Below are positions 1-64,000 of a stretch of DNA of 64,000 nt, one piece after another. A program made the position numbers and the translations under genes. The notes beneath the pieces are model-generated. The model worked only from the letters and a program-made list of their open reading frames with translations, ran no database searches and was not told where the DNA came from. Source of the DNA: Lepidostoma basale (lineage: Eukaryota; Arthropoda; Insecta; Trichoptera; Lepidostomatidae); assembly GCA_022606425.2 (NCBI GenBank), contig JAHDVF020000223.1:531501-595500 (forward strand), given 5' to 3'. The stretch's first letter is position 1; each line of letters opens with the position of its first letter.

Positions 1-314
1 AATATTTGTTTGTGAATATGTATTCAATACTCGTAATGTGTATTCAAAATTCTAATATTTTTATATCCCATTTCTAGTTTCGAGTTTTATGCTGTTTTTC
101 ACAGAGTTGGTACAGAGTGTTCCTTATCTTCTTATTAATTAGAAGCTCTATTGTATCACGCATTTTAGAATATCGATATGTTGATTTTTAACACATTTAT
201 TTACCCTGAAAGAATTTCATTTTATTTGTAGTCTTCATATGGGTGAATGGGAAATACAGGAAAACGTTTATTGAGATTCAAATGATATGCGATAATCAAA
301 TGAATTGAGTAGAA

Positions 315-1110
315 CTATCCTTCTTCTTTTGTCTTGTCACACCTCCGTGGTGCATAGAGCCTCAAGGAACCTTTTCCATCCGACTCTATCGCATGCCTGA
401 TGCCTGACATCATCCTAAGTGAGGCCTGCTGCTCTTATCTCCTCCTGTAGGGCTCTTCTCCGGGTGGCTCTAGGTCTGCCTCGCTTCCTCTTTCCCCCCA
501 TAGGGGACCAGTCTAGTGCGCCCTGAGCGATGCAAGCTGGGTTCCGTCTCAGAGTGTGACCGATCCACTGCCATTTGCGTCTAGCGACGAACTTGACCGA
601 ATAGATCTTGAATATTGAGCAAAAGCACCTATTTATAAACACTTGGAGTTTTCCAATAACGTCCGCGGTACATTTCCAAGTCTCAGATCCGTACAGCAGT
701 ACGTTTTTAATATTTCGAGCTTGAGCTTTCTGTGGGGTCATTTGTGGACACTCGTAGGTCTACTGTTTTAGACATGTTAATTTTGAGACCTACTTTGAGT
801 CTACACAGCTTCTGCTCTGCATCCTCCCGGTTACTCGAAAGCAAACAGAGGTCATCATCATAATCCAGATCCTCCAACTGGGTATCATGTATCCACAGAA
901 TACCACAAGAACTGTCGAAAGAACGGCGCAACACATCCTCCAGCACCACTATGAAGAGTAGGGGTAATAGTAGACATCCTTGTCGCACTCCCGCACTCGG
1001 TTTGATGGTCTCAGAAAGTTTGCCCTGGTCAAAACAACCGTCATACATTGTCCTGATGACATTCACAATCTTCTGTGTGACTCCTTTGCGAATGAGAATT
1101 GACCAGATTG
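315..1110 (-). mobile_element. Non-LTR retrotransposon fragment (reverse transcriptase and C-terminus)
   Basis: Two overlapping minus-strand frames (1066-707 and 741-415) together give the end of a reverse transcriptase. The first holds an RQGC-type motif (GVRQGCLLLPLLF), a DYDDD box in place of the catalytic YADD/FADD, and a GLKINMSKT motif. The second holds the thumb-side LLYGSETW motif, GHTLRR and a KRGRPR basic stretch, common near the C-terminus of LINE endonuclease/reverse transcriptases. The frame breaks between the two parts, so no intact protein can be made. The 3' end, at low coordinates, runs into a GAAGAAGGA-rich tail near 320-330. The clade is not certain; an RTE-like element is likely. 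No host gene is implied. Confidence 0.8.
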
Positions 1111-1114
1111 AAGT

Positions 1115-1744
1115 CCACGATTAGTACTATTACATCCACGAGTAGAACTATTACATCAATTATTATGTTAACACCTGAATGATCACTAAAAACTCTTATT
1201 TCTTATTATGAACAATCACCAATTGTAGACCTGGACCATCCACTTACTACATAGTGTGTCTGCAGGATATTAAATTAATTAAATATGTTTTTAAAAGTAA
1301 AATCGTTTTCTGCAATCTCACGATAATAATTTTCGCAATTTACAGATAAATTGACAATGGTTTTAATGTGCAAGATATTTTGATATGCACTCAATTTATA
1401 TATATTTTTTAAGAGATTCCCAAATTTGAAATACTTTCATCTATCTTAAAAAAATAAGATTTATTTATGTTAAAAAAGAATTCAAACACCGTAATAGAAA
1501 CGCATTTACAAAAATGTAATAATAATTTCCAAATGAAGTGTACAAATAAATACAATGTAATCTTCTAATACACAATTATGATGGTTTTTTAACACATGCA
1601 ATTGATAGATGCATACTTACCCCGGATCTCAGTGTGCGCACATTGATTTAGTTATCCTTTCTGATTGAAATAAAAATCATTGAACAATGGAGGAAAATTA
1701 TAACGGAAAATTTTAAAGAAATTAAAATTGGAGAAAATAAATAT
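1115..1744. other. AT-rich stretch without recognised gene
   Basis: Low-complexity AT-rich sequence. No open frame of interest, no repeat arm that I could match elsewhere in the window, and no RNA gene seen. Confidence 0.6.
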
Positions 1745-2287
1745 TTAATAGCGTAAGGTTATCACAAATCTGGGAAATTGACCCAGAATTGGGAAAATGA
1801 GCTTTTCGGTCGAGTAGTCTCCGCGAATGTAATTGATGGCTGCGAGGAAAAAGAAAGCCATCAGCAGTGAGAAGGCGATGATGGTCCTCCTCTTCCTGCG
1901 CAAGATTGGGCTCCTCAAGGCTGCGCGTTCTATCTCGTTAAGAAAGTGACGGATCAAAATCTGCATGCCTAGAATGTAGGCGACAAATTCCCAGCCTTGC
2001 TGCATTATGTGAATGTACACTCTAAGAGGCATTAACATAAATCTTGCTACATCTGCCATCGTCACTGCGTGCTGCACCAACTGTTGCGCAAAATTCGTAT
2101 CTGGACAGCGAGCTCCGAAGCGAACGTCCAGTTTCCGTGCAAACTCTCGTTGATTAGGTTGAACATAACAGGGAGGAGCCTCCCCCTTTCCACCCCCACC
2201 CTTCCTGCAGCTGATGCAATACGATGCGAAATACTGCGATTTGCAACAGTCTCTTTCACTCGCACCAGTTTCGAATTTTAGAATCAA
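1745..2287 (-). CDS. Possible exon of an unrecognised membrane protein
   Basis: The 180-codon open frame is clearly more GC-rich than its surroundings and matches no transposon family in the window. From about residue 40 it looks like real protein: CYVQPNQREFARKLD, a helical amphipathic stretch (75-125), a basic cluster LRRKRR (129-134), then a hydrophobic segment IIAFSLLMAFFFLAAI (136-151) that would span a membrane, and a short tail. The basic cluster just before the segment would favour an N-terminus facing the cytosol. The first 30 residues are glycine- and cysteine-rich and may be intron. A possible splice acceptor (CAG before position 2204) would make this a terminal exon. I recognise no family. 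It lies on the same strand as the NOS1AP gene, but nothing links the two. It could also be a chance frame or an old domesticated gene. Confidence 0.4.
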   Translation of the reverse strand: MILKFETGASERDCCKSQYFASYCISCRKGGGGKGEAPPCYVQPNQREFARKLDVRFGARCPDTNFAQQLVQHAVTMADVARFMLMPLRVYIHIMQQGWEFVAYILGMQILIRHFLNEIERAALRSPILRRKRRTIIAFSLLMAFFFLAAINYIRGDYSTEKLIFPILGQFPRFVITLRY

Positions 2288-2764
2288 CAGTTATGCAGGG
2301 TGTTTCGAAAACGGTAGTGTGAAACCTATAAGTCAGCAAGTACGTTGCCATATATTGAACCAAAATAAATCTAGTTTTACAAAACAAAACAAAAAATTAA
2401 CTAAACACTGCACTAGTTTTAATTTATATGCCTTTTAGAACCAAATCATGAAGGGTGTCCCTAAAGTTGCCGTAGAAAATGTAAGTAGGTACTTGTTTTT
2501 GAATTAATAATTAATTCAAATATTACCCATAAAATTAATTCGTAATGATAATAAAGTTATTGTGTGCATTTCATATAGACGCTACATTCTTTTTGTTTAA
2601 TTGAAACCAGACACTCATTAAATATTTTTTTATAGATTATTTTTATTAATGATTCAGATATTAACAGCGATTTATCGAAAATGTCTGGAATATAATGATA
2701 CAATATTCTATAGAATATTTTTCCATAAATCATTTTTAGCATATTTAAAACAAAAAAATAATAG

Positions 2765-2998
2765 TCTATTGTTTTGGCCGAAACAATATAATAATTCAAC
2801 ATTATTGACTGTATATATTTAAAACGCTGTTATGGTATCAGATTTTTTTTAATTTTTCGTGATAGCCGTTTCTTTAAACTCTCCGCATAGACGAAAAAAA
2901 TTGTAACGCCTGATGATGCCAACATCGGTTGGCGAAACAGCTTCGCGAAAAAAATATGTTTTCCCATTACAGCGTTTTAAATTTTAACAGTTTAAAAT
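2765..2998. repeat. Foldback repeat family F2, copy 1
   Basis: Carries the family F2 core (a GCCAAC/GTTGGC stem-loop) and the F2 end sequence TTTTGGCCGAAACA near 2770-2785, which recurs at 33532 and, inverted, at 9740 and 11855. T-rich and A-rich flanks resemble those of the other F2 copies at 11620, 33525 and 35360. The outer ends are approximate. Confidence 0.6.
2909..2948 (+). ncRNA. Hammerhead-ribozyme-like motif, family F2
   Basis: CTGATGA at 2910-2916, one extra T, stem II GCCAAC (2918-2923) pairing with GTTGGC (2928-2933) over a 4-base loop, then GAAAC at 2934-2938. These are the two conserved boxes and stem II of a hammerhead ribozyme. The GAAAC is followed by AGC and then TTCGCG, so the short palindromic stem III seen in sister copies (ACAGCTGT) is broken here. 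The extra base between A9 and stem II is not part of the textbook core, so self-cleavage is uncertain. Confidence 0.55.
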
Positions 2999-3009
2999 AC
3001 AATACAAAT

Positions 3010-4190
3010 TTTTAATTATTTTTTTTATATTAATTTGTTCGTTTATTTACAATTTTTTTTTCGAGTAAACGAAGGCTGTATACCTTAAGTGATGTGTGTT
3101 GGCGAACGGGAAGTCGAAAGACAGAGACAACTATATTAGTCTCTCTCTCCGCTGGTAGGGCCGCCCCACGGTGGGCGGACTGCTGATGGCGCAGCTGCAG
3201 TAAACTAAGCATGTGTTGGTAACTTATAAACAAAAGTGCACTCGTGTTGTGCTGGTATTGGTAAGGGATATTGATTTTATCTATTTTAATACGCGCTTCT
3301 AATATGAAATATAATATCCACGGATATCATATATTCCCATACAGGAACTACGTTATTTTTCATAACTAGGCAACCAGAAGGTTACACGCGGTTTCAGAAT
3401 CAACAGGTCTATTGTTCGATCAACAACACTGAAACTCATATTTTTTTATTTATAAATCCCGTTTTCTAAAAATATTTATTTATAATGGTAATTGAATGTA
3501 CTCAAAACATTAATGTCTTTAATGGAATATATTTGGAATTATTTTTTTTTTTAAAACACTAAAAAAATATTCCAATACATATTGAGTCGACTTTTTAAAA
3601 TGAATTAAAACATTGTTTTTTACACTTTTCAGTTTATTTTTATTGACTTTATTATATCACCATCATTGAGAAAACGAAACAATGTGAGTTTATATCGTTC
3701 TTCCGATATTTAAGGTGTAAAACCTTGTATTAAATTAACAAAGAACTCCACAGGGTTAACGTCTAAAGTTTATCAAAAACTAATGTACCTACATTATTTT
3801 TTAACGCAACTGTTCTTTTAGTTTCGACCGGTTTGACAATTGGTCAGGTCTGTCAGTTGGTCAGTCGGTTTGATCAAGAGAGGACAACGAGTTCCCGAAA
3901 TCGGTAAATACTAAAATAACTATTGGAACAAAACCAAATATATATTTCAAATAATAGTTAATTTTTTTGTTAAATTATTGGTAATTACCCAGTTAAAAAA
4001 TATTTTTAACAAAGTCGCTTAATATATATTATTAAAATATATTCACATTTTTATTGCAGGTTAATTAAAATTTTCATTAAATATTGTTATTATTGTATGG
4101 CATATGCAGCGTTTTGCTCAAGACTATTATAGGTCACGTGTTAATCTAAAACCTGTGGCATGCACAAGTCAGTACACCTTTTTTTAATTG
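3010..4190. other. Unannotated sequence without recognised gene
   Basis: Mostly AT-rich. A short GC-richer island at 3090-3210 has no convincing coding frame. No RNA gene or transposon end recognised. Confidence 0.5.
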
Positions 4191-4282
4191 TTTCTTGAAC
4201 AATGATGTAAAACTCCATATTAAATAATTAATTTAAATGAAAACGTCAGTCGTCTAGAAGTTTTTTAATGTTTTATATGTAA

Positions 4283-4316
4283 TGACATGTTTCGTCCTTC
4301 CGAGGCATTATCAAAT
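4283..4316 (-). ncRNA. Hammerhead-like motif with U3-A8, family F1
   Basis: On the minus strand: TTGATAA (4314-4308), one extra T, a weak GCCT..AGGA stem, GAAAC (4293-4289), then ATGTC. The canonical CUGAUGA is changed at both bases of the C3-G8 pair, to U and A, so that pair is kept as U-A. Confidence 0.4.
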
Positions 4317-4320
4317 GTCA

Positions 4321-4353
4321 TTTGATAATGCTTTAGAAGGGCGAAACATGTCA
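4321..4353 (+). ncRNA. Hammerhead-like motif with U3-A8, family F1
   Basis: TTGATAA (4322-4328), one extra T, a GC..GC stem region, GAAAC (4343-4347), then ATGTC, giving the palindrome ACATGT. It mirrors the minus-strand motif at 4283-4316 across the palindrome centre. Confidence 0.45.
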
Positions 4354-5234
4354 TTCCATATAAAACTTTATAAAACTCCTAGAAGACAGACGTTTTCATT
4401 TATATTAATTAGGTAAAATTCCTATATAGAACTTTTTTTCAAATAGGTATATTTTCTAATATATCATATAAAATTAAACTTTAAAAAAATTACTATAAAG
4501 GAAAATATATTGTTTGTGATTAATAACACATATTTCACATTTGAATTAATAACAAATGGAAATTTCTGTTTGATTATAATAAAAAGATTGTGATGAATAG
4601 TTATAATGACAAATGAAAAATATTGTATTTTCGGAAAACAGACTTTCTTTACACTGTAGAAGGAAGAATGTGTTTCGGAAAACAGACTTTCTTTTTTGTG
4701 TAAAAACAATTATTCAGTTTCAGCATTTTGACTTATTGAAATAGGTCAACATACTTGTAAATTGAGCAATTTTTGTATGGCAACAAAATGAATGGTGCAG
4801 TCAAAACCATCATAATAATGCCCATTTCCCGTGGGTACGAGAATAAGGAACACAAAAATATATAGGTTTGTCTTCTGTGCCACCCGAAGTGGCTCAATAG
4901 TCCTATTCTAGAATGACAGACTTTGTCACCCTCCGGACAGGGATATTCTGCCCCTACGGCTGGACCCCGTCCTCTTCGTTTCTCCGGCCCCTGGCACATA
5001 GCGACTACTCTTCTCCACTCCGCCCTATCGGTTGCTAAGTGCTCAATACCAGTCCTTTTGTCTGTCTACATTCTTTACTGCAGTACGCAGGTTGTCCTTA
5101 TATCTCGTGTGCTGTTCTCCATGCTTCCTTTTCCAATCTAATAGTTCACTATTTAATATGATTTTATAATACATATATTTCTTCTTCATATAAAGCACTA
5201 ACTTTGTGGATAGACATTTGAAATAATTATATAA

Positions 5235-5335
5235 ATAAAACAACTTTGTATTTAACCACGGAAGGGTTATTATATTGATGCCAACTAGTTTCGCTTGGAC
5301 CCAAGCTTCATCAGGGCAGTATAATAACTAGTTAT
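5235..5335. repeat. Foldback repeat family F3, half copy
   Basis: Shares its upstream arm (5180-5290: AAAGCACTAACTTTGTGG, then CTTTGTATTTAACCACGG) with a decayed copy at 46565-46690. It contains one F3 ribozyme-like motif. The mirror arm is missing. Confidence 0.6.
5281..5316 (-). ncRNA. Hammerhead-ribozyme-like motif, family F3
   Basis: Minus strand: CTGATGA (5314-5308), one extra A, stem II GCTTGG pairing with CCAAGC over a two-base loop, GAAAC (5292-5288), then TAGTT, which makes the palindrome AACTAGTT. Both core boxes are canonical and stem II has six pairs. The stem sequence differs from other F3 copies yet still pairs, so the structure rather than the sequence seems to be kept. Confidence 0.6.
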
Positions 5336-5409
5336 TACATATATTTCTATTTGACGTGATGGCTTTGTATGTTAACAAAACCATCACTTCAAATATAAAT
5401 ATATCGACT

Positions 5410-5905
5410 GAAGAAAATATGGCAGTGCACAATGAGGTTCTAAAGCCCACCCTTATATATGGAAGTGAAGCTTAGAGTTGCCAGAAAAAGAATGATATAC
5501 GGATAAATGACGTAGAAATGAGATCACTTAAAAAAATGTGCGAAACAGTGTATGATAGAATACTTAATAAAGTAATTAGGAAAGATTGTAAGTCGGATGA
5601 ATGCGTTTGAACTAAGATGGTTTTGACATATGGAACGAATGGATGAGGGAAAAATAGTTAGAAAGATATATACGAGTTGTATGAATGAAAAAAAAAAGTC
5701 GAAGAAGGCCAAGGAAGACATGGTGTGACAAAATTAATCGAATACTGAAAGTCGGCCATTTTCGAAGTAGAAACAATCGACGAGCGTGTATGTGAATGTA
5801 TAAGAGGCGCGAGAGTTATGTCAGTATAGAACAGTTTGGCGATCCATCCTCTCAATCTACCCCTTTGGGGAAACGGCGTGATGGTTAGTTAGTTAGATAG
5901 TTAGA
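5410..5905 (+). mobile_element. LINE-A fragment, 3' end
   Basis: Translated in pieces it gives the family's LPTLMYGSEAW-like stretch (5445-5480), the GHMERMDE stretch near 5625-5650, and a serine/arginine-rich GRPRKTWCDKIN stretch near 5700-5730. It ends in the conserved AAACGGCGTGATGG followed by TTAG repeats (5872-5905). Many frameshifts; dead copy. Confidence 0.8.
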
Positions 5906-6374
5906 GCAATTTTTATTTTATTATAATATACCAAATATAATTCTTTTTCGTACACAATTATCAATTTATTGACTACATTAATTTATAGCTTCTATATTCG
6001 CAAAAGTAAAATCTCCAGCTTCCGTTTGGCTACACGTTACATGACTGAGAAAATTTATTTAACATAAAACAAAATATACCATTATTAGCACAGAAGATAA
6101 TAAGCCGAATGACCGTCAGACACCATTAGCAGGTAACATCACATTCTGCAATTATAGCATCAAATTACTTGAATGAAAGGGATATTTAATCATAAATAAC
6201 TATTAGTCCTTTACGCCCCCCATTAGTAAGACGTAAATTATATTAGATATATCAACATCAAAGGTTAAATTAAAGAAGAAGGAATTAAATTATTTAACAA
6301 ATATTTATTAATAACTTTTGAAATTCAGTAAATGAATTTTTTTCCTAACATATTTTATCAGACGTAATCTTTTA

Positions 6375-6870
6375 AATAGTTAATACGAATGGAAACGTCT
6401 GTTTTTTAGAAGTTTTATTATATTTTATGGGAATTATACGTGTCACCTTTCTAAGGCATTATCAAATATATGGTACATATAAGCATAATCATGTGATATA
6501 CATTGGGAATTAAAAAGACTTCGTTTAATCCACTATTTTATATAATTTTATAAAATATTGAAAAACACGACAGGTTTCGGAGGATACCTCCATTTTCAGG
6601 TGTAAAAATATAACAAAAACTAAACAAAGAAAGACTAATAAAAAACGGATTTAAAATTCAAATTTAAAAATTAACCTGGGCTAAGTACTAACAATTATTT
6701 TTAAACAGTAAGAAATAATAAATAGGTACATGATGATAATATAATTTAGAAAAAAATACTGACACTGTGAACATTCGATAATGCCTTAGCAAGGCGAAAC
6801 ATTTGACTTCCATAAAATATAATAAAACTTCTAGAAAACAGACGAATTCATTAGTATTAATTATTATATA
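6375..6870. repeat. Family F1 foldback interrupted by a family F6 repeat
   Basis: The left F1 arm (6385-6480, GGAAACGTCTGTTTT..CATTATCAAAT) and right F1 arm (6775-6860, GATAATGCCTTAGCAAGGCGAAACAT..CTAGAAAACAGACG) are separated by about 290 bases that contain a different hammerhead-like repeat, F6. The right arm keeps the fullest F1 stem (GCCTT/AAGGC). The simplest reading is that F6 inserted into F1. Confidence 0.65.
6566..6600 (-). ncRNA. Hammerhead-like motif, family F6
   Basis: Minus strand: CTGAAAA (6599-6593), one extra T, stem II GGAGG/CCTCC with a TAT loop, GAAAC (6578-6574), then CTGTC. The G8 position is A while C3 is kept, so the 3-8 pair is lost. A second, weaker F6 copy is at 44346-44382. 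Confidence 0.4.
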
Positions 6871-7760
6871 CAGAGCTTACATCATTGTTCAATCATCAAT
6901 CTATTTATTTATTATATATAATAAAAGTTTTAACCAAAAACTACTAAGTCAGTTCTTTAAGCATCACTTAGGTATGTATGAAAGTGAAGCATAAAATGCC
7001 CACATGATGACGAATGGGTAAAAAAAAAACTCTTAATATACTGTATAATGCGAACATAATCATGTGTTTGAAATTTTAATATACTTTATTTATTGATCAT
7101 TTACCAAGTACGTGATTTTAATACCTCCCAATTGGGGTAACCCGTTCTAGGGAGGCATTCCTAGCACTCTATATAATTTCAATATATAATATTGTTTACA
7201 AATTTAGGGAACAATTAAGGAGAGCAACACATATCCTAAAGTGTATAACTTATAATTTATTGACTTATATAATATATAATACTATTTAAACACTATATTG
7301 TCTTATATAACATTATTTAAACTATTTACTTATTTTTGAAAATTATACTACATTCAAGCCGCCCTTTTTTAATGTCTCCGTAGTTACATATTTTTTGTAA
7401 CTGTGCATTGTCATTTTTTGTGTACATATACACGTTGGTGTTTTGAAATACCTTGCAATTCTTCAATAAGATCAATACACATTCGTAGAACACGGAGCGG
7501 AACGCCTGGCCATGGATCTAAACAATCCCCAATCGGAAGGGTGAGCAAAATATCAATATTTAGTTATGGCCTATTCATTCCCTGGATATGAATCCCATAG
7601 AAAACATCTGGCTTGACTAACTACTAAATATGAAAAAAAAATAATAATAAACCTAGTAACAAATTTATCAGAATAATCAGGGAAACTTCGATAAGAGACA
7701 AACGACGATTGGGTGGGTACAATGCTAATATTAAATTAAATCTTTTTCTTGCGTGTATAG
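6870..7760. other. AT-rich stretch without recognised gene
   Basis: Long A/T runs and a small GC-richer patch (7120-7170, 7480-7560). No coding frame with protein-like composition and no recognised repeat boundary. Confidence 0.5.
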
Positions 7761-8600
7761 CCCGATGTGGGATTTGAACTCCTCCACAACAGTACTTCAT
7801 TAGGTCCTGTCCTTGGCCATCCGTCTCCATTTTCCAGATCTTTCCAGTTTCTCCCAGTCCTCTTCAACGCAGTTTTTCGTATTCCGCCTCTTGTTTCACT
7901 TTATTATTGTTGCATCTCCGTATTTCTTCTGTTACTGATGTTTCTCTGGTTCTTCTGTTCTATTTCATTTCTTTTCCCTTCGTTGGTCAATAATATTATT
8001 ATGATGTGTTCAACACGATCGACCGTCCCGCCGGAGGTCACCGTCATCGTGCCGTCGCTAACCCCTTTTAGGGGGTGGTGGTTGCCTCGCGAGGGGTGGG
8101 GGTTGCCCACAGGGTTGAGCCTCGCCCTTCTCCATCGCGGTTTTATTTTTATTGTATTAGTTATTATATATATTTTTTGTCCCAATCCCATGTCCTTAAT
8201 GTAATAAGGTGTGTCATTCACTCTTCCCATTCCACATTTGTCTCCTTTGTACCTCCTATGATTTCCCGCTGTAATGTAACCATGTTTGATTTCTTTTAAT
8301 GGTTTTGTGACCTCTTTTCTTTTTTCTTCTTCTCTTATTTTTCCTTGTTGTAGACCTATGTGGTCTTTTCTCCAGAGTGTTGCTGCTCCTGTGAGGTAGA
8401 TTCCCAGCTGTCCTTCCATCTTTTAGGAGGTCTTCCACGAGGACGAGTCTAATGAGGCTGATTATGCAATGCAATATAAGGGAGTCTGGTGGTGTCCATT
8501 CTTTGAACATAACCGTACTATTCCAATTTTTGCTGTCTGCTCCATCTTATAATATCCTCAACCTCACATATCTATCCTGGTGCCCTGTACTTTCTACATC
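7760..8600 (-). mobile_element. Decayed LINE 3' regions, probably nested
   Basis: At 8390-8600 the minus strand reads, with frameshifts, like the end of the element at 32462-32882 (MD..RLP, ALH.QPH, then RGRP-like and STSQE words). At 7990-8130 lies a GC-rich conserved tail (GVSDGTMTVTSG), and at 7760-7830 a fragment of the RDRSQWRTVVEEAKSH-type end also found at 37139-37413. All are broken, so this is layered LINE debris. Confidence 0.6.
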
Positions 8601-8667
8601 AAGATTTAGTATTTATATTCAACAATGTTAATATTAAATAAAAAAATATAACTGAATAGTTTTTGTT

Positions 8668-8762
8668 AAAACTAACTAACCATCACGCCGTCTCCCCGAA
8701 AGGGTAGGCAGAAATAATGGACTGTCACACTTTAACCGATGCGGCACTCCATCCCATATGGA
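8668..8762 (-). mobile_element. LINE-A-tailed non-autonomous fragment
   Basis: Begins with ACTAACTAACCATCACGCCG and GGTAGGCAGAAATAATGG, the shared LINE-A 3' end, then CGATGCGGCACTCCATCC, which is the body of the short element found at 16655, 30116 and 61825. Only the 3' end remains. Confidence 0.65.
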
Positions 8763-9184
8763 GTTTATCCCATAAATAAAAAATTACCATACTATTGACA
8801 TTATAGTTAATACATGTTCGGAATTATACAAATAACGCATTTTTATTAATTATACAACTACTAAACTGACTACCTTTAAAGGTGAATATAGAAAATGGAT
8901 CGCCACCATTATCTATCTTGAAACACTTGTCTAGCCACCCTTATATAATACAAAGCATATAATTTTTTTTTTCAAGCTACAATTAGGGGGAGTAAAAAGG
9001 GTAAGCAGTACATAAAATACAGTTATAGAGACATCAGTTTATGACGCACATTTTCCATTAGACTTTTCATGCATACAAATAATTCATTTTATGTAGTATT
9101 CAAGATAAAACGATGGTTTTTAAGAGTTTTTTTTATATTCAGACTGCTTAAATTTACATTTTAGGCGCGCTTAGTAAATTGTCA

Positions 9185-9715
9185 ATTGAATGAGAGAACA
9201 ACGAACCATTAACTCGTTTCGCAAGGAATAGGTAGAGAGAATGGACCGTCACACTACTCTATCCTGACATTATTCGCTAGGTTCTTTCATATTCATACAG
9301 CGTGTCATACACACACGTCGATTCTTCCGATTCTTAACATGACCGACCTTTTTTAATTTATTGTATTTGGTCATGTCACGTTCTCCAAACACCTCAATAT
9401 TCTTCCTCACGTTTTCCTCGGTGTTCTTCTATTTCTGGTTCCATTTACATCGTAAACACATAATTTTTTACCATTCTTTCCATATGTCCAAACCATCTTA
9501 ATGATCCCTTCATTATTTTGTTCATAACACCATCATTCGCACAGCATTCACTTCTTATATTTGCATTCGACACTCTATCATACACAGACATTCGTCTAAG
9601 AGATCTCATTCTACTGCATTTATTCTACTTTTATCCTTCTTTTGCCAGTTCCATGCTTCGCTTCCATTCATAAGGGTCGGTAGAAGAACACCATTGTAAG
9701 TGTATTATTATTTTA
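9185..9715 (-). mobile_element. LINE-A fragment
   Basis: On the minus strand it covers the usual C-terminal half: LYGSEAWNWQK near 9670-9640, RRMSVYDRVSN near 9600-9570, GDVMNKI near 9545-9525, MVWTYGK-type sequence, and the family 3' end near 9215-9190 with GGTAGAGAGAATGGACC. No open frame survives. Confidence 0.75.
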
Positions 9716-9927
9716 TTTAATAATGTTTAAATATCATAGTGTTTCGGCCAAAATAATGGATTATTTATATTGTTTTATGTAACTTACCGAGCCTTTAAAG
9801 GTGTAATGAACCGACTTGAAGATTTTCGATTTTCCTTTTAATATATTTAAAATGTTTTTTAGAGACCTTTGGCCGGAGATTAATATGCGAAGAGACCAAA
9901 TTACGATCAAAAGTTAATTTAAATTAA

Positions 9928-9971
9928 CCTATCAGTATCAGAATGATTAAGATCATTCTGATACTGATAGG
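9928..9971. repeat. Perfect 20-bp inverted repeat with 4-base loop
   Basis: CCTATCAGTATCAGAATGAT (9928-9947), loop TAAG, then its exact reverse complement (9952-9971). It sits directly at the upstream edge of the Jockey-like LINE fragment. Confidence 0.9.
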
Positions 9972-10612
9972 TGTGAATTGATGAAAGTAGGATATATATT
10001 TATCGAGTGTGGCTCGGTGATATGGAGTCCCCACGAGGCGAGATACTCGTTCATGTTAGAGAGGGTTCAGAAAAGATTTCTGAGATATCTCTACATGAGG
10101 GTGTTTGGTAGCTATCCCACTGCATTCCTCTTGGGCATGCTGGGGACCAATAGTTTACAGATAAGAAGGGATGGGTGCACACTTACCCATTTCTTCAGAC
10201 TTATCAGGGGATTCTTTGAGAATTCCGCCATCTTGGAGGCTATCCATCTTTATGTTCCAGATGGTTATCTTCGACAGCGTCAGCACAGACTGTTTTATCT
10301 CGCAACATGCAGAACCAACCTGCCTCTGGTGATGCCGGTGGGGAGAGCAATCAAACTGCTGAACATGATCGCTTCGGAGATCGATGTCTTTCATATTCGT
10401 GAAAGTACATACAATACATTCAGAAGACAAATACTCTTGACTTTGGAGAGTATCTTGTATTCCTAATGTCGAACCATCTCTCATGCGTTCCTGGTATTAT
10501 ATATTTATTATGTTTTACCTGTTCTTAATAGATGCCTTAAACTATAAAAAATGTTTGTAATGTCTTTTGAGAAAATAAACTGATTTGAATTTGAAAAAAA
10601 TAAAATAAAAAT
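9972..10612 (+). mobile_element. Jockey-like LINE, 3' fragment
   Basis: A single 162-codon frame (9978-10466) has the typical C-terminal sequence of Jockey/CR1-type reverse transcriptases: GYIFIECGSVIWSPH, then LERVQKRFLRYLYMR, and a final R.TYNTFRRQIL stretch. The frame is intact to a stop, followed by about 95 bases of 3' UTR, TTTGAGAAAATAAACTGA and a (AATAA)n-like A-rich tail to 10612. The element is 5'-truncated. Its relatively clean frame makes it one of the younger LINE pieces here. Confidence 0.8.
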
Positions 10613-10839
10613 AAATTTGAAGATGTCACGAAAAACAAGAACATAACCTGGTCGGTTCCATACTACTAGGGAACTCTGTCACTTAATAGGTACCTGATTT
10701 CATAAACGTGGTTATTTTTAGCATAATTTTATTAGAGATTAAAAGACTTATATCGATAGAATGGTTGGAGCTAGAAACAAAATAAATTGTAGGTATACTC
10801 AAAGTCATTATCGCAAGTAGGAATATATCGATTGAAGCA

Positions 10840-11595
10840 ATAATGACAGTGCAGAATGATATATGCGAAGGAAATAAAGTTTCCACCCTTATGTAAGAAA
10901 ATTTAACTTGGAGTTGGAAGAAGAAGGGTGAAAGTAGGGTGTTGCATTATTTAAAACATTTGTGTACCATACTTGGTTTTTACAAAGTTCGGTTTGAGTT
11001 AGTAACCCTAACAAAGCTTCGCAGAGGCGAAACCGGTTATTTCGATAAAACAAAATAAAATTGTGTAAATACAAATAACACAAGGTTTCTAAATGAATTT
11101 TTGGAAATATTTCATTTTCATAAGTTGAATATGTTAACCTTTACGTGTCCCTTTAGTTATCATTATTTTGTACATGAGGTGCGGCCCTTTGTAAGGAAGT
11201 GAAACTTGGAGTTGGCAGAAGAAGGATGAAAGTAGGATAAATGCTATAGAAATAAAGTCACCACGAAAAATGTGCGGAAAAACAATGTATGATAGAATAT
11301 TTAATGATGAAGTAATAAAGACATGTAAAGCAGATGAATGAGTGATAAATATAATTGAGAAAGGATAACTTAGATGATTTGGACATATGGAACGAATGGA
11401 TGAGGAATAAATGGTTAAAAATATATTTACAAGTAGTGTGAATGGAAAAAGAAGTCGAGGAAGGCCAAGGGAGATATGGCATGATCAAATTATTCAATTT
11501 TATTTTAAGATAGAAAAATATGGCGATCTATCCTCTCTGCCTACCCCTCTGGGGAAACGGAGTGATGGTTAGTTTGTTAGTTAACTAGGTTTATT
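10840..11595 (+). mobile_element. LINE-A fragments in one orientation
   Basis: A short piece at 10845-10925 (ATGACAGTGCAGAATG to GTTGGAAGAAG) and a longer one at 11165-11595 with GAAGTGAAACTTGGAGTTGG, GGACATATGGAACGAATGG, GAAGTCGAGGAAGGCC and the closing GGAGTGATGGTTAG tail. Between them (11005-11039) is a degenerate ribozyme-like motif ending GCGAAACCGGTT, probably a decayed F3 copy. Confidence 0.7.
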
Positions 11596-11655
11596 ACTGT
11601 TAAAATTAATAACTGTGTTATATTATCACAATTTATTTTTATTCACTGAAAATGT

Positions 11656-11695
11656 CGCGACAGCTGTTTCGCCAACCGATGTTGGCATCATCAGG
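11656..11695 (-). ncRNA. Hammerhead-ribozyme-like motif, family F2
   Basis: Minus strand: CTGATGA (11694-11688), one extra T, GCCAAC/GTTGGC stem, GAAAC (11670-11666), then AGCTGTC, forming the palindrome ACAGCTGT before C. Both core boxes and stem II are intact; this is the best F2 example. Confidence 0.6.
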
Positions 11696-11728
11696 TGTTA
11701 CAAAAAACCCAGACAGTTTTTTGTAACA

Positions 11729-11770
11729 CCTGATGATGTCAACATTGGTTGGCGAAACATCTGTGGCGAC
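11729..11770 (+). ncRNA. Hammerhead-ribozyme-like motif, family F2
   Basis: CTGATGA (11730-11736), one extra T, GTCAAC pairing with GTTGGC (one G-T wobble), GAAAC (11754-11758), then ATCTGT. It mirrors the minus-strand copy at 11656-11695. Confidence 0.55.
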
Positions 11771-12084
11771 ATTCTCAGTGAATAATAATAAATTGTGATA
11801 TTATAAGTGTTATAAATTTAGCAGTAATAAATAATCTTGAAGTATTATATCATAGTCTTTCGGCCAAAACAATGGACTAGGTATTTAGCTAGTTTTAGTT
11901 ACTAAAAGACTTCACTGTTCCGCTAGTTTCAATCCAAGGTATTGGTTATTGGTAACATTTTTTTGCTGGTTCTTGGGATGCCACTTAGGCCTTTAATGTG
12001 GTAGTTTACCGTTGATTTCAACATTTGTATACATCAGGTTATTTGGACGCAATTACTGTATACATATTTTTACTTATTAAGTCT

Positions 12085-12240
12085 AATGAATGCGATATGT
12101 AGCTAGTCTATCGCCATTTTACTGTCACATGAATTCTACACCAGACAGTGTGAACATCACATTGCCATCGGTGGGAATCGAACCTCGGAACTTCGGCGTG
12201 ACAGTCATAGCTCTTGCCACTCTGCCACGAAGGTCGTCGA
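12085..12240 (-). mobile_element. tRNA-derived SINE, copy 1
   Basis: On the minus strand, from 12238: a GACCTTCGTGGCAGAGTGGC head with an A-box-like TGGCAGAGTGGCAAGAG, then GTTCGATTCCCAC as B box (12183-12172), and an unrelated body reading CACACTGTCTGG and GAATTCATGTGACAG. The same layout is at 26300, 57195 and 61655. It is a SINE rather than a tRNA gene because the tRNA arms do not pair properly and the body follows the B box. Confidence 0.75.
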
Positions 12241-12374
12241 CTCACAAATGCGAATCTTTTAGGATTATTGATTTTTTTTATTGTACTTTTTCATATTGCT
12301 GAAATATCAATAAATAATTAGTAAAAAAATTGATACTTAAAACTCCAAAAATTTGGGCGTCTAGAATAGAATTC

Positions 12375-13065
12375 CTCCTTAATTGATTTGATCGTGCCAT
12401 GTTTTCCACGATCTTCCTCCATTTCTAGCTCCGTTCACGTCTTTTACATATACCTTCTTTACCATTGAGTCTTCACTTATTCTTTTCATGTGTCCAAACC
12501 ATCTGAACGTCCCTTTCATTATTTATTTTGTTCATAACACTTTTATCTTCTTCTTTCTGTGTCCTGTCAGGTCTCCCTAACGTTGACTGTCACCCTTCAT
12601 AGTGATGACCCGGGGAAAAATATCCAGATTGGTATCCCCTTGCCTTCTCTGAAGAATTTTCTGTCGGCGTTACCTTCCCTTAGCTGGGTGTATCCAGTTT
12701 TATGGCGCTGGAAGCTCGCCATTCGTCCTCTCTCTATCTGCTATGGCACTAAGTAATACGAGTATGTGCCACATTGACCTCTCGTGGACGCTAGAGAGTT
12801 GGACTTGATAGTAGTGTTGCTGTTGTAAATGCAACATGGCGTCTTACGACATTTTGTAGAGGCATATTTTCCAGCAAAACATACCCCATCGTAGCCCTAT
12901 TACCCTTTTGAACCCTTTTATACGCACCGCATTTACTTCTTATATTTGCATTTGACACTCTATCATACACAGATTCGTCTTAAAGATCTCATTTCTACTG
13001 AATGTATTCTACTTTCATTATTCCTTACATAAGGGTCGGCACAAGAACACCATTGTGTAATGAAA
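12375..13065 (-). mobile_element. Mixed LINE debris (LINE-A and a second LINE)
   Basis: 12380-12540 and 12930-13060 match LINE-A (CGTGCCATGTTTTCC, CTTTTCATGTGTCCAAACCATC, GACACTCTATCATACACAG). Between them, 12550-12800 is the reverse complement of sequence also at 16075-16270 (GGTTACCTTCCCTTAGCTG region) plus the GTCTCCCTAACGTTGACTG block seen at 31885 and 56005. The layout suggests one LINE inserted into another. Confidence 0.6.
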
Positions 13066-13630
13066 ATAGATTTGTTGATAGATTAAAATACTTCGATTTC
13101 CTTTTCAAATTTAATTAAATGCATTAATCATTCACAATGGTAAGTCGACGCAACGTTAAGTAGTTCTTATATAAATGTTCCGATGGAAATCGCGATTGAA
13201 TTATTAATATTATTTCGGATTCGAAAGAACCGTTGCTTTTAAAAAAAATCTTCTACATTCAACTCGCGTTAAGTGATGGTATTGAGATATTTATTAATTA
13301 TCTTGCGATGTGAAAAAATGGTTTACCTGTTTTCCATCTAAATTCATATTAATCTTGATAATTGACAATGATTTACTTCGATATATTTAGAGCGTTCAAG
13401 GTGAATCTATTTTACTCCAATACCTAGTTGACAATTTGATCACAAGACCCAAAGTCACCTTACAAGTTTAATGTTTGTTGTATGACGCGTGTAGTGTGAA
13501 TTGTTTCACACTTTAAGACATTTTTATCGATCATTACACGTTAATAATATATAACTAATATTATAATAAGTAATCAACAGAAAAAAAATGCGTTTGTTCC
13601 AATGACAATTTGAATAAATTCTTCAATAAT
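13065..13630. other. Sequence without recognised gene
   Basis: AT-rich. Nothing recognised before the Helitron boundary at 13632. Confidence 0.5.
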
Positions 13631-13631
13631 A

Positions 13632-15936
13632 TCTATATATATAAAAGGCAATTTTGGATGTGTGTGTGGACTATTTCTGAGGTTATTCCTGAGCTGATCA
13701 TTTTCCAATTTATACACTTTACTAAATGGAATACCCCGGTGGTCATAGGCATTTTTTTGTTATTAATCGAGCTCTAATTAACTTCATAAATTAATAAATT
13801 TTCGTAGTGCGAGCGAGTATACACCTTCATGTTCGTATCACCTGAGTATCAATCTTTAGAGTCTATATTCGCTTGGCGTGATTATAGCAAATTAGTCGCT
13901 TATTTGACTCTTAGCGTGGTCAGATAGGAAATTAGTCGCTTTTTTGAACGGAATAATATACGCACGTAATATCTGTCAGGCCGTCTCGAATCTATGGAAA
14001 TGATTTAATACGCCATCGTTCAAATTGATCGCAGTTCAAATTATTTGTAACTATTAATTTTTTAATTACGGAATTACTGCGTTCTTTAATAATACACGCA
14101 CGTTTTGGCATGAACAGATAGCAAATAAGTCGCTATTTTGACTCTTTGTGTGGTCACATAGGAAATTAGTCGCTTTTTTGTCGCGTCATCTATGTAAACG
14201 ATGTCTGTCATCTATGGAAATGAACGTGTGTTTTGTTTTAATAACTGAGTATTTAAATAGTTATTTTTGCCGTTGAAATGAATACAGTTTCTTCTGTATT
14301 TAAGTAATTATATTACACACTGGCTGACAAATTATATTTCGTTATTAATTGCTTTCGTTATTAAGTTCTCTGATCTGTCAAATCGTGCGTCGTAGAATAC
14401 GTAAGTATAATATTTAGATTTCTATTTCATATATATCTTCAGGTTATTCTATTTCGCCGTTGAAATTAATACAGATTATGTTTCCGCATTACATATTTCA
14501 AAGTTGTAGTTCTAAATTATATCGAATAGAGAGGAAATTATACATCGTTTTACTTAGTGTTATTTTAGGTTATGACGACCCGGCCATTCTGGCAGGGCGA
14601 AGATGGATATCATTTAACATCTAATTAATTAATCCAGCAAACGGTAAATAATAATTGTATTGTTTTAATGAAAATTATATTAATTCTTTAATGAACATGT
14701 TTGAACCTTTTTAAATTCTAATAGTTACTTATTTATTTAGACGTCCTCAACTTCGATGGAGGGACGACATTGGATGCGTGTTGCCCAGGATCGACAGACA
14801 TTTAAGCAGATGGAGGAGGCCTACGCCCAGGAGTGAACGGATATGAATTGTATATGTATGAATGTTTTATGCAAATGTGATATAGTGTATTTATTTGTTT
14901 TTTTTAATTTCACTTAAAATATTAAGGAAAAAAATTAAGACTGGACGTTACAAAAATGGTTTAAACATAAAGTTGAAAAATATAAATATTAACTTTTTTT
15001 TGGGTGGCATCTTTAGAATAACGTTTGAACTACACTATATTAATTTAATATTTTTCCTTTTATTTCTAGGAAACATGAAACGGTGAAATCTGCAAGGTGA
15101 AAGATGTCATGAGATGAGGCAGACAACCCAGAAGATAATGGAATGCGCATGGGCAGAGGATGGATCCCACACCTCAATATATGCGTATCACAAGATATGT
15201 TGTTATATTTATGAACTAATTACATCATCGGAAGAGTGGCAGCGCTAAAATGGCATGCCGCTCGCAGCCCTGATGATAGATGAACTGCAACCCGAAACCC
15301 AGGACGTCCTCAACTTCGATGGAGGGACGACATTGGATGCGTGTTGCCCAGGATCGACAGACATTGAAGCAGATTGAGGAGGCCTACGCCCAGGAGTGAA
15401 CGGATATGAATTGTATATGTATGAATGTTTTATGCAAATGTGATATAGTATATTTATTTGTTTTTTTAATTTCACTTAAAATATTAAGGAAAAAAATTAA
15501 GACTGGACGTTTAATGGTTTAAACATAAAGCTGAAAAAGATAAATATTAACTTTTTTTTGGGTGGCATCTTTAGGGTAACGTTTGAACTACACTATATTA
15601 TTAAATCATAACGCGCTTTTGCACAGCTATGTTTAAGACCAATTGGCATCAAAAACTCATTTCAGACTTTTTGTAAACTTGCCACCTTGGTAATGTCCAG
15701 CCTTCAATTGTTCAATTCACATTAGTATTATTCAAGTTCACAGCAAGTTTGCTTTGATTAAAAAAATGTTTTAAAGATATGAACTGAATTAGGATACACA
15801 CATTCTTGCACCTATACACATGTCATTTTATCCAATAAAATAATTGATATTGAACTTTGATTGTATTTCTTTAATATATATTGGGTGTATTTATATACTC
15901 CAATATAGCAATAGCGAAGCGTTGCGGGTCAGCTAG
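13632..15936 (+). mobile_element. Non-autonomous Helitron
   Basis: The element starts TCTATATATATAAAAGGC after a host A and ends with GCAATAGCGAAGCGTTGC, a short spacer and CTAG before a host T. A 5' TC, a small 3' hairpin, a 3' CTAG and insertion between A and T are the Helitron hallmarks. At 2305 bp it has no Rep/helicase frame, so it depends on an autonomous relative. It contains two kinds of internal repeats: a TTAGTCGC-rich unit (13885-13945 and 14115-14185), and a direct duplication of about 300 bp (14741-15042 and 15303-15600) that begins with a PQLRWRDDIG-coding stretch typical of LINE C-termini. It has therefore captured and duplicated LINE sequence. A second decayed Helitron 3' end may lie at 50430-50475. 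Confidence 0.8.
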
Positions 15937-16074
15937 TATTTAATAAGGATTAAGAAGATAGAGGTTAACATCTGTGCTACAGCACGTAAGCACGTGTGCT
16001 ACAGCACTACAGGATGTAAGTCTATAAAATGCTGCGTAACGCTCTCTCGCATAACACCAGCAAAACTACTAGCT

Positions 16075-16400
16075 AGTCCTACTCGCTAGTGTCCTCGTCA
16101 CGAACCCCGGGCAATGTGGCTTCACTCTGGCTGAGGAGTCATAGCAGGTAACAAGAGGATGGAAGGCGAGTTTCTGGCGCCTCAAAACCAGATCACCGCA
16201 GCTAAGGGAAGGTAACCCCAACAAAAAATCCACCAGAGAAGGCAACGGGAAACCACTCTCGTTATATATTTTCCCAGTAAATCACTATGGAGAGAAATCA
16301 ATCTCCTGGTTGCGCAATGTGAGGCAATGGACGGGAATCGGAACTGTGGAGGAGCTATTCCGGACAGCGCAGGGAAGGGAAGAGTTTACCAGAGTTTATT
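16075..16400 (+). mobile_element. LINE fragment with WLRNVRQWTG motif
   Basis: Reading 16290-16390 gives WLRNVRQWTGIGTVEELFR, a C-terminal motif shared by many RTE-type endonuclease/reverse transcriptases, followed by AQGREEF. The upstream 200 bases match the reverse complement of 12550-12800. A stop follows soon after, so this is a dead fragment. Confidence 0.7.
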
Positions 16401-16654
16401 AATGAACTGTGAAAGGCTCTGCAAATCATATAGTACTAGATTACGCCTGGAGATGTCTCTCCAATTTTTATGCCTTTTTAAATTGGACCAGTTATTTTAC
16501 AAAACATTTTGAATGAATACAAATTCTTGTAGACAAATACTGGATTTTACCGACTGCGGATATATTATTTTTAAGTTTTTGCCGGTGTTGGATTGTTTTA
16601 AGTGCCTAATTACTGTTAATTTAAAAAAAACGGCGGATAAAGTGGAACAAACAT

Positions 16655-16985
16655 TAAATAAACACAAATGTCCGGATCGTCCAGCTGAACAAGTGCACCA
16701 TCTAAAAGGACATTAATTTTGAATTATTTTTGTTTGTTATTTTATTTTGTATCATTGTATTTTATATAATTTGTTTTAGATTTATTATGTAGACGTTGCA
16801 CGATCGAAATGTGCGCGGGAGATGCCTATTGGTGGCGATGAGGTTCGCAACCCATCACACCGTGTCTCTCGCGATGACGAAAAGAGAAGGATGGAGTGGC
16901 GCGTCGATTAAAGCGTGGCAGTCCATTCTTTTTGCCTACCCTTTCGGGGAGACGGCGTGATGGTTAGTTAGTTAGTTAGTTAGTT
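16655..16985 (+). mobile_element. Short non-autonomous element sharing the LINE-A 3' end
   Basis: Copy 1 of three (others at 30116-30470 and 61825-62110, both minus). Shared parts in order: CACAAATGTCCGGATCGTCC; an AT-rich middle; CACGATCGAAATGTGCGCGG; GGTGGCGATGAGGTTCGC; a GGATGGAGTGGCGC stretch; then, from about 16915, the LINE-A end GTGGCAGTCCATTCTTT..GGGGAGACGGCGTGATGG with TTAG repeats. LINEs start reverse transcription at their own 3' end, so a short element with the same end is likely mobilised by LINE-A. Confidence 0.7.
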
Positions 16986-17049
16986 CACTACCTCTTGATT
17001 CTCTATTATCTGTTGATGGTGCCGTTACCTGAAACCGGTCATGGCTATC

Positions 17050-17800
17050 TATGTAAAAAATATACAGTCATGATTTTTTATACATTGTGATCGGTTTATA
17101 TCGATGTTCTAATGTGTGATTGTAAAAACACTTGCCGAACATGAAGAAAAATCGGTCAGAAATGTAATAAGAATAACAATTATAAATGTTTCGAAAATAA
17201 TCGTCAACTTGTAATATAACATAACTTTTGATTTGTAAACTACCATATCGTATATTGCCATCTTCAGTAAAAAGTCTAAAGCAACGAAGAAAACGTTAAC
17301 CATACAAGTCGCTATGAAAATCTGAAAAAGGTTCTTGATTTTTATTATTTTATACTTCCGTGTTAGTCTTTGCTTATTTTAAAAATTGTCCATAGATGGC
17401 ACTATAAGAATAAGCCAAGAAATGCTTTTAGGAGTCAAAATGTAAAATATCTATGTAATATGAATATATGAAAATATGAATGCACAAATAAGCGAAATGA
17501 AAACTGTTTTATACGGTACTATAAATAAAACTTAATTAATGTTTGTTAGTTATTATTTTCCTTAGAAAATTTAGCCATCTGTTGACAAAATTTATAAAAA
17601 CTCCGTTTTTTAAAGTAAAAAAATGTTTTCTTCATTTTGCGGTTCGGATCTTCGCTAAATTTTCTTAAGAAATTGAGAGGAGTGGCGCTATACGTAAATT
17701 CTTTAATATATTTGTGTCCGAGCATCATACGCCGAAATGAAACTTAATAAAATTATGTTGAATTAAATGAAATTTTAGAACTTTTAAGCGATTTATGTCT
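17050..17800. other. AT-rich sequence downstream of NOS1AP exon
   Basis: Likely part of a NOS1AP intron because the exon at 17804 ends in a donor site. A weak ribozyme-like remnant ending GAAACCGGTC is at 17011-17040 (F4-like). No downstream NOS1AP exon (the expected RIVRTVGQAF-type helix) was found here or further left. Confidence 0.5.
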
Positions 17801-17803
17801 TAC

Positions 17804-17980
17804 CTTCTTGTTGCTCTTGAAGACGTTGCACTTGAAAACATTATTAACGCCATCTCTCGCGATGTAAGAGAAAATCTTGAGGTCGCTGCTGTCGTGAGAA
17901 ACGTAAAATATCCGGTAGATGGGGTGGTGCATGAGCTCCATAGAATCGGACTCGGCGTCCCACGATGTTTCCTTTTTCTG
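17804..17980 (-). CDS. NOS1AP: NOS1AP (CAPON) orthologue, PTB domain exon C
   Basis: This 177-base, 59-codon exon encodes the core of a phosphotyrosine-binding domain. The translation starts [16 protein letters not shown], continues through [20 protein letters not shown] and [19 protein letters not shown], and ends NKK. The middle is nearly identical to NOS1AP, in which this part forms PTB beta strands. On the minus strand the acceptor is TTCTGCCAG before CAG and the donor is AAGAAG|GTAAGA, and both exon ends are phase 0. NOS1AP is an adaptor in the cytosol and at synapses. In mammals its PTB domain binds partners such as Dexras1 and Scribble, and its C-terminus binds the PDZ domain of neuronal nitric oxide synthase. 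The final PTB helix must lie in a later exon, outside what I can see. Two frames on the plus strand here are shadows. Confidence 0.95.
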
Positions 17981-19453
17981 CTGGCAGAATTGGCGGCAAA
18001 CGAGGAAACCATGAAACAAAACACAATTAAATTAGTTATTTTATTTACTGAAGGAAGACAACCCAATGTAAGCTATTCATTTGAATCTAAAATCATTTGC
18101 TCAATTTGCATTACCACTATATTTCTGATTTTATATTTCAATTTGATGCTGGTCAAAGCTATTAAAAGATGGCGGATTGTTGATTTAAAAAAGGAAACAT
18201 AAGTTTATCGTCGTAAGGCTTTAGTTTATTTTGCGTTATCATCAACTTTATATTATTATTAAACTCTTTTTATTTCTAGAAATAGCATAATATTTTATTG
18301 TATTGTAAAAAGATTTAATTATTATCATTTTTAAAACACAAGATACTACGCTTACTGGAATATTAATTAAGGGTAATGGAGATTTTTCTCTGATTTTCAT
18401 ATTTGAAAAGATTTCAGAAAATAGTACACGGAGAGAAAAAATTGAATGCGTTCTTTTTACAAAAAGAAATGTCAATATTCCGAGCTGGCGGGAAAGGAAA
18501 TAAAAAGGAATTATTGGAAATATCAGTAAAGTTCGCTCTGCAATTTAAAATATGAAATTTTCTATGTACTATTTATGAAATGAGTTATTTCGCATATTTT
18601 ATTTGATGTATTAAATTTTTGAGAAACAAAACTGCATGGAAAAAAATTCAACTGAATTGACGTACAATTATTCTTAGAAGATCTTAATTCTTAAATAATA
18701 AGTTTTATCTTAAAATTAAAATAATAATAATAAAATATTTGTTTATAAGAAAGGAAAAAAAAATCCCTCTGTATTTGCCTTTAATTTATGTTGTAATGAT
18801 TTTGAATGAAATCGTATTTTTTCTTGAAAGTTTATTATATTTTTAGGAAATGTCTTAGCAAAAAATATAATTTCTATAAAATATTATACAACTTCTAGAA
18901 AATCATACATTTTGTATATTGATGCATATTAAATCACCTAGAAATTTTCAAGATTTTAAAAATATTTAAAAATTTTGAAAACATAAAAAATATACATCGA
19001 AATTTTATTTTAAGCCCAATTTTCGATATGTTCCCATTATTTCCACATTTCAAATGATCATCAACAATGACCACTCAATTATTTAGATTAAATCACATCT
19101 TAATTAGGTGCAAGATATATGATTTTATTACTAATTTTGACATTTTTTTTTTTAAATAAGATAAGTGTTATTTGATATAAATGTTTCCATTCAAATTCTA
19201 AAATAAAAATCTCCTGTTGTATACCAAGAGTTTTTTTTTTTAATTTTAAGCACGAACATTTTCGGAAAATTTTCAAAGCTCGTCAACCTAAATGTAAAAA
19301 ATTAAAATAATAATTGAACAGTTCTGTTCATGTGTAATATATTTGAAATTATATACAGGTTGCACAAATTTTACCAAGCGAACAAATTGTCTCTTATCAT
19401 CAAAGAAACATGTTCAAAGCAATAAATAAAATATTATAAGATAAATACGTAAC
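17981..19453 (-). other. NOS1AP intron between exons B and C
   Basis: AT-rich with many A/T runs and GT/AG ends on the minus strand (GTTACG donor at 19453, TTCTGCCAG acceptor). I see no further exon in it. A few TTCTAGAAAA-like remnants of F1 arms occur near 18890-18910. Confidence 0.8.
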
Positions 19454-19546
19454 CTTTTTCTTCTTCTTGAGTGTGACCCGCACTCCGTCCACGGATATTT
19501 CCACAGAAACTTTCTTTTTCTTGATTCCTTTGGCTTTGAATTCATA
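19454..19546 (-). CDS. NOS1AP: NOS1AP (CAPON) orthologue, PTB domain exon B
   Basis: A 93-base exon of 31 codons: [20 protein letters not shown] followed by [11 protein letters not shown]. It matches the lysine-rich beta strands of the NOS1AP PTB domain that follow the AAMRRIR helix. The minus-strand acceptor is a T-rich tract ending TTTTTTCCAG, and the donor AAG|GTTACG is weak but usable. Both ends are phase 0 and join in frame with the neighbouring exons. The exon lies 1.5 kb upstream of exon C and 3.0 kb downstream of exon A. It is too short to stand out as an open frame, so the identification rests on the protein match and the splice sites. Confidence 0.95.
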
Positions 19547-19879
19547 CTGGAAAAAAACATTAACACACATCAGTATATTGGCTTCGAGCTTTCAGGAGGT
19601 GATTGATTGGACGCCAATAATGGATTTGTTTAATTAATTGAATGGAAAATACTGAAACGACCATATTTGGAATTGGAACAACTAATGGCAATACAACAAA
19701 ATTAATTTTATAATAAAAAAAACCTACACCTGCATTTTATCTATGTTGTCGATTTCATGCTTCAATTGAATAAGAAAATTGTTTACTTTATTGTTATTGT
19801 GTTAATTGTTATTGTAAAAACATTGCGAATACATTTGAAAATTTTGGATTTTTTTAACAAAATGTTTATTAACTGGATC

Positions 19880-20215
19880 AATTGTATCTCCATAGAGACG
19901 AATATGCAAATTGGAAACAGAATATGGTGGTCGACGTGTTTACAGGACTTATGACCTGTCATTGGTTGGGTTAAGCTCACGCTTTATTTAATACAAAATT
20001 CCCCATTCCAACCTTCTTACGCCCACCATGTCTGACAAAATTTTTTTGGAAGTTGTATTTATGCTACAAAGTAACACCACACTTAAATTTTTTTTAGTTC
20101 AATCTACACACTAGCGCCATCTATGAAGATTGGATTAAGCAATGCAAAAACAACGCAATGGGTAAAATCCAGTATTCGTCTACAAGCATTTGAATTCATT
20201 AAAAATGTTGTTTAT
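19880..20215 (+). repeat. Interspersed repeat R4, copy 1
   Basis: Starts CATAGAGACGAATATGCAAA, passes CATTGGTTGGGT, CCCCATTCCA and TTTTTTGGAAGTTGTAT, and ends GGGTAAAATCCAGTATTCGT. The same order is found at 60040-60400, and in inverted pieces at 27399-27785. No protein is convincingly encoded. The type is unknown, perhaps a SINE or MITE. Confidence 0.6.
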
Positions 20216-20276
20216 TAACTGTTTGAATAAAAAAAACTTTGTTATGAATATCACAATTGATTATATTTATCGCATC

Positions 20277-20310
20277 AGATGTTTCGCTAACCGATGTAAG
20301 CATCGTCAGG
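20277..20310 (-). ncRNA. Hammerhead-ribozyme-like motif, family F2
   Basis: Minus strand: CTGACGA (20309-20303), one extra T, GCTTAC/GTTAGC stem with one mismatch, GAAAC (20285-20281), then ATC. It lies inside a NOS1AP intron, antisense to nothing known and in the sense direction of the gene, so the host pre-mRNA would contain it. Confidence 0.5.
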
Positions 20311-20632
20311 TCTTACAATCAACTAAAAATACCTCAGAAAGACTTAGTTCATATACAAAATGGTTAGGAAATAAACTACACAAAATATTGTGAACAATTA
20401 TAATAAAGATGGAAAAAACAGTAATTCGTAATAGCAAATTCAATATTGATGAGTCCCACAAAATTAGGAGAAATCAGGGAAGCTAGTACATTAACAGGAA
20501 CGGGTTCGACACTTGAAAGACAATTATAATAAAGGTGAAAAAGACGTATTTATTTATTGATTACTAAATTCCAATAGAAATCGGATACAGAAAAATATAT
20601 TCAGCCCCTTAAATTATTTTATAATTAATTTT

Positions 20633-20775
20633 ATTTATACGAATGAAAATGTCAGAACGACATTTGATATTGTCTTAGTAAGATGAAACGTAATATTCTC
20701 TGTAAATATATTATAATAAAACTATTAGAAAACAAATGTTTTTATTCGTAATTTATACGAATGAAAACGTCTGTT
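20633..20775. repeat. Decayed family F1 foldback
   Basis: GAATGAAAATGTCAG, a degenerate TTGATATTGTCTTAG.AAGATGAAAC core at 20663-20690 and the TTAGAAAACAAATGTTTTTATTCG arm. A second arm start (GAATGAAAACGTCTG) follows at 20759. Confidence 0.6.
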
Positions 20776-21532
20776 TTCTTCATCACTGGTGGAGTTTGAC
20801 GTCATTGATGAAACAACGAATAATATTTAATGTTAAAAGTATAATTTCTATTTCACTATTCAATCCGTTTATTTTCTTAATTTTTCAGTCTCCAAATAAC
20901 AGTTTTAGAAATTTTTGTTTATTTTGTTATTTCATGGTCAACAAGTAATTATATTTATTTACAATTTTGACAAAAATTCTCACAAAAAAGGGTTCAAAGA
21001 AAACAAAACATTTTTAAATTAATTTCCAGCCAACCAAAGAAAATAATTTCCTATTTAAAAATCAAGGCAGGCCTTCTAATTAATTAAAAAAAACGTTATT
21101 AATTGAATTTGATCATATAATTTTAACTCTGGGCGTAAATTAGTTTCCGTTTGACGGCACCTGTTAAATAATTGCCCTAGAATGGATCCCTCTCTGAACC
21201 TTTCCCCGAAGTGATTTATTTATAAAATACACGTGTAACGGTGCTGTGTAATCACTACACAAAATACAAGTATATAGACAAATTGTTATTTTAAGTATCG
21301 ACAATATCAGTAGCGCCATCTTTAAATAAATGTAATACTGTACTATGTAACAATAAAGTTTAGTTCGTGTCTATGACTCAAGCGTTTGATTTATTACAGG
21401 TTATGGAATATTAATACCGTATTACTTTAACAAACAATATGTTAGCTGAAGTCAAGAGTGATTTTTAACCCCATCGCTAATAAAAATATTTTAAAATTGC
21501 CAAACGCTCACAGTGTTCAAAAAACATCCAAC
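20776..21532. other. Intron sequence without recognised feature
   Basis: AT-rich. Nothing beyond scattered simple repeats. Confidence 0.5.
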
Positions 21533-21868
21533 GAGAGAACCGCTCATGACTAGCGTATAAGACCTAGGCAATATTCAAATATATCTCTCTCGTACTTGCG
21601 AAACGAAAGGAGTGCTCTTTACTCCCCAATGCATGATATTTCGCCACTTTGTCAAAATGTCATATTTTGATCAGATTCACCCAGTTAAGTTCCCAATTCA
21701 TACGGGACATACGTTAACTGGGGAATGCAACATTCCAACACACGAAAGAGGAACCCCAGTGCACATTTTGTTATAAGAAGCAATGTGCACTAGCTATAGA
21801 GCATCAATAAATATTTAGTCATTTTTAATATTGTCTCAGTAAGTCTTATACACTAGTCATGGGCGGAC
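21533..21868. mobile_element. MITE candidate with ~40-bp terminal inverted repeats
   Basis: The left end has ACCGCTCATGACTAG, GTATAAGAC and AATATTC. The right end has AATATTG, GTCTTATACACTAG and TCATGGGCGG, the inverse with a few changes. The total is about 335 bp with no coding frame. The superfamily cannot be set from the ends alone. Confidence 0.5.
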
Positions 21869-22029
21869 ATCTCGTTTCATAGTTTTTAAGATTAAAAATA
21901 TTATCACTTATGGCATCTGCTGTCTTTTATTAAAACAATACACAGTTAATATTCCATTTTTGTCTAGAAATAGAGGGAGACCGAGAATAACGTGGTACGA
22001 TCAAATAAATAAAATATAAAATTTCTTCT

Positions 22030-22280
22030 ACGTGTATTCACCATCACTTTGTGTTGTGGATTCACATTTGATAAATTTTTGGAAACATTGTATTATCACA
22101 ACACTTTTTTGCGCTTTTCACAAACATGTCTCAGAACACTAACTTCCCTTCTTCAGTGTAGAATTTCAACTCATGTGTTATATTTAATTTATAATACATA
22201 CACTGAAGAAGAGGAGTTTGTGTCCCGAAACATGTTTGTAAAAAACACAAAAAAGTGTAATGATAATAAAATGTTTCTAA
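22030..22280. repeat. Foldback repeat family F5 with motifs on both strands
   Basis: Inverted arms AACATTGTATTATCACAACA..CACAAACATGTCTC (left) and GAAACATGTTTGTAAAAAACA..TGTAATGATAATAAAATGTTTC (right), centred near 22180. The minus motif (22125-22159) has CTGAAGA but GAGAC in place of GAAAC. Confidence 0.65.
22201..22238 (+). ncRNA. Hammerhead-ribozyme-like motif, family F5
   Basis: CTGAAGA (22203-22209), one extra A, a short GGA/TCC stem, GAAAC (22227-22231), ATGT. Boxes canonical; stem II is weaker than in the 35135 and 40531 copies. Confidence 0.45.
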
Positions 22281-22299
22281 AAAATTATTCAAAAATAAA

Positions 22300-22460
22300 T
22301 ATAAAATGTCGGCCATGTGAGGAGAAATCGACGTGGGTTGATGACACGATGAATGAATGTTGATGATGCAAGATAAATTTGTCAGGGAAGAACATTGTGT
22401 CAGTCTGTTCTTACTGTCCACACATTCAGGAAGCGGGGTGATGGTTAGTTAGTTTTACAC
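22300..22460 (+). mobile_element. LINE-A 3' fragment
   Basis: AATGTCGGCCATGTGAGG, GAATGTTGATGA, TTTGTCAGGGAAGAAC and a closing GGGGTGATGGTTAGTTAG. Only the last 150 bases of the element are left. Confidence 0.7.
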
Positions 22461-22508
22461 AGCATCGATAATGGAAGGTAAAACAAAAGTTTTAAAATGA
22501 AAGCTTAC

Positions 22509-22580
22509 CCGGATTCTGCGCATGGCAGCCACAATCTCCACTCTGCTGGTAGGCCGTGGGACATCCAGCGTGCCGATGTA
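22509..22580 (-). CDS. NOS1AP: NOS1AP (CAPON) orthologue, PTB domain exon A
   Basis: A 72-base exon encoding [20 protein letters not shown] then RRIR, the most conserved stretch of the NOS1AP PTB domain (first strand and first helix). The minus-strand acceptor is TTATTTTGCAG before TAC and the donor is CGG|GTAAGC, both strong; the exon is phase 0 at each end. In the human protein this region begins near residue 36, so one short upstream exon should encode the N-terminus with the start codon. I cannot find that exon between 22581 and 64000. It is either beyond the window, as part of a long first intron, or too short to spot. The three exons A to C join to 114 codons without a break. Confidence 0.96.
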
Positions 22581-22639
22581 CTGCAAAATAAATGAGCCAA
22601 TTAGTTGATGCTGTGAATCATCAAGCGGAGACATCACAT

Positions 22640-23335
22640 TTTAGTTTGCATTTGTTCGATATTCGGGGTGCTAGGACGGCAGAACGTGCAAGGGGTCCCA
22701 AGAAGACGTTTACCGCTCATTCCCAGCTCTCAATAAGAGCTAATGATCCCTTCGGAGGTAATTCAGGCGAATGTGAACCGATTTGGCAAATGCTCCTTAC
22801 CGAGGGCGCGGGCGGATCGCGCCGTCATTCCGAATATACGACACCATTGACATTAAATTTCGACGGAGATTTTCACATCCAATTTTACGAACGCCACAAA
22901 AATAATAATCCTATAAATCAGCCGATAGAGACATCAGCGCTAAGGAGCGCCGGAATCCGAGGCGAAATAAATTTTGCCGCCATGTGTTGTATGTAATTTG
23001 GCAATTTTCGAATTTGGAAACTTCAAAAACGCAAATTGGCCACTACGCGTTTCGACAAATTTATCGAATATTTTCAAGACTTGGCGGGAATAGGAAAACT
23101 TTGGTAATATTGTAAGTGGGCCCTGCGGTTGCCGAAATTGAAAAGGGTTTCCGCGGAAGACTGATGGAACAAGTGACGGAAAAAAACATTTGTATCTTCA
23201 TTCTACACTAACGACATTAATACCGAAAGCGTTTACAAAAAGTTACAAACTTGTCGTCAGAATTTATTACTTAATTTAAAAACGTAAAGAAGCTTTTATC
23301 AATTGCGTTCTCCGAAAATGTGTTGACATATTTAT
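22640..23335. other. Unique, GC-richer sequence just upstream of NOS1AP exon A
   Basis: Around 22660-23000 the base composition rises well above the local average and no repeat matches. A 134-codon plus-strand frame here (22592-22996) overlaps exon A on the other strand and has no recognisable domain, so I do not call it a gene. A conserved intronic regulatory element is possible but unproven. Confidence 0.4.
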
Positions 23336-24915
23336 AGTGTCTTGAACAATGATGTAAAACTCCATATTAAAAAATTAATACGAATGAAAACGTCAGTTTT
23401 CTAGAAGTTTTACTAATTTTTATGTGAATGACTTGAACCTTCTAAGGCATTATCAAATCGTACCTTCGGTAAGACAAGGATACAATTGCACGTTTTGTAA
23501 TTTTTCAAATTAGAGACATTTTAAGATTTTTGAAGAATAATGTCGTGTTATTCTGGCTAACTTGATCATACACAATCGCCCTCTGGCAAAATGAGACTGA
23601 ACTTAATGAGCGACTTTATTCCTCAGGATAAAGGGATGTATTTAAAATACATTGGCATACTTAACTCATTTTGAGAATTTTTAACAATTATGCCCTTGTC
23701 TTACCTTGTCTTACGAAATTTCAGCTCGTTGTTGCTTATATACATAGTAAGTGGAGCAGAATATGGTAATTAACGAAAATTGATGTGACTTTATAATCAT
23801 TTTTAAGAAATAATTATTTGGGTAGGTCCAGAAATATTGGAAAGTGTTTCTTGGAACTCTTTAAGAAATTTTATGACAATGATTACATAGTTAGGGGATA
23901 CTAAATGATATTATGTAAATCAAAAATAAGTTATTTGAGATAGGGCGAAATAAAGTGTTTCTAAGATAAACATCTTCTTACAAATTGTTTACAAATGATT
24001 TTACGTATTTCAATGTGACTAATGATTCTAAGTATTATATATAAAATAAAATCGCCATCCTGCGTGCGTAGACATTCCCATAAAATATAATAAAACTTCT
24101 AGAAAACTGACGTTTTCATTCGTATTAATTGTGTTGCCATATATTCATGTTAATGAATAAATAAGAATTGATTGAATTCCAGAAACAGGACGTTTTTATT
24201 CGAATTAATTACAAAACAAGTCTTGAAGGATACTAAAAACACAGAGGATAGGAAATTTTCTTCAGTACGAAAAATCATTGCAATTTGGTTAATAAATAAA
24301 TGAAAATCTTGAACAAAGATGAAGAAATCCTTATTAAATAATTAATACGATTGAAAACGTTAGTTTTCTATAAGATTAATATATTTTATGAGAGATATGT
24401 GCTTCGTCTAGTTAAGGTGTTATCAAATTTTATTTGATAATGCCTACCGAGTAGAACGTGTCATTTTCATAAAACAAAATAAAACAACTTAAAATTTATT
24501 TTATTTTATATTCGCCTCGCTAAGGCATTATCAAATAATAATAATAATAATAAAAAAATAAAAAATCTTTTTAAAATGTATATTTATAATAGTTAAAATC
24601 CACTGATGTTTGTGTCTTCGACGGGTTTCGGCAGCTCGCTGCCATCTTTTCTTTTCTTCCAAAACACAAACGTCAATGGATTATAACTCAGTAAATATTT
24701 TATGCAATTTTTTATTATTTTTAATATTTGCAATGAGCTTCTGCCATGAAATTTAAAATAACAATAATACTTTTATTATTATCAATTAACATTTGCGAAG
24801 CATGTTGCTCCCATAAAATATAATAAAACTTTTAGAAAACAGGCGTTTTTATTCCTATTAATTATATTTTATGTGAATGACATGTTTCCCTTTGCTAAGG
24901 AATTATCAAATGTCA
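23335..24915. repeat. Cluster of family F1 arms with F4
   Basis: F1 pieces at 23340-23465, 24060-24130, 24300-24520 (a decayed palindrome centred near 24430) and 24775-24915 carry the GAAAACGTCAG..CTAGAAGTTTTA and GGCATTATCAAAT blocks. An F4 copy at 24560-24720 holds a minus-strand motif, GGCAGC-TCGCTGCC with GAAAC (24631-24627). Between 23468 and 23708, an inverted pair GGTAAGACAAGGATACAATTG / CAATTATGCCCTTGTCTTACC may mark a separate ~240-bp MITE. Confidence 0.55.
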
Positions 24916-25199
24916 ATGTTATGCTTTATGAGAATAGTATCAAATTGTATATTAAATATTATACGAGTATATTCAATAAAATTGTCTTAGTTTTCGATGC
25001 TTCCAAATTTATTCATAAAATATTATACAAGCACGTATAAAAATAGCTCTCTTTGTATCTTCCACTCAAAAAGGATGAGGGTGGTTTAAGTACCTCTTAA
25101 TGTGTGCAGTGTTCTCCGTAATCCTTTAGATATTTCCTTTGAAACTAAGAACGTAACCCACGTACATAAGCAAAATCTATATATACATATATAATGCGT

Positions 25200-26190
25200 A
25201 ACTAACTAACTAACTAACCATCACGCCGTCTCCCCGAAGGGGTAGGCAGAAAGAATGGACTGCCACACTTTTCTTTCCTGACATATTTCTCTCGCTTCCT
25301 CAACATTCATACATCGCGTCATGCACGCGACTCCTCACATAGCCGACATTCAATATTTGATTTATTTGATCGTGCCACGTTTTCCTCGGTCTTCCTCTAT
25401 TTCTGGTTCCATTTACATCATTAACATATAATTTTTTAACATTCTTTCTTCATTCATTCTTTCCATATGTCCAAACCATCTTAATGATCCTTTAATTATT
25501 TTGTTCATGACACCATCATTCGCACCGCATTCACTTCTTATATTTTTCATTCGGCACTCTATCATACACAGAGTATCCACACATTCTTCTAAGAGATCTC
25601 ATTTCAACTGCATTTATTCTACTTTCATCCTTCTTTTGCCAGTTCCATGCTTCGCTTCCATACATAAGGGTCGGTAGAAGAACACCATTGTGCACTGCCA
25701 TTCTAGCTTTTTTTGATAGGTTTTTAAACATACTACCTAAATCAGGAACTCAACTACTTGCTCCAAATTTTCACCATTCACGCTAATGTTGCAGACTGTC
25801 GTGGTTTCTTCCTTTTCAAAAATCATTACCTTGGACTTATTAACATTCATCATCAGATCACTTCGCATGCATACCTCATACATACAATTCACCAGGACTT
25901 GTAGTTCATGCTCGTTGTCTGCAAGAAGGACAGCGTCATCCGCATAAAAGAGACAGCTTACTGACACTCCGCTCATTTTGGCACCTACATCCAACCCTTT
26001 CAGCTCTTTCATACATTTGTCCATATACAGATTAAATAACCAAGGGGACATTACGCAACCCTGTTTGACACCTTTATTGATATCAAACCAGGCTGTAAGA
26101 TCTCCATTTACTCTGACACTAGCAGTGCTTTCTGTGTATAGCGACTTAATTGCCGTGATCAGTTTTTTACTTATTCCATGCGTATAAAAC
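25200..26190 (-). mobile_element. LINE-A, longest copy (reverse transcriptase end to 3' tail)
   Basis: The best guide to the LINE-A protein. Minus strand from 26051: MSPWLFNLYMDKCMKELKG (after a likely QGCVMSPWLF motif B in the broken part upstream), then SVSCLFYADDAVLLADNEHE with the catalytic YADD (motif C), and LMMNVNKSKVMIFEKEE (motif D). A frame change leads to ARMAVHNGVLLPTLMYGSEA, then RRMCGYSVYDRV. The remaining sequence gives FGHMERM-type and GRPRKTWHDQIN-type motifs and ends GGGAGACGGCGTGATGG with four TTAG units at 25200-25215. It has several stops and frameshifts and is inactive. The YADD box and closing motifs fit an RTE- or CR1-related non-LTR element; the clade needs a phylogeny. 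Confidence 0.85.
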
Positions 26191-26299
26191 GATAAATAGT
26201 AGAATAAGATGATGGAACATCACACTCCTAAAACAATCATTCAACCATACTTATATAATATTGTATATAATTTATTGTCAAGTAAATACTACCTCAAAC

Positions 26300-26389
26300 C
26301 AAAGACAATCACACTGGCATGGCCGGGAATCGAACCCGGGACCTTCGGTATGGCAGTCAGAGCTCTTTCAACTGTGCCACGAAGGTCGT
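26300..26389 (-). mobile_element. tRNA-derived SINE head, copy 2
   Basis: Minus strand from 26388: GACCTTCGTGGCACAGTTGA (A box TGGCACAGTTGA), a CTGACTGCCATAC anticodon-like loop, and the B box GGGTTCGATTCCC (26336-26324). This is the best-preserved SINE head in the window. It is not a functional tRNA: the acceptor arms do not pair. Confidence 0.75.
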
Positions 26390-26479
26390 AATATAAAAAT
26401 ATTGTGCACACTTTCTATATTTTATATATCTTTACTAACTAATAATTTATTTATTTATTTAAAAATCTTGGTAGAAGTT

Positions 26480-26850
26480 CATTTTAAATAATGAAAACAT
26501 TTTTTTTTGTGAAACAAAATACGAGTATCTTTATTATTATGTATTTAATGTGTTTCCACTTGTGTTTATGTTCGACCGGTTTCGGCAGCTTGGACCAGAC
26601 GATGGCAGCAAGCTGCTGAAACCGGTCGAACATATACACAAGTGGAAGCACACCAAGTTCATAATAAAGAAATTTTGTTTCATTTTTTTCTTGTTTTCAT
26701 TATTTAAATAACTAACTAACCATCACGCCGTCCCTCTGGAAGGATATGCAAAAATACTATGGTAATAGACCGCCGAATTGTTTTGTCTTGACATACTTTT
26801 CTCGTTTCTTTCTATATTCTAAATCGTGTCATACACCTTTGCGTCAATTG
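26480..26850. repeat. Family F4 foldback followed by a LINE-A tail
   Basis: F4 palindrome centred near 26598: arms CACTTGTGTTTATGTTCGAC / GTCGAACATATACACAAGTG and AAGAAATTTTG..TTTTCATT. The plus motif (26595-26630) has GGCAGC-AA-GCTGCT and GAAACCGGTC but AGACGA instead of CTGANGA. A LINE-A 3' end (minus) begins at 26705 with ACTAACTAACCATCACGCCG. Confidence 0.65.
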
Positions 26851-27395
26851 AATAATAACATCGTATGGATTACTTTCAATAGGTATCGCGTGTTAAATAG
26901 AATTTTCCTATAGCCCATCAGGGTCTGGTTAGGGTCCGGAAAGTTCCCGCCAAGTTAGGCCCCGTCCAGGCTGTTTTCCCGAGTCCACGAGTGACAAGCG
27001 GACAAAAGTATTTGCCAATCGATTGGGAGAATAAAAGTTGGCTCGGGACGGAATGATGGATTACCGAAGCTCTTGTAATGATTATAATGGTAATACAATT
27101 TAACTAAATTTCTCGCCTACGTCTGAGTCCGTCGGCTGGAAGTATTTGCTCCATTAAGCAAACTCATCGGGAACGTCTATTTCGCTCACTGATCAAACGT
27201 TTATTTTTTCCATCCGAACAATAAAGATAATGTGACGAGTTTGTTTACGTGTTCATTTCGTCGTGATTTTTGCAAAAAGGTTTGAATAAACATTTTAGTT
27301 ATCGAATTCTTCACGAAATTGAAATTATGTATTCTGTAGGCGTAAATATTTTATTACAATTACAACAATATTATTCTTGTTTATTAAAATGAATT
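26850..27395. other. Unique GC-richer stretch without recognised gene
   Basis: 26890-27200 is less AT-rich and not seen elsewhere in the window. Reading all frames gives no protein-like run. It could be a conserved non-coding element. Confidence 0.4.
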
Positions 27396-27398
27396 TTT

Positions 27399-27785
27399 AT
27401 TTTATAAGGATTATCTCAATAGAGTATCTCAATAGAGACGAAGATGTAAATTGTTTTCTGAGAAAAATATGTAAAGATAGGCGTGGAATCCTACCATATA
27501 TACAAGTTCCAAAAATTTGTCAGACGTGGTGGTCATAAGAAAAAAAGGCGGAATGGGGAATGTTGTTAAACATAAAGCGATCGCCCAACCCAACCAATGA
27601 CAAGTCATAAGTCCTGTAAGCGCCTCGGCCACCACATTCTGTTCCCAGAAAACAATTTACATCTTCGTCTCTATTGAGATACTCTATTGAGATAATCCTT
27701 ATAAAATAATAATAATTTAACCGCAATGGGTGAAATCCAGTATTTGTCTACAAGAATTTGTATACATTCAAAATGTTGTTTAAAA
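27399..27785. repeat. Repeat R4 inverted copy with 62-bp perfect inverted arms
   Basis: Arms 27399-27460 and 27646-27707 are exact reverse complements over 62 bases, including AATAGAGACGAAGATG. The interior (27480-27640) is R4 in minus orientation, and the R4 end GGGTGAAATCCAGTATTTGT follows in plus orientation at 27728-27747. Confidence 0.85.
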
Positions 27786-27789
27786 TGAA

Positions 27790-28270
27790 TTGATAGAAGT
27801 TTATTGTAAATAATGAAAAAAAAAATGTATTAACAAAAAATTCTGTACAATATGAATTTAATATCTTTTCAATTGATTTTATGGTTTTGAAAGCTTCGAC
27901 TAGAAGATGGTAGTATGTGCCTAAACCGGTCAAAATCATAAAATCAAGTGAAATTTAACCTAATATATATTAAAAAGTATTTAATAACGTATATTTTTAA
28001 ATAAAATAAAGTTTTTAATTTCGTTGGAATTAAAAAAAACATTTTTAAATAATCGATAATTATTCATCATCTATCAATTTTCTTACAAAAATTAATAAAT
28101 GCCAAAACAGAATGAGGTTTCAATATTATCAAACGTTTATGGTAATTTTAAAACAATGTTATAAGGTGTGCCACAATTTACTTATTTATTAATCTGTAAA
28201 TTGTCCTGACAGCTGTTTCGCCAACCATGTTGACATCATCGGGTGTTACAACTAACAGACTATTTAATAT
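27790..28270. repeat. Decayed F4 and F2 repeats
   Basis: An F4 remnant at 27860-27960 (AGAAGATGGTAGTATG.. CTAAACCGGTC) and an F2 motif on the minus strand at 28207-28243, which has CCGATGA, a GTCAAC/GTTGGC stem and GAAACAGCTGTC. The F2 copy lacks only U4 of the core. Confidence 0.55.
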
Positions 28271-29083
28271 AACGTGTGAACTTGAGCATTATAAATTAAA
28301 ACCCCTCTTTTTATTTTTAAATTAAATTATTTATCACGCCCCTCTTTTTATTTTTAAAATAAATTATTTACAAACACCAATATGAATACATTTAGGAAAA
28401 GAAACAAAAACTACACTGCCAAAAATATAATAAGTATTTAAGCACATATTTTTATATATTTAAAATAAATGGATTTAATTTATAAATACTTTTCTTCTAA
28501 CACTCCTTTTGTAAATCATACCAAAAAAAAATTTTTTCTTTAGGATTAATGAATATTAATTTATATACTTAAATAACCTTATTCATTTAAAAAATTGTGG
28601 TGTTAGATGATTGTATTTATTTGGGTACCAGTCACATTAAATCAAATATTCAAAACCTGAGAAGTCGGATAAATCGTGTGTATGCATAATACTATGTATA
28701 CATATATATTGAGGAATCGGGCGAAATTTGTCAGAAAAGAACAGCATTTCTGCCTACCCCATCGGAGAAACTAGGTGATGCTTTGTTGTTGTTGTGCTTA
28801 AAAATTTAAATAAATCATATTTTATTTTGACTACATAGTGCGTCTTTAAGTTTATCTTTAAACGCGCGTGTGCCGCGTGCAATAAAAGTAGCTCACTGTC
28901 CAACCATTTTTTGTGAAATTTACAAAAGATTTACTCGTAATTTTTTACATTTTATATAATTACCCATTAAAGTTAAGGAATAAAAATATATTTAATATTA
29001 AATTTAAACATTCACAACAGCAATGTGATTACAACCGTCCAGATCAGGAGGTAGCGAAAAAGTGTCAGTGGTGTAGATTGTCA
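28270..29083. other. AT-rich sequence with a small LINE-A remnant
   Basis: A LINE-A 3' remnant at 28715-28795 (CAGAAAAGAACAG, CTGCCTACCCCATCGG, then a TTGTTGTTGTTG tail). Otherwise A/T-rich with a duplicated CCCCTCTTTTTATTTTTAAA unit at 28302 and 28338. No gene seen. Confidence 0.5.
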
Positions 29084-29158
29084 GACCACTCTTAGGATAT
29101 GCATTGTGTTTTATTAGGCGGAACGTAATAAAACACATTGCATATCCCAAGAGTGGTC
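29084..29158. repeat. 33-bp inverted repeat around a 9-base loop
   Basis: Left arm 29084-29116 starts GACCACTCTTAGGATATGCA; right arm 29126-29158 is its reverse complement with two mismatches. The loop is GGCGGAACG. RNA from either strand would form a strong hairpin. Confidence 0.85.
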
Positions 29159-29159
29159 C

Positions 29160-30115
29160 TTGTAATGCAGGTATAAACACTAACATCATGACAAAAATAT
29201 TAATCGGATCCAAAAATAAAATTATGGATCGGTATATCAAAGACATTATTTACATAAGCTAATATTCATATTTTGAATACTATTAATCCGATAGCGAAAT
29301 CACTGGTCCCGGACGGGACCGCTGGGCACTGAACAACGCAAATTCGCGGTCCCGTATGGGACCGATGGGCGGCAAAAGGTCGAGCAGTCTTTATTAACAC
29401 TACCAAGCATTTTAACTATAAATATTCAAATCGTCCCAAGTAGTAGTGATAAAATTAAATTCCAGGAATTAATTATAGGGAATTTCAAAGTTTTCTATTG
29501 TTGTAATAATAAATGCGAAAGCTTTTTGTGTTCTTGTTAGCCTTTATTTTGCATAAATAACATTAAACGATGTCCACCGCGAAACTTAACGACCCTAAAT
29601 TAAAAGGAGGGAATATTAAAATGATCTATTTTATGTAGCTGAAAAATGCCGCTAAAAAATGGTGCCAGCAAGTGTTGTGGGGGAGTTATTGACCTGGTTG
29701 GGGCTGGAATCAGCCGATAAGCGAAAATAACTTCAAATTTATGGTGAGGCTGATGGAGCAGGTAACTTGAAATAAATAATATCCGGGTAAATTATACTTC
29801 CTGGCCGCGCCAACAGCGCCCGTTTGCGTTCGCGGGGAAATGCCGCAGCTTTTTTATGGCGGAAAATGGCCAGACATTAACTTTGAACAAAAGGCGCTTG
29901 ATTGAATTTTCGTAGACCTGCGATGGAGTTTTTCAGGAATTTCCATTGCTGTTGGTTTAGCTTCTCTGGAGGTATAACCTTACCGGTACGGTTAGCCCTA
30001 CAAATAATTTATTACCTAATTTTTTTACTAATAACAAAGAGTATTTAAAAAAAATATTTTTATTTACTTATTTTATTTAAAAATTACAACTTTTTTACAT
30101 CTATTATATGCCATT
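29160..30115. other. Mostly unique sequence
   Basis: Contains two GC-rich palindromes (GGTCCCGGACGGGACC at 29305-29320 and GGTCCCGTATGGGACC at 29348-29363) and a unique GC-richer region at 29640-29990. No coding frame recognised. Confidence 0.45.
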
Positions 30116-30470
30116 TTTAATTAAAAAACTAACTAACAATCCCGCCGTCTCCCCGAAGGGGTAGGCAGAAAGAATCGACTGCCACACTTTAACCGATGCG
30201 GCACTCCATCCATCTCTTTTCGCGCCCACGGGTGTGATGCGTTGCGAACCTCATCGCCACCAATGGGCATCTTCTGCACAAATTTCGATCGTCCAACGTC
30301 CACAAAATAAATTTAAAACAAGTTATATGAAATACAATGCTATAAAATAATATAACAAAATAAATATAACATAATATATAATGTTATTTTTATGGTGCAT
30401 ATCTGGACGATCCGGACTCTTGTGTTTATTTAATACAAGACATATGATATAATAGTAAATGTGTACTAAA
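30116..30470 (-). mobile_element. Short non-autonomous element sharing the LINE-A 3' end, copy 2
   Basis: Same order of blocks as 16655-16985, on the minus strand: the TTAG-type end and CCGTCTCCCCGAAGGGGTAG at 30128-30162, the GATGCGGCACTCCATCC body, AACCTCATCGCCACCAATGG, and GACGATCCGGACTC near 30405. Confidence 0.7.
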
Positions 30471-31254
30471 AGAACAAAATATAAAAAACAAACAAAAAGG
30501 CATAAAATACACAAAGAAGAAATTTAACCAAAAAAAAACTTAAAATGTTACTGAATATACACTAAACATTGGTTGCGGAATTTGTGAACACTTTCAGAGT
30601 CCTTTTAGACTTGCGGCAAGTTATTAAATAAAAAGAATATTTTTGGAAACCCTTGATAATGTCTTATTTATTCAAAAAATTGTATTGTTTCTCGTCGGGT
30701 CCCCCTGAAATTCATAATTGTAAGCAACCTGGTCACACAAATATTTTGGTAGAAGACCACCCCTCAATTTGTAAATAAAAATAACTGTATTTAAGGTGAC
30801 CCTCTGTCTGATTAATATTGGCATTCGTAAACCATTTGTCACAAATGTTCTAAATTTTAAGCAATGTTACTATAATACTAACGGAATAAGTCACAGTTTA
30901 AATATTCCGTGACGTCAGCACTCTCATTTGTATTGCCAACCTTTTAATGTTGGGCTGCGATTTATGTGTAATTTAAGGATAATTTTATGTGTAAAGAAAA
31001 ATAAGACTGTTTGTACTTCTTATTTATCCTAACGTTATCACGATTATGCTAAATAAATTAATGATCTGTTCTAACAGACCGATGGTTTACTATCTATGAA
31101 AGAGCATTTATTTTGATTTTTTATAGTAGTTCCAAAGTAAAAACGTATTATAATTTGTAATTCTATGATATGAAATTTTTATTATTTATTTCGTTAAAGT
31201 GAAAGTTAAATTGAAAATTTATTTGCACACATAAAACCATAAAAATTTACTTTA
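30471..31254. other. Sequence without recognised gene
   Basis: AT-rich. Nothing recognised. Confidence 0.5.
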
Positions 31255-31256
31255 TA

Positions 31257-31755
31257 CAGGGTGCGGCAGCATAACTTCCTTTTTTCAAAACTTAATAAAA
31301 CCCAATTTCTTCAACATCCAGGAAGAAATTGCCAAGATAACGCCTTATATGCTGGCAAGAGTCATGAAAAACGCCAAAAATCGGTTTACTCAGTGTATGG
31401 AGAATAAAGGACGTCACCTACCTGATTTGATCTTCAAAAACTAAGTAAACAAAACTTTAGATATTTGCCTACATTATAAAAAACAAATCAAATTTTCGGA
31501 TTCATACAATGGGTTTTATTAAGTTTAGAAAAAAGGAAGTTATGCTGCCGCATTCTTGAACACCCGTTCGAAAAGTAGGCCTCAACGGCAAACGCATGCT
31601 CCTCACTGTTCCAACGCATGATGCGGACTAAACTGTATCGGGACAAAACTTTATATAATAGTTTCGCCTCTCGAACGAGATCACTAGGGCTCCGCTACGA
31701 TATCAACCGACTGAATGGCGCGCATTTAAAAAAGGAAGTTATCCTGCCGCACCTG
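31257..31755 (+). mobile_element. Tc1/mariner deletion derivative, TA-flanked
   Basis: Begins CAGGGTGCGGCAGCATAACT and ends with the inverse (AAGTTATCCTGCCGCACCTG), with a TA dinucleotide on each side (31255-31256 and 31756-31757), the Tc1/mariner target duplication. A third copy of the terminal repeat lies inside at 31510-31555. Frame 31307-31444 encodes the last 45 residues of a Tc1/mariner-type transposase, including EEIAKITPYMLARVMKNAKN and a stop after LIFKN. The catalytic DDE/D part is absent, so it is non-autonomous. Confidence 0.85.
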
Positions 31756-31859
31756 TATTATATTGAAGACTTTCTACAACCACCAAGATAGTAAATGATA
31801 TTTTTGGCTCTAAATAATATTGTGAATAATAATGTTACGAAATAAAATAATAATACTTC

Positions 31860-31935
31860 TTCTTCTTCTTTCCGTGTCCTATCAAGTCTCCCCAACGTTG
31901 ACTATCACCCTTGAGTAGGCCTCCCTGTCCTGGGC
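31860..31935 (-). mobile_element. LINE 3' remnant
   Basis: Carries the CAAGTCTCCCCAACGTTGAC block with CTTCTTCTT tail also seen at 12555 and, inverted, at 56000-56045. It is cut off by the F3 repeat. Confidence 0.55.
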
Positions 31936-31939
31936 AGCT

Positions 31940-32155
31940 CGGAATAATACACTTTCAGTATTTGTATCAACACCACTTATTTGGTAACACTAACCGGTTT
32001 CGCTCCCGCCGGAGCTTCGTCAGGGCGAGATAGTAAACTAAATATCTACTATCTCACCCCGACGAAGCTCTGGCGGGAGCGAAACCGGTTGGTGTTACCA
32101 AATAAAGTGGTGTTGATACAAATACTAAAAGTGTATTATTATTTTATTTAATAAT
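31940..32155. repeat. Foldback repeat family F3, complete palindrome
   Basis: Arms ACACTTTCAGTATTTGTATC / GATACAAATACTAAAAGTGT with a centre near 32045 (TACTATCTC..GAGATAGTA). Each strand carries an F3 ribozyme-like motif. The plus copy (32057-32092) has CCGACGA instead of CTGACGA. Confidence 0.8.
31991..32026 (-). ncRNA. Hammerhead-ribozyme-like motif, family F3
   Basis: Minus strand: CTGACGA (32023-32017), one extra A, stem II GCTCC pairing with GGAGC through a CGGCG-type loop, GAAAC (32001-31997), then CGGTT, making the palindrome AACCGGTT. Core boxes canonical. Confidence 0.6.
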
Positions 32156-32359
32156 GTCACACCACAAATTGAGTGCTTCAAAAGAAAGTTTAAAAAATAA
32201 TATTACGATTTTAAACAAAACAGTGGCCTAAATTGATGATTAGAAATGAGAGGCTTACTTTACTGGTGGGATAAATATGGTATTTTATCATTTGGATTGA
32301 CTAAAATCTAGCAATTACTAAATGGGTAATTCTTGGTTAATTTGATTAATTAATAACTG

Positions 32360-32455
32360 TACAAATTAGAACACTGTTACAATATCACATTTTATTTATT
32401 TAATTTAAATTAAATCGTAGCGACAGCTTTTTTGCCAACCAACTTTGCTACAAAC
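32360..32455. repeat. Decayed family F2 half copy
   Basis: TACAATATCACATTTTATTT, then AGCGACAGCTTTTTTGCCAACC: the F2 arm with a damaged GAAAC box and a lost CTGATGA. Confidence 0.5.
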
Positions 32456-32461
32456 AACAAT

Positions 32462-32885
32462 TCAATGATGAGGATTGAAATTTCTTATCTTCTTCTTCTT
32501 CATATTCTTATGAGGAATTGGCCTCCTGCGAAGTTGACTCGCAGTTGTCGATCCATCTCTTTGGTCGTCTGCCCGGGGGTCGTCTATCATGGGGCTGGCC
32601 GTGTAACACAATGAAAGGGAGTCTAGATGGATCCATTCTCCTCACGTGTGCATACCAGTATCTTCTCCTTTGCCATCCCCGCCTAACGACATCCTCGACC
32701 TCGCAAATCTCCCTTATCCGTGTATTCCTTATCCTCTCTTGCAGTGTCTTGCCAGATATATTTCTGAGCGTCTTCATTTCTGACTGTGGTGTGATTGTGG
32801 TGTCCGCCCTGCACTCGATTCCATATGTCATGATAGGTGGCACACAAGTCTTATAGCTTCTCACTTTGCTGCTGATCTCCATGTC
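32462..32885 (-). mobile_element. LINE C-terminal fragment (RTE-like)
   Basis: An uninterrupted minus-strand frame (32882-32508) encodes 124 residues: VPPIMTYGIECRADT, TLQERIRNTRIREICEVEDV, then RRRYWYAHVRRMDPSRLP and RPPGRRPKRWID, ending STSQEANSS. These are typical final motifs of non-LTR endonuclease/reverse transcriptases. The tail is GAAGAAGAAGATAAGAAA at 32498-32480. The open frame suggests a fairly recent copy. Confidence 0.8.
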
Positions 32886-33199
32886 AGGGTTTTTTCAAAT
32901 GAATTCTTCAAGCATCCTGAAATGACAGCAGCCTTGTTTATTTGCCCCATCACTTCACACGGTAGATGAAATTTCTAATGTAGGTAAATAATTATTGATG
33001 TCATTTATGATGTGAATGGATAGTGAGATTAGAAAAGACCCGGAAAAACACGACACGATTACATAATCAAATTTGAATGCTATCCTCGTGAAAAGTATGT
33101 GACGGCTACTCCCTTCGGGAAAACGACATAATTTACCACATATAATCATATACTCTAGCTCTTCTTATTGCCACGTTTTTACAAATAAATATTTAAGAT

Positions 33200-33275
33200 T
33201 GTATGTGTGGAAGCAAAGCACGGAACTGGTAAAATAAGAATGAAAGTAGAATAAGTGAAGTAGAAATGAGTTCTC
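33200..33275 (+). mobile_element. LINE-A remnant
   Basis: Reads GTGTGGAAGCAAAGCACGG, AACTGGTAAAATAAGAATGA and AAATGAG, the YGSEAWNWQ..DESRI part of LINE-A. About 75 bases remain. Confidence 0.6.
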
Positions 33276-33524
33276 ATAGAGTCCCGGCGCTGTGAAGGCT
33301 AACATCTCCGCATAAGTAGACACGTGTATAGAGGAATATTGGCTTTTCTGGTACCCGATACATAAGGGCATTCCACGTATAAATTCGTTACAATTAATTT
33401 GTGATAAAGCTCGAGTGTGCAATTAGTTTTAATATTAATAAACGACTTAATGAATTCTGGATATTTTTAATAAAATGGATAAATACATAGGAGCACTAAC
33501 ACCAAAACTAGATTATTTTAAACA

Positions 33525-33740
33525 GTTAATTGTTTTGGCCGAAACACTATGATACTTTAACATACTAAACTGTTAAATTAAAAAACTTTGTTTTACGTTT
33601 TACAATTGTATTTTTATTTTACGCGACAGCTGTTTCGTTAACCTAAGTTGGCATCATCAGGTGTTACAATAATATATCAACAACAACAAAAAAACACAAT
33701 TGTGATACATAAAACAAAGTTTTTTAATTTCACAATTTAT
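33525..33740. repeat. Foldback repeat family F2
   Basis: F2 end sequence TTGTTTTGGCCGAAACAC (33530-33547), arms TAAAAAACTTTGTTTTACG and ACAAAGTTTTTTAATTTCAC, and a CAACAACAACAAAAA patch replacing most of the right core. Confidence 0.75.
33622..33663 (-). ncRNA. Hammerhead-ribozyme-like motif, family F2
   Basis: Minus strand: CTGATGA (33660-33654), one extra T, GCCAAC pairing imperfectly with GTTAAC, GAAAC (33636-33632), then AGCTGTC. Boxes canonical, stem III palindrome ACAGCTGT intact. Confidence 0.55.
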
Positions 33741-33752
33741 ATATTATTTTAA

Positions 33753-34165
33753 ATAACTAACCATAACGCCGTCTCCCCGAAAGGGTATGCAGAATGAATG
33801 AACTGCCAATTTTTTATTCCTGACATGAGAAATAAAATGTGTAGACGAATGTGTAGAAAATATGTGCATAATAGAGTGTCAAATGAAAGTATTAAAAAAA
33901 ATATGGAAGGAATATTGAGATGGCTTGGAAACATGAAAATGATGAATGATAAAAGAAAGGTAAAAAAAGTTTATGCTTTAAATGGAACTAGAAAAAGAAG
34001 GAGAACGAATGTCAGCCACGTGAGGAGTCGGAGAAATTAACGTGAACATATATGAATGTTAAGAAAGCGAAAGAAGTATGCCAGGAAAGAAAAGTGTAGC
34101 AGTCCATTCTTTCTGTATATCCCTTAAGAGAGACGGCTGATGGTTAGTAAGTTATATTTAAGTTA
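33753..34165 (+). mobile_element. LINE-A fragments, head-to-head
   Basis: A short minus-strand tail at 33753-33810 (CTAACCATAACGCCGTCTCC) is followed by a plus-strand piece at 33825-34160 with GAAATAAAATGTGTAGACG, GGCTTGGAAACATGAAAATG, GAACTAGAAAAAGAAGGAG and a closing GAGACGGCTGATGG. The two tails face each other. Confidence 0.65.
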
Positions 34166-34369
34166 CCTTATTCGGGAAGACCTTGTATATGGAATTCAAT
34201 TTGTATGTGTAAAATACATCTATAAGATAAAATCATAAAAAGCGATAAAATAAAATTTAAATTAACAATCAAAAAATATTAATTTTTGAAAATCTGACGA
34301 AACAACAAATACAACAACAAAAAATCAGTAAATAAAAAATACTTTATATATACGAGTATATACATGTTA

Positions 34370-34535
34370 AGCTCAGAGGGGTGCCACGAGAAAAGAGACC
34401 AAAAAGTAGATCAAGAAAACAATGGAACTCCGTGGAAAAAGACAGCAGGAAACTGGAAAGACAGTGGAGGACTGCTGTGGAAGAGACCAAATCCCACAAC
34501 GGGATGAATCGCCAAAAATAAGGAAATGTTTAGTT
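34370..34535 (+). mobile_element. LINE 3' fragment (RDRSQWRTVVEEAKSH type)
   Basis: GCCACGAGAAAAGAGACC, ACAGTGGAGGACTGCTGTGG, AGAGACCAAATCCCACAACG. It is the same C-terminal end as 37139-37413, 51105-51240 and 53510-53690. An F4 motif (minus, 34559-34592, GAAACCGATCGA) follows. Confidence 0.6.
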
Positions 34536-34619
34536 TAGTTTAGTTTAATTTATTATTCTCGATCGGTTTCGTTAGCTGCTGTCATCTTCTGGTTTCCTTT
34601 AGCGAAACTTGTTAGAAGA

Positions 34620-35080
34620 AATTTGAAATGACCAATAGGAAGAAGAAGAATTTTCGTTATACAAAAGAGTTCTTAAGTATCATTATTGCAATTACGTAAG
34701 AGCATTTTTAACATCTCATTGCTCGTAATGGATCGCTCGCTAAGAATGTCAAGCCTGCCGTACTGAGGCTGCGAACAGGAACTGGGTCGTGAGTCGAGCA
34801 AGACGTAAATAGGAAACTGCTCTTTAAGATATATTTTTCAATGCGGCAGTGCGAGATTGAAAAAAATGTTTCCCCCGCGAGAACTCTTGCGTCCTCCTTT
34901 GAATGGCTACCCGAGATACGTCATCAAAGGGATGAGACTCCGGCCCAGCTGTTATTAATCTGGAACTCCGCAGCTTCTTGCACGACTCTTTTAATCTGAG
35001 ATTTGAGCTGAGGAACATTCGGATAACTGAAGGCTTATTTAATTTAATTTTATGAACATTGAAAATTTAAAACCTGTCAA
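34620..35080. other. Unique sequence, GC-richer in 34720-35000
   Basis: No repeat match. Frames across it show no domain. It may be conserved non-coding DNA. Confidence 0.4.
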
Positions 35081-35084
35081 AACT

Positions 35085-35240
35085 AATCATATTTGTAAAC
35101 AATTGTATAATATTTTAAATATATTTATAATATCACTGAAGAAGGACCAGGTTGTCCGAAACATGTCTAATATTTAAAAAAGTCATAGTGTTATATACAA
35201 AGTAATCGTATATAAAAAAGAAAAAGACAAATTGGAAATT
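35085..35240 (+). repeat. Family F5 half copy
   Basis: Shares TATAATATTTTAAAT..TTATAATATCACTGAAGAAGG and the AAAAAAGTCATAGTG..ATACAAAG end with the F5 copies at 40320 and 41395. Confidence 0.65.
35135..35170 (+). ncRNA. Hammerhead-ribozyme-like motif, family F5
   Basis: CTGAAGA (35136-35142), one extra A, GGAC/GTCC stem II (35144-35147 with 35154-35157), GAAAC (35158-35162), ATGTC, with the palindrome ACATGT. All boxes canonical. Confidence 0.6.
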
Positions 35241-35359
35241 TATCTTGTATTTGTGTTCACCATAGTTTTTCACCAAAAGCTGCCTGCAATCCATAATAAA
35301 AACTGCTTCTAAATGGGTTTTGTATTTTATAAAAATTAAATATATTTAAAAAATTTTAA

Positions 35360-35535
35360 ATAATGAATTTTGTTTTTTGTATCACAATTGTATTTTATTT
35401 TACGCGACAGCTGTTTCATCAACCTATGTTGACATCATCAGGTGTTACAATAATTGATGAAACAGCTGTCGCGTAAAATAAAATACAATTGTGATACGAA
35501 AAAACAAAGTTCTTTAATTTAACAGTTTAAGATGT
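35360..35535. repeat. Foldback repeat family F2 with long arms
   Basis: Left arm 35368-35422 and right arm 35454-35509 are near-perfect reverse complements (CACAATTGTATTTTATTTTA / TAAAATAAAATACAATTGTG, then GCGACAGCTGTTTCATCAA / TTGATGAAACAGCTGTCGC). The right arm lacks the CTGATGA half. Confidence 0.85.
35403..35442 (-). ncRNA. Hammerhead-ribozyme-like motif, family F2
   Basis: Minus strand: CTGATGA (35441-35435), one extra T, GTCAAC with GTTGAT, GAAAC (35417-35413), AGCTGTC. Relative to other F2 copies, stem bases on both sides have changed (GCC to GTC and GGC to GAT), a partly compensating change. Confidence 0.55.
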
Positions 35536-35539
35536 TAAG

Positions 35540-36290
35540 TTATCAAAGTGATTATTGATTATTTTATTTTTTATATTAAGTTTTATTTTTTTATGAACAT
35601 TGGAAATTCATCTTATTTTTTAGTTCGCTATGTAAAAGCTGCTGTAATCTACAAACATATACAATCACATAGTCCACAGACAAAAAAAATACAACCTACA
35701 CCGATGGTTCCGGGTCCGATTCCTGACAAAGACAGTGTGAAAAAAATAATTCTCACGCTCACTTTGGTCTTGTTAAATTTACGAGACAATAAAAATGTTG
35801 AAAATCTAGCTATGTCATATGAATCAATAGCTTTAAAATGTATACATTCTTCGTTAGTTTAGTTCCATCCACTGCTGGATATAAGCGTCTCCACCTCCAC
35901 GCCATTCCTCCTCTCCTGGCCCTACCCGCCATCCACATAATATCTTCGCTCCACCTGGAAGGCTGTCTTCCGACACTTCTCCGGCCCAACCTTGGCCTCA
36001 ATTCAGTAACATTCTGGTTCCATCTTCCATCATCCCGTCGGCACACAGTCCAAATCACCAAATTAACTACCAAATTAACAAAAGGACCAAGAGGCATCCC
36101 AAGAACTAGCATAGATGTTAATATTCTTTACTGAAAATTAATCCCTAGGAATTAAAGTTAAAATAAATAGCGAACAAAGATATTAATAAGTTTTTAACAC
36201 TGAGGAATTCCTACAAGTAGGAAAGAAAAGTGTGGTGATCTATTCTTTCTGCCTACCCTTTCGGGGAGACGGCGTAATAGTTCGTTAGTT
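35540..36290. other. Mixed sequence with LINE C-terminal remnant and LINE-A tail
   Basis: 35860-36060 is GC-richer; on the minus strand it reads WRRLYPAVDGTK and RWSEDIMWMAG, similar to the RW.DDI..IAG end of RTE-like LINEs. A LINE-A 3' end (plus) is at 36220-36295 (GGAAAGAAAAGTGTGG to GGGAGACGGCG). Confidence 0.5.
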
Positions 36291-36800
36291 GGTTGGCGCA
36301 AAACATTACATATAAAACAACCGACAATTAACACGGGAGAACTAAATTTCTCAAATGATTTGGTTTCAAATCGCATTGTTGAAATATATGGTTAATTTAA
36401 ATCCCCCACCAAATCGTTGCCAAAATGCAACAGTGCATTATTAAAGCAATGTTAATTAGCCAGATAAATTACAATCAAATGCGAACGATTGGCAATCTGC
36501 TGATTCGACCCCTCGTTACATAATCATCGCATTTGGAGTGTTTGCGCTGTGGTTGTTTACCATGGGTGGTGAAATAGGGAGTTTTGAAAATAATTGATTT
36601 GCTGGATACATTGCAATAAGCGATTTACTATTTGGGTACGATGCAATTTACTTTAGGACATCCCGCTGGGAATGAATCACCTTTGATGTAGATTAAAGCC
36701 TCAACTGGTGCGTAATATTGGAATCGCCTACAAAATTATAATAAAAACTATGTAAAAACACAAAATACAGTTTTTTATTCCTTTGACGATACATTGTGGA
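36290..36800. other. Sequence without recognised gene
   Basis: Mostly unique. No domain or repeat recognised. Confidence 0.45.
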
Positions 36801-37115
36801 AAAAAAAAGTGGCTAACATTCATGATTTGATTTATTTGATCGTGCCACGTTTTCTTCGGTCTTCCTCTATTTCTATTTCCATTTACATCGTTAACAATTA
36901 CTTTTTTATCATTCTTTCTTCATTAATTATTTCTATGTGTCCAATTCATAATAATGATTCATTTATTGTATTTTCACTTATTGTATTTTCATTTGACACT
37001 ATATCATACACAGATTTTCTACACATTCGTCTAAGACATCTCATTTCTGCTGCATTAATTATACTTTCATCCTTATTTTATTAGTTCTATAAGAGTCGGT
37101 ACAAAAATACCATTG
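36800..37115 (-). mobile_element. LINE-A fragment
   Basis: Minus-strand copy spanning GTATTTTTGTACCGACTC.. to GATCGTGCCACGTTTTC, with the GACACTATATCATACACAG block at 36986-37010. The 3' TTAG end is missing. Confidence 0.65.
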
Positions 37116-37124
37116 TGTTACAAT

Positions 37125-37510
37125 GATTAAATCATCATTCATTCATTTCTCGGCGCTACATCCCGGTGTGGGACTTGGCCTCCTCCACAACGGTCCTCCA
37201 CTGACTTCTGTCTCTGGCCATCTCTCTCCATTCCCCAGCTCTTTCCATTTTCTCCCAATCTTGTTCCACGCAATCCGCCCATCTTTTCCTCGGCCTGCCT
37301 CTTGATCTCTTTTCGCGGGGAACCCATCTGGATATAATTTGTGGTATTCTACCCTCTGGCATTCTTCCCACATGGACATCCCACCGTAGGCGTTGAGACT
37401 TACAGAATCTCACTACTGTTTCCTGGTTAATCAGTTCTTCAAGTTCAAGGTTTCTTTTAATTCTGTGATTCCCATCCTCCAGCGTGGGTCTAAATATTTT
37501 CTACTCAAAT
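37125..37510 (-). mobile_element. RTE-like LINE C-terminal fragment
   Basis: One open minus-strand frame (37413-37156) encodes SQRLRWDVHVGRMPEGRIPQ, then REKRSRGRPRKRWADCVEQD and ARDRSQWRTVVEEAKSHTGM, a well-known closing segment of insect RTE-like reverse transcriptases. It ends near a GAATGAATGA tail at 37140-37131. The intact frame suggests recent insertion. Confidence 0.8.
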
Positions 37511-38045
37511 TCAAAAATTCTAAATTTTCTACAATGAATAAATGATTAAATTAAACTCCAGTCAAGATTCTATTGACTTTGAGATCAAATTGCTAAGTAT
37601 TACTAGTTTTGAACGAGATTAATGACAGATTTTCATTTCCAATAACGTTTAAAAGAAACGAGAATTCTAATGTATTTTCTATAATGTCCCCGAAATCACT
37701 CAAATTAGGGTTTTAATAATCCCAAACAATCCCTTTCTGTGTTCCGCTCTGAGCAGTGATCCCCGCTAATCCCTCGTCATGGGCCATTTTCTTTTCACCA
37801 CCCTTTTACGCTCGACACAGTTGCGAAACGTATACTATACATGCAACGCGACATTCTTTTGATGTTACTTCAGATGTTTCAGGAACCATTGTCAGTTCTC
37901 CATTACTACATGTAAGAAGGTATTAAAAAAATCTTTAATGAAACAAAGCTATAGAAATAAGGTTAAATTCTCATTCCGTATATTTTTATAAACGTAAATA
38001 ATTTCATTGAATGTATAAAATGGTGGACATGGGTGTTCTTGTGCC
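37510..38045. other. Sequence without recognised gene
   Basis: Unique, mixed composition. Nothing recognised. Confidence 0.45.
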
Positions 38046-38049
38046 AACT

Positions 38050-38175
38050 CTTATTATTATTATTTTTTTTGTTGAATCACTCTTTACATCATGACAGCGT
38101 GAGCCAAATCGATGTAAAGGGTATAATAGCTATCGTAGTGATTCTCGTGACATGTGATAGGTAGCTCATCTATAA
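38050..38175 (-). mobile_element. SINE 3' end fragment
   Basis: An ATTATTATT tail, then GTTGAATCACTCTTTACATC, ATGACAGCGTGAGCCAAATC: the reverse complement of the SINE end at 57365-57420 and related to 48225-48365. The tRNA-like head is missing. Confidence 0.6.
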
Positions 38176-38689
38176 AATGCGAAGGTGATTTAAGAATAAA
38201 GTCTGGTTTCAGTGGGAATATATTAAATTATTATTACCAATATACAATTGTTATACTGATTTCCAAGATAGTAAAATTTTAATATTTATTCTTAATTTAT
38301 ATTCACCATAAAATTTGTTTTCTATTTTGAAAATGGAAGAATTGTGTTTAAATTCCTGGACAAAACAATATTATTTTACAATTTTGTTTTAAGTGCGTTT
38401 TTAAAAGTTATTTGTATAATTGTTTGTATCTTTCCATAAAATACTTAATTTATCAATGATTTAATGACGGCGTGATGATTAGTTAGTTATATATACAATA
38501 CATGTATGGATGGAACAAGTGCATAAAGAATGTCAGAGGGCCCGCGACCAAAGCGTTCCGTTGGGGTGGAAAATGAAGGAGACGTCACGTGATCAGCTTA
38601 CGATCCCCCACGGACATGACACGTGGACACAGCGGAGAGGGATATTGCCCACCCCAACTGCCGTATACTTAATTAACTTTATGTGTTCT

Positions 38690-39645
38690 TATGTTCTTAT
38701 GCCGACCCTTATGTATGGAAGTGAAACATGAAAATTGGAAAAAGATGAAAGTAAAATGAATGCAGTAGAAATAATTAATAATATGTACAATTGAAATCAC
38801 TTAGACGAATGTAAAAATAAGTTATTGTAATCTCAAAGACCATCGGTCGGCAACCTTTTTTTGTAAAAGGGTCAAATATTTTACGTGGAGTTTGTGCGGG
38901 CCGCACTTGAGTCACAAGTCATTACAGTATACCTACAATATTTGTGAATAAATATTTTAGTTTTAAAAATAAAAAGCTTATTGTAGTTAATAATATAATA
39001 TCAATGAGATTTTTGTAGTTGTATTTGTCCAGCAAGTTTTTTTTTATATAAGCTTGCATTTTTGGAAAAGAGACACATTGTAACGCGTGCCAGCACCCAA
39101 GTCTTTGATGCGTCGGGTGCAAGTTCTAGCAGAGAGACTAACGTTTTCAAACATTATTTTTTCTATTCCAGTATGTGTATGATATCGTCCGTCGCGTATG
39201 TTGCGACGCCTCGCGGGCCGCTGGTTGGCGACCCATGTCTTAGACGAATGTGAGATAAATCTATATATGATAAAGTGTCAAATTTAAATTAAAAAGTGAA
39301 TACGGTGCGAATAAAAGCGTTACGAACAATATAATGAGAGGGTATTTTAAGGGTAAAAATGAATGAAGAAATCGAGGTGTGTGCATCAGACGATAAATCA
39401 ATGTTTTTCAAGGCGTTTATGATTACAATTTTAAAATGTATTTAATTACAATTAAAAAAAGGAATTAAAAGGAATAGTGCAAAAGATAAATCATAAGGCA
39501 ATTGAAACAATTGAGAACAATTGAAAAGAAAGAAGAAAGATAAAGAATGTTAAGGGAGTGAAAGAAATATGTCAAAAAACAAAGTGTGGAAGTCAATTAT
39601 TTCTACCTACCGCTTCGGGAAGATGGAGTATTGGTTAGTTTGTAA
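38690..39645 (+). mobile_element. LINE-A copy interrupted by a hAT-like MITE
   Basis: LINE-A pieces at 38690-38830 (CTTATGCCGACCCTTATG, TGGAAGTGAAACATG) and 39240-39645 (GACGAATGTGAGATAAATC, AAAGTGTGGAAGTC, ATGGAGTATTGGTTAG) surround 38841-39237. That segment has terminal inverted repeats CATCGGTCGGCAACC and GGTTGGCGACCCATG and a GC-rich GGGCCGC pair, typical of hAT-type MITEs. Confidence 0.65.
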
Positions 39646-39649
39646 ATTA

Positions 39650-40085
39650 GTATCATTTGACTGATGAACGGTAATCATCGAATGCATATTCATTTTAATT
39701 GTTATCATCGTTTTGTTTTAGCAAATGTGCATATTATGTCTTAGAAATATTAAAAAAGACCTGCAATCAACAACAGATTAAAATTAAGTATTTTGAGACG
39801 TCTATTATGAAAATATTAAATCAAAAAAAGTAAACACAATGCATACATGGTGAATGATGTAGATAACTTTCCATATTCAGTGCCAGTTTTCAATAATAAA
39901 AGCGACATCAAAGGACGAGTTGACTTTTTGTTATCATTTCAAAAATTATTTTTTGATGTAAATGTATGCATAATTAAAAAAAAAATACAACATGATTTTC
40001 TTCTTTATGTACGACATCGATTATTGTTAAACAATATACTGAACATAAAAATATATTTATTTCGATTTGAAAGAATAGTATTGTA
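39650..40085. other. AT-rich sequence without recognised gene
   Basis: A 79-codon frame (39847-40086) has AT-driven composition and no domain; not called. Confidence 0.5.
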
Positions 40086-40320
40086 GGTATAAATTAATAC
40101 AAATGAAAACGTCTATCTTCTAGGAATTTAATAAAAAAAATATATGTAATGGATTGTTTCGATCTTAGTACATTAACAAATGATACTGACAAAACTTTGA
40201 TTTGTACACATTGGTAACACATTTGATAATGTTTTAGAAGGCGAAACATGTCATAATAAAATTCCTAGAAGACAGACGTTTTCATTTAAATAAATTATGT
40301 AATATGGAGTTTAATATAAT
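40085..40320. repeat. Foldback repeat family F1
   Basis: Left arm AAATGAAAACGTCTATCTTC and right arm GAAGACAGACGTTTTCATTT around a partly decayed centre. The plus motif at 40222-40253 has TTGATAA, one extra T and GCGAAACATGTC. Confidence 0.7.
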
Positions 40321-40397
40321 TTATTTTTCTTTTTCTTTTTTTTACCCTTTGTATATACAACACTGATTTAAAAAAAATAAACATAAATATACTCGTA

Positions 40398-40428
40398 CAT
40401 GTTTCGGACAAACAGTCGTTCTTCAGTA
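40398..40428 (-). ncRNA. Hammerhead-ribozyme-like motif, family F5
   Basis: Minus strand: CTGAAGA (40426-40420), one extra A, CGAC/GTCC with one mismatch, GAAAC (40405-40401), ATGT. Boxes canonical. Confidence 0.5.
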
Positions 40429-40530
40429 AAGATACATATTTATAAAAATATTATAAAATTGTTGTTGTTTACATGATCTGACACATGTTATAAAGATTTA
40501 TTTTATAATTTTTATATAAATATGTATCTT

Positions 40531-40565
40531 TACTGAAGAAGGACTGTTTGTCCGAAACATGTCTT
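40531..40565 (+). ncRNA. Hammerhead-ribozyme-like motif, family F5
   Basis: CTGAAGA (40533-40539), one extra A, GGAC (40541-40544), loop TGTTT, GTCC (40550-40553), GAAAC (40554-40558), ATGTC. This is the cleanest F5 example, with palindromic stem III ACATGT. Confidence 0.6.
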
Positions 40566-40689
40566 TATAATTATATTTTTTAAATATCAATGTTGTATAT
40601 ACAAAGTGTATAAAGTATAGCGTATACAAAAGTAATTTTATATCATTGTTCAAGAAACAATTAATATTGTAAGTATTCCTAATAAAAAA

Positions 40690-41395
40690 ACGAGTATAAA
40701 TTATAAATCCTTTTCTATTAATTGAAATTTGCCTTTTCTTCTTCGTCTCCGTTTCTTGGGATAATTCAAATTAATTTGACATGTTAGATAGGATTCATTT
40801 AATATATATAAGATTCCTCGCAGCTCCCTCGAATATCCATTCTGTATGAAATACATTTCTCTTTCAGATTAAAGAAAGCCAAGTAAATGCCAATGATCTT
40901 ATTTTTACCATACACGTATAAAGTTCAGGAAGCACAATTTAATCAAAATTAAATTACCTTCACATATAAAAATAAGAAATGTTTTTCAGAACCAGTGTCT
41001 GAAGATTTTTCTAGAACCTTGCTTCGGATTATGTTTCAGGATATTTCATCACATGTCAAAATAATGTCGGCTTGCTTATCAGTGGTTGTCAGCTCTTTGA
41101 ATGATTTATCACTTTGTCTATTCTTTCCGAACGGTGTCATATCTCTAATCCATCCGATATATCTTCAAATTTGTTGAGAAAACATTAATTAAATGTAAGA
41201 AGTTTTTATACGGAAATATTTTTTCCAAAAAATTGGAAAATTTTGGATTTTAAAAATAACAATTTATATTATTGGTGACATTAAAAATACATATTATGAA
41301 AATATGAAAACACACTAGGGATGCTGTAAATTTTTTTTGAAAATAAAATAAAATGTCTTCTATATTCGCCATACTTTGTGTTGTTATGATGCTTT
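40690..41395. other. Sequence without recognised gene
   Basis: AT-rich with a unique, mixed region at 40980-41170. Nothing recognised. Confidence 0.45.
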
Positions 41396-41720
41396 ATCCT
41401 TATTTTTTTATATACTTTGTATATACAACACTTATATTAAAAAATAAAATTACATAGACATGTTTCGAACGACCAGTCCTTCTTCAGTGATACATATTAT
41501 AAAGATACAAGTTTATAATATAATAATATTGTTTACATGATCTGACAGAAAACATCTAACATCTGTCAGACCATGTAAACAATTTTATAATATTTTAAAT
41601 TTGTATCTTTATAATATGTATCAATGAAGAAGGACTGGTTGTCCGAAACATGTCTATGTAATTTTTTTTTTTAATATAAGTGTTGTATAAACAAAAGTAC
41701 ATAAAAAGAAAAAGAGAAAT
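41395..41720. repeat. Foldback repeat family F5, second complete palindrome
   Basis: Arms ACATAGACATGTTTCGAACG / CCGAAACATGTCTATGTA and inner CATATTATAAAGATACAA / TTGTATCTTTATAATATG. The plus motif (41621-41656) has ATGAAGA in place of CTGAAGA. Confidence 0.8.
41456..41489 (-). ncRNA. Hammerhead-ribozyme-like motif, family F5
   Basis: Minus strand: CTGAAGA (41487-41481), one extra A, GGAC pairing with GTTC (one G-T wobble), GAAAC (41466-41462), ATGTC. Boxes canonical. Confidence 0.55.
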
Positions 41721-41804
41721 AACATATCCAATTGTGAGACAAATGGTTTGATTTTTGATTTAAATTCAAATAATTATTTATTTATATTGTTTGTTGTTTC
41801 TTGA

Positions 41805-41995
41805 ACAATCATGTAAAACTCCATATTAAATAATTAATAAATGAAAACTAAGAGTTTTATAAAGTTTTATATGGTCTACTTGAAGATGGCAGCAAGCTAC
41901 CGAAACCGGTCGACGATAAATACAAGTGGAAGCACACTAAATATATAATAATAAATAAATTTGGTATCATTTTTTTTGTTTTCATAATTTAAAAT
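41805..41995. repeat. F1 left arm fused to an F4 right half
   Basis: F1 flank and arm (TTCTTGAACAATCATG, AACTCCATATTAAATAATTA) run into F4 (AGATGGCAGCAAGCTACC, ACAAGTGGAAGCACACTAAA). The plus F4 motif at 41880-41913 has TTGAAGA, one extra T, GGCAGC/GCTACC and GAAACCGGTC. Confidence 0.65.
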
Positions 41996-43715
41996 GAACT
42001 TCTACAAAGAAATTTAAATAAAATTTTGATTATTATTTATTTAGTCAAATATGAATTTCTGTATGTGATACGTCTTAATCAGTAAGGGCTTACTTTTTTG
42101 TTTAAAATGAAATAATTAATTAATGAAGGGAACGGTGAGTTGCGGGTAGTTTATGGCTAGCTCACTATTATCACCCCGTGTCCAGGCGGCGAGGGTGTTA
42201 CGTAAGCCGCTTTCGGGATTATGAGCTCTATTTTACAGCAAACAGCCTTATAATATAAGCCGGAATAACAAATAGATGGGCACAGCTGCCTACTGCGATA
42301 TAAGTGAGCGCATATTTCACACAATACTTTTTCATTGCCCAGACCGCGCCGTTTGATAGGGGGTTGTCGTGTTATTTATGCCGAGAAAAATCTACTTAAT
42401 CAATCAGTTAAACCATTCCTCACGGCCGCGGGAGAACAGCGGATTAGAAATAATGGTCGTTTATTTATTTATGTAAAACATCTTGTCAAACATTTTTCCC
42501 CGCGACGAAAATTAAAATCTGGTACAAAGTACGAAAAAAAACTGTTTTTTAAATGAACATAAAAACTTCATCCTCCGCCTCTGTTACACTTGTCGAAATA
42601 TACGTCTGAAGTAATTAATTAATGGGAAATATAATATAATAACGATTAATTTATATTACTTTACTTTTTAACAGTGGTGTTAAATTCCAATTAAATTGTT
42701 TAAAATTTATTGAAATATTAGTTATTTATTACATCAAGAAAAAAACAAGGGAATTTTTCATAAATATTATTTTTATTTATTATTTATTACGGTTAAAATA
42801 AAACGCGATTCGTATACATAAATAAAAACGCAAAGAAAAAATATAGATGCAACCACATTTTAAGCATAAATTTTTCATAATATGGTATACTCGTATACGT
42901 ACACACACGCACGCATGCAAGGTGAAATGTGTCACTCAAGGCATTTGAAATAATCTAGAAAACCGATTTTTATATAATAATCATAGTACATTAAAACATG
43001 AGTAATCTACGCACACACACCTACACACACACACAAACACACACACATACCTACAGACATACACATACAGCATAAAGGGAGAAGAAAAAACTAGAAAACC
43101 GACGTTTTCATCAATATCAAATAGTTTATTAATATCATTTGTTATCTGTCGTATAATGTACCATACTCGTACATAAAAAGGCAATTTTTGTAATAAATCT
43201 CTATTCATTTCATAAATCTAATAAAAAAATTCTATTACGAAATCTTTTGGAAATGACATTTTACATATGGATGGATGAGAAGTTTTTAAGCGAATTTTAA
43301 ATTGTGTAGTAGATTAAATTAAGTAACTTCTTAAAAAAAATCTTTTTCTCAATCTCCAAGAATATTCCACTCTGATTTTATGCACAATATATTTTTTGTT
43401 ATAAATTTCGGCGTCAATTTAGAAAACACCAATAATTTATTTCCATTTTGGCAAAAGAGCATTTGAATTATTCAGAAAATATGTAAATTACTTCAAAAGT
43501 AGTAAAAAGAAAGCACCAGCATTTTTTATCCCCCATCGCAAACTGTGTCGAATTCCCCAGAAGTTCCCTCGAAGTGGCGTTATCAATTTTTCTTAGTTGC
43601 GTATTATGCGGAGTGCGACAACTTTCGCACTAATAAACCCCATAAATTATAAAACATATTTCATTCCAACAGTACTAATAACTTAACAAATCATTATTTA
43701 TATTTGATCTAACTA
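41995..43715. other. Sequence without recognised gene
   Basis: A unique GC-richer part at 42120-42470, a CA-rich microsatellite at 43010-43070 and AT-rich remainder. No domain or transposon end seen. Confidence 0.45.
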
Positions 43716-43730
43716 GAATAAGTTTTTTAT

Positions 43731-44008
43731 ATGACTGAGGTGGCTCTACGGATAGACGGGCTGAAGTGGCAGTGGGCTGGCCATATCTGTCGGAGAACCG
43801 ACAGCCTATGGGGAAGACGGGTTCTGGAGTGGAGACCGCGTACAGGATTCCGTAGAGTTGGACATCCCCCTGCCCGCTACACCGACGATCTGAAGAGGAT
43901 TGCTGGACATGGAAGGATGGGAGCGGCAATGGATAGGGGGCGGTGGCGTGATTTGGGAGAGGCCTTCATTCAGCAGTGGATGAAAGACGGCTGATGATGA
44001 TGATGATG
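43731..44008 (+). mobile_element. RTE-like LINE 3' end with target-site duplication
   Basis: An open frame (43731-43994) encodes LKWQWAGHICRRTDSLWGRR, RTGFRRVGHPPARYTDDLKR, then GRWRDLGEAFIQQWMKDG and stop, followed at once by TGATGATGATGATGA. A C-terminus of this type with a (TGA)n tail is typical of RTE elements. The 11-base AAGTTTTTTAT occurs on both sides (43720-43730 and 44009-44019), a perfect target-site duplication, so this 278-bp 5'-truncated copy is a young insertion. Confidence 0.9.
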
Positions 44009-44149
44009 AAGTTTTTTATGTTGTGTTTAAATTAAATATTAATTAGCTATGCATACTTTTTATTTATTTATGCATTTTTGACGACGTTTATCTTGACTTA
44101 CTTTTGGACACGGCTCCTATAAAATAATCTATGAAAATAAACCACCACA

Positions 44150-44460
44150 TTGTTTTTTGCTGTCATACTTCTCTCGATTCCTCAACATTCATACATCGTG
44201 TCATGCACGTACGTCGATTAACCCGACTCTTCACGTGGCTTCAAAAAAATAAATTCAAATATGGAAAAAATAGTGTGTTAATTCATAAACAATGTTTAAT
44301 TCAAATATATATAATAACTAATATGAGAATTTTATAGGATAACAACTTAGAAAGAAGGAGGTCACCTCCGAAACAAGTTGTGTATAATAATATATTTAAT
44401 CTGTAAAAATATTTAATAAGTAAAATCGGATTAAACAGTGTTTTTAATTTTATTCCCTAA
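44150..44460. repeat. LINE-A remnant and family F6 remnant
   Basis: LINE-A (minus) at 44155-44240: CTTCTCTCGATTCCTCAAC, GTCATGCACGTACGTCG. F6 at 44340-44450: GGAGG-TCA-CCTCC with GAAACAAGTTGT, but the CTGANGA box is lost. Confidence 0.55.
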
Positions 44461-45055
44461 TTTGTCTTTCATAAGATATTTTTCCATTGTGACCCAACGT
44501 TTTTCCCTGTATTTTTTTTTTAAATGAAAAACGAAAGCAATATTTTTTTCTGTAAAACATTTGTTCGATTTATATTATTTTCATTGGAATAAAAAAACGT
44601 CGATTCCTTTGAAGACGTGTCACGTACAAGAGATAAATGTAGAGGGAAATGCAGACCCGGGAATGTGGATTCATATATCTTTGTGTTTCCGCTTAATGCG
44701 AGAAATGTGAATACGTTTCAAAGAAAGGCGGAGAAATGGACCATGTTTGTAAAAATTCCTTTCAACTGGAACACTTAAAGGATCTATTACTCCAGCGTTC
44801 ACTACCACATTCAGAAATAAGTGTTCTGCTCCTCGCAGCTGCCGATCCACTCTGGTCGACATAAATCTCTTTGATCATAGTTTCGCGTCCACTCAAAGTC
44901 GAATAAATGTTTATTTTTACTAACGATGTACCCGCATACATTAAAAATTTCAACATGCACAAAGACAAGAAAATGTATAATATTATATTTCACCAGTTTT
45001 TATTGCTCCCGCACAAACGTTGTTTGATACTGAAAGTATGTAATATTTAACCTTA
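44460..45055. other. Unique sequence without recognised gene
   Basis: 44590-44960 has mixed composition and three overlapping minus frames (60-68 codons), none with a domain. I cannot exclude a host exon. Confidence 0.35.
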
Positions 45056-45059
45056 GAGG

Positions 45060-45465
45060 GATGCCATCGATTCACTTCTTCTTTCGGTGCCGTGTCAGGT
45101 CCCCTAAGGTTGGCGATCACTACAGAAAAGGCATCTTTATCCTGCGCCACTTGGAACACGTTCTGAACTCTTGTTATTCTTGTCCACTCTTTGATGTTCT
45201 GTAGCCAAGACAGCTGCCTTCTACCAACTCCCCGACGTTCCCCCACTTTACCCATTAATATCAGTCAAAGGAGGTGGTATTTTTCTCCCCTTAGCACATG
45301 ACTCAAATATGAGACCTTTCTAATTTTCACACATGACAACAGCTCTCTATTGGCTCTGGCTCTCTGCAGTACGTCTGTATTACTGACCCTATCGGTCCAC
45401 GGTATACGGAGAATTCTGCGGTATATCCACATCTCGAACATATAGTAGAACAGACCATATATAAC
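45060..45465 (-). mobile_element. LINE C-terminal fragment
   Basis: A minus frame (45255-44983) reads GVGRRQLSWLQNIKEWTRIT, VQNVFQVAQDKDAFSVVIAN, LRGPDTAPKEE, the standard final segment of RTE-like elements (compare WLRNVRQWTG at 16290). Further upstream the frame is broken. A related decayed copy is at 53715-53985. Confidence 0.75.
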
Positions 45466-46734
45466 ATTTAATCATTTTTTGTCGGAGTTTCAAGTTAAGA
45501 TTATCGTTACAAAAGAATGTTCTAACTAATTGAAAAAAATGGGTATACCTAATGTGTCGTCCCTTTTTTGTCCCTTCCGCATCCAGGTCGTTCCAGCTAT
45601 TCGGGCAATATCGTCAGTCCATATTTTAGTCAGTCAGTCGGTCCATATACTATATGTACGACATGTACTGAAAACGATGTAAACGGAATTAGAAGAAGAC
45701 CGAAGAAACTTGTCTCGATCAGATAAATCAATATATATATATATATACGTATCAGAGAAATCGACGTGCGTGCATGACACGATGTGAGGGTATTATTTGC
45801 AAACCTGGCAAACTCCATCATTAGATGTTTTGAGTAAATCGTAAAAAACTGATACGCTAATATAATTGCGCTTTTTTACGATATTTATTTTTTTCATCTC
45901 AACCAGTTAGTATCTTAAAAGTAATCAGCCATGAAATAATCATCATTATGTTGATAATTAAAGTAAAATCATGAATTTCATTTCGGAGTTTGCCAGCTTT
46001 GCAACACTCAAGTGGAGGTTGCCATGTTTGTAACAAACCCTAATTTGTAATAGCAAAATTCTTAAATCAATAAAAATTGTGTGCAAATGTATTATGAATA
46101 AGACCCAATTCATATCTCATTTTTGATTGTTGGTGGAGTTTGTCGGGTTTGCAAACATGTATGAATTTTGTGGAATCAAGAGAAGTAGATCAATAAAAAA
46201 ATCTGCATACTCTTTCAGAGAGACGGCGTGATGGTCAATTAGTTTCGATTACTTATCACTGGTGAATTGAAAAAGTTTTCACAAGAATATATCTGAAATA
46301 TCTTTTGAATTTTCAATAAAATAAAAATTCTGTAAATTTTTAATGGTACAAAGGATTTTTTTTTAACGAAGAGCAAACAAAAAATGCCGTTACAATATAA
46401 AATGAAATCCGAGATTATCAAAAGCCGTTTAAGAGGATATATCGAAAATGATTCTTCTTTCAAGTTTTTCGTTTGCAATTATTGGTACATTGCTTTCCGA
46501 ATTTCAATTCAAGATAATCACTTGTAAATCAGACTAATAACGACGAAAACGTTTTTAAATTTTCATAAAGCACTCACTTTGTGGTTAGACATTTAAAATT
46601 TATATATACAAAATAATAAAACACTTTGTATTTAACGACGGTATGGTTATTATATTATATTATAATTGATTCCAACTTGTTTAATATATTATAATAATAA
46701 TACACCTATAAAATTTGTACAAGAACACCGACCG

Positions 46735-47440
46735 TTGTATATATGGAAGCGAAGCATGGAACTTGCAAAATAAGGATGAAAGTAGAATAAATGCAGTAGC
46801 AATGAGATCTCTTAGACGAATGTGTGTACACTCTTTGTATGGTGTCAAATGAAAATATAAGAAGTGAATGCGGTGCGAATGATGGTGTTATGAACAAAAT
46901 AATGAAAGGATCATTAAGATGGTTTGGACACATGGAAAGAATGAATGAAGAAAGAATGTTAAAAAAATAAAAAGGTGCATATGTTAACTCTGTGCATGAT
47001 AGAGTGTAGAATGAAAATATAATAAGTGAATGCGATGCGATTGAAAGTGTTATGAACAAAATAACGAAAGGATCATTAATATGGTTTGGACACATGGAAA
47101 GAATGAATAAAGAATGAATGGAATAAAGGGTGTGTTAACGATGTAATGGAACTAGAAATAGAGGAAGACCGAGGAAAGATAAAAAAAATCAAGAAAACGT
47201 GGTAAGAAAGAAAGATCAAGAAAACGTGGTAAGATCAAAAAAATCAAATATTAAATGTCGGCCACGCGAGGAGTCAGAGAAATCGAGGCACGTGTATGAT
47301 ACGATGTATGAAATATGATGTACGTGCATGATACGATGTATGAGGAGAGAGAAATATGTCAGGAAAGAAAAGTGTGGCAGTCTATTCTTTCTGCCTACCC
47401 CTTCGGGGAGACGGCGTGATGGTTAGTTAGTTATAATTTG
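46735..47440 (+). mobile_element. LINE-A copy with internal duplications
   Basis: Starts at the YGSEAWNLQNKDESRI part and repeats the segment with GTTATGAACAAAATAA, GGTTTGGACACATGG twice (46870-46945 and 47045-47105). AAGAAAACGTGGTAAGA (47190, 47215) and GTGCATGATACGATGTATGA (47300, 47330) are also doubled. It ends GGGGAGACGGCGTGATGG and TTAG repeats at 47403-47430. Confidence 0.8.
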
Positions 47441-47545
47441 TATTGTTTTGTATATAAACCACTTTATTCGTGGTTAACACCAAACCGGTTTCGCTCCCGC
47501 AGGAGCTTTATCAGGGTAACAGAATATTCTGATCTTATGGCAAAT
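47440..47545. repeat. Family F3 half copy
   Basis: Arm AAACCACTTTATTCGTGGTT and a minus motif at 47481-47517: CTGATAA (C3 kept, G8 changed), GCTCC/GGGAGC stem, GAAACCGGTT. Confidence 0.6.
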
Positions 47546-48230
47546 ATGCCGTTAATTTTAAAAATATATTATGGATTTAATCATATGTTTTAACTTGATA
47601 ATTAATTATTTCACCCACTTCTCGGTGTTATTTCAAACTTACGAGAAATAATTATATACAATAATCTCAAATTAACAAGATTTTCATTTCAACGAGGGAA
47701 TAAAGTTGAAGGAGGCAAAATACTCGCAAATTAACTGAAAATATTAAATTTTCAAATTATTCGTAATTGAGTACCTACTTCAAAATTAATGGCAACACAA
47801 ATTAGTTTTAAAATACAATTAAGTCTTTTAATAACCGATAAGAAGGGTGGGTAAAATAAAAAATAACAAAATACGATATTTCGTATGGGATTTTACGTTA
47901 TTCCAGAATTTAAAGTTGCCATCGCAAACAAAAGCACATTAAAAACTAAAATGGCAGTGCATAATGGTGTTCTTGTACCAACCCTTATGTCGTAAGCCCA
48001 ACAGTCCCGTACAGCAGTGCTCCGCAATCGGTGTGCCGCGGCACACCGGTGTGCCGCCGTCAAATACATTATGAAAAAAATATTTAGTTATAGTCGGAAT
48101 TGAGAAAGAGTCGACTCTTTCGTAAATCAACCCAGGAGACGTTGGTGACCTTTTTATATTGTTGTTTTTCCAGCAAGGAAATAACTGGCATATTCCTATT
48201 CATAAGGTTCTACGTATATTTCGTTTGATA
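47545..48230. other. AT-rich sequence with small LINE-A and hAT-like remnants
   Basis: At 47950-47990 a LINE-A scrap (AAAATGGCAGTGCATAATGG). At 48015-48060 CAGTGCTCCGCAATCGG and two GGTGTGCCGC units look like one end of a hAT-type MITE. No gene seen. Confidence 0.45.
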
Positions 48231-48327
48231 TTTTTTTTTTCACCCTTTACATCGATTTGGCTCGCGCTGTAATGATGTAAGAAGTTTTTTCAACAAAGTA
48301 ATAATAATAATAATAATAATAATAATG

Positions 48328-48365
<38 letters not shown>
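48230..48365 (+). mobile_element. SINE 3' end with long (TAA)n tail
   Basis: CACCCTTTACATCGATTTGG, CTCGCGCTGTAATGATGTAA, then AATAATAAT units from 48299 to 48365. It matches the SINE end at 57365-57420. Confidence 0.65.
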
Positions 48366-48367
<2 letters not shown>

Positions 48368-48990
48368 TCCATTAAAACTTCACAAATTACACATTTAAAA
48401 TGATAATTGCATGAAAATGATGTAGTTGAGATCAGTTAATTATTTCGAATGTGATTAAGTTTCTTGAATAAACATTTCATTGTGCATTATGAAAAGTGAG
48501 AACGTAAAGTAAAACCTCGATGAGCTCAACACGTTAACGTTAAACACAGTAACAAAAACAAAACCATTTCATTAGTAGTTACATACAACGCTCTTTGAGA
48601 GAAATACTAGAAGAGTATATTCGGTCGAAGAAAATTTTAAGATTCTTTCTCGTTAATAGCGTGCGGAGCAGAGTAACTCAAATCCCAAAAGCTCTACGGA
48701 AAAGGCTGGCTTAATAAGCCCTACGTACCGCAGAAAGGGGAAAGTTTGAAGTTTTTAATTATCACGGAAGGCTTGACCGATTTCCGGCACTAAAAGGTTG
48801 AGGTTGATTAAATACCCCGTCTATAAGTGGGAGTCAATAGGAGACGGTATCCTTCACGACTCCGCCAAGTATTAGCCGACAAATTCGTGTTTGGTAGAAC
48901 CAAACTTTCTCAACCCTAATACTCGTATGTTATTACAGCCGAAAAAATATTATTACGACAATCACTTGATTATTTATTAATAATGATTGC
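48366..48990. other. Sequence without recognised gene
   Basis: Unique, mixed composition. Nothing recognised. Confidence 0.45.
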
Positions 48991-48994
48991 ATAT

Positions 48995-49490
48995 TTTTTT
49001 ATGAATCAAAACTGACTAACTTAAACATATCGCCGTCTCCCCGAATAAAGAATGAACGGTCACACTTTTCTTTCCTAATATATTTCTCTAGCTTCCTTAA
49101 CATTCATGCATCGTGTCATGTACACCCGTCGATTTCTCCTACTCCTCACGTGGCCGACATTCAATATTTTATTTATGTGATCGTGCTACGTTTTCCTCGG
49201 TCTACTTCTTTTTCTAATCCCATTAAAATCTTTAATGTGTATTTTTTTACCATTATTTCTTCAGTCATTTTTTACATGTGTCTAAACCATCTTAATGATC
49301 CTTTCATTCGATGTTCTATCATACACAGATTTTTAACACATTCATCTAAGTGATCTCATACATTCTCATCTTCTACCCCATTTACTCTACTTTCATCCTT
49401 TTTTGTGAGTTCTATGCTTCGCTTCCATACATAAGGATCGGTACAAGAACACAATTGTGCACCGCCATTTTAGCTTTTTTAAATAAAAAA
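48995..49490 (-). mobile_element. LINE-A fragment
   Basis: Minus-strand copy from CAAAAGGATGAAAGTAGAG at 49405 back to a damaged CGCCGTCTCCCCGAATAAAG end at 49030. Includes the LYGSEA region (49440-49420) and GTGGCCGACATTCAATATT at 49150-49168. Confidence 0.7.
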
Positions 49491-49599
49491 TAACTATCAA
49501 ATTAATAAATACGAAAAAAGATACCCGTTTTAAAGAAGTTTTATTTATTATATCGTAATTCCACCTTACCAGCGCATTTGATTTAAAATAGGTCACTCC

Positions 49600-50190
49600 C
49601 GTAGAATGAAATAAAATTTCTTGAAAAGAGATGTTTTCATTTGTATTCATTATTTCATATCATTGTTTAAGAAACAATAAACAATTAAATCGATGTTTTT
49701 TCATACTCAAACAAAATTACTAATTTCAAATATCAAGATACAGATATAAATCTATCAATTTAATAATAAATCAAAACTTATTAATTATTTCTTGAACAAT
49801 GATATGTTATAAAAATCTGTATTAAATAATTAATACGAATGTAAAATTCTGTTTCCTAGAAGTTATCATTGTATTTTAAAAGAATGACATGTTCCGGCTC
49901 TCTCGCATTACCATATGTTAACAAATGCTCCAACATTTGATAATGATTTAGCATGGAGAGCAAGGAACCGAAAAGTTGGTAGTCCATAGGAGCAAGATCA
50001 GGGGAGTAGGGTGGATGATTCTAAACAGACTAAATTAATGAAAACGTCTGTTTTCTAAATGTTTAATTCTATTTTACGGGAATGACACTATATTATTAAA
50101 TATCCTTAACAAAGCGACAAATGTCATTCCCATAAAATATATTGAACCTTATAGAAAACATACGTTCTTTATTGTTTTAATTATTTAAAA
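49600..50190. repeat. F1 arms joined to a mariner transposase fragment
   Basis: F1 arms at 49605-49680, 49795-49935 and 50035-50180. At 49964-50030 (minus) the sequence encodes HPPYSPDLAPMDYQLFGS, the conserved third-aspartate region of mariner transposases, directly joined to an F1 arm start (AAATTAATGAAAACGTCTG). The same join occurs at 54885-54970. Confidence 0.7.
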
Positions 50191-50214
50191 AAACTTCGTT
50201 TTATTTAAATAATA

Positions 50215-50480
50215 TAATATACAAGTACCTGTGGGACTTCAGATCTTAAGGAGTAGAGATCTGCAGCCATAATGACAAATATACCGAAGTAAGCGAACAA
50301 GTCAATAAAGCTGGTATATACATTTATGATTTTTCACATACAATTCACTTCATGTCATTCAATTGAATAAATGAATTGATAGGTTACTTCAATTGTATTA
50401 GTTTCATTAATATATAATGTATGCACAATAAATACTCGAATATCGCAATAGAGAAACGTTGCTCGGTCCGCCAGTATTAA
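50215..50480 (+). mobile_element. LINE fragment and possible Helitron 3' end
   Basis: GGAGTAGAGATCTGCAGCC, ATAATGAC and ATACCGAAGT encode a GVEICSHND stretch shared with 51860-51905. At 50440-50475, ATCGCAATAGAGAAACGTTG followed by CCAGTA resembles the 3' end of the Helitron at 15936. Confidence 0.5.
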
Positions 50481-50489
50481 ATAAAAACC

Positions 50490-51104
50490 CTATTAAGTAA
50501 TGATAGTAGATAACTAAATTCCAACGCAACGGTTACGGTATCATAGGGGAAGTTTGTGTCAAATACATTTTATTTTACTTAAATAATAATGTATTTTCAG
50601 TACAAAAATGGCCATGTTTCGTATTGTATGAAATGGATATATTTTTTACCATGGTCCACAAATCACGTAACTACGATACACTCGTACCTTTGTAATAAAT
50701 TTTCTCTATGAAGGAGTGAGTTTCTGTATATGCTTTCCTTTTTTAGGCCCTCTAAAAATAATGTTTCCTGGCATCCGGGTCTTAAAAGCCTCACGTCTAA
50801 CCTGTGTTGGTCCGAATCTCTTGCCTAGAAAAATGTCTTATATAAATGATTCAATTAGCCCGCAACCGGCCTACGCCGCGCCGCCTGGGACGCCCGCCGA
50901 CGCTATTGCACCCGGCGCGGGCGATTTGAGAACAATATTAAAATGAAAATTCTGCAATGAAAATTTCATATCATACATAATTCATAAGACGATATGTTCT
51001 GAAAAGTATCTTTATTTAACGTATTTTATAATAGTATACAGTAGAAAAATAAATGTTTAATATGTCATTTATTTTTAATATACGATTAAATAATTTTTAA
51101 TGGA
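50490..51104. other. Sequence with a very GC-rich island
   Basis: 50860-50935 (CCGGCCTACGCCGCGCCGCC and following) is far more GC-rich than anything near it. A 76-codon plus frame covers it, with residues such as PAYAAPPGTPADAIAPGAGD, but no start context, domain or splice sites convince me. Confidence 0.35.
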
Positions 51105-51240
51105 TTGCGTGGAAGAAGATGGGGAGAAAATGTAAAGAGCTGGGGAATGGTGAGAGATGGCCAGGGACAGAAGTCAGTGGAGAACCGTTGTGGTGGAGGC
51201 CAAGTCCCACATCGGGATATAGCGCCAAGAAGTAGTAGTA
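51105..51240 (+). mobile_element. LINE 3' fragment (RDRSQWRTVVEEAKSH type)
   Basis: GGATTGCGTGGAAGAAGATG, GGGACAGAAGTCAGTGGAG, AGGCCAAGTCCCACATCGG and an AGTAGTAGTA tail. Confidence 0.65.
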
Positions 51241-51244
51241 TTAA

Positions 51245-51810
51245 TTAACTAGTTAGCTGTTTCTCCAAAGGGGTAGGCAGAAAGAATGGACTGCCACGCT
51301 TTTCCTTCCTGACTATTCTCGAATCCTTAACATTCATTCATACGCACGTTGATTTCTTCGATTGCTCACGTGGCCGACATTCAATATTTGATTTATTTGC
51401 TCGTGTCTGGTTTTCTTAGATCTTCCTCCGTTTCTAGATCCATTTACATCTTTAACATAAACTTTTTTACCATTCTTTCTTCCTTCATTCGTTACATGTG
51501 TCCAAACCATCTTAAAGTTCCATTCATTATTTTTTTCATAACACATGAATAATATAATATTATGAATAATATAATATTGGTCATGGTTTCTATGTGTCCA
51601 AACCTTGTTTCCATGTTCCTTTCATTAGTTAATTCATTACACTTTCATTCGCCCCGCATTCACATATTATATTTCCATTCGACACTCTACCATAATCAGA
51701 TTTTCCACACATTCGTCTAAGAGATCTCTTTTCTACTCCATTTACTCTTCTTTCATACTTCTTTTGTCAGTTCTGCTTCGCTTCCATACATAAGGGTTGT
51801 TACTACAAGA
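51245..51810 (-). mobile_element. LINE-A fragment
   Basis: Minus-strand copy from AACTGACAAAAGAAGTATGA (51780-51755) to the 3' end GGTAGGCAGAAAGAATGGAC (51270-51290). The TTAG end is a short ACTAGTTAGCTG. A 50-bp internal AT-rich repeat (ATAATATAATATT twice) is at 51545-51580. Confidence 0.7.
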
Positions 51811-51819
51811 TGTAAGCTG

Positions 51820-52190
51820 TTGTTGTATACTGTGGAGCAAGTAATGAACTTTAGATATTTGGGAGTAGAGATCTGCAGCCATAATGACCTTTATACCGAA
51901 GTACGTGGACAATTCAATAAAGAATTTCTCTGCCGTGCTGCGATGTCTTAAGAATCTGCTCTGGAAGAACAAGCTCATCTGTATCGACAGCAATGTCAGA
52001 ATTTCCATTTAGCATTTCCGAAAAAGCCATCTTATTCGACGACATATTCATGTGAACAAAGTTTTTAACTCTTATATTTATTGAAAATAATAAGCGGCCA
52101 TGCTTAAAAAGGTCTTGACCAAAAACTTCTGGTTGCGCTGTCAAATATCGAGCAGAACCGAAAAGGTTGCCGAGTACTAGTCTAAGAGAT
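51820..52190 (+). mobile_element. LINE reverse-transcriptase fragment
   Basis: Plus strand reads VEQVMNFRYLGVEICSHNDL, YTEVRGQFNK, and then CRAAM and NLLWKNKL-like pieces: the F.YLGVEI segment and the following helix region found near the end of many LINE reverse transcriptases. The frame is broken after 51950. Confidence 0.7.
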
Positions 52191-52340
52191 ACAACTCTTG
52201 GCTCCTAATCTAGTGGACAATCGTGAAGATAAACCGATTCTTCGTTAATTTATAATAGTAAACACGATTTGTTTAGTTTTTTTTTACTTGGATTAAATTG
52301 ATATAAATTATATAAATAGTGACAAATTTGATTCTCCAGT

Positions 52341-52380
52341 CAGTTTGAGAATGCCCTCGCAAGGCGAAACAAATTTGTCA
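52341..52380 (+). ncRNA. Hammerhead-like motif with U3-A8, family F7
   Basis: TTGAGAA (52345-52351), one extra T, GCC/GGC stem (GCCTT/AAGGC in the sister copy at 63061), GAAAC (52366-52370), then AAATTTGTC, which makes the palindrome ACAAATTTGT. As in F1, both partners of the C3-G8 pair are changed together. Confidence 0.5.
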
Positions 52381-52383
52381 CTA

Positions 52384-52670
52384 ACCTAACTAACCATCAC
52401 GCCATTACCCCGGAGGGGTAGGCAGAGAGGATGGATAGCCACAATGCTCTGTCCTGGCATACCTCTCTGGCTTCCTCTACATTCATACATCGTACCATAC
52501 ACGCACGTCGATTATTCCGACTTCGAATGTGGCCGCCTTTTAGTAATTGATTAATTTGGTAATGCCATGTTTTCCTCGGTTGTCCTCGGCTTCTTTTTCC
52601 ACTCACGCTGCTTGTGTACAACTTTTTAACCATTCTACTCTCATCCATTCGTTCCATATGTCCAAACCAA
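52384..52670 (-). mobile_element. LINE-A 3' end with target-site duplication
   Basis: The minus frame reads NWFGHMERMDESRMVKKLYT, SVSGKRSRGQPRKTWHYQIN, then MNVEEAREVCQDRALWLS and ILSAYPSGVMA, and the tail GGGTAATGGCGTGATGGTTA. The frame is open over about 95 codons, and 9-base target duplications flank it. It is the cleanest C-terminus of the family and a recent insertion. Confidence 0.9.
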
Positions 52671-52745
52671 TTGTCACTATTTATATAATTTATATAAATT
52701 AAATCCAAGTAAACCCACTAAATAATCGTGTTTACTATTATAAAT

Positions 52746-53290
52746 AAATAACCGAGTTTTACACCTCAACCATTAACAAACCGGTTTCTTCTTCATAATA
52801 AATTAATACAATATTTTTTCTTACGTTAAAGATTGCACAATTTTTTTTTTAAATGTTCAATTTAATAAGTAGGTAAGTCTTAAAAAAGTCACACCGAAGT
52901 GATAAAATAGGATCTATTTAATGAACCATTATTTAGTGTTTTTAAAAAACATTTTTGAAGCCTATGTTTTTTAAGGCGTCACACATTGACCATGGTCGCC
53001 CTAATGGTCAATTTGTACTGGAGAGATAAAAATATTGTTATTTTTTATCGTTCTTTTGTATTCTGGAGATTTTCAGGGATCCACATAACCCGCCGTCTTT
53101 TACGATTATATCTTAACATTTTGAGGGTTTGTTGTACACGTGTAATAAGCGTGTTGAGAACCGGATTCAAAACTATTTTTATAAATATCTATATTTTTAA
53201 ATAATAATTATCGCACACAATGTGTTTCTCTGGCGCTGTCATCATTCTCTTATTCAGTTATTAGGTAAATAATAAAACATTTAATCTACA
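52746..53290. other. Sequence without recognised gene
   Basis: AT-rich. A 72-codon frame (52986-53204) has no domain. Confidence 0.45.
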
Positions 53291-53490
53291 GATATACGAA
53301 AGTGATGAAAACGTTAGTTTTCTAGAAATATTACTGTATCTATGGGATTCATATATGTTTCGCCGTACAAGAGTAAACATTGGTTCATAGGGACATTTAA
53401 TAAAGCTATAGCAATTAAAATATATCTCCCCGCACAAAATATAATGAAACTTCTAGAATGCGGACATTTTCATTAAATATTCACATTTGA
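53290..53490. repeat. Decayed family F1 foldback
   Basis: Arms GTGATGAAAACGTTAGTTTT and GAATGCGGACATTTTCATT. The core is reduced to ATATGTTTCGCCGTACAAG. Confidence 0.6.
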
Positions 53491-53509
53491 GTCAATCATA
53501 TATTAGTAT

Positions 53510-53985
53510 CAGAGACTAAGAGGCAGACCGAGGAAAAGATGGGCGGATTGGATGGAAGAAGATTGGGGTAAAATGGAAGGAACTGGGGAATGGAAAGAGA
53601 TGGCCAGAGACAAAAGTCAGTGGAGGACCGTTGTGGAGGAGACCAAGTCCTTACAACGGGATGTTGCGCCGAGAAATGAATGAATGAATATATTAGTATC
53701 ATGGTTCAATGTATTTATTCTTCTTCTTACTGTGCCGTGTCAGGTCTTCCCAACATTGGCAATCACTGCAGCAAAGGCATCTTTGTCTCACATAGCTATT
53801 TCCTGCGTCACTTGGAACAGGTTCTGGACTCTGGTCATTCCTGTCAAATATGTTATGTTCCGCAGCCAGGACAACTGCCTTCTACTGTTCTACTAACTCC
53901 CCGACGTCCCTCTTCTTTATCCATTAATATCAGTTTCAGTAGATGGTATTTTTCTCCCCATAGCACATGACCCAAATGACCTCAA
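53510..53985. mobile_element. Two LINE C-terminal fragments
   Basis: Plus strand 53515-53690: GGCAGACCGAGGAAAAGATG, GAGATGGCCAGAGACAAAAG, GAGGAGACCAAGTCC, ending GAATGAATGAATA. Minus strand 53985-53715: WLRNI-type end matching 45060-45255. Confidence 0.6.
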
Positions 53986-53989
53986 TGTA

Positions 53990-54640
53990 TTTAAAGTATT
54001 ATTATTATTATTTAATGTATTCAACCGGCCACTGAAAATATGGTCTCAGCAAGATGGTCTGATCACATCAAGAGAACGGCGAGGAATTGAGAGTTTTTTG
54101 AAGTCGGGAATGGAGGTCTATGTCCAACACTGGACTGATGTCCAACACTGGACATCAAAAGGCTAATGATGATAGTAATTAAATTCAATGTTGAGTTTAA
54201 TGTTGTGAACAGGTGGTAATTTTTGTTAATTAATCATGTCTGATTATTCCGTTCATGGGTTGTTAAGTATGTAATCTATTATTTAAAATATATGAATTTA
54301 TTCTTAACATTATATATTGTGAACTTTGATACATCTCAACAATAAAAATGCCTCCATAAACAATGAGCACTAAGTGGTAAAGATAAAATTTATCGGGTAA
54401 TTAAAATTTGAATAATTAGGGTAAATGACAATAATTAATAAAATTTGTAATATAGCTATTTCCACGATGAAAGGGGATTATAATGGCATACTTGTGTATA
54501 TTGTTTAGAAAGGATAATGTGCTGTTACTGGAAGTAGTTAGAAATTATTTATTGCCTTAATATCCCGGCAATACAAGAGATCCTTAAATTTAAATATTCG
54601 AGATAAATACCAACTGAAAATTACTAATTGTTACTTGAAA
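53990..54640. other. AT-rich sequence with a small LINE remnant
   Basis: 54025-54150 includes CATCAAGAGAACGGCGAGG and a TGTCCAACACTGGAC duplication (54121 and 54139), probably an old LINE end with ATGATGAT (54160). Otherwise nothing recognised. Confidence 0.4.
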
Positions 54641-54644
54641 ACTA

Positions 54645-55045
54645 TTAGGTTGAATCATAAATAACTTCCGATTTTATATCATACTTTTATTTTGCTTTCA
54701 AAATATACAAAATTATATTACTCTATTATGTATTCACCACTGTTAAATATATATTATTCCCCCATATAATTGTCAACTTAGCGACCCCCTTCTCATAATA
54801 TTTGATGGATTTGGACTGAGTATCAAGGGCCTAATTGACTTGTTCATCATTAATGAAAAATTTATCTTTTTTAAAATTCTGTGAGGAACCGAAAAGTTGG
54901 TAGTCCATAGGAGTAAGATCAGGGGAGTAGGGTGGATGATTCTAACCAGACTAAATTAATGAAAATGTTAAAACATTTGATAATCCCTTAACAAAGCGAC
55001 AAATGTCATTTTCATAAAATACAAAAAACATATTTTTTTGTTACC
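54645..55045 (-). mobile_element. mariner transposase C-terminal fragment joined to F1
   Basis: Minus strand from 54945: NHPPYSPDLTPMDYQLFGSS, then KFFINDEQVN, ALDTQSK, KYYEKG. This is the end of a mariner transposase with the D34D-type HPPYSPDL box. It continues to a terminal sequence TTAGGTTGAATCATAAATAA at 54647-54666. An F1 arm adjoins at 54950-54970. Confidence 0.75.
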
Positions 55046-55129
55046 GTGATGTCGTTTTGATCCCGAAATAGTCTGATTTGTAACCTTGACTCAGCATCGA
55101 TAGGAGCGAAACGGGCTGGTTGTATAATA

Positions 55130-55850
55130 ATGATAAAAAAAACAAATAAAGACGTCTAAAAACAAAAAACACAAACGTTTTTAATTATTTTATTGATCTT
55201 AACAAAATTGTATAAGTTTTTCATACAAGATCTAAAACAAAAATTATTTTGGGATAATTTGTCTTAATACAAATTCTGTAATTTGTCTGAATACAATGTC
55301 AAAATACAAAGTGCGCTTCAATTTATTCAAATAAATTGCCTCCTTCAAATTGCAATTTAATTGTATTTTTTTAGAATTGCAACATAAAGGAAATGCATCC
55401 TCGAGAATGTTTAGAGCCAATCTTCTCTATGTTCCAATCTCCGGAAAGGGTTCAAATGACCTCCCGTGTTCTAGACCCACCTTAATTGGTTAATTCATGG
55501 AGGACCAAACTTAATTATACCGAAAATGGGTGTGAATTGCTTTACTAGTATAAGGGTGTATTGTCAAAGAAATTTTAAAATGTTGCTTAATACTATAACT
55601 AGGTAAGTAAAAATTCTTCATCATGTGTTATTTCAAAAATAACTTCTTAACGCCCTTCAAATTGTTTCTTCTACCATAAACGCCGAAGAATGCAATAAAT
55701 ACTCGCCGACTGCATATTACAGTCTTCCTGTTATTTTGAGCTCATTGAGGTCGCCACCACCGCGCAGGAAATCTGTCTCTAGTTTTTTAGCCTGGAACAC
55801 TTCCTGTGACAATATTTTTTTCCCTAATTTACTTATCTAGGAAGCATTAC
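55130..55850. other. Sequence without recognised gene
   Basis: A decayed F3 motif (GGAGCGAAACGGGCTGG, 55103-55119) precedes it. 55370-55800 is unique and mixed. No gene recognised. Confidence 0.45.
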
Positions 55851-55854
55851 TATT

Positions 55855-56400
55855 GCATCTGATCTTGGAGGGTAAGATTGAGGGTCGACGAGGTGTGGAG
55901 AAGGCGGGTTTCCTGACTGAGGAACATCCGAGAGTGGACGGGGCTGAGGACCGTGGGGTAGCTGTTCCGAGCTGCCCAGGACGGGGAGGCCTACTCAAGG
56001 GTGATAGTCAACGTTGGGGAGACCTGACAAGACACGGACAGAAGAAGGAAGCATTATAGAAAAATGGAGAAAGACACCGAAAAAAAGAAATCACTTTCTC
56101 TTTGGTCACATTGCCAGAAGAGAGCTTGGTAACCTGGAAAAAAGTATTGTCACAGGAAGTATTCCTGGCAAAAGAAGTCGAGACAGGTCTCCAGACAGAC
56201 CATATTAGAGACAGACCATATTAGAGAGATGACCAGGGGAAACCTCTACGCGGTACGGACTGCGGAGTACAGAGAGGATTGAAGGCGCTTTGTTTTAGAT
56301 ACGGGCAGTACGATGGATCACGACCTTCAGTAATGAGGAAACAATGAAAGAAAAAGAAGAACACAATAAAAGTGACCTTGTGATGAACGTGTCAAAGTCT
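55855..56400 (+). mobile_element. Two nested LINE C-termini
   Basis: 55855-56045: LILEGKIEGRRG, then frame-shifted sequence ending in the GTCAACGTTGGGGAGACCTG block and GAAGAAGGAAG tail. 56095-56330: FGHIARRELGNLEKSIVTGS, IPGKRSRDRS, then a second frame REMTRGNLYAVRTAEYREDW, the end of another LINE. Confidence 0.7.
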
Positions 56401-56574
56401 TAAGTTATGGTATTCGAAAGGAAGGAATGTATGACGGATTGTAACATAAGTGCGAACTTACTTATCTAGTAAACATGATGGAAAAATGGAAGAAGACATG
56501 GGAAAAAGGGTTGGTGCTACCTATTTTTTGTGATAATAAATCATAAAATATATATGTATATATTAAATTGATAA

Positions 56575-56760
56575 ACTTGTAAATTTGTATTAAAACCACA
56601 TTCTTACATATTTACAACAACCAACCGGTTTTACTCCCGAACAGTGTCTTTTGTAACCCTGACGCAGCTCCGGCGGAAGCGAAACCGGTTAGTTATTGTA
56701 AAGAATAAAGTAGTTTTTTATACAAATTTACAAGTTTATTAATATTATATTTATTTTTTT
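56575..56760. repeat. Foldback repeat family F3
   Basis: Arms ATTAAATTGATAAACTTGTA / TACAAGTTTATTAATAT and AACAACCAACCGGTTTTACT / GCGAAACCGGTTAGTTATTG. The plus motif (56657-56692) has CTGACGC (A9 changed), one extra A, GCTCC/GGAAGC and GAAACCGGTT. Confidence 0.7.
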
Positions 56761-57120
56761 AAGTCGTCTAAACACAAATTGAATAAAAAAGCTTGTTTTG
56801 TTTAATTTATACTGAAACCCAATATTTCTGTCCTGGCGGGATATTTAAACATTGCAAAGTACCACAATTGAGTGGAAATTCAGTCCGGAGACAGCAATTT
56901 GCATGTGATTTGTTCAAATAAGATCTCGCCGGGAGCACAAGAGCCGTGGAAGCTGTGCGCTACTTTAGACAACTCCTTTATTTTGTAATCGATTTCGATT
57001 TAGCGAGAGATATTCCCGCTACCACTTTGCTGAACATAAAAAAATAAGACTTTTTAAAGTGTCTAATGCACCTATTGAAACGTTCCATTATCATGTTTCG
57101 ACTAACGAAGAAAAAACGAA
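56760..57120. other. Sequence without recognised gene
   Basis: A unique stretch at 56830-57000 with mixed composition. No gene seen. Confidence 0.45.
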
Positions 57121-57790
57121 ACTAATTAACTAAACATCACGCCATTTTACCCGAAGGGGCAAAGAAGATGCCCCCCGCGTGAAGTGTTACTATAACGACG
57201 CGTGGTCGATTGGTAACTTCTTGGACTGCCACCCCGAATGTCCCGGGTTCGGTTCCCCGCAATATCAGTGTAATTGTTACACTGTCTTTGGCCTCGTGCA
57301 GAATTCACGTGACAATAAAAATGGCGATAAATTAGCTATCTCTCACATGTAATGAGAATCAAGATTTGGCTTGCGCTATAATGATGTAAAGAGCGATTCA
57401 ACAAAATAATAATAATTACACCCGCCGTCCCTGGAAATGATACGAAATCGGCCATACCTTTCACCACAATAGCAAGAAAAGACGTGATATAAGGGCCTTT
57501 TTAGAAACAATCTTAAAAAGGCACAAAATAATCTTGCCATTGACACGACGAAGAAGAAGAAGACCCGATGATGTAGACAGAAAGAATAGACGACAACACT
57601 GTTCTTCTCTGTAATGCTTCCTCAATGCTTTTTCTTCATATCATGCACATACGTCGATTCCCAAACTCCTCCCATTTCCTTTATTTAAAATTTGATTGAT
57701 TTGATTGTTACGGTATTCCTCCATTTCTTGTTCCTTTATTTATTCATGAATTATTTTCGTATATTTTTACCACCGTAATGATTTTTCGTT
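57120..57790. mobile_element. tRNA-derived SINE (plus) inside a LINE-A remnant (minus)
   Basis: LINE-A end AACTAAACATCACGCCATTT (57126-57145) and remains of its body at 57570-57780. Between them is a SINE at 57197-57420: head GACGCGTGGTCGATTGGTAA (A box), B box GGGTTCGGTTCCCC (57245-57258), body with CAGAATTCACGTGAC, end TTGGCTTGCGCTATAATGAT and an AATAATAAT tail. Confidence 0.7.
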
Positions 57791-58425
57791 GTTTTGTTCG
57801 TAATTCGCAATATATTAAACTACTAAGATTTATCATTCCCATTGCGTAATCAGAAAAAAAGTGTCTAATAAAAATTAAAAGGAATTTTGAAACCGACAAT
57901 TGTTCACCATATTTAAAACTTATATTTTTTTGCAGACCTCAATTATTTATATTTTTAATTTAAGTAGAAAAATTATGATTTCTGTTTACTGAAAATATGC
58001 GTTTTTTATGTAGTCCTCTTTTTACGAAGTGCCCAAATTGAATTGCTGGCATAACAACCCCGCATTCGAGTAACAATCCATTTTCCAAACTGGAATCAAC
58101 CCCAAAACTCAGGATATCTTAAATCCTTTAAATCCCGAACCTGCTATCACGGTGGGACCACATTTTGGCTTAGTAATAAATGAGTGCTGTAAAGAATGTA
58201 GACGTCAGGGATAGAGGAACGGTGTGCGGAACTATCCCACAATGGCTGGCGCAACCCGATTCTGGTCAGCGGAAATCTCCCACACACTCGCTTCACGAAA
58301 ATACATTGCGAAACTACACATTGCGAGACCACAGAGAGAAAATAACTTCTAAAATGTTTTAACTACAGTTCGAAATTACCAGTATTCCCTAATGTTTATA
58401 TTATAAACACCAAATAAAATAACAT
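57790..58425. other. Sequence without recognised gene
   Basis: 58060-58350 is unique with mixed composition. Short frames on both strands overlap and neither has a domain. Confidence 0.4.
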
Positions 58426-58670
58426 TAATATTAAGTAATATAAATGAAAACGACTTTCTTTTAGGAGTTTTATTATATTTTAGATAGAATGAAATGTTTC
58501 CCCTTTCTAAGGCATTATCGAATTAAACTTTTGATAATGCTGTAGAAAGGCGAAACATGTCATTATATCTAAAATATAATAAAACTCCTAGAAGAAAGAC
58601 GTTTTCATTTATATTAATAATTTAATATGGATTTTTACAACATTGTCAAAGAAACAATCATCTTTATTTG
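58425..58670. repeat. Foldback repeat family F1, complete palindrome
   Basis: Arms AATATAAATGAAAACGACTT / GACGTTTTCATTTATATT and ATATTTTAGATAGAATGA / TCATTATATCTAAAATAT, centred near 58525. Confidence 0.8.
58529..58563 (+). ncRNA. Hammerhead-like motif with U3-A8, family F1
   Basis: TTGATAA (58531-58537), one extra T, weak GC..GC stem, GAAAC (58552-58556), ATGTC. The minus mirror (58492-58522) has TCGATAA and GGGGAAAC. Confidence 0.45.
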
Positions 58671-59484
58671 GAATCATTATGTGTTGTGGATTCATATTTA
58701 AATATCTTTAAAAATAATAATAACGTTTTTACATAATACTTATTTTCGGAATATGCCAAAAACCTTATTGTAAATGATCATTATTTTAATGAAGTTTGGA
58801 AATTTTGCATATAAATAATAGAAACATATTATTTTAAAGCTGATTTTAAAATTAATGACATTTAAAATAAATAAATTATTATAAACATCTGAATAAAGTA
58901 ACTTCAAGTCCAATCATTAATTTGTTCCTATTGTCCTACAATCTTATTTATATAATAACTACCTCACCAATAAACTTCTCAACTCCCCCATATTATTTAG
59001 TCAATTATTTGATTGCTTCATATACTGGTATATAATAGGAAATGAATATATATTTAAAAAATCGGTTTCCTCATTGACCGAAATTTCTAAGATCGTTGCA
59101 ATTTTTTTAGAATTATTGATCCAATTAAATATGAAAACGAATACACAAAACCAATAATCTAATAATTGACTAATAGTACTAAACTCCAAAATATCACAAT
59201 TTAGAATATATTATACAAAAAATGTGAAGTTACATTGTGAGGTCACAAATCTAAGGGTTTTTAATATAAAATATAAATAAGTGCTCTTTGGAATACATAT
59301 TTCCGTACCCTTTAATGATATAAACTCAAACGATACCATATTTAAGTACCGATAAACTTAGAAGTTTAAGTGACGCTTTAAACTTTTTAATTGCATTACA
59401 TAAGCGTAATAAACGTTTAAAAATTTAAACAAACCATAGCTTGCACTTTGGTTTATAAAATTAATTATAGGCAGTTAATATCTA
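58670..59484. other. AT-rich sequence without recognised gene
   Basis: No protein-like frame and no repeat match. Confidence 0.5.
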
Positions 59485-60015
59485 GAATGGCAGTGCACAA
59501 TGGTGTTCTTCTACCGACCCTTATGTATGGAAGCGAAGCATGGAACTGGCAAATGAAGGATGAAAGTATGCAGTAGAAATGAGATCTCTGGAAATGAGTA
59601 GAAATGAGATCTCTTAGACGAATGTGTGAATACTCTGTGTATGATAGAGCGTCGAATGAAAATATAAGAAGTGAATGTGGTGCGAATGATGGTGTTATGA
59701 ACAAAATAATGGAAGGATCATTTAGATAGTTTGGACACATGGAAAGAATGAATAAAGAAAGAATGGTAAAAAAGTATATGTTAACGATGTAAATGGAACC
59801 AGAAATAGAGGAATACCGAGGAAAACGTGGCACGATTAAATAAATCAAATATTGAATGTCGGCCATGTGAGGAGTCAGAGAAATCGACGCGCTTGTATGA
59901 ATGTTGAGGAAGTGAGAGAAATATGTCAGAAAAGAAAAGTGTGGCAGTCCATTATTTTTGCCTACCCCTTCGGGGGGACGGCGTGATGATTAGTTAGTTA
60001 GTTAGTTAGATAGTA
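59485..60015 (+). mobile_element. LINE-A fragment
   Basis: Plus copy from RMAVHNGVLLPTLMYGSEAW (59485-59545) through RRMCEYSVYDRASNENIRSE (59625-59680) and GVMNKIMEGSF to GGGGGACGGCGTGATGATTA with TTAG repeats at 59968-60008. A 20-base duplication (GTAGAAATGAGATCTC, twice near 59573-59615) interrupts it. Confidence 0.8.
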
Positions 60016-60039
60016 ATATTTTTTTTTTCTTTTAATTGT

Positions 60040-60400
60040 ATCTCAATAGAGACGAAGACGCAAACCGGAAACTGAACATGGATGATCAAGGCGTTCACAG
60101 GACCCACGACCCGTCATTGGTTGGGTCCAGCGCACGCCCCATGCAATTACAACATTCCCCATTCCACCCTTATTCTTATGATCATGCATGATAAATTTTG
60201 GAAGTTGTATATATGCTCCAAATCCATACTTATCTTCACGTGTCAGTTTCAATTGGCCATCTATGTAAATTTGATTACACATGTCAATCTTTTTAAGATT
60301 AACCTATATAATCCACCCACTAACGCTAACGCCATCCATGGGTGAAAATCCAGGATTCGTATACAAGTATAAGTATACATTCACAAAAATATTTTTTTCT
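60040..60400 (+). repeat. Interspersed repeat R4, copy 3
   Basis: Same block order as 19880-20215: ATCTCAATAGAGACGAAGAC, CATTGGTTGGGTCCAG, CCCCATTCCACCCTTATTC, TTTTGGAAGTTGTATATATG, GGGTGAAAATCCAGGATTCG. Confidence 0.65.
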
Positions 60401-60479
60401 TATTTTATATTCGTTTTTAATTCTTTTATACTATATTATTTAGATTTATTTTTCAATAAATGTCATTACACTTGGTATT

Positions 60480-60900
60480 AGAACACATATTTCACTTAAC
60501 ACAGACATGTTTCGGTTATAACATAACCTTACATTTGCAGATTGAAAATTTTTATGTTAAAACCGAAAATTGGTTCAAATATTTTATATGACCAATAATA
60601 AGTTAGCCATTATTATTGTACTAGCAGGAAAAACAACCGAATAACACAAATGTAACCCAGACACGTGATATGAATAGCCACAGGTTCTGAAAACGCTAAC
60701 GAGCAAAACTTTGTCCAACTAACTTCCGGGCGGGAATATCACAATTAGTGTTTGTGTAGAACACCAAGGGCGTTCGATGACCAATCACAACATATATGAT
60801 ATACCTAGTACACAATTTATGTACAAGTACATAATGCATGAAAATGTACGGTGGTATATTTTTTGACCTACCCCGAAACTTTGCTCGAAATCGAATTATT
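60480..60900. other. Sequence with one weak ribozyme-like stem
   Basis: 60507-60540 (minus) has GGTTAT/ATAACC directly before GAAACATGTC, but no CTGANGA box. Otherwise no gene or known repeat. Confidence 0.4.
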
Positions 60901-60904
60901 ATTA

Positions 60905-61440
60905 TTACTTTTACCAACCATCACGTGGCATCACTTGGTTGGTACGCAAAGATAATGAACCGCCACACTACTGTATCCTGACACACCTCTCTAGATTTCT
61001 TCACATTCATACAACGAGTCATACACGCACGTCGATTCTTCCTACTTCTAACATTACCAACAACACCAACAACAACAAACCATCACGCCGTTTCCCCCCA
61101 GGGGTAGGCAGAGCAAGGTTTTAACATGACGATCTTTTAAAATTTTATTAATTTGGTCATGCCATGTTTCATAGGTCTACCTCGACACCGTACTCCATTT
61201 ACATCGTTAACGTACACATTCTTAAAAATCTTTCTCCATCCATGCGATCCGTGTGTCCGAACCAACGCTTATTATATTATTTTTAGTTTTTTAAGTCGGA
61301 AAGAGTTGGAGAAATCGATGTGCGTGTATGACACGATGTATGAATGTTGAGGAAACGAGATAAGTATGTCAAGAAATAACAGTGTGGCGGTCCATTATAT
61401 ATGTCTACCTGATTGTTAATGAGTTAGCTAGTTTTTTTAT
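60905..61440. mobile_element. LINE-A fragments with a TTGT-type tail
   Basis: Minus pieces at 60925-61060 and 61075-61265; the latter ends AACAACAACAAACCATCACG instead of the TTAG type, with CCGTTTCCCCCCAGGGGTAG. A plus piece at 61290-61440 has GTTGGAGAAATCGATGTGCG. Confidence 0.65.
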
Positions 61441-61654
61441 TATTTTATATATAAAAAAGCTGTTTTTTTTTACTTTCAAGTTTTTTTTCTCGAGAACGAT
61501 ATAATTTCATATAGTTCTCTTGATGATGAAGGTGTAAAACGCCATAAAAATGTGTTAAAATTCATTTAAATATTATAATTCCACAGTTTTGATGCCTAAA
61601 GTTTATAAACAATATTTTCTTGTTATTATATTTTATGCATCTTCAATTGGTTGT

Positions 61655-61775
61655 CAGCAAAGTGACGTGAATTCTTCACCAGACCAATGACAGTGTGACA
61701 ATCACACTTCCATCACGGGGAATCGAACCCGGGACCTTCGACATGGCAGTCATAGCTCTTACCCCTTACCCTTGT
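61655..61775 (-). mobile_element. tRNA-derived SINE, copy 4
   Basis: Minus strand: AAGAGCTATGACTGCCATG, then GTCCCGGGTTCGATTCCCC (61735-61717, B box), body with GTGTGATTGTCACACTGTC. Confidence 0.7.
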
Positions 61776-61824
61776 TAGTATTGTGTTATTCCTCTGTTAT
61801 TAAAAATAACAGTTTTGTATAATA

Positions 61825-62110
61825 TTAACTAACTAACTAACTAACCATCACGCCGTCTCCCCGAAAGGGTAGGCAGAAAGAATGGACTGTCACACTTTTA
61901 CTGATGCGGCACTCCATCCTTCTCTTTTCGTCCCGCGGGAGACGCGGTGTGATGGGTTGCGAACCTCATCGCCACCAATAGGCATCTCCCGCGCACACCA
62001 CGATCGTCCAACACCGACAAAATAAATCTAAAACAAATAATATAAAATACAATGATATAAAATAAAATAACAAAATAAAATAAAATAAAAATATATAATA
62101 TTAATATATG
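61825..62110 (-). mobile_element. Short non-autonomous element sharing the LINE-A 3' end, copy 3
   Basis: Four TTAG units and CCATCACGCCGTCTCCCCG at the 3' end (61827-61863), CTGATGCGGCACTCCATCC, GGTTGCGAACCTCATCGCC, GCGCACACCACGATCG and the AT-rich middle. The CCGGATCGTCC head is lost. Confidence 0.7.
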
Positions 62111-62495
62111 AATATTTTTGAAATGTAGACATATAATTACAAAAATGCATTGGGAATTTTTATTTCGAAATGTCCGTGCCTCAAAGAAAAGTATCGGGGG
62201 ATTATTTTTAATTTATAATTTTTTTTTTTTTTTCATAATAAATTTCACAAGCCGCCATTGAATTGTGTCATGTTCCAAATGACATCGGATGATAATGCAA
62301 CTCGAAGCGTTACACGTCTATCCTTCACCAAGGCGTACAATAGTAAACTGAGGTATATTATGTTAACACCCCTTGTCGTGTTCCATTTCCGGAACCTTAC
62401 ATTTAATCATACAGTTGTTATCGTGGCACTATTCAAATGACATTTTAAGTACACGTAAATCCTGATAGAACTTGTTGTCTTAAATGTATTTATAA
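62110..62495. other. Sequence without recognised gene
   Basis: Unique. A 60-codon frame at 62258-62440 has no domain. Confidence 0.45.
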
Positions 62496-62497
62496 CA

Positions 62498-62990
62498 ACA
62501 AACCATCACGCCGTTTCCCCGCAGGGGTAGGCAGAGAGAATGAACCGCCACACTACTCTATCCTGACATACCTATGTAGATTCCTCCACATTCATACAGC
62601 GAGTCATACACGCATGTCGAATCTTCCGACTTCTGACATGACCAAACTTTACAATTTAATTAATTTGGTCATGCCATGTTTTCCTCGGTCTATCTCGACT
62701 CCGTACTCCATTTACATCGTTACATATACTTTTTTAACCATTATTTTTCAAGCATGCGCTCCATATGTCCGAACCATCGATTGATCCATTCATAATTTTG
62801 TTCATATGTCGTTTTTTTAGACTTTTACCATGGAAAAACTTTAAAAATTGATTAATTTAGTCATGCCATGATTTCCCGGGTCACGGTCGACTCCGTACTC
62901 CATTCGCATGGTAAACGTATACTTTATAAACCATTATTTCATACCATAAGTACAAACCATCGCTCTAATCTTTTCAAAATTTTGTTCATA
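62498..62990 (-). mobile_element. LINE-A subfamily with TTGT-type tail
   Basis: 3' end AACAACAAACCATCACGCCG at 62495-62514, then GGTAGGCAGAGAGAATGAAC, GACATACCTATGTAG, GGTCATGCCATGTTTTCC. A second overlapping stretch (62835-62990) repeats the CATGCCATGATTTCC to ACCATCGCTC part, so two copies or a duplication are present. Confidence 0.65.
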
Positions 62991-63440
62991 TTATAATAAT
63001 TTATAATAGTAAATACGATTGTTTAGTGGATTTATATAAATTGTGACAAATTTGTTACGCCTTGCGAAGGCATTCTCAAACTGAACCCAATCGCCAAACA
63101 GTGTGTCCTAATATTGAATTTAGAAATCTTAAGGGTGGGGGAGAAAGTATACGAGTATAATGCAATTTTTTGAGTTGTTTAATAAAACAATCTTAAAAAG
63201 TATTTAACAACTCAAAAATTTCCAAACAATCATAATTTTTATTTATTTAATACTCAAAAATTTGCAAAATAAACTTTCTCCCCCACCCTTAAGATTTCTA
63301 AATTCAATATAAGGACACACTGTTTGGCGACTGGGTTCAGTTTAAGAATGCCCTCGCAAGGCGAAACAAATTTGTGACAATTTATATAAATTAAATCCAA
63401 GTAAAAACACTAAGCAATCGTGTTTACTATTATAAATTAA
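62990..63440. repeat. Foldback repeat family F7, complete palindrome
   Basis: About 440 bp. Outer arms TTATAATAGTAAATACGATT / AATCGTGTTTACTATTATAA, middle arms GACAAATTTGTTACGCC / GGCGAAACAAATTTGTGAC, inner arms AAATCTTAAGGGTGGGGGAG / CTCCCCCACCCTTAAGATTT. The minus motif (63044-63083) keeps TTGAGAA and GCCTT/AAGGC but has GTAAC. The plus motif (63338-63378) keeps GAAAC but has TTAAGAA. Confidence 0.8.
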
Positions 63441-64000
63441 TAATGGAGTTTTACAAAACTAATATATCAATAATCAATAATATTGTTCATAAAACTTTCT
63501 CGCGCTTTTCATTTCATACAATTTCAATTCTATCATTCCAATTTTTAACACACATGGGTCTAAAGGATCTTATTCTATCACGTGCGATTTCACAAGGATG
63601 TTTTTTTTTATGTAATGATCACGTGTTAAGTGCTAGTGTAAATCTCTATAGTAAATATAGTGTGTTAAAACGAACCGAAATAAAATATGAAGCACTTAAA
63701 CAAAACTTATAAAATGTGCTCTCTTTATGGGTGGGATATTATTGTTAGATCGTAAAAAGAATGAACGAATGCCGAAATGATTACGATCATTTTGAAATTC
63801 GTCTTCACTCAGTGAATCCTCAAACGATCACGGATAGCGAAGAAAGTCGTAAGGCGTGAACCATCATCCGGAGCGTCATTTTAACGTCACAAGTTATTAA
63901 AAACGACGTTTGAAACCACTTCCAGGCATCTGTTACAAAAGGCAAAAACACGATTTGCTTCCGGCAAGAAAATGTTCTGAAGAAACGTCCATAATTCGTC
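63441..64000. other. Sequence without recognised gene
   Basis: An 89-codon plus frame (63443-63712) has no recognised domain. 63720-64000 is unique and GC-richer, and its reading frames are short. Confidence 0.4.

Follow-up and report, generated by a model that had tools for sequence, protein, structure and literature searches.

One-tailed head-to-head palindromes with hammerhead-like cores in Lepidostoma basale, probable solo pseudo-LTR pairs of Penelope-like elements

The window analysed here, a 64,000-nucleotide stretch of a Lepidostoma basale contig, carries about two dozen small mobile-element remnants, many of them head-to-head palindromes (Table 1). The palindromes hold hammerhead-like motifs as nine pairs and seven single motifs, with the motifs facing outwards. 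From the layout of the sequence, we consider it very likely that these palindromes are ORF-less solo inverted pairs of pseudo-LTRs (pLTRs) of Penelope-like elements (PLEs), each derived from one insertion. This reading follows from three PLE features, namely inverted pLTRs, a tail on one side only and a ribozyme close to where reverse transcription starts. An earlier note on this DNA had reported the repeated hammerhead-like core, and that observation was confirmed. Its interpretation as a whole was partly supported: the core, the palindromic stem III and the link to Penelope-like elements were all borne out.

The palindromes are near-perfect and measure roughly 200-450 bp, with arms of roughly 100-150 bp. 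All nine two-motif pairs lying within 400 bp are head to head. Seven palindromes bear a 30-40 bp extension (tail) on exactly one arm and none bears it on both: tail queries taken from A2 and C1 matched one arm each, never two, in A0, A1, A2, C1, C2, C3 and C4, and gave no match to A3. The tails of H and I (H1, H2, I1) are weak. Inner junctions vary within family A, being symmetrical in A1, cut inside stem II in A3 and beyond the motif in A2. The head-to-head palindromes, the one-sided tails and the stem I of some arms had been overlooked in the earlier note. The view that the flanks are unrelated could not be kept, as families C and I proved to be related, and pieces of the 3' ends are common to A, B and G. 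We also considered the arms as part of a LINE with a TAACTAAC end. This was rejected, since 5 of the 27 matches to the LINE 3' end adjoin arms and the other matches have different flanks; the LINE next to the arms was therefore taken as a chance neighbour. Comparison with a LINE copy as an empty site for G1 was uninformative.

Table 1. Elements and cores in the window (window coordinates)
Element	Position	Strand	Features
A0 palindrome	2762..2994		left arm without motif, tail 2763-2800 (-); right-arm core 2910-2945 (+)
C1 palindrome	4183..4419		cores 4282-4314 (-), 4322-4354 (+), both U3-A8; only the left arm has a tail, 4183-4219 (-)
B solo arm	5281..5314	-	hammerhead core, best stem I
C2 element	6369..6914		inverted-arm cores 6433-6465 (-), 6775-6808 (+); right-arm tail 6877-6900 (+)
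D core	6567-6599	-	between C2 arms
Solo 3' end	9698..9757	+	G-type arm end, then A-type tail; motif absent
J core	11008..11040	+	CTAACAA, decayed
A1 palindrome	11589..11879		cores 11658-11694 (-), 11730-11766 (+); right-arm tail 11848-11878 (+)
A4 solo arm	20273..20309	-	
E palindrome	22067..22293		cores 22121-22156 (-), 22203-22238 (+)
C5 core	24877..24909	-	U3-A8; copy rearranged
F1 palindrome	26483..26708		core 26596-26629 (+), CAGACGA, U4 -> A; 17-bp identical outer ends
A5 solo arm	28207..28242	-	
G1 palindrome	31943..32157		cores 31990-32023 (-), 32059-32092 (+); extension on right arm only
A2 palindrome with 14-bp target duplication	33509..33753		core 33624-33660 (-); left-arm tail 33523-33561 (-)
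H0 solo arm	35136..35169	+	
A3 palindrome	35350..35553		core 35405-35441 (-); right arm begins within stem II
C3 element with 12-bp target duplication	40079..40676		core 40223-40254 (+); right-arm tail split by H1
H1 palindrome	40322..40635		nested in C3 tail; cores 40394-40426 (-), 40533-40565 (+)
H2 palindrome	41393..41722		cores 41455-41487 (-), 41624-41656 (+)
F2 candidate core	41880..41913	+	trained-model match
G2 solo arm	47481..47514	-	C3-A8 mismatch
I2 element	52245..52763		core 52345-52377 (+), U3-A8; right arm broken after 52382, resumes near 52687
G3 palindrome	56557..56753		core 56659-56692 (+)
C4 palindrome	58424..58658		cores ~58489-58521 (-), 58531-58563 (+), both U3-A8; right-arm tail 58626-58658 (+)
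I1 palindrome	62994..63455		cores 63047-63079 (-), 63342-63374 (+), U3-A8

A search for target duplications that allowed one mismatch found clear cases in 2 of the 14 palindromes tested, about 0.7 being expected by chance at p<0.05. These are 14 bp at A2 (33509-33522 / 33740-33753) and 12 bp at C3 (40079-40090 / 40665-40676), each with one mismatch, and in both cases one copy adjoins the end of the tail and the second copy the arm that lacks a tail. Read by eye, H1 is flanked by TTTAATATAATT and TTTTATATCATT, alike at 10 of 12 positions; this duplication is absent from the search output because only one mismatch was allowed. H1 interrupts the C3 tail, and the same tail is continuous in C1.

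Foldback or MITE-type DNA transposons, in which a transposase would move the arms as long terminal inverted repeats, with the core incidental or captured, could also produce near-perfect palindromes of this size, and the outer ends of F1 are indeed identical over 17 bp, several families share one window and target duplications are unclear in most copies. We nevertheless regard this origin as improbable: the arms are asymmetrical, with the extension on one arm only, the inner junctions differ between A1, A2 and A3 of a single family, the two clear duplications do not have a constant length, and a motif that covaries at stem II and at pair 3-8 (see below) would have no role in it.

The frequency of the core in the window is far above chance. 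The strict core with a stem II of at least 4 bp was found at 11 sites (0.11 per dinucleotide shuffle, 100 shuffles here and below) and with a palindromic stem III at 8 (0.01 per shuffle); for the loose core, the corresponding figures were 16 (0.87) and 12 (0.04). The CUGANGA / stem II / GAAAC core was recovered at all 13 sites listed previously, at positions within a few bases, and the core pattern scan of the window gave one further match, at 15270, which is missing from the set with a 4-bp stem II (14 matches altogether). A search model trained on nine sites, with matches listed to E<=10, returned 57 matches in the window, of which 22 had E<0.02; these were the nine sites used for training plus 13 more, among them members of families E, D, J and C, which had played no part in the training. 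The catalogue of the window comprises 33 motif arms in about ten families, and the trained model adds a candidate core at 41880 (E 0.049), in good agreement with the "about 35" sites counted earlier. The earlier note had also proposed a check by hammerhead covariance models. With the Rfam models, no site scanned reached the gathering threshold, the best score being 16.2 bits against a gathering score of 48.5 (Hammerhead_3, site B); the scan of the whole window gave no hammerhead at the gathering threshold or at E<=10, and the G1R stretch had no match whatever to the Rfam hammerhead models. Rfam miRNA "hits" at 63052-63369, 58463-58589 and 11671-11751 are palindromes of this set. Pattern scans of IMG/VR found no close copies.

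The hammerhead reading of the core is well supported by its sequence features. The type I boxes CUGANGA and GAAA are present around stem II. The extra base said to precede stem II was seen, with the offset left free (0-2), at offset 1 in 20 of the 22 catalogued arms found in the stem II listing, and read at offset 1 it is A or T in all 33 arms. As claimed, the sequence of stem II differs between families while its pairing stays; in the covariation check that the earlier note had suggested, the four outer pairs were standard in 97.5% at family level versus 59.8% when the 3' letters were redealt (0/5000 redealings as good), and the motif was 80-87% identical between copies of different palindromes versus 52-69% over the 60 nt that follow (calculated for families A, C, G and H, with 23 of the 33 arms), both sets of figures being inflated because arms were partly picked for motif and stem II. 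Conservation of the 12 nt upstream of the core equals that of the motif in family A (0.81) and is lower in C (0.40), H (0.42) and G (0.62). A MAFFT alignment of all arms, in which families E and H were displaced by one column, was left out of the counts.

The core pair 3-8 is Watson-Crick in 29 of the 33 arms, as C-G in 18 and as U-A in 11, the latter marking two families (C and I); it is broken in the remaining four (D, G2, J and H2R). A natural covariation from C3-G8 to U3-A8 has been reported for hammerheads (PMC3088659), and the difference seen here probably reflects one or two evolutionary switches. Family C, with TTGATAA, had been a candidate for a dead ribozyme; this was rejected upon rereading it as a U3-A8 core pair. 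Neither this variant nor the broken pairs had been remarked on in the earlier note.

The other stems were less uniform. For stem I, 30 arms were each ranked among 300, giving 1 for B and A5, 4 for ER, 10 for A4, 16 for D and EL, and 29 to 277 for the other 24 arms, the ranks of G1R (stem III length) and of G3R and I1R (starts one base off) being unreliable. A stem I adjoining the core is convincing in B, D and E only, the best being that of the solo arm B (4 bp, internal loop, 9 bp); the pairing of the high-scoring arms A4 and A5 sits away from the core, and in this ranking nothing was seen in C, I and J. Stem III is palindromic in 12 of the 16 loosely scanned sites and, with G-U allowed, in 24 of 30 arms. 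At base 17, the predicted NUH cleavage site, 15 of 30 arms have C, 8 have U, 2 have A and 5 have G, G1R being mis-set.

The hammerhead likeness could also come from the shared ancestry of one repeat lineage, with no ribozyme involved: the families may have a single ancestor, their 3' ends are partly common, the extra base occurs in all arms and some families have a weak stem I or a broken core; moreover, two similar hammerheads, from insects and cnidarians, showed no activity in vitro when present as single RNAs (PMC3088659). Descent of this kind seems to us a poor explanation, and quite unlikely, given that stem II and the stem III palindromes change with their pairing kept, that U3-A8 compensates for C3-G8, that conservation is higher in the motif than in the DNA that follows and that stem I of B ranks first of 300.

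With a loopless stem III, pairing is possible only between two copies, and the earlier note had proposed that such hammerheads work as dimers, with animal retrozymes as one precedent. The data support neither. Eukaryotic hammerheads that act as dimers reportedly require copies in tandem (PMC6466107); directly tandem motifs, as dimeric hammerheads use, were not found in the window, where the closest motifs that share family and strand lie 1061 bp from each other, in the separate insertions H1 and H2, and where A1, the one palindrome folded, was predicted to form as a whole a self-paired hairpin that buries the ribozyme. The short tandem arrays (PMC7229834) and the stable helix III (PMC7761336) of invertebrate retrozymes are both absent. 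Retrozymes, small circular RNAs that a hammerhead cuts and that are then re-inserted, with examples in corals, mussels and axolotl, share with these repeats the type I layout, a short, non-coding and AT-rich make-up and a palindromic stem III like that of dimer-type hammerheads, but are a most improbable source, because the window has no tandem arrays with units longer than 27 bp, its close pairs are all inverted, and from a circle cut after position 17 we would expect copies permuted at that cut, whereas the seven A arms begin 9-12 nt upstream of the core.

The PLE reading agrees with what is described for these elements. Their pLTRs are inverted, mostly head to head, with an optional 31-bp tail on one of them and target duplications of 8-10 bp (PMC3846280). 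The tail signature, which involves two start sites of reverse transcription, has been called "unique to PLEs", and upon insertion both target strands are cut and extended, with a hammerhead at the ORF start (PMC11167929). The palindromes here have no long ORF. Neither a Pfam scan of 20 of the 28 ORFs that reach 100 aa in the window nor a motif scan of the window detected a PLE reverse transcriptase or GIY-YIG endonuclease, in line with the earlier statement that no Penelope reverse transcriptase lies in this window; the Pfam scan gave two RVT_1 matches, which we take for LINE fragments. As no PLE enzyme was found among the scanned ORFs, none of the arms was linked to a complete PLE, and the palindromes are at most non-autonomous PLE derivatives.

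In the insertion that we envisage, the PLE enzyme would be encoded elsewhere than in the window. The cDNA would start about 80-150 nt downstream of the first base of the core and be copied back through the ribozyme up to a nearby RNA 5' end. An AT-rich target would be cut and both its ends used, so that two short cDNAs would join head to head, one from an outer start site (with the tail) and the other from an inner one (without it). Because the cDNA would pass the ribozyme on its way from the start site to the RNA 5' end, most short copies would keep it; the motif is kept in 33 of about 40 arms of a catalogue for which the motif itself served as the seed. The ribozyme would have been under selection in the source elements, and most palindromic copies would be footprints, whose whole transcript would bury the ribozyme in a hairpin.

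Among known systems, the Pen families of Adineta vaga are close in their head-to-head repeats (pLTRs of 181-218 bp), the optional tail of about 31 bp on one pLTR, their short target duplications and the 5'-terminal palindrome that some pLTRs have (PMC3846280). The pairs described here, in contrast, are solitary and lack an ORF, a direct pLTR and a reverse transcriptase, and the sources are not in view; solo pLTRs are, however, mentioned for Adineta vaga too (PMC3846280). PAc, the Poseidon element of Anolis carolinensis, has a hammerhead adjoining the ORF start, a start of reverse transcription that lies about 111-118 nt inside the ORF, another start site yielding a 30-40 bp tail, and AT-rich targets with both strands cut and extended; it differs in that its copies are tandem and contain the ORF, its hammerhead needs protein and the same start sites serve both strands in vitro (PMC11167929). 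The minimal type I hammerheads known from PLEs and from dispersed copies in animals share the core, an absent or palindromic helix III and the many families per genome, 16 in Acropora millepora (PMC7761336, PMC6155905, PMC7229834). Unlike those reviewed, the close pairs here are inverted rather than tandem, two families have a U3-A8 core and the arm boundaries are resolved. The Aedes aegypti hammerheads are likewise insect repeats, and dimer pairing has been proposed for their palindromic stem III, a palindromic element structure not being part of their description (PMC3088659).

The role of minimal type I hammerheads in these retrotransposons has been called a mystery (PMC7761336). The elements described here have visible edges, in the form of two arms, one tail, a target duplication and a nested insertion, and these edges tie the ribozyme to the Penelope start site. 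We tentatively raise the possibility, on which we would not yet wager, that the dispersed minimal hammerheads of animals are mostly not working ribozymes and may instead be scars of Penelope-type insertion, in which two short reverse transcripts, begun at different start sites for each target end, leave a one-tailed head-to-head pLTR pair. If so, the same single-tailed palindromes should surround dispersed minimal hammerheads in many animals, and the one tail per palindrome would offer a countable signature for testing models of Penelope insertion in any genome.

The hammerhead-like core (CUGANGA, stem II, GAAAC) occurs in the window well above its chance level. The 13 sites for which the earlier note had claimed both canonical boxes were all recovered among the 14 window matches to the CUGANGA-spacer-GAAAC pattern. 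The strict core with a stem II of at least 4 pairs occurred at 11 sites, of which 8 had a palindromic stem III, whereas 100 dinucleotide shuffles averaged 0.11 and 0.01; with a looser core the counts were 16 and 12, and those of the shuffles 0.87 and 0.04. Nine sites from families A, B, G and H served to train a covariance model, which returned 57 window matches at E<=10 and 22 at E<0.02, of which 13 lay outside the training set, five of these in untrained families (E twice, J, D and C). The catalogue for the window comprises 33 arms, or repeat copies, of families A to J (numbers denote copies; L and R, left and right arms).

Stem II had been said to differ between families yet to stay paired, and this held: the sequences differ, and the family consensus pairs at the four outer positions were 97.5% standard, compared with 59.8% when the 3' letters were redealt, and none of 5000 redeals reached the observed value. 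A stem II was itself a search criterion for many sites, which makes the dinucleotide-shuffle scan the fairer comparison. The 3-8 core pair was C-G in 18 of the 33 arms and U-A in 11, comprising all 8 family C arms and 3 of family I; four arms were unpaired there (C-A in D, G2 and J; A-G in H2R). Covariation from C3-G8 to U3-A8 is reported for natural hammerheads in PMC3088659. The extra base ahead of stem II was A or T in all 33 arms, and with the offset left free exactly one base separated A9 from stem II in 20 of the 22 arms listed. Aligned to B, a solo (unpaired) arm, the Rfam type III model takes this base as an insertion and scores 16.2 bits, where the threshold is 48.5; the stretch with G1R gave no Rfam hammerhead match. 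Stem I was scored in 30 arms against random 3' flanks drawn from the window. B ranked 1 of 300, with 4 + 9 bp flanking an internal loop, and helices adjoining the core ranked 4 in ER and 16 in D and EL; A5 and A4 also ranked high (1 and 10), but there the helix does not adjoin the core, lying some bases off. The other 24 arms ranked 29 to 277, and nothing convincing was seen by this scoring in C, I and J. At its 5' end (5322-5337) B carries an AT-rich palindrome around AACTAGTT, identical to its stem III palindrome, so that, judging by sequence, B could also pair in cis as a type III hammerhead.

Same-family motifs 8-310 bp apart formed nine pairs, all facing outwards in inverted arms joined head to head as palindromes. 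Seven motifs (A0, A2, A3, C3, F1, G3 and I2) had an inverted partner arm in which the motif was lost or broken, and eight (A4, A5, B, C5, D, G2, H0 and J) had no clear partner arm. Full-length palindromes were many, the four tabulated being examples. Inner junctions differed: A1 is symmetrical, the A3 right arm starts within stem II and that of A2 past the motif. Similarity began 9-12 nt upstream of the core in the seven motif-bearing A arms, and A and C arms ended, from the first core base, at ~80-105 nt without a tail (an extension of 30-40 bp) and at 130-150 nt with one. Near the tail-less 3' end of B, G and H arms lies an ATACAAA(G) motif (~35190-35202, 40347-40361, 32114-32124 and 5242-5253), a candidate AC-rich start site of reverse transcription. 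Between copies of different palindromes, motif identity was 84% (A), 80% (C), 87% (H) and 86% (G), against 52%, 69%, 62% and 54% in the 60 nt after it and 81%, 40%, 42% and 62% in the 12 nt before it, a comparison that took in 23 of the 33 arms and would miss any copy whose motif has largely decayed.

Window positions of example palindromes, target duplications and LINE 3' ends adjoining hammerhead elements
Feature	Position	Sequence	Value
Palindrome A1, full length	11590-11831		86%
Palindrome G1, full length	31943-32140		91%
Palindrome H2, full length	41393-41719		87%
Palindrome C4, full length	58424-58626		87%
C3 duplication	40079 / 40665	TATTGTAGGTAT / TATTGTAAGTAT	p ~0.0125 in 400 random pairs
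A2 duplication	33509 / 33740	TAGATTATTTTAAA / TATATTATTTTAAA	p ~0.005
LINE 3' end	11521-11579		
LINE 3' end	26709-26754		
LINE 3' end	33750-33808		
LINE 3' end	47370-47433		
LINE 3' end	52386-52443		

Tail searches in the window revealed no palindrome with two tails. In family A, one arm extends into sequence containing TTTCGGCCAAAA; the query, taken from A2, matched one arm each in A2, A0 and A1 and a solo copy at 9725, with an additional 21-nt match on the opposite strand of A0's own tail, partly self-complementary. A3 gave no match to this query, although its right arm enters the start of the tail. The C query, taken from C1, matched one arm each in C1, C2, C3 and C4 (in C3 as two pieces, either side of palindrome H1), and also several solo or rearranged C copies. 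H1 and H2 each had a single tail (E 5e-4 and 0.005), close to the AT-rich background (0.002 at another place), and I1 had a 13-nt match on one arm (E 0.22). The G1 extension was present only on the right arm, which shares 29 of 29 bases with the copy at 9698, versus 12 on the left; the extension also matches a B-related copy at about 46.6 kb. At 49602-49681 and 49781-49878 two tailed C arms stand tail to tail, unlike the palindromes; two independent insertions, or else a rearrangement, would probably account for them.

When 14 palindromes were tested for target duplications, only C3 and A2 had clear ones with p below 0.05 (chance expectation at that level, ~0.7 of 14), A3, C1 and I1 reached p 0.065, and nothing was found in the other nine. 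In both C3 and A2 one copy of the duplication adjoins the tail end and the second copy the tail-less arm. H1 sits within the C3 tail and the C1 tail is uninterrupted; therefore, the H1 palindrome was inserted as one unit.

Rotifer Penelope elements, as described in PMC3846280, have inverted pseudo-LTRs (pLTRs), most often head to head, with an optional 31-bp tail on one pLTR and 8-10 bp duplications; one pLTR carries an 18-bp palindrome at its 5' end. The account of Anolis Penelope in PMC11167929 gives two adjacent internal start sites of reverse transcription, the main one 111-118 nt into the ORF, a hammerhead at the ORF start, and cutting and extension of both target strands; the tail, the stretch between the two start sites, is presented there as unique to Penelope-like elements (PLEs). 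On this comparison we assign the window elements to PLEs, because the order and distance of features fit, even though the window ORFs scanned yielded no PLE protein. The reported lack of a Penelope reverse transcriptase agrees with Pfam, which, in 20 of the 28 window ORFs of at least 100 aa, detected two reverse-transcriptase fragments only, taken for LINEs. For the LINE fragment at 25740-26219, seven homologues were found at E<=0.001, the named one being from Hyposmocoma kahamanoa, a moth (47% identity, 59% coverage). Taken with repeat ends of a lepidopteran type, this pointed to a moth or butterfly as the probable host. Five of 27 matches to the LINE 3' end (TAACTAACTAACCATCACGCC...) directly adjoin a hammerhead element, the other LINE ends being flanked differently. 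The window also holds a 181-aa open frame at 1748-2290 (-) with no Pfam match, possibly a host exon, and a (TAA)23 microsatellite at 48299-48368. No paper on lepidopteran hammerheads or hammerhead-bearing solo pLTR palindromes was among the literature matches listed, a weak sign of novelty, the original PLE-hammerhead papers lying outside the search.

The suggestion in the earlier note that the motifs work as dimers was not borne out by their layout: according to PMC6466107, eukaryotic hammerheads active as dimers need tandem copies, and a directly tandem motif pair is absent from the window, the closest same-strand, same-family motifs being 1061 and 1091 bp apart and belonging to different palindromes, H1 and H2. 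Folded alone, palindrome A1 was predicted to form a single long hairpin (-149.8 kcal/mol, z -25) in which the motif pairs with its mirror copy. Because this hairpin would bury the motif and no directly tandem pair exists, the genomic palindromes are, on the folding model, more likely to be footprints than working ribozymes, whereas the conservation of the motif, as read from the sequence, favours selection having acted in the source elements. Hammerhead mutants of the Anolis element still inserted in vitro (PMC11167929).
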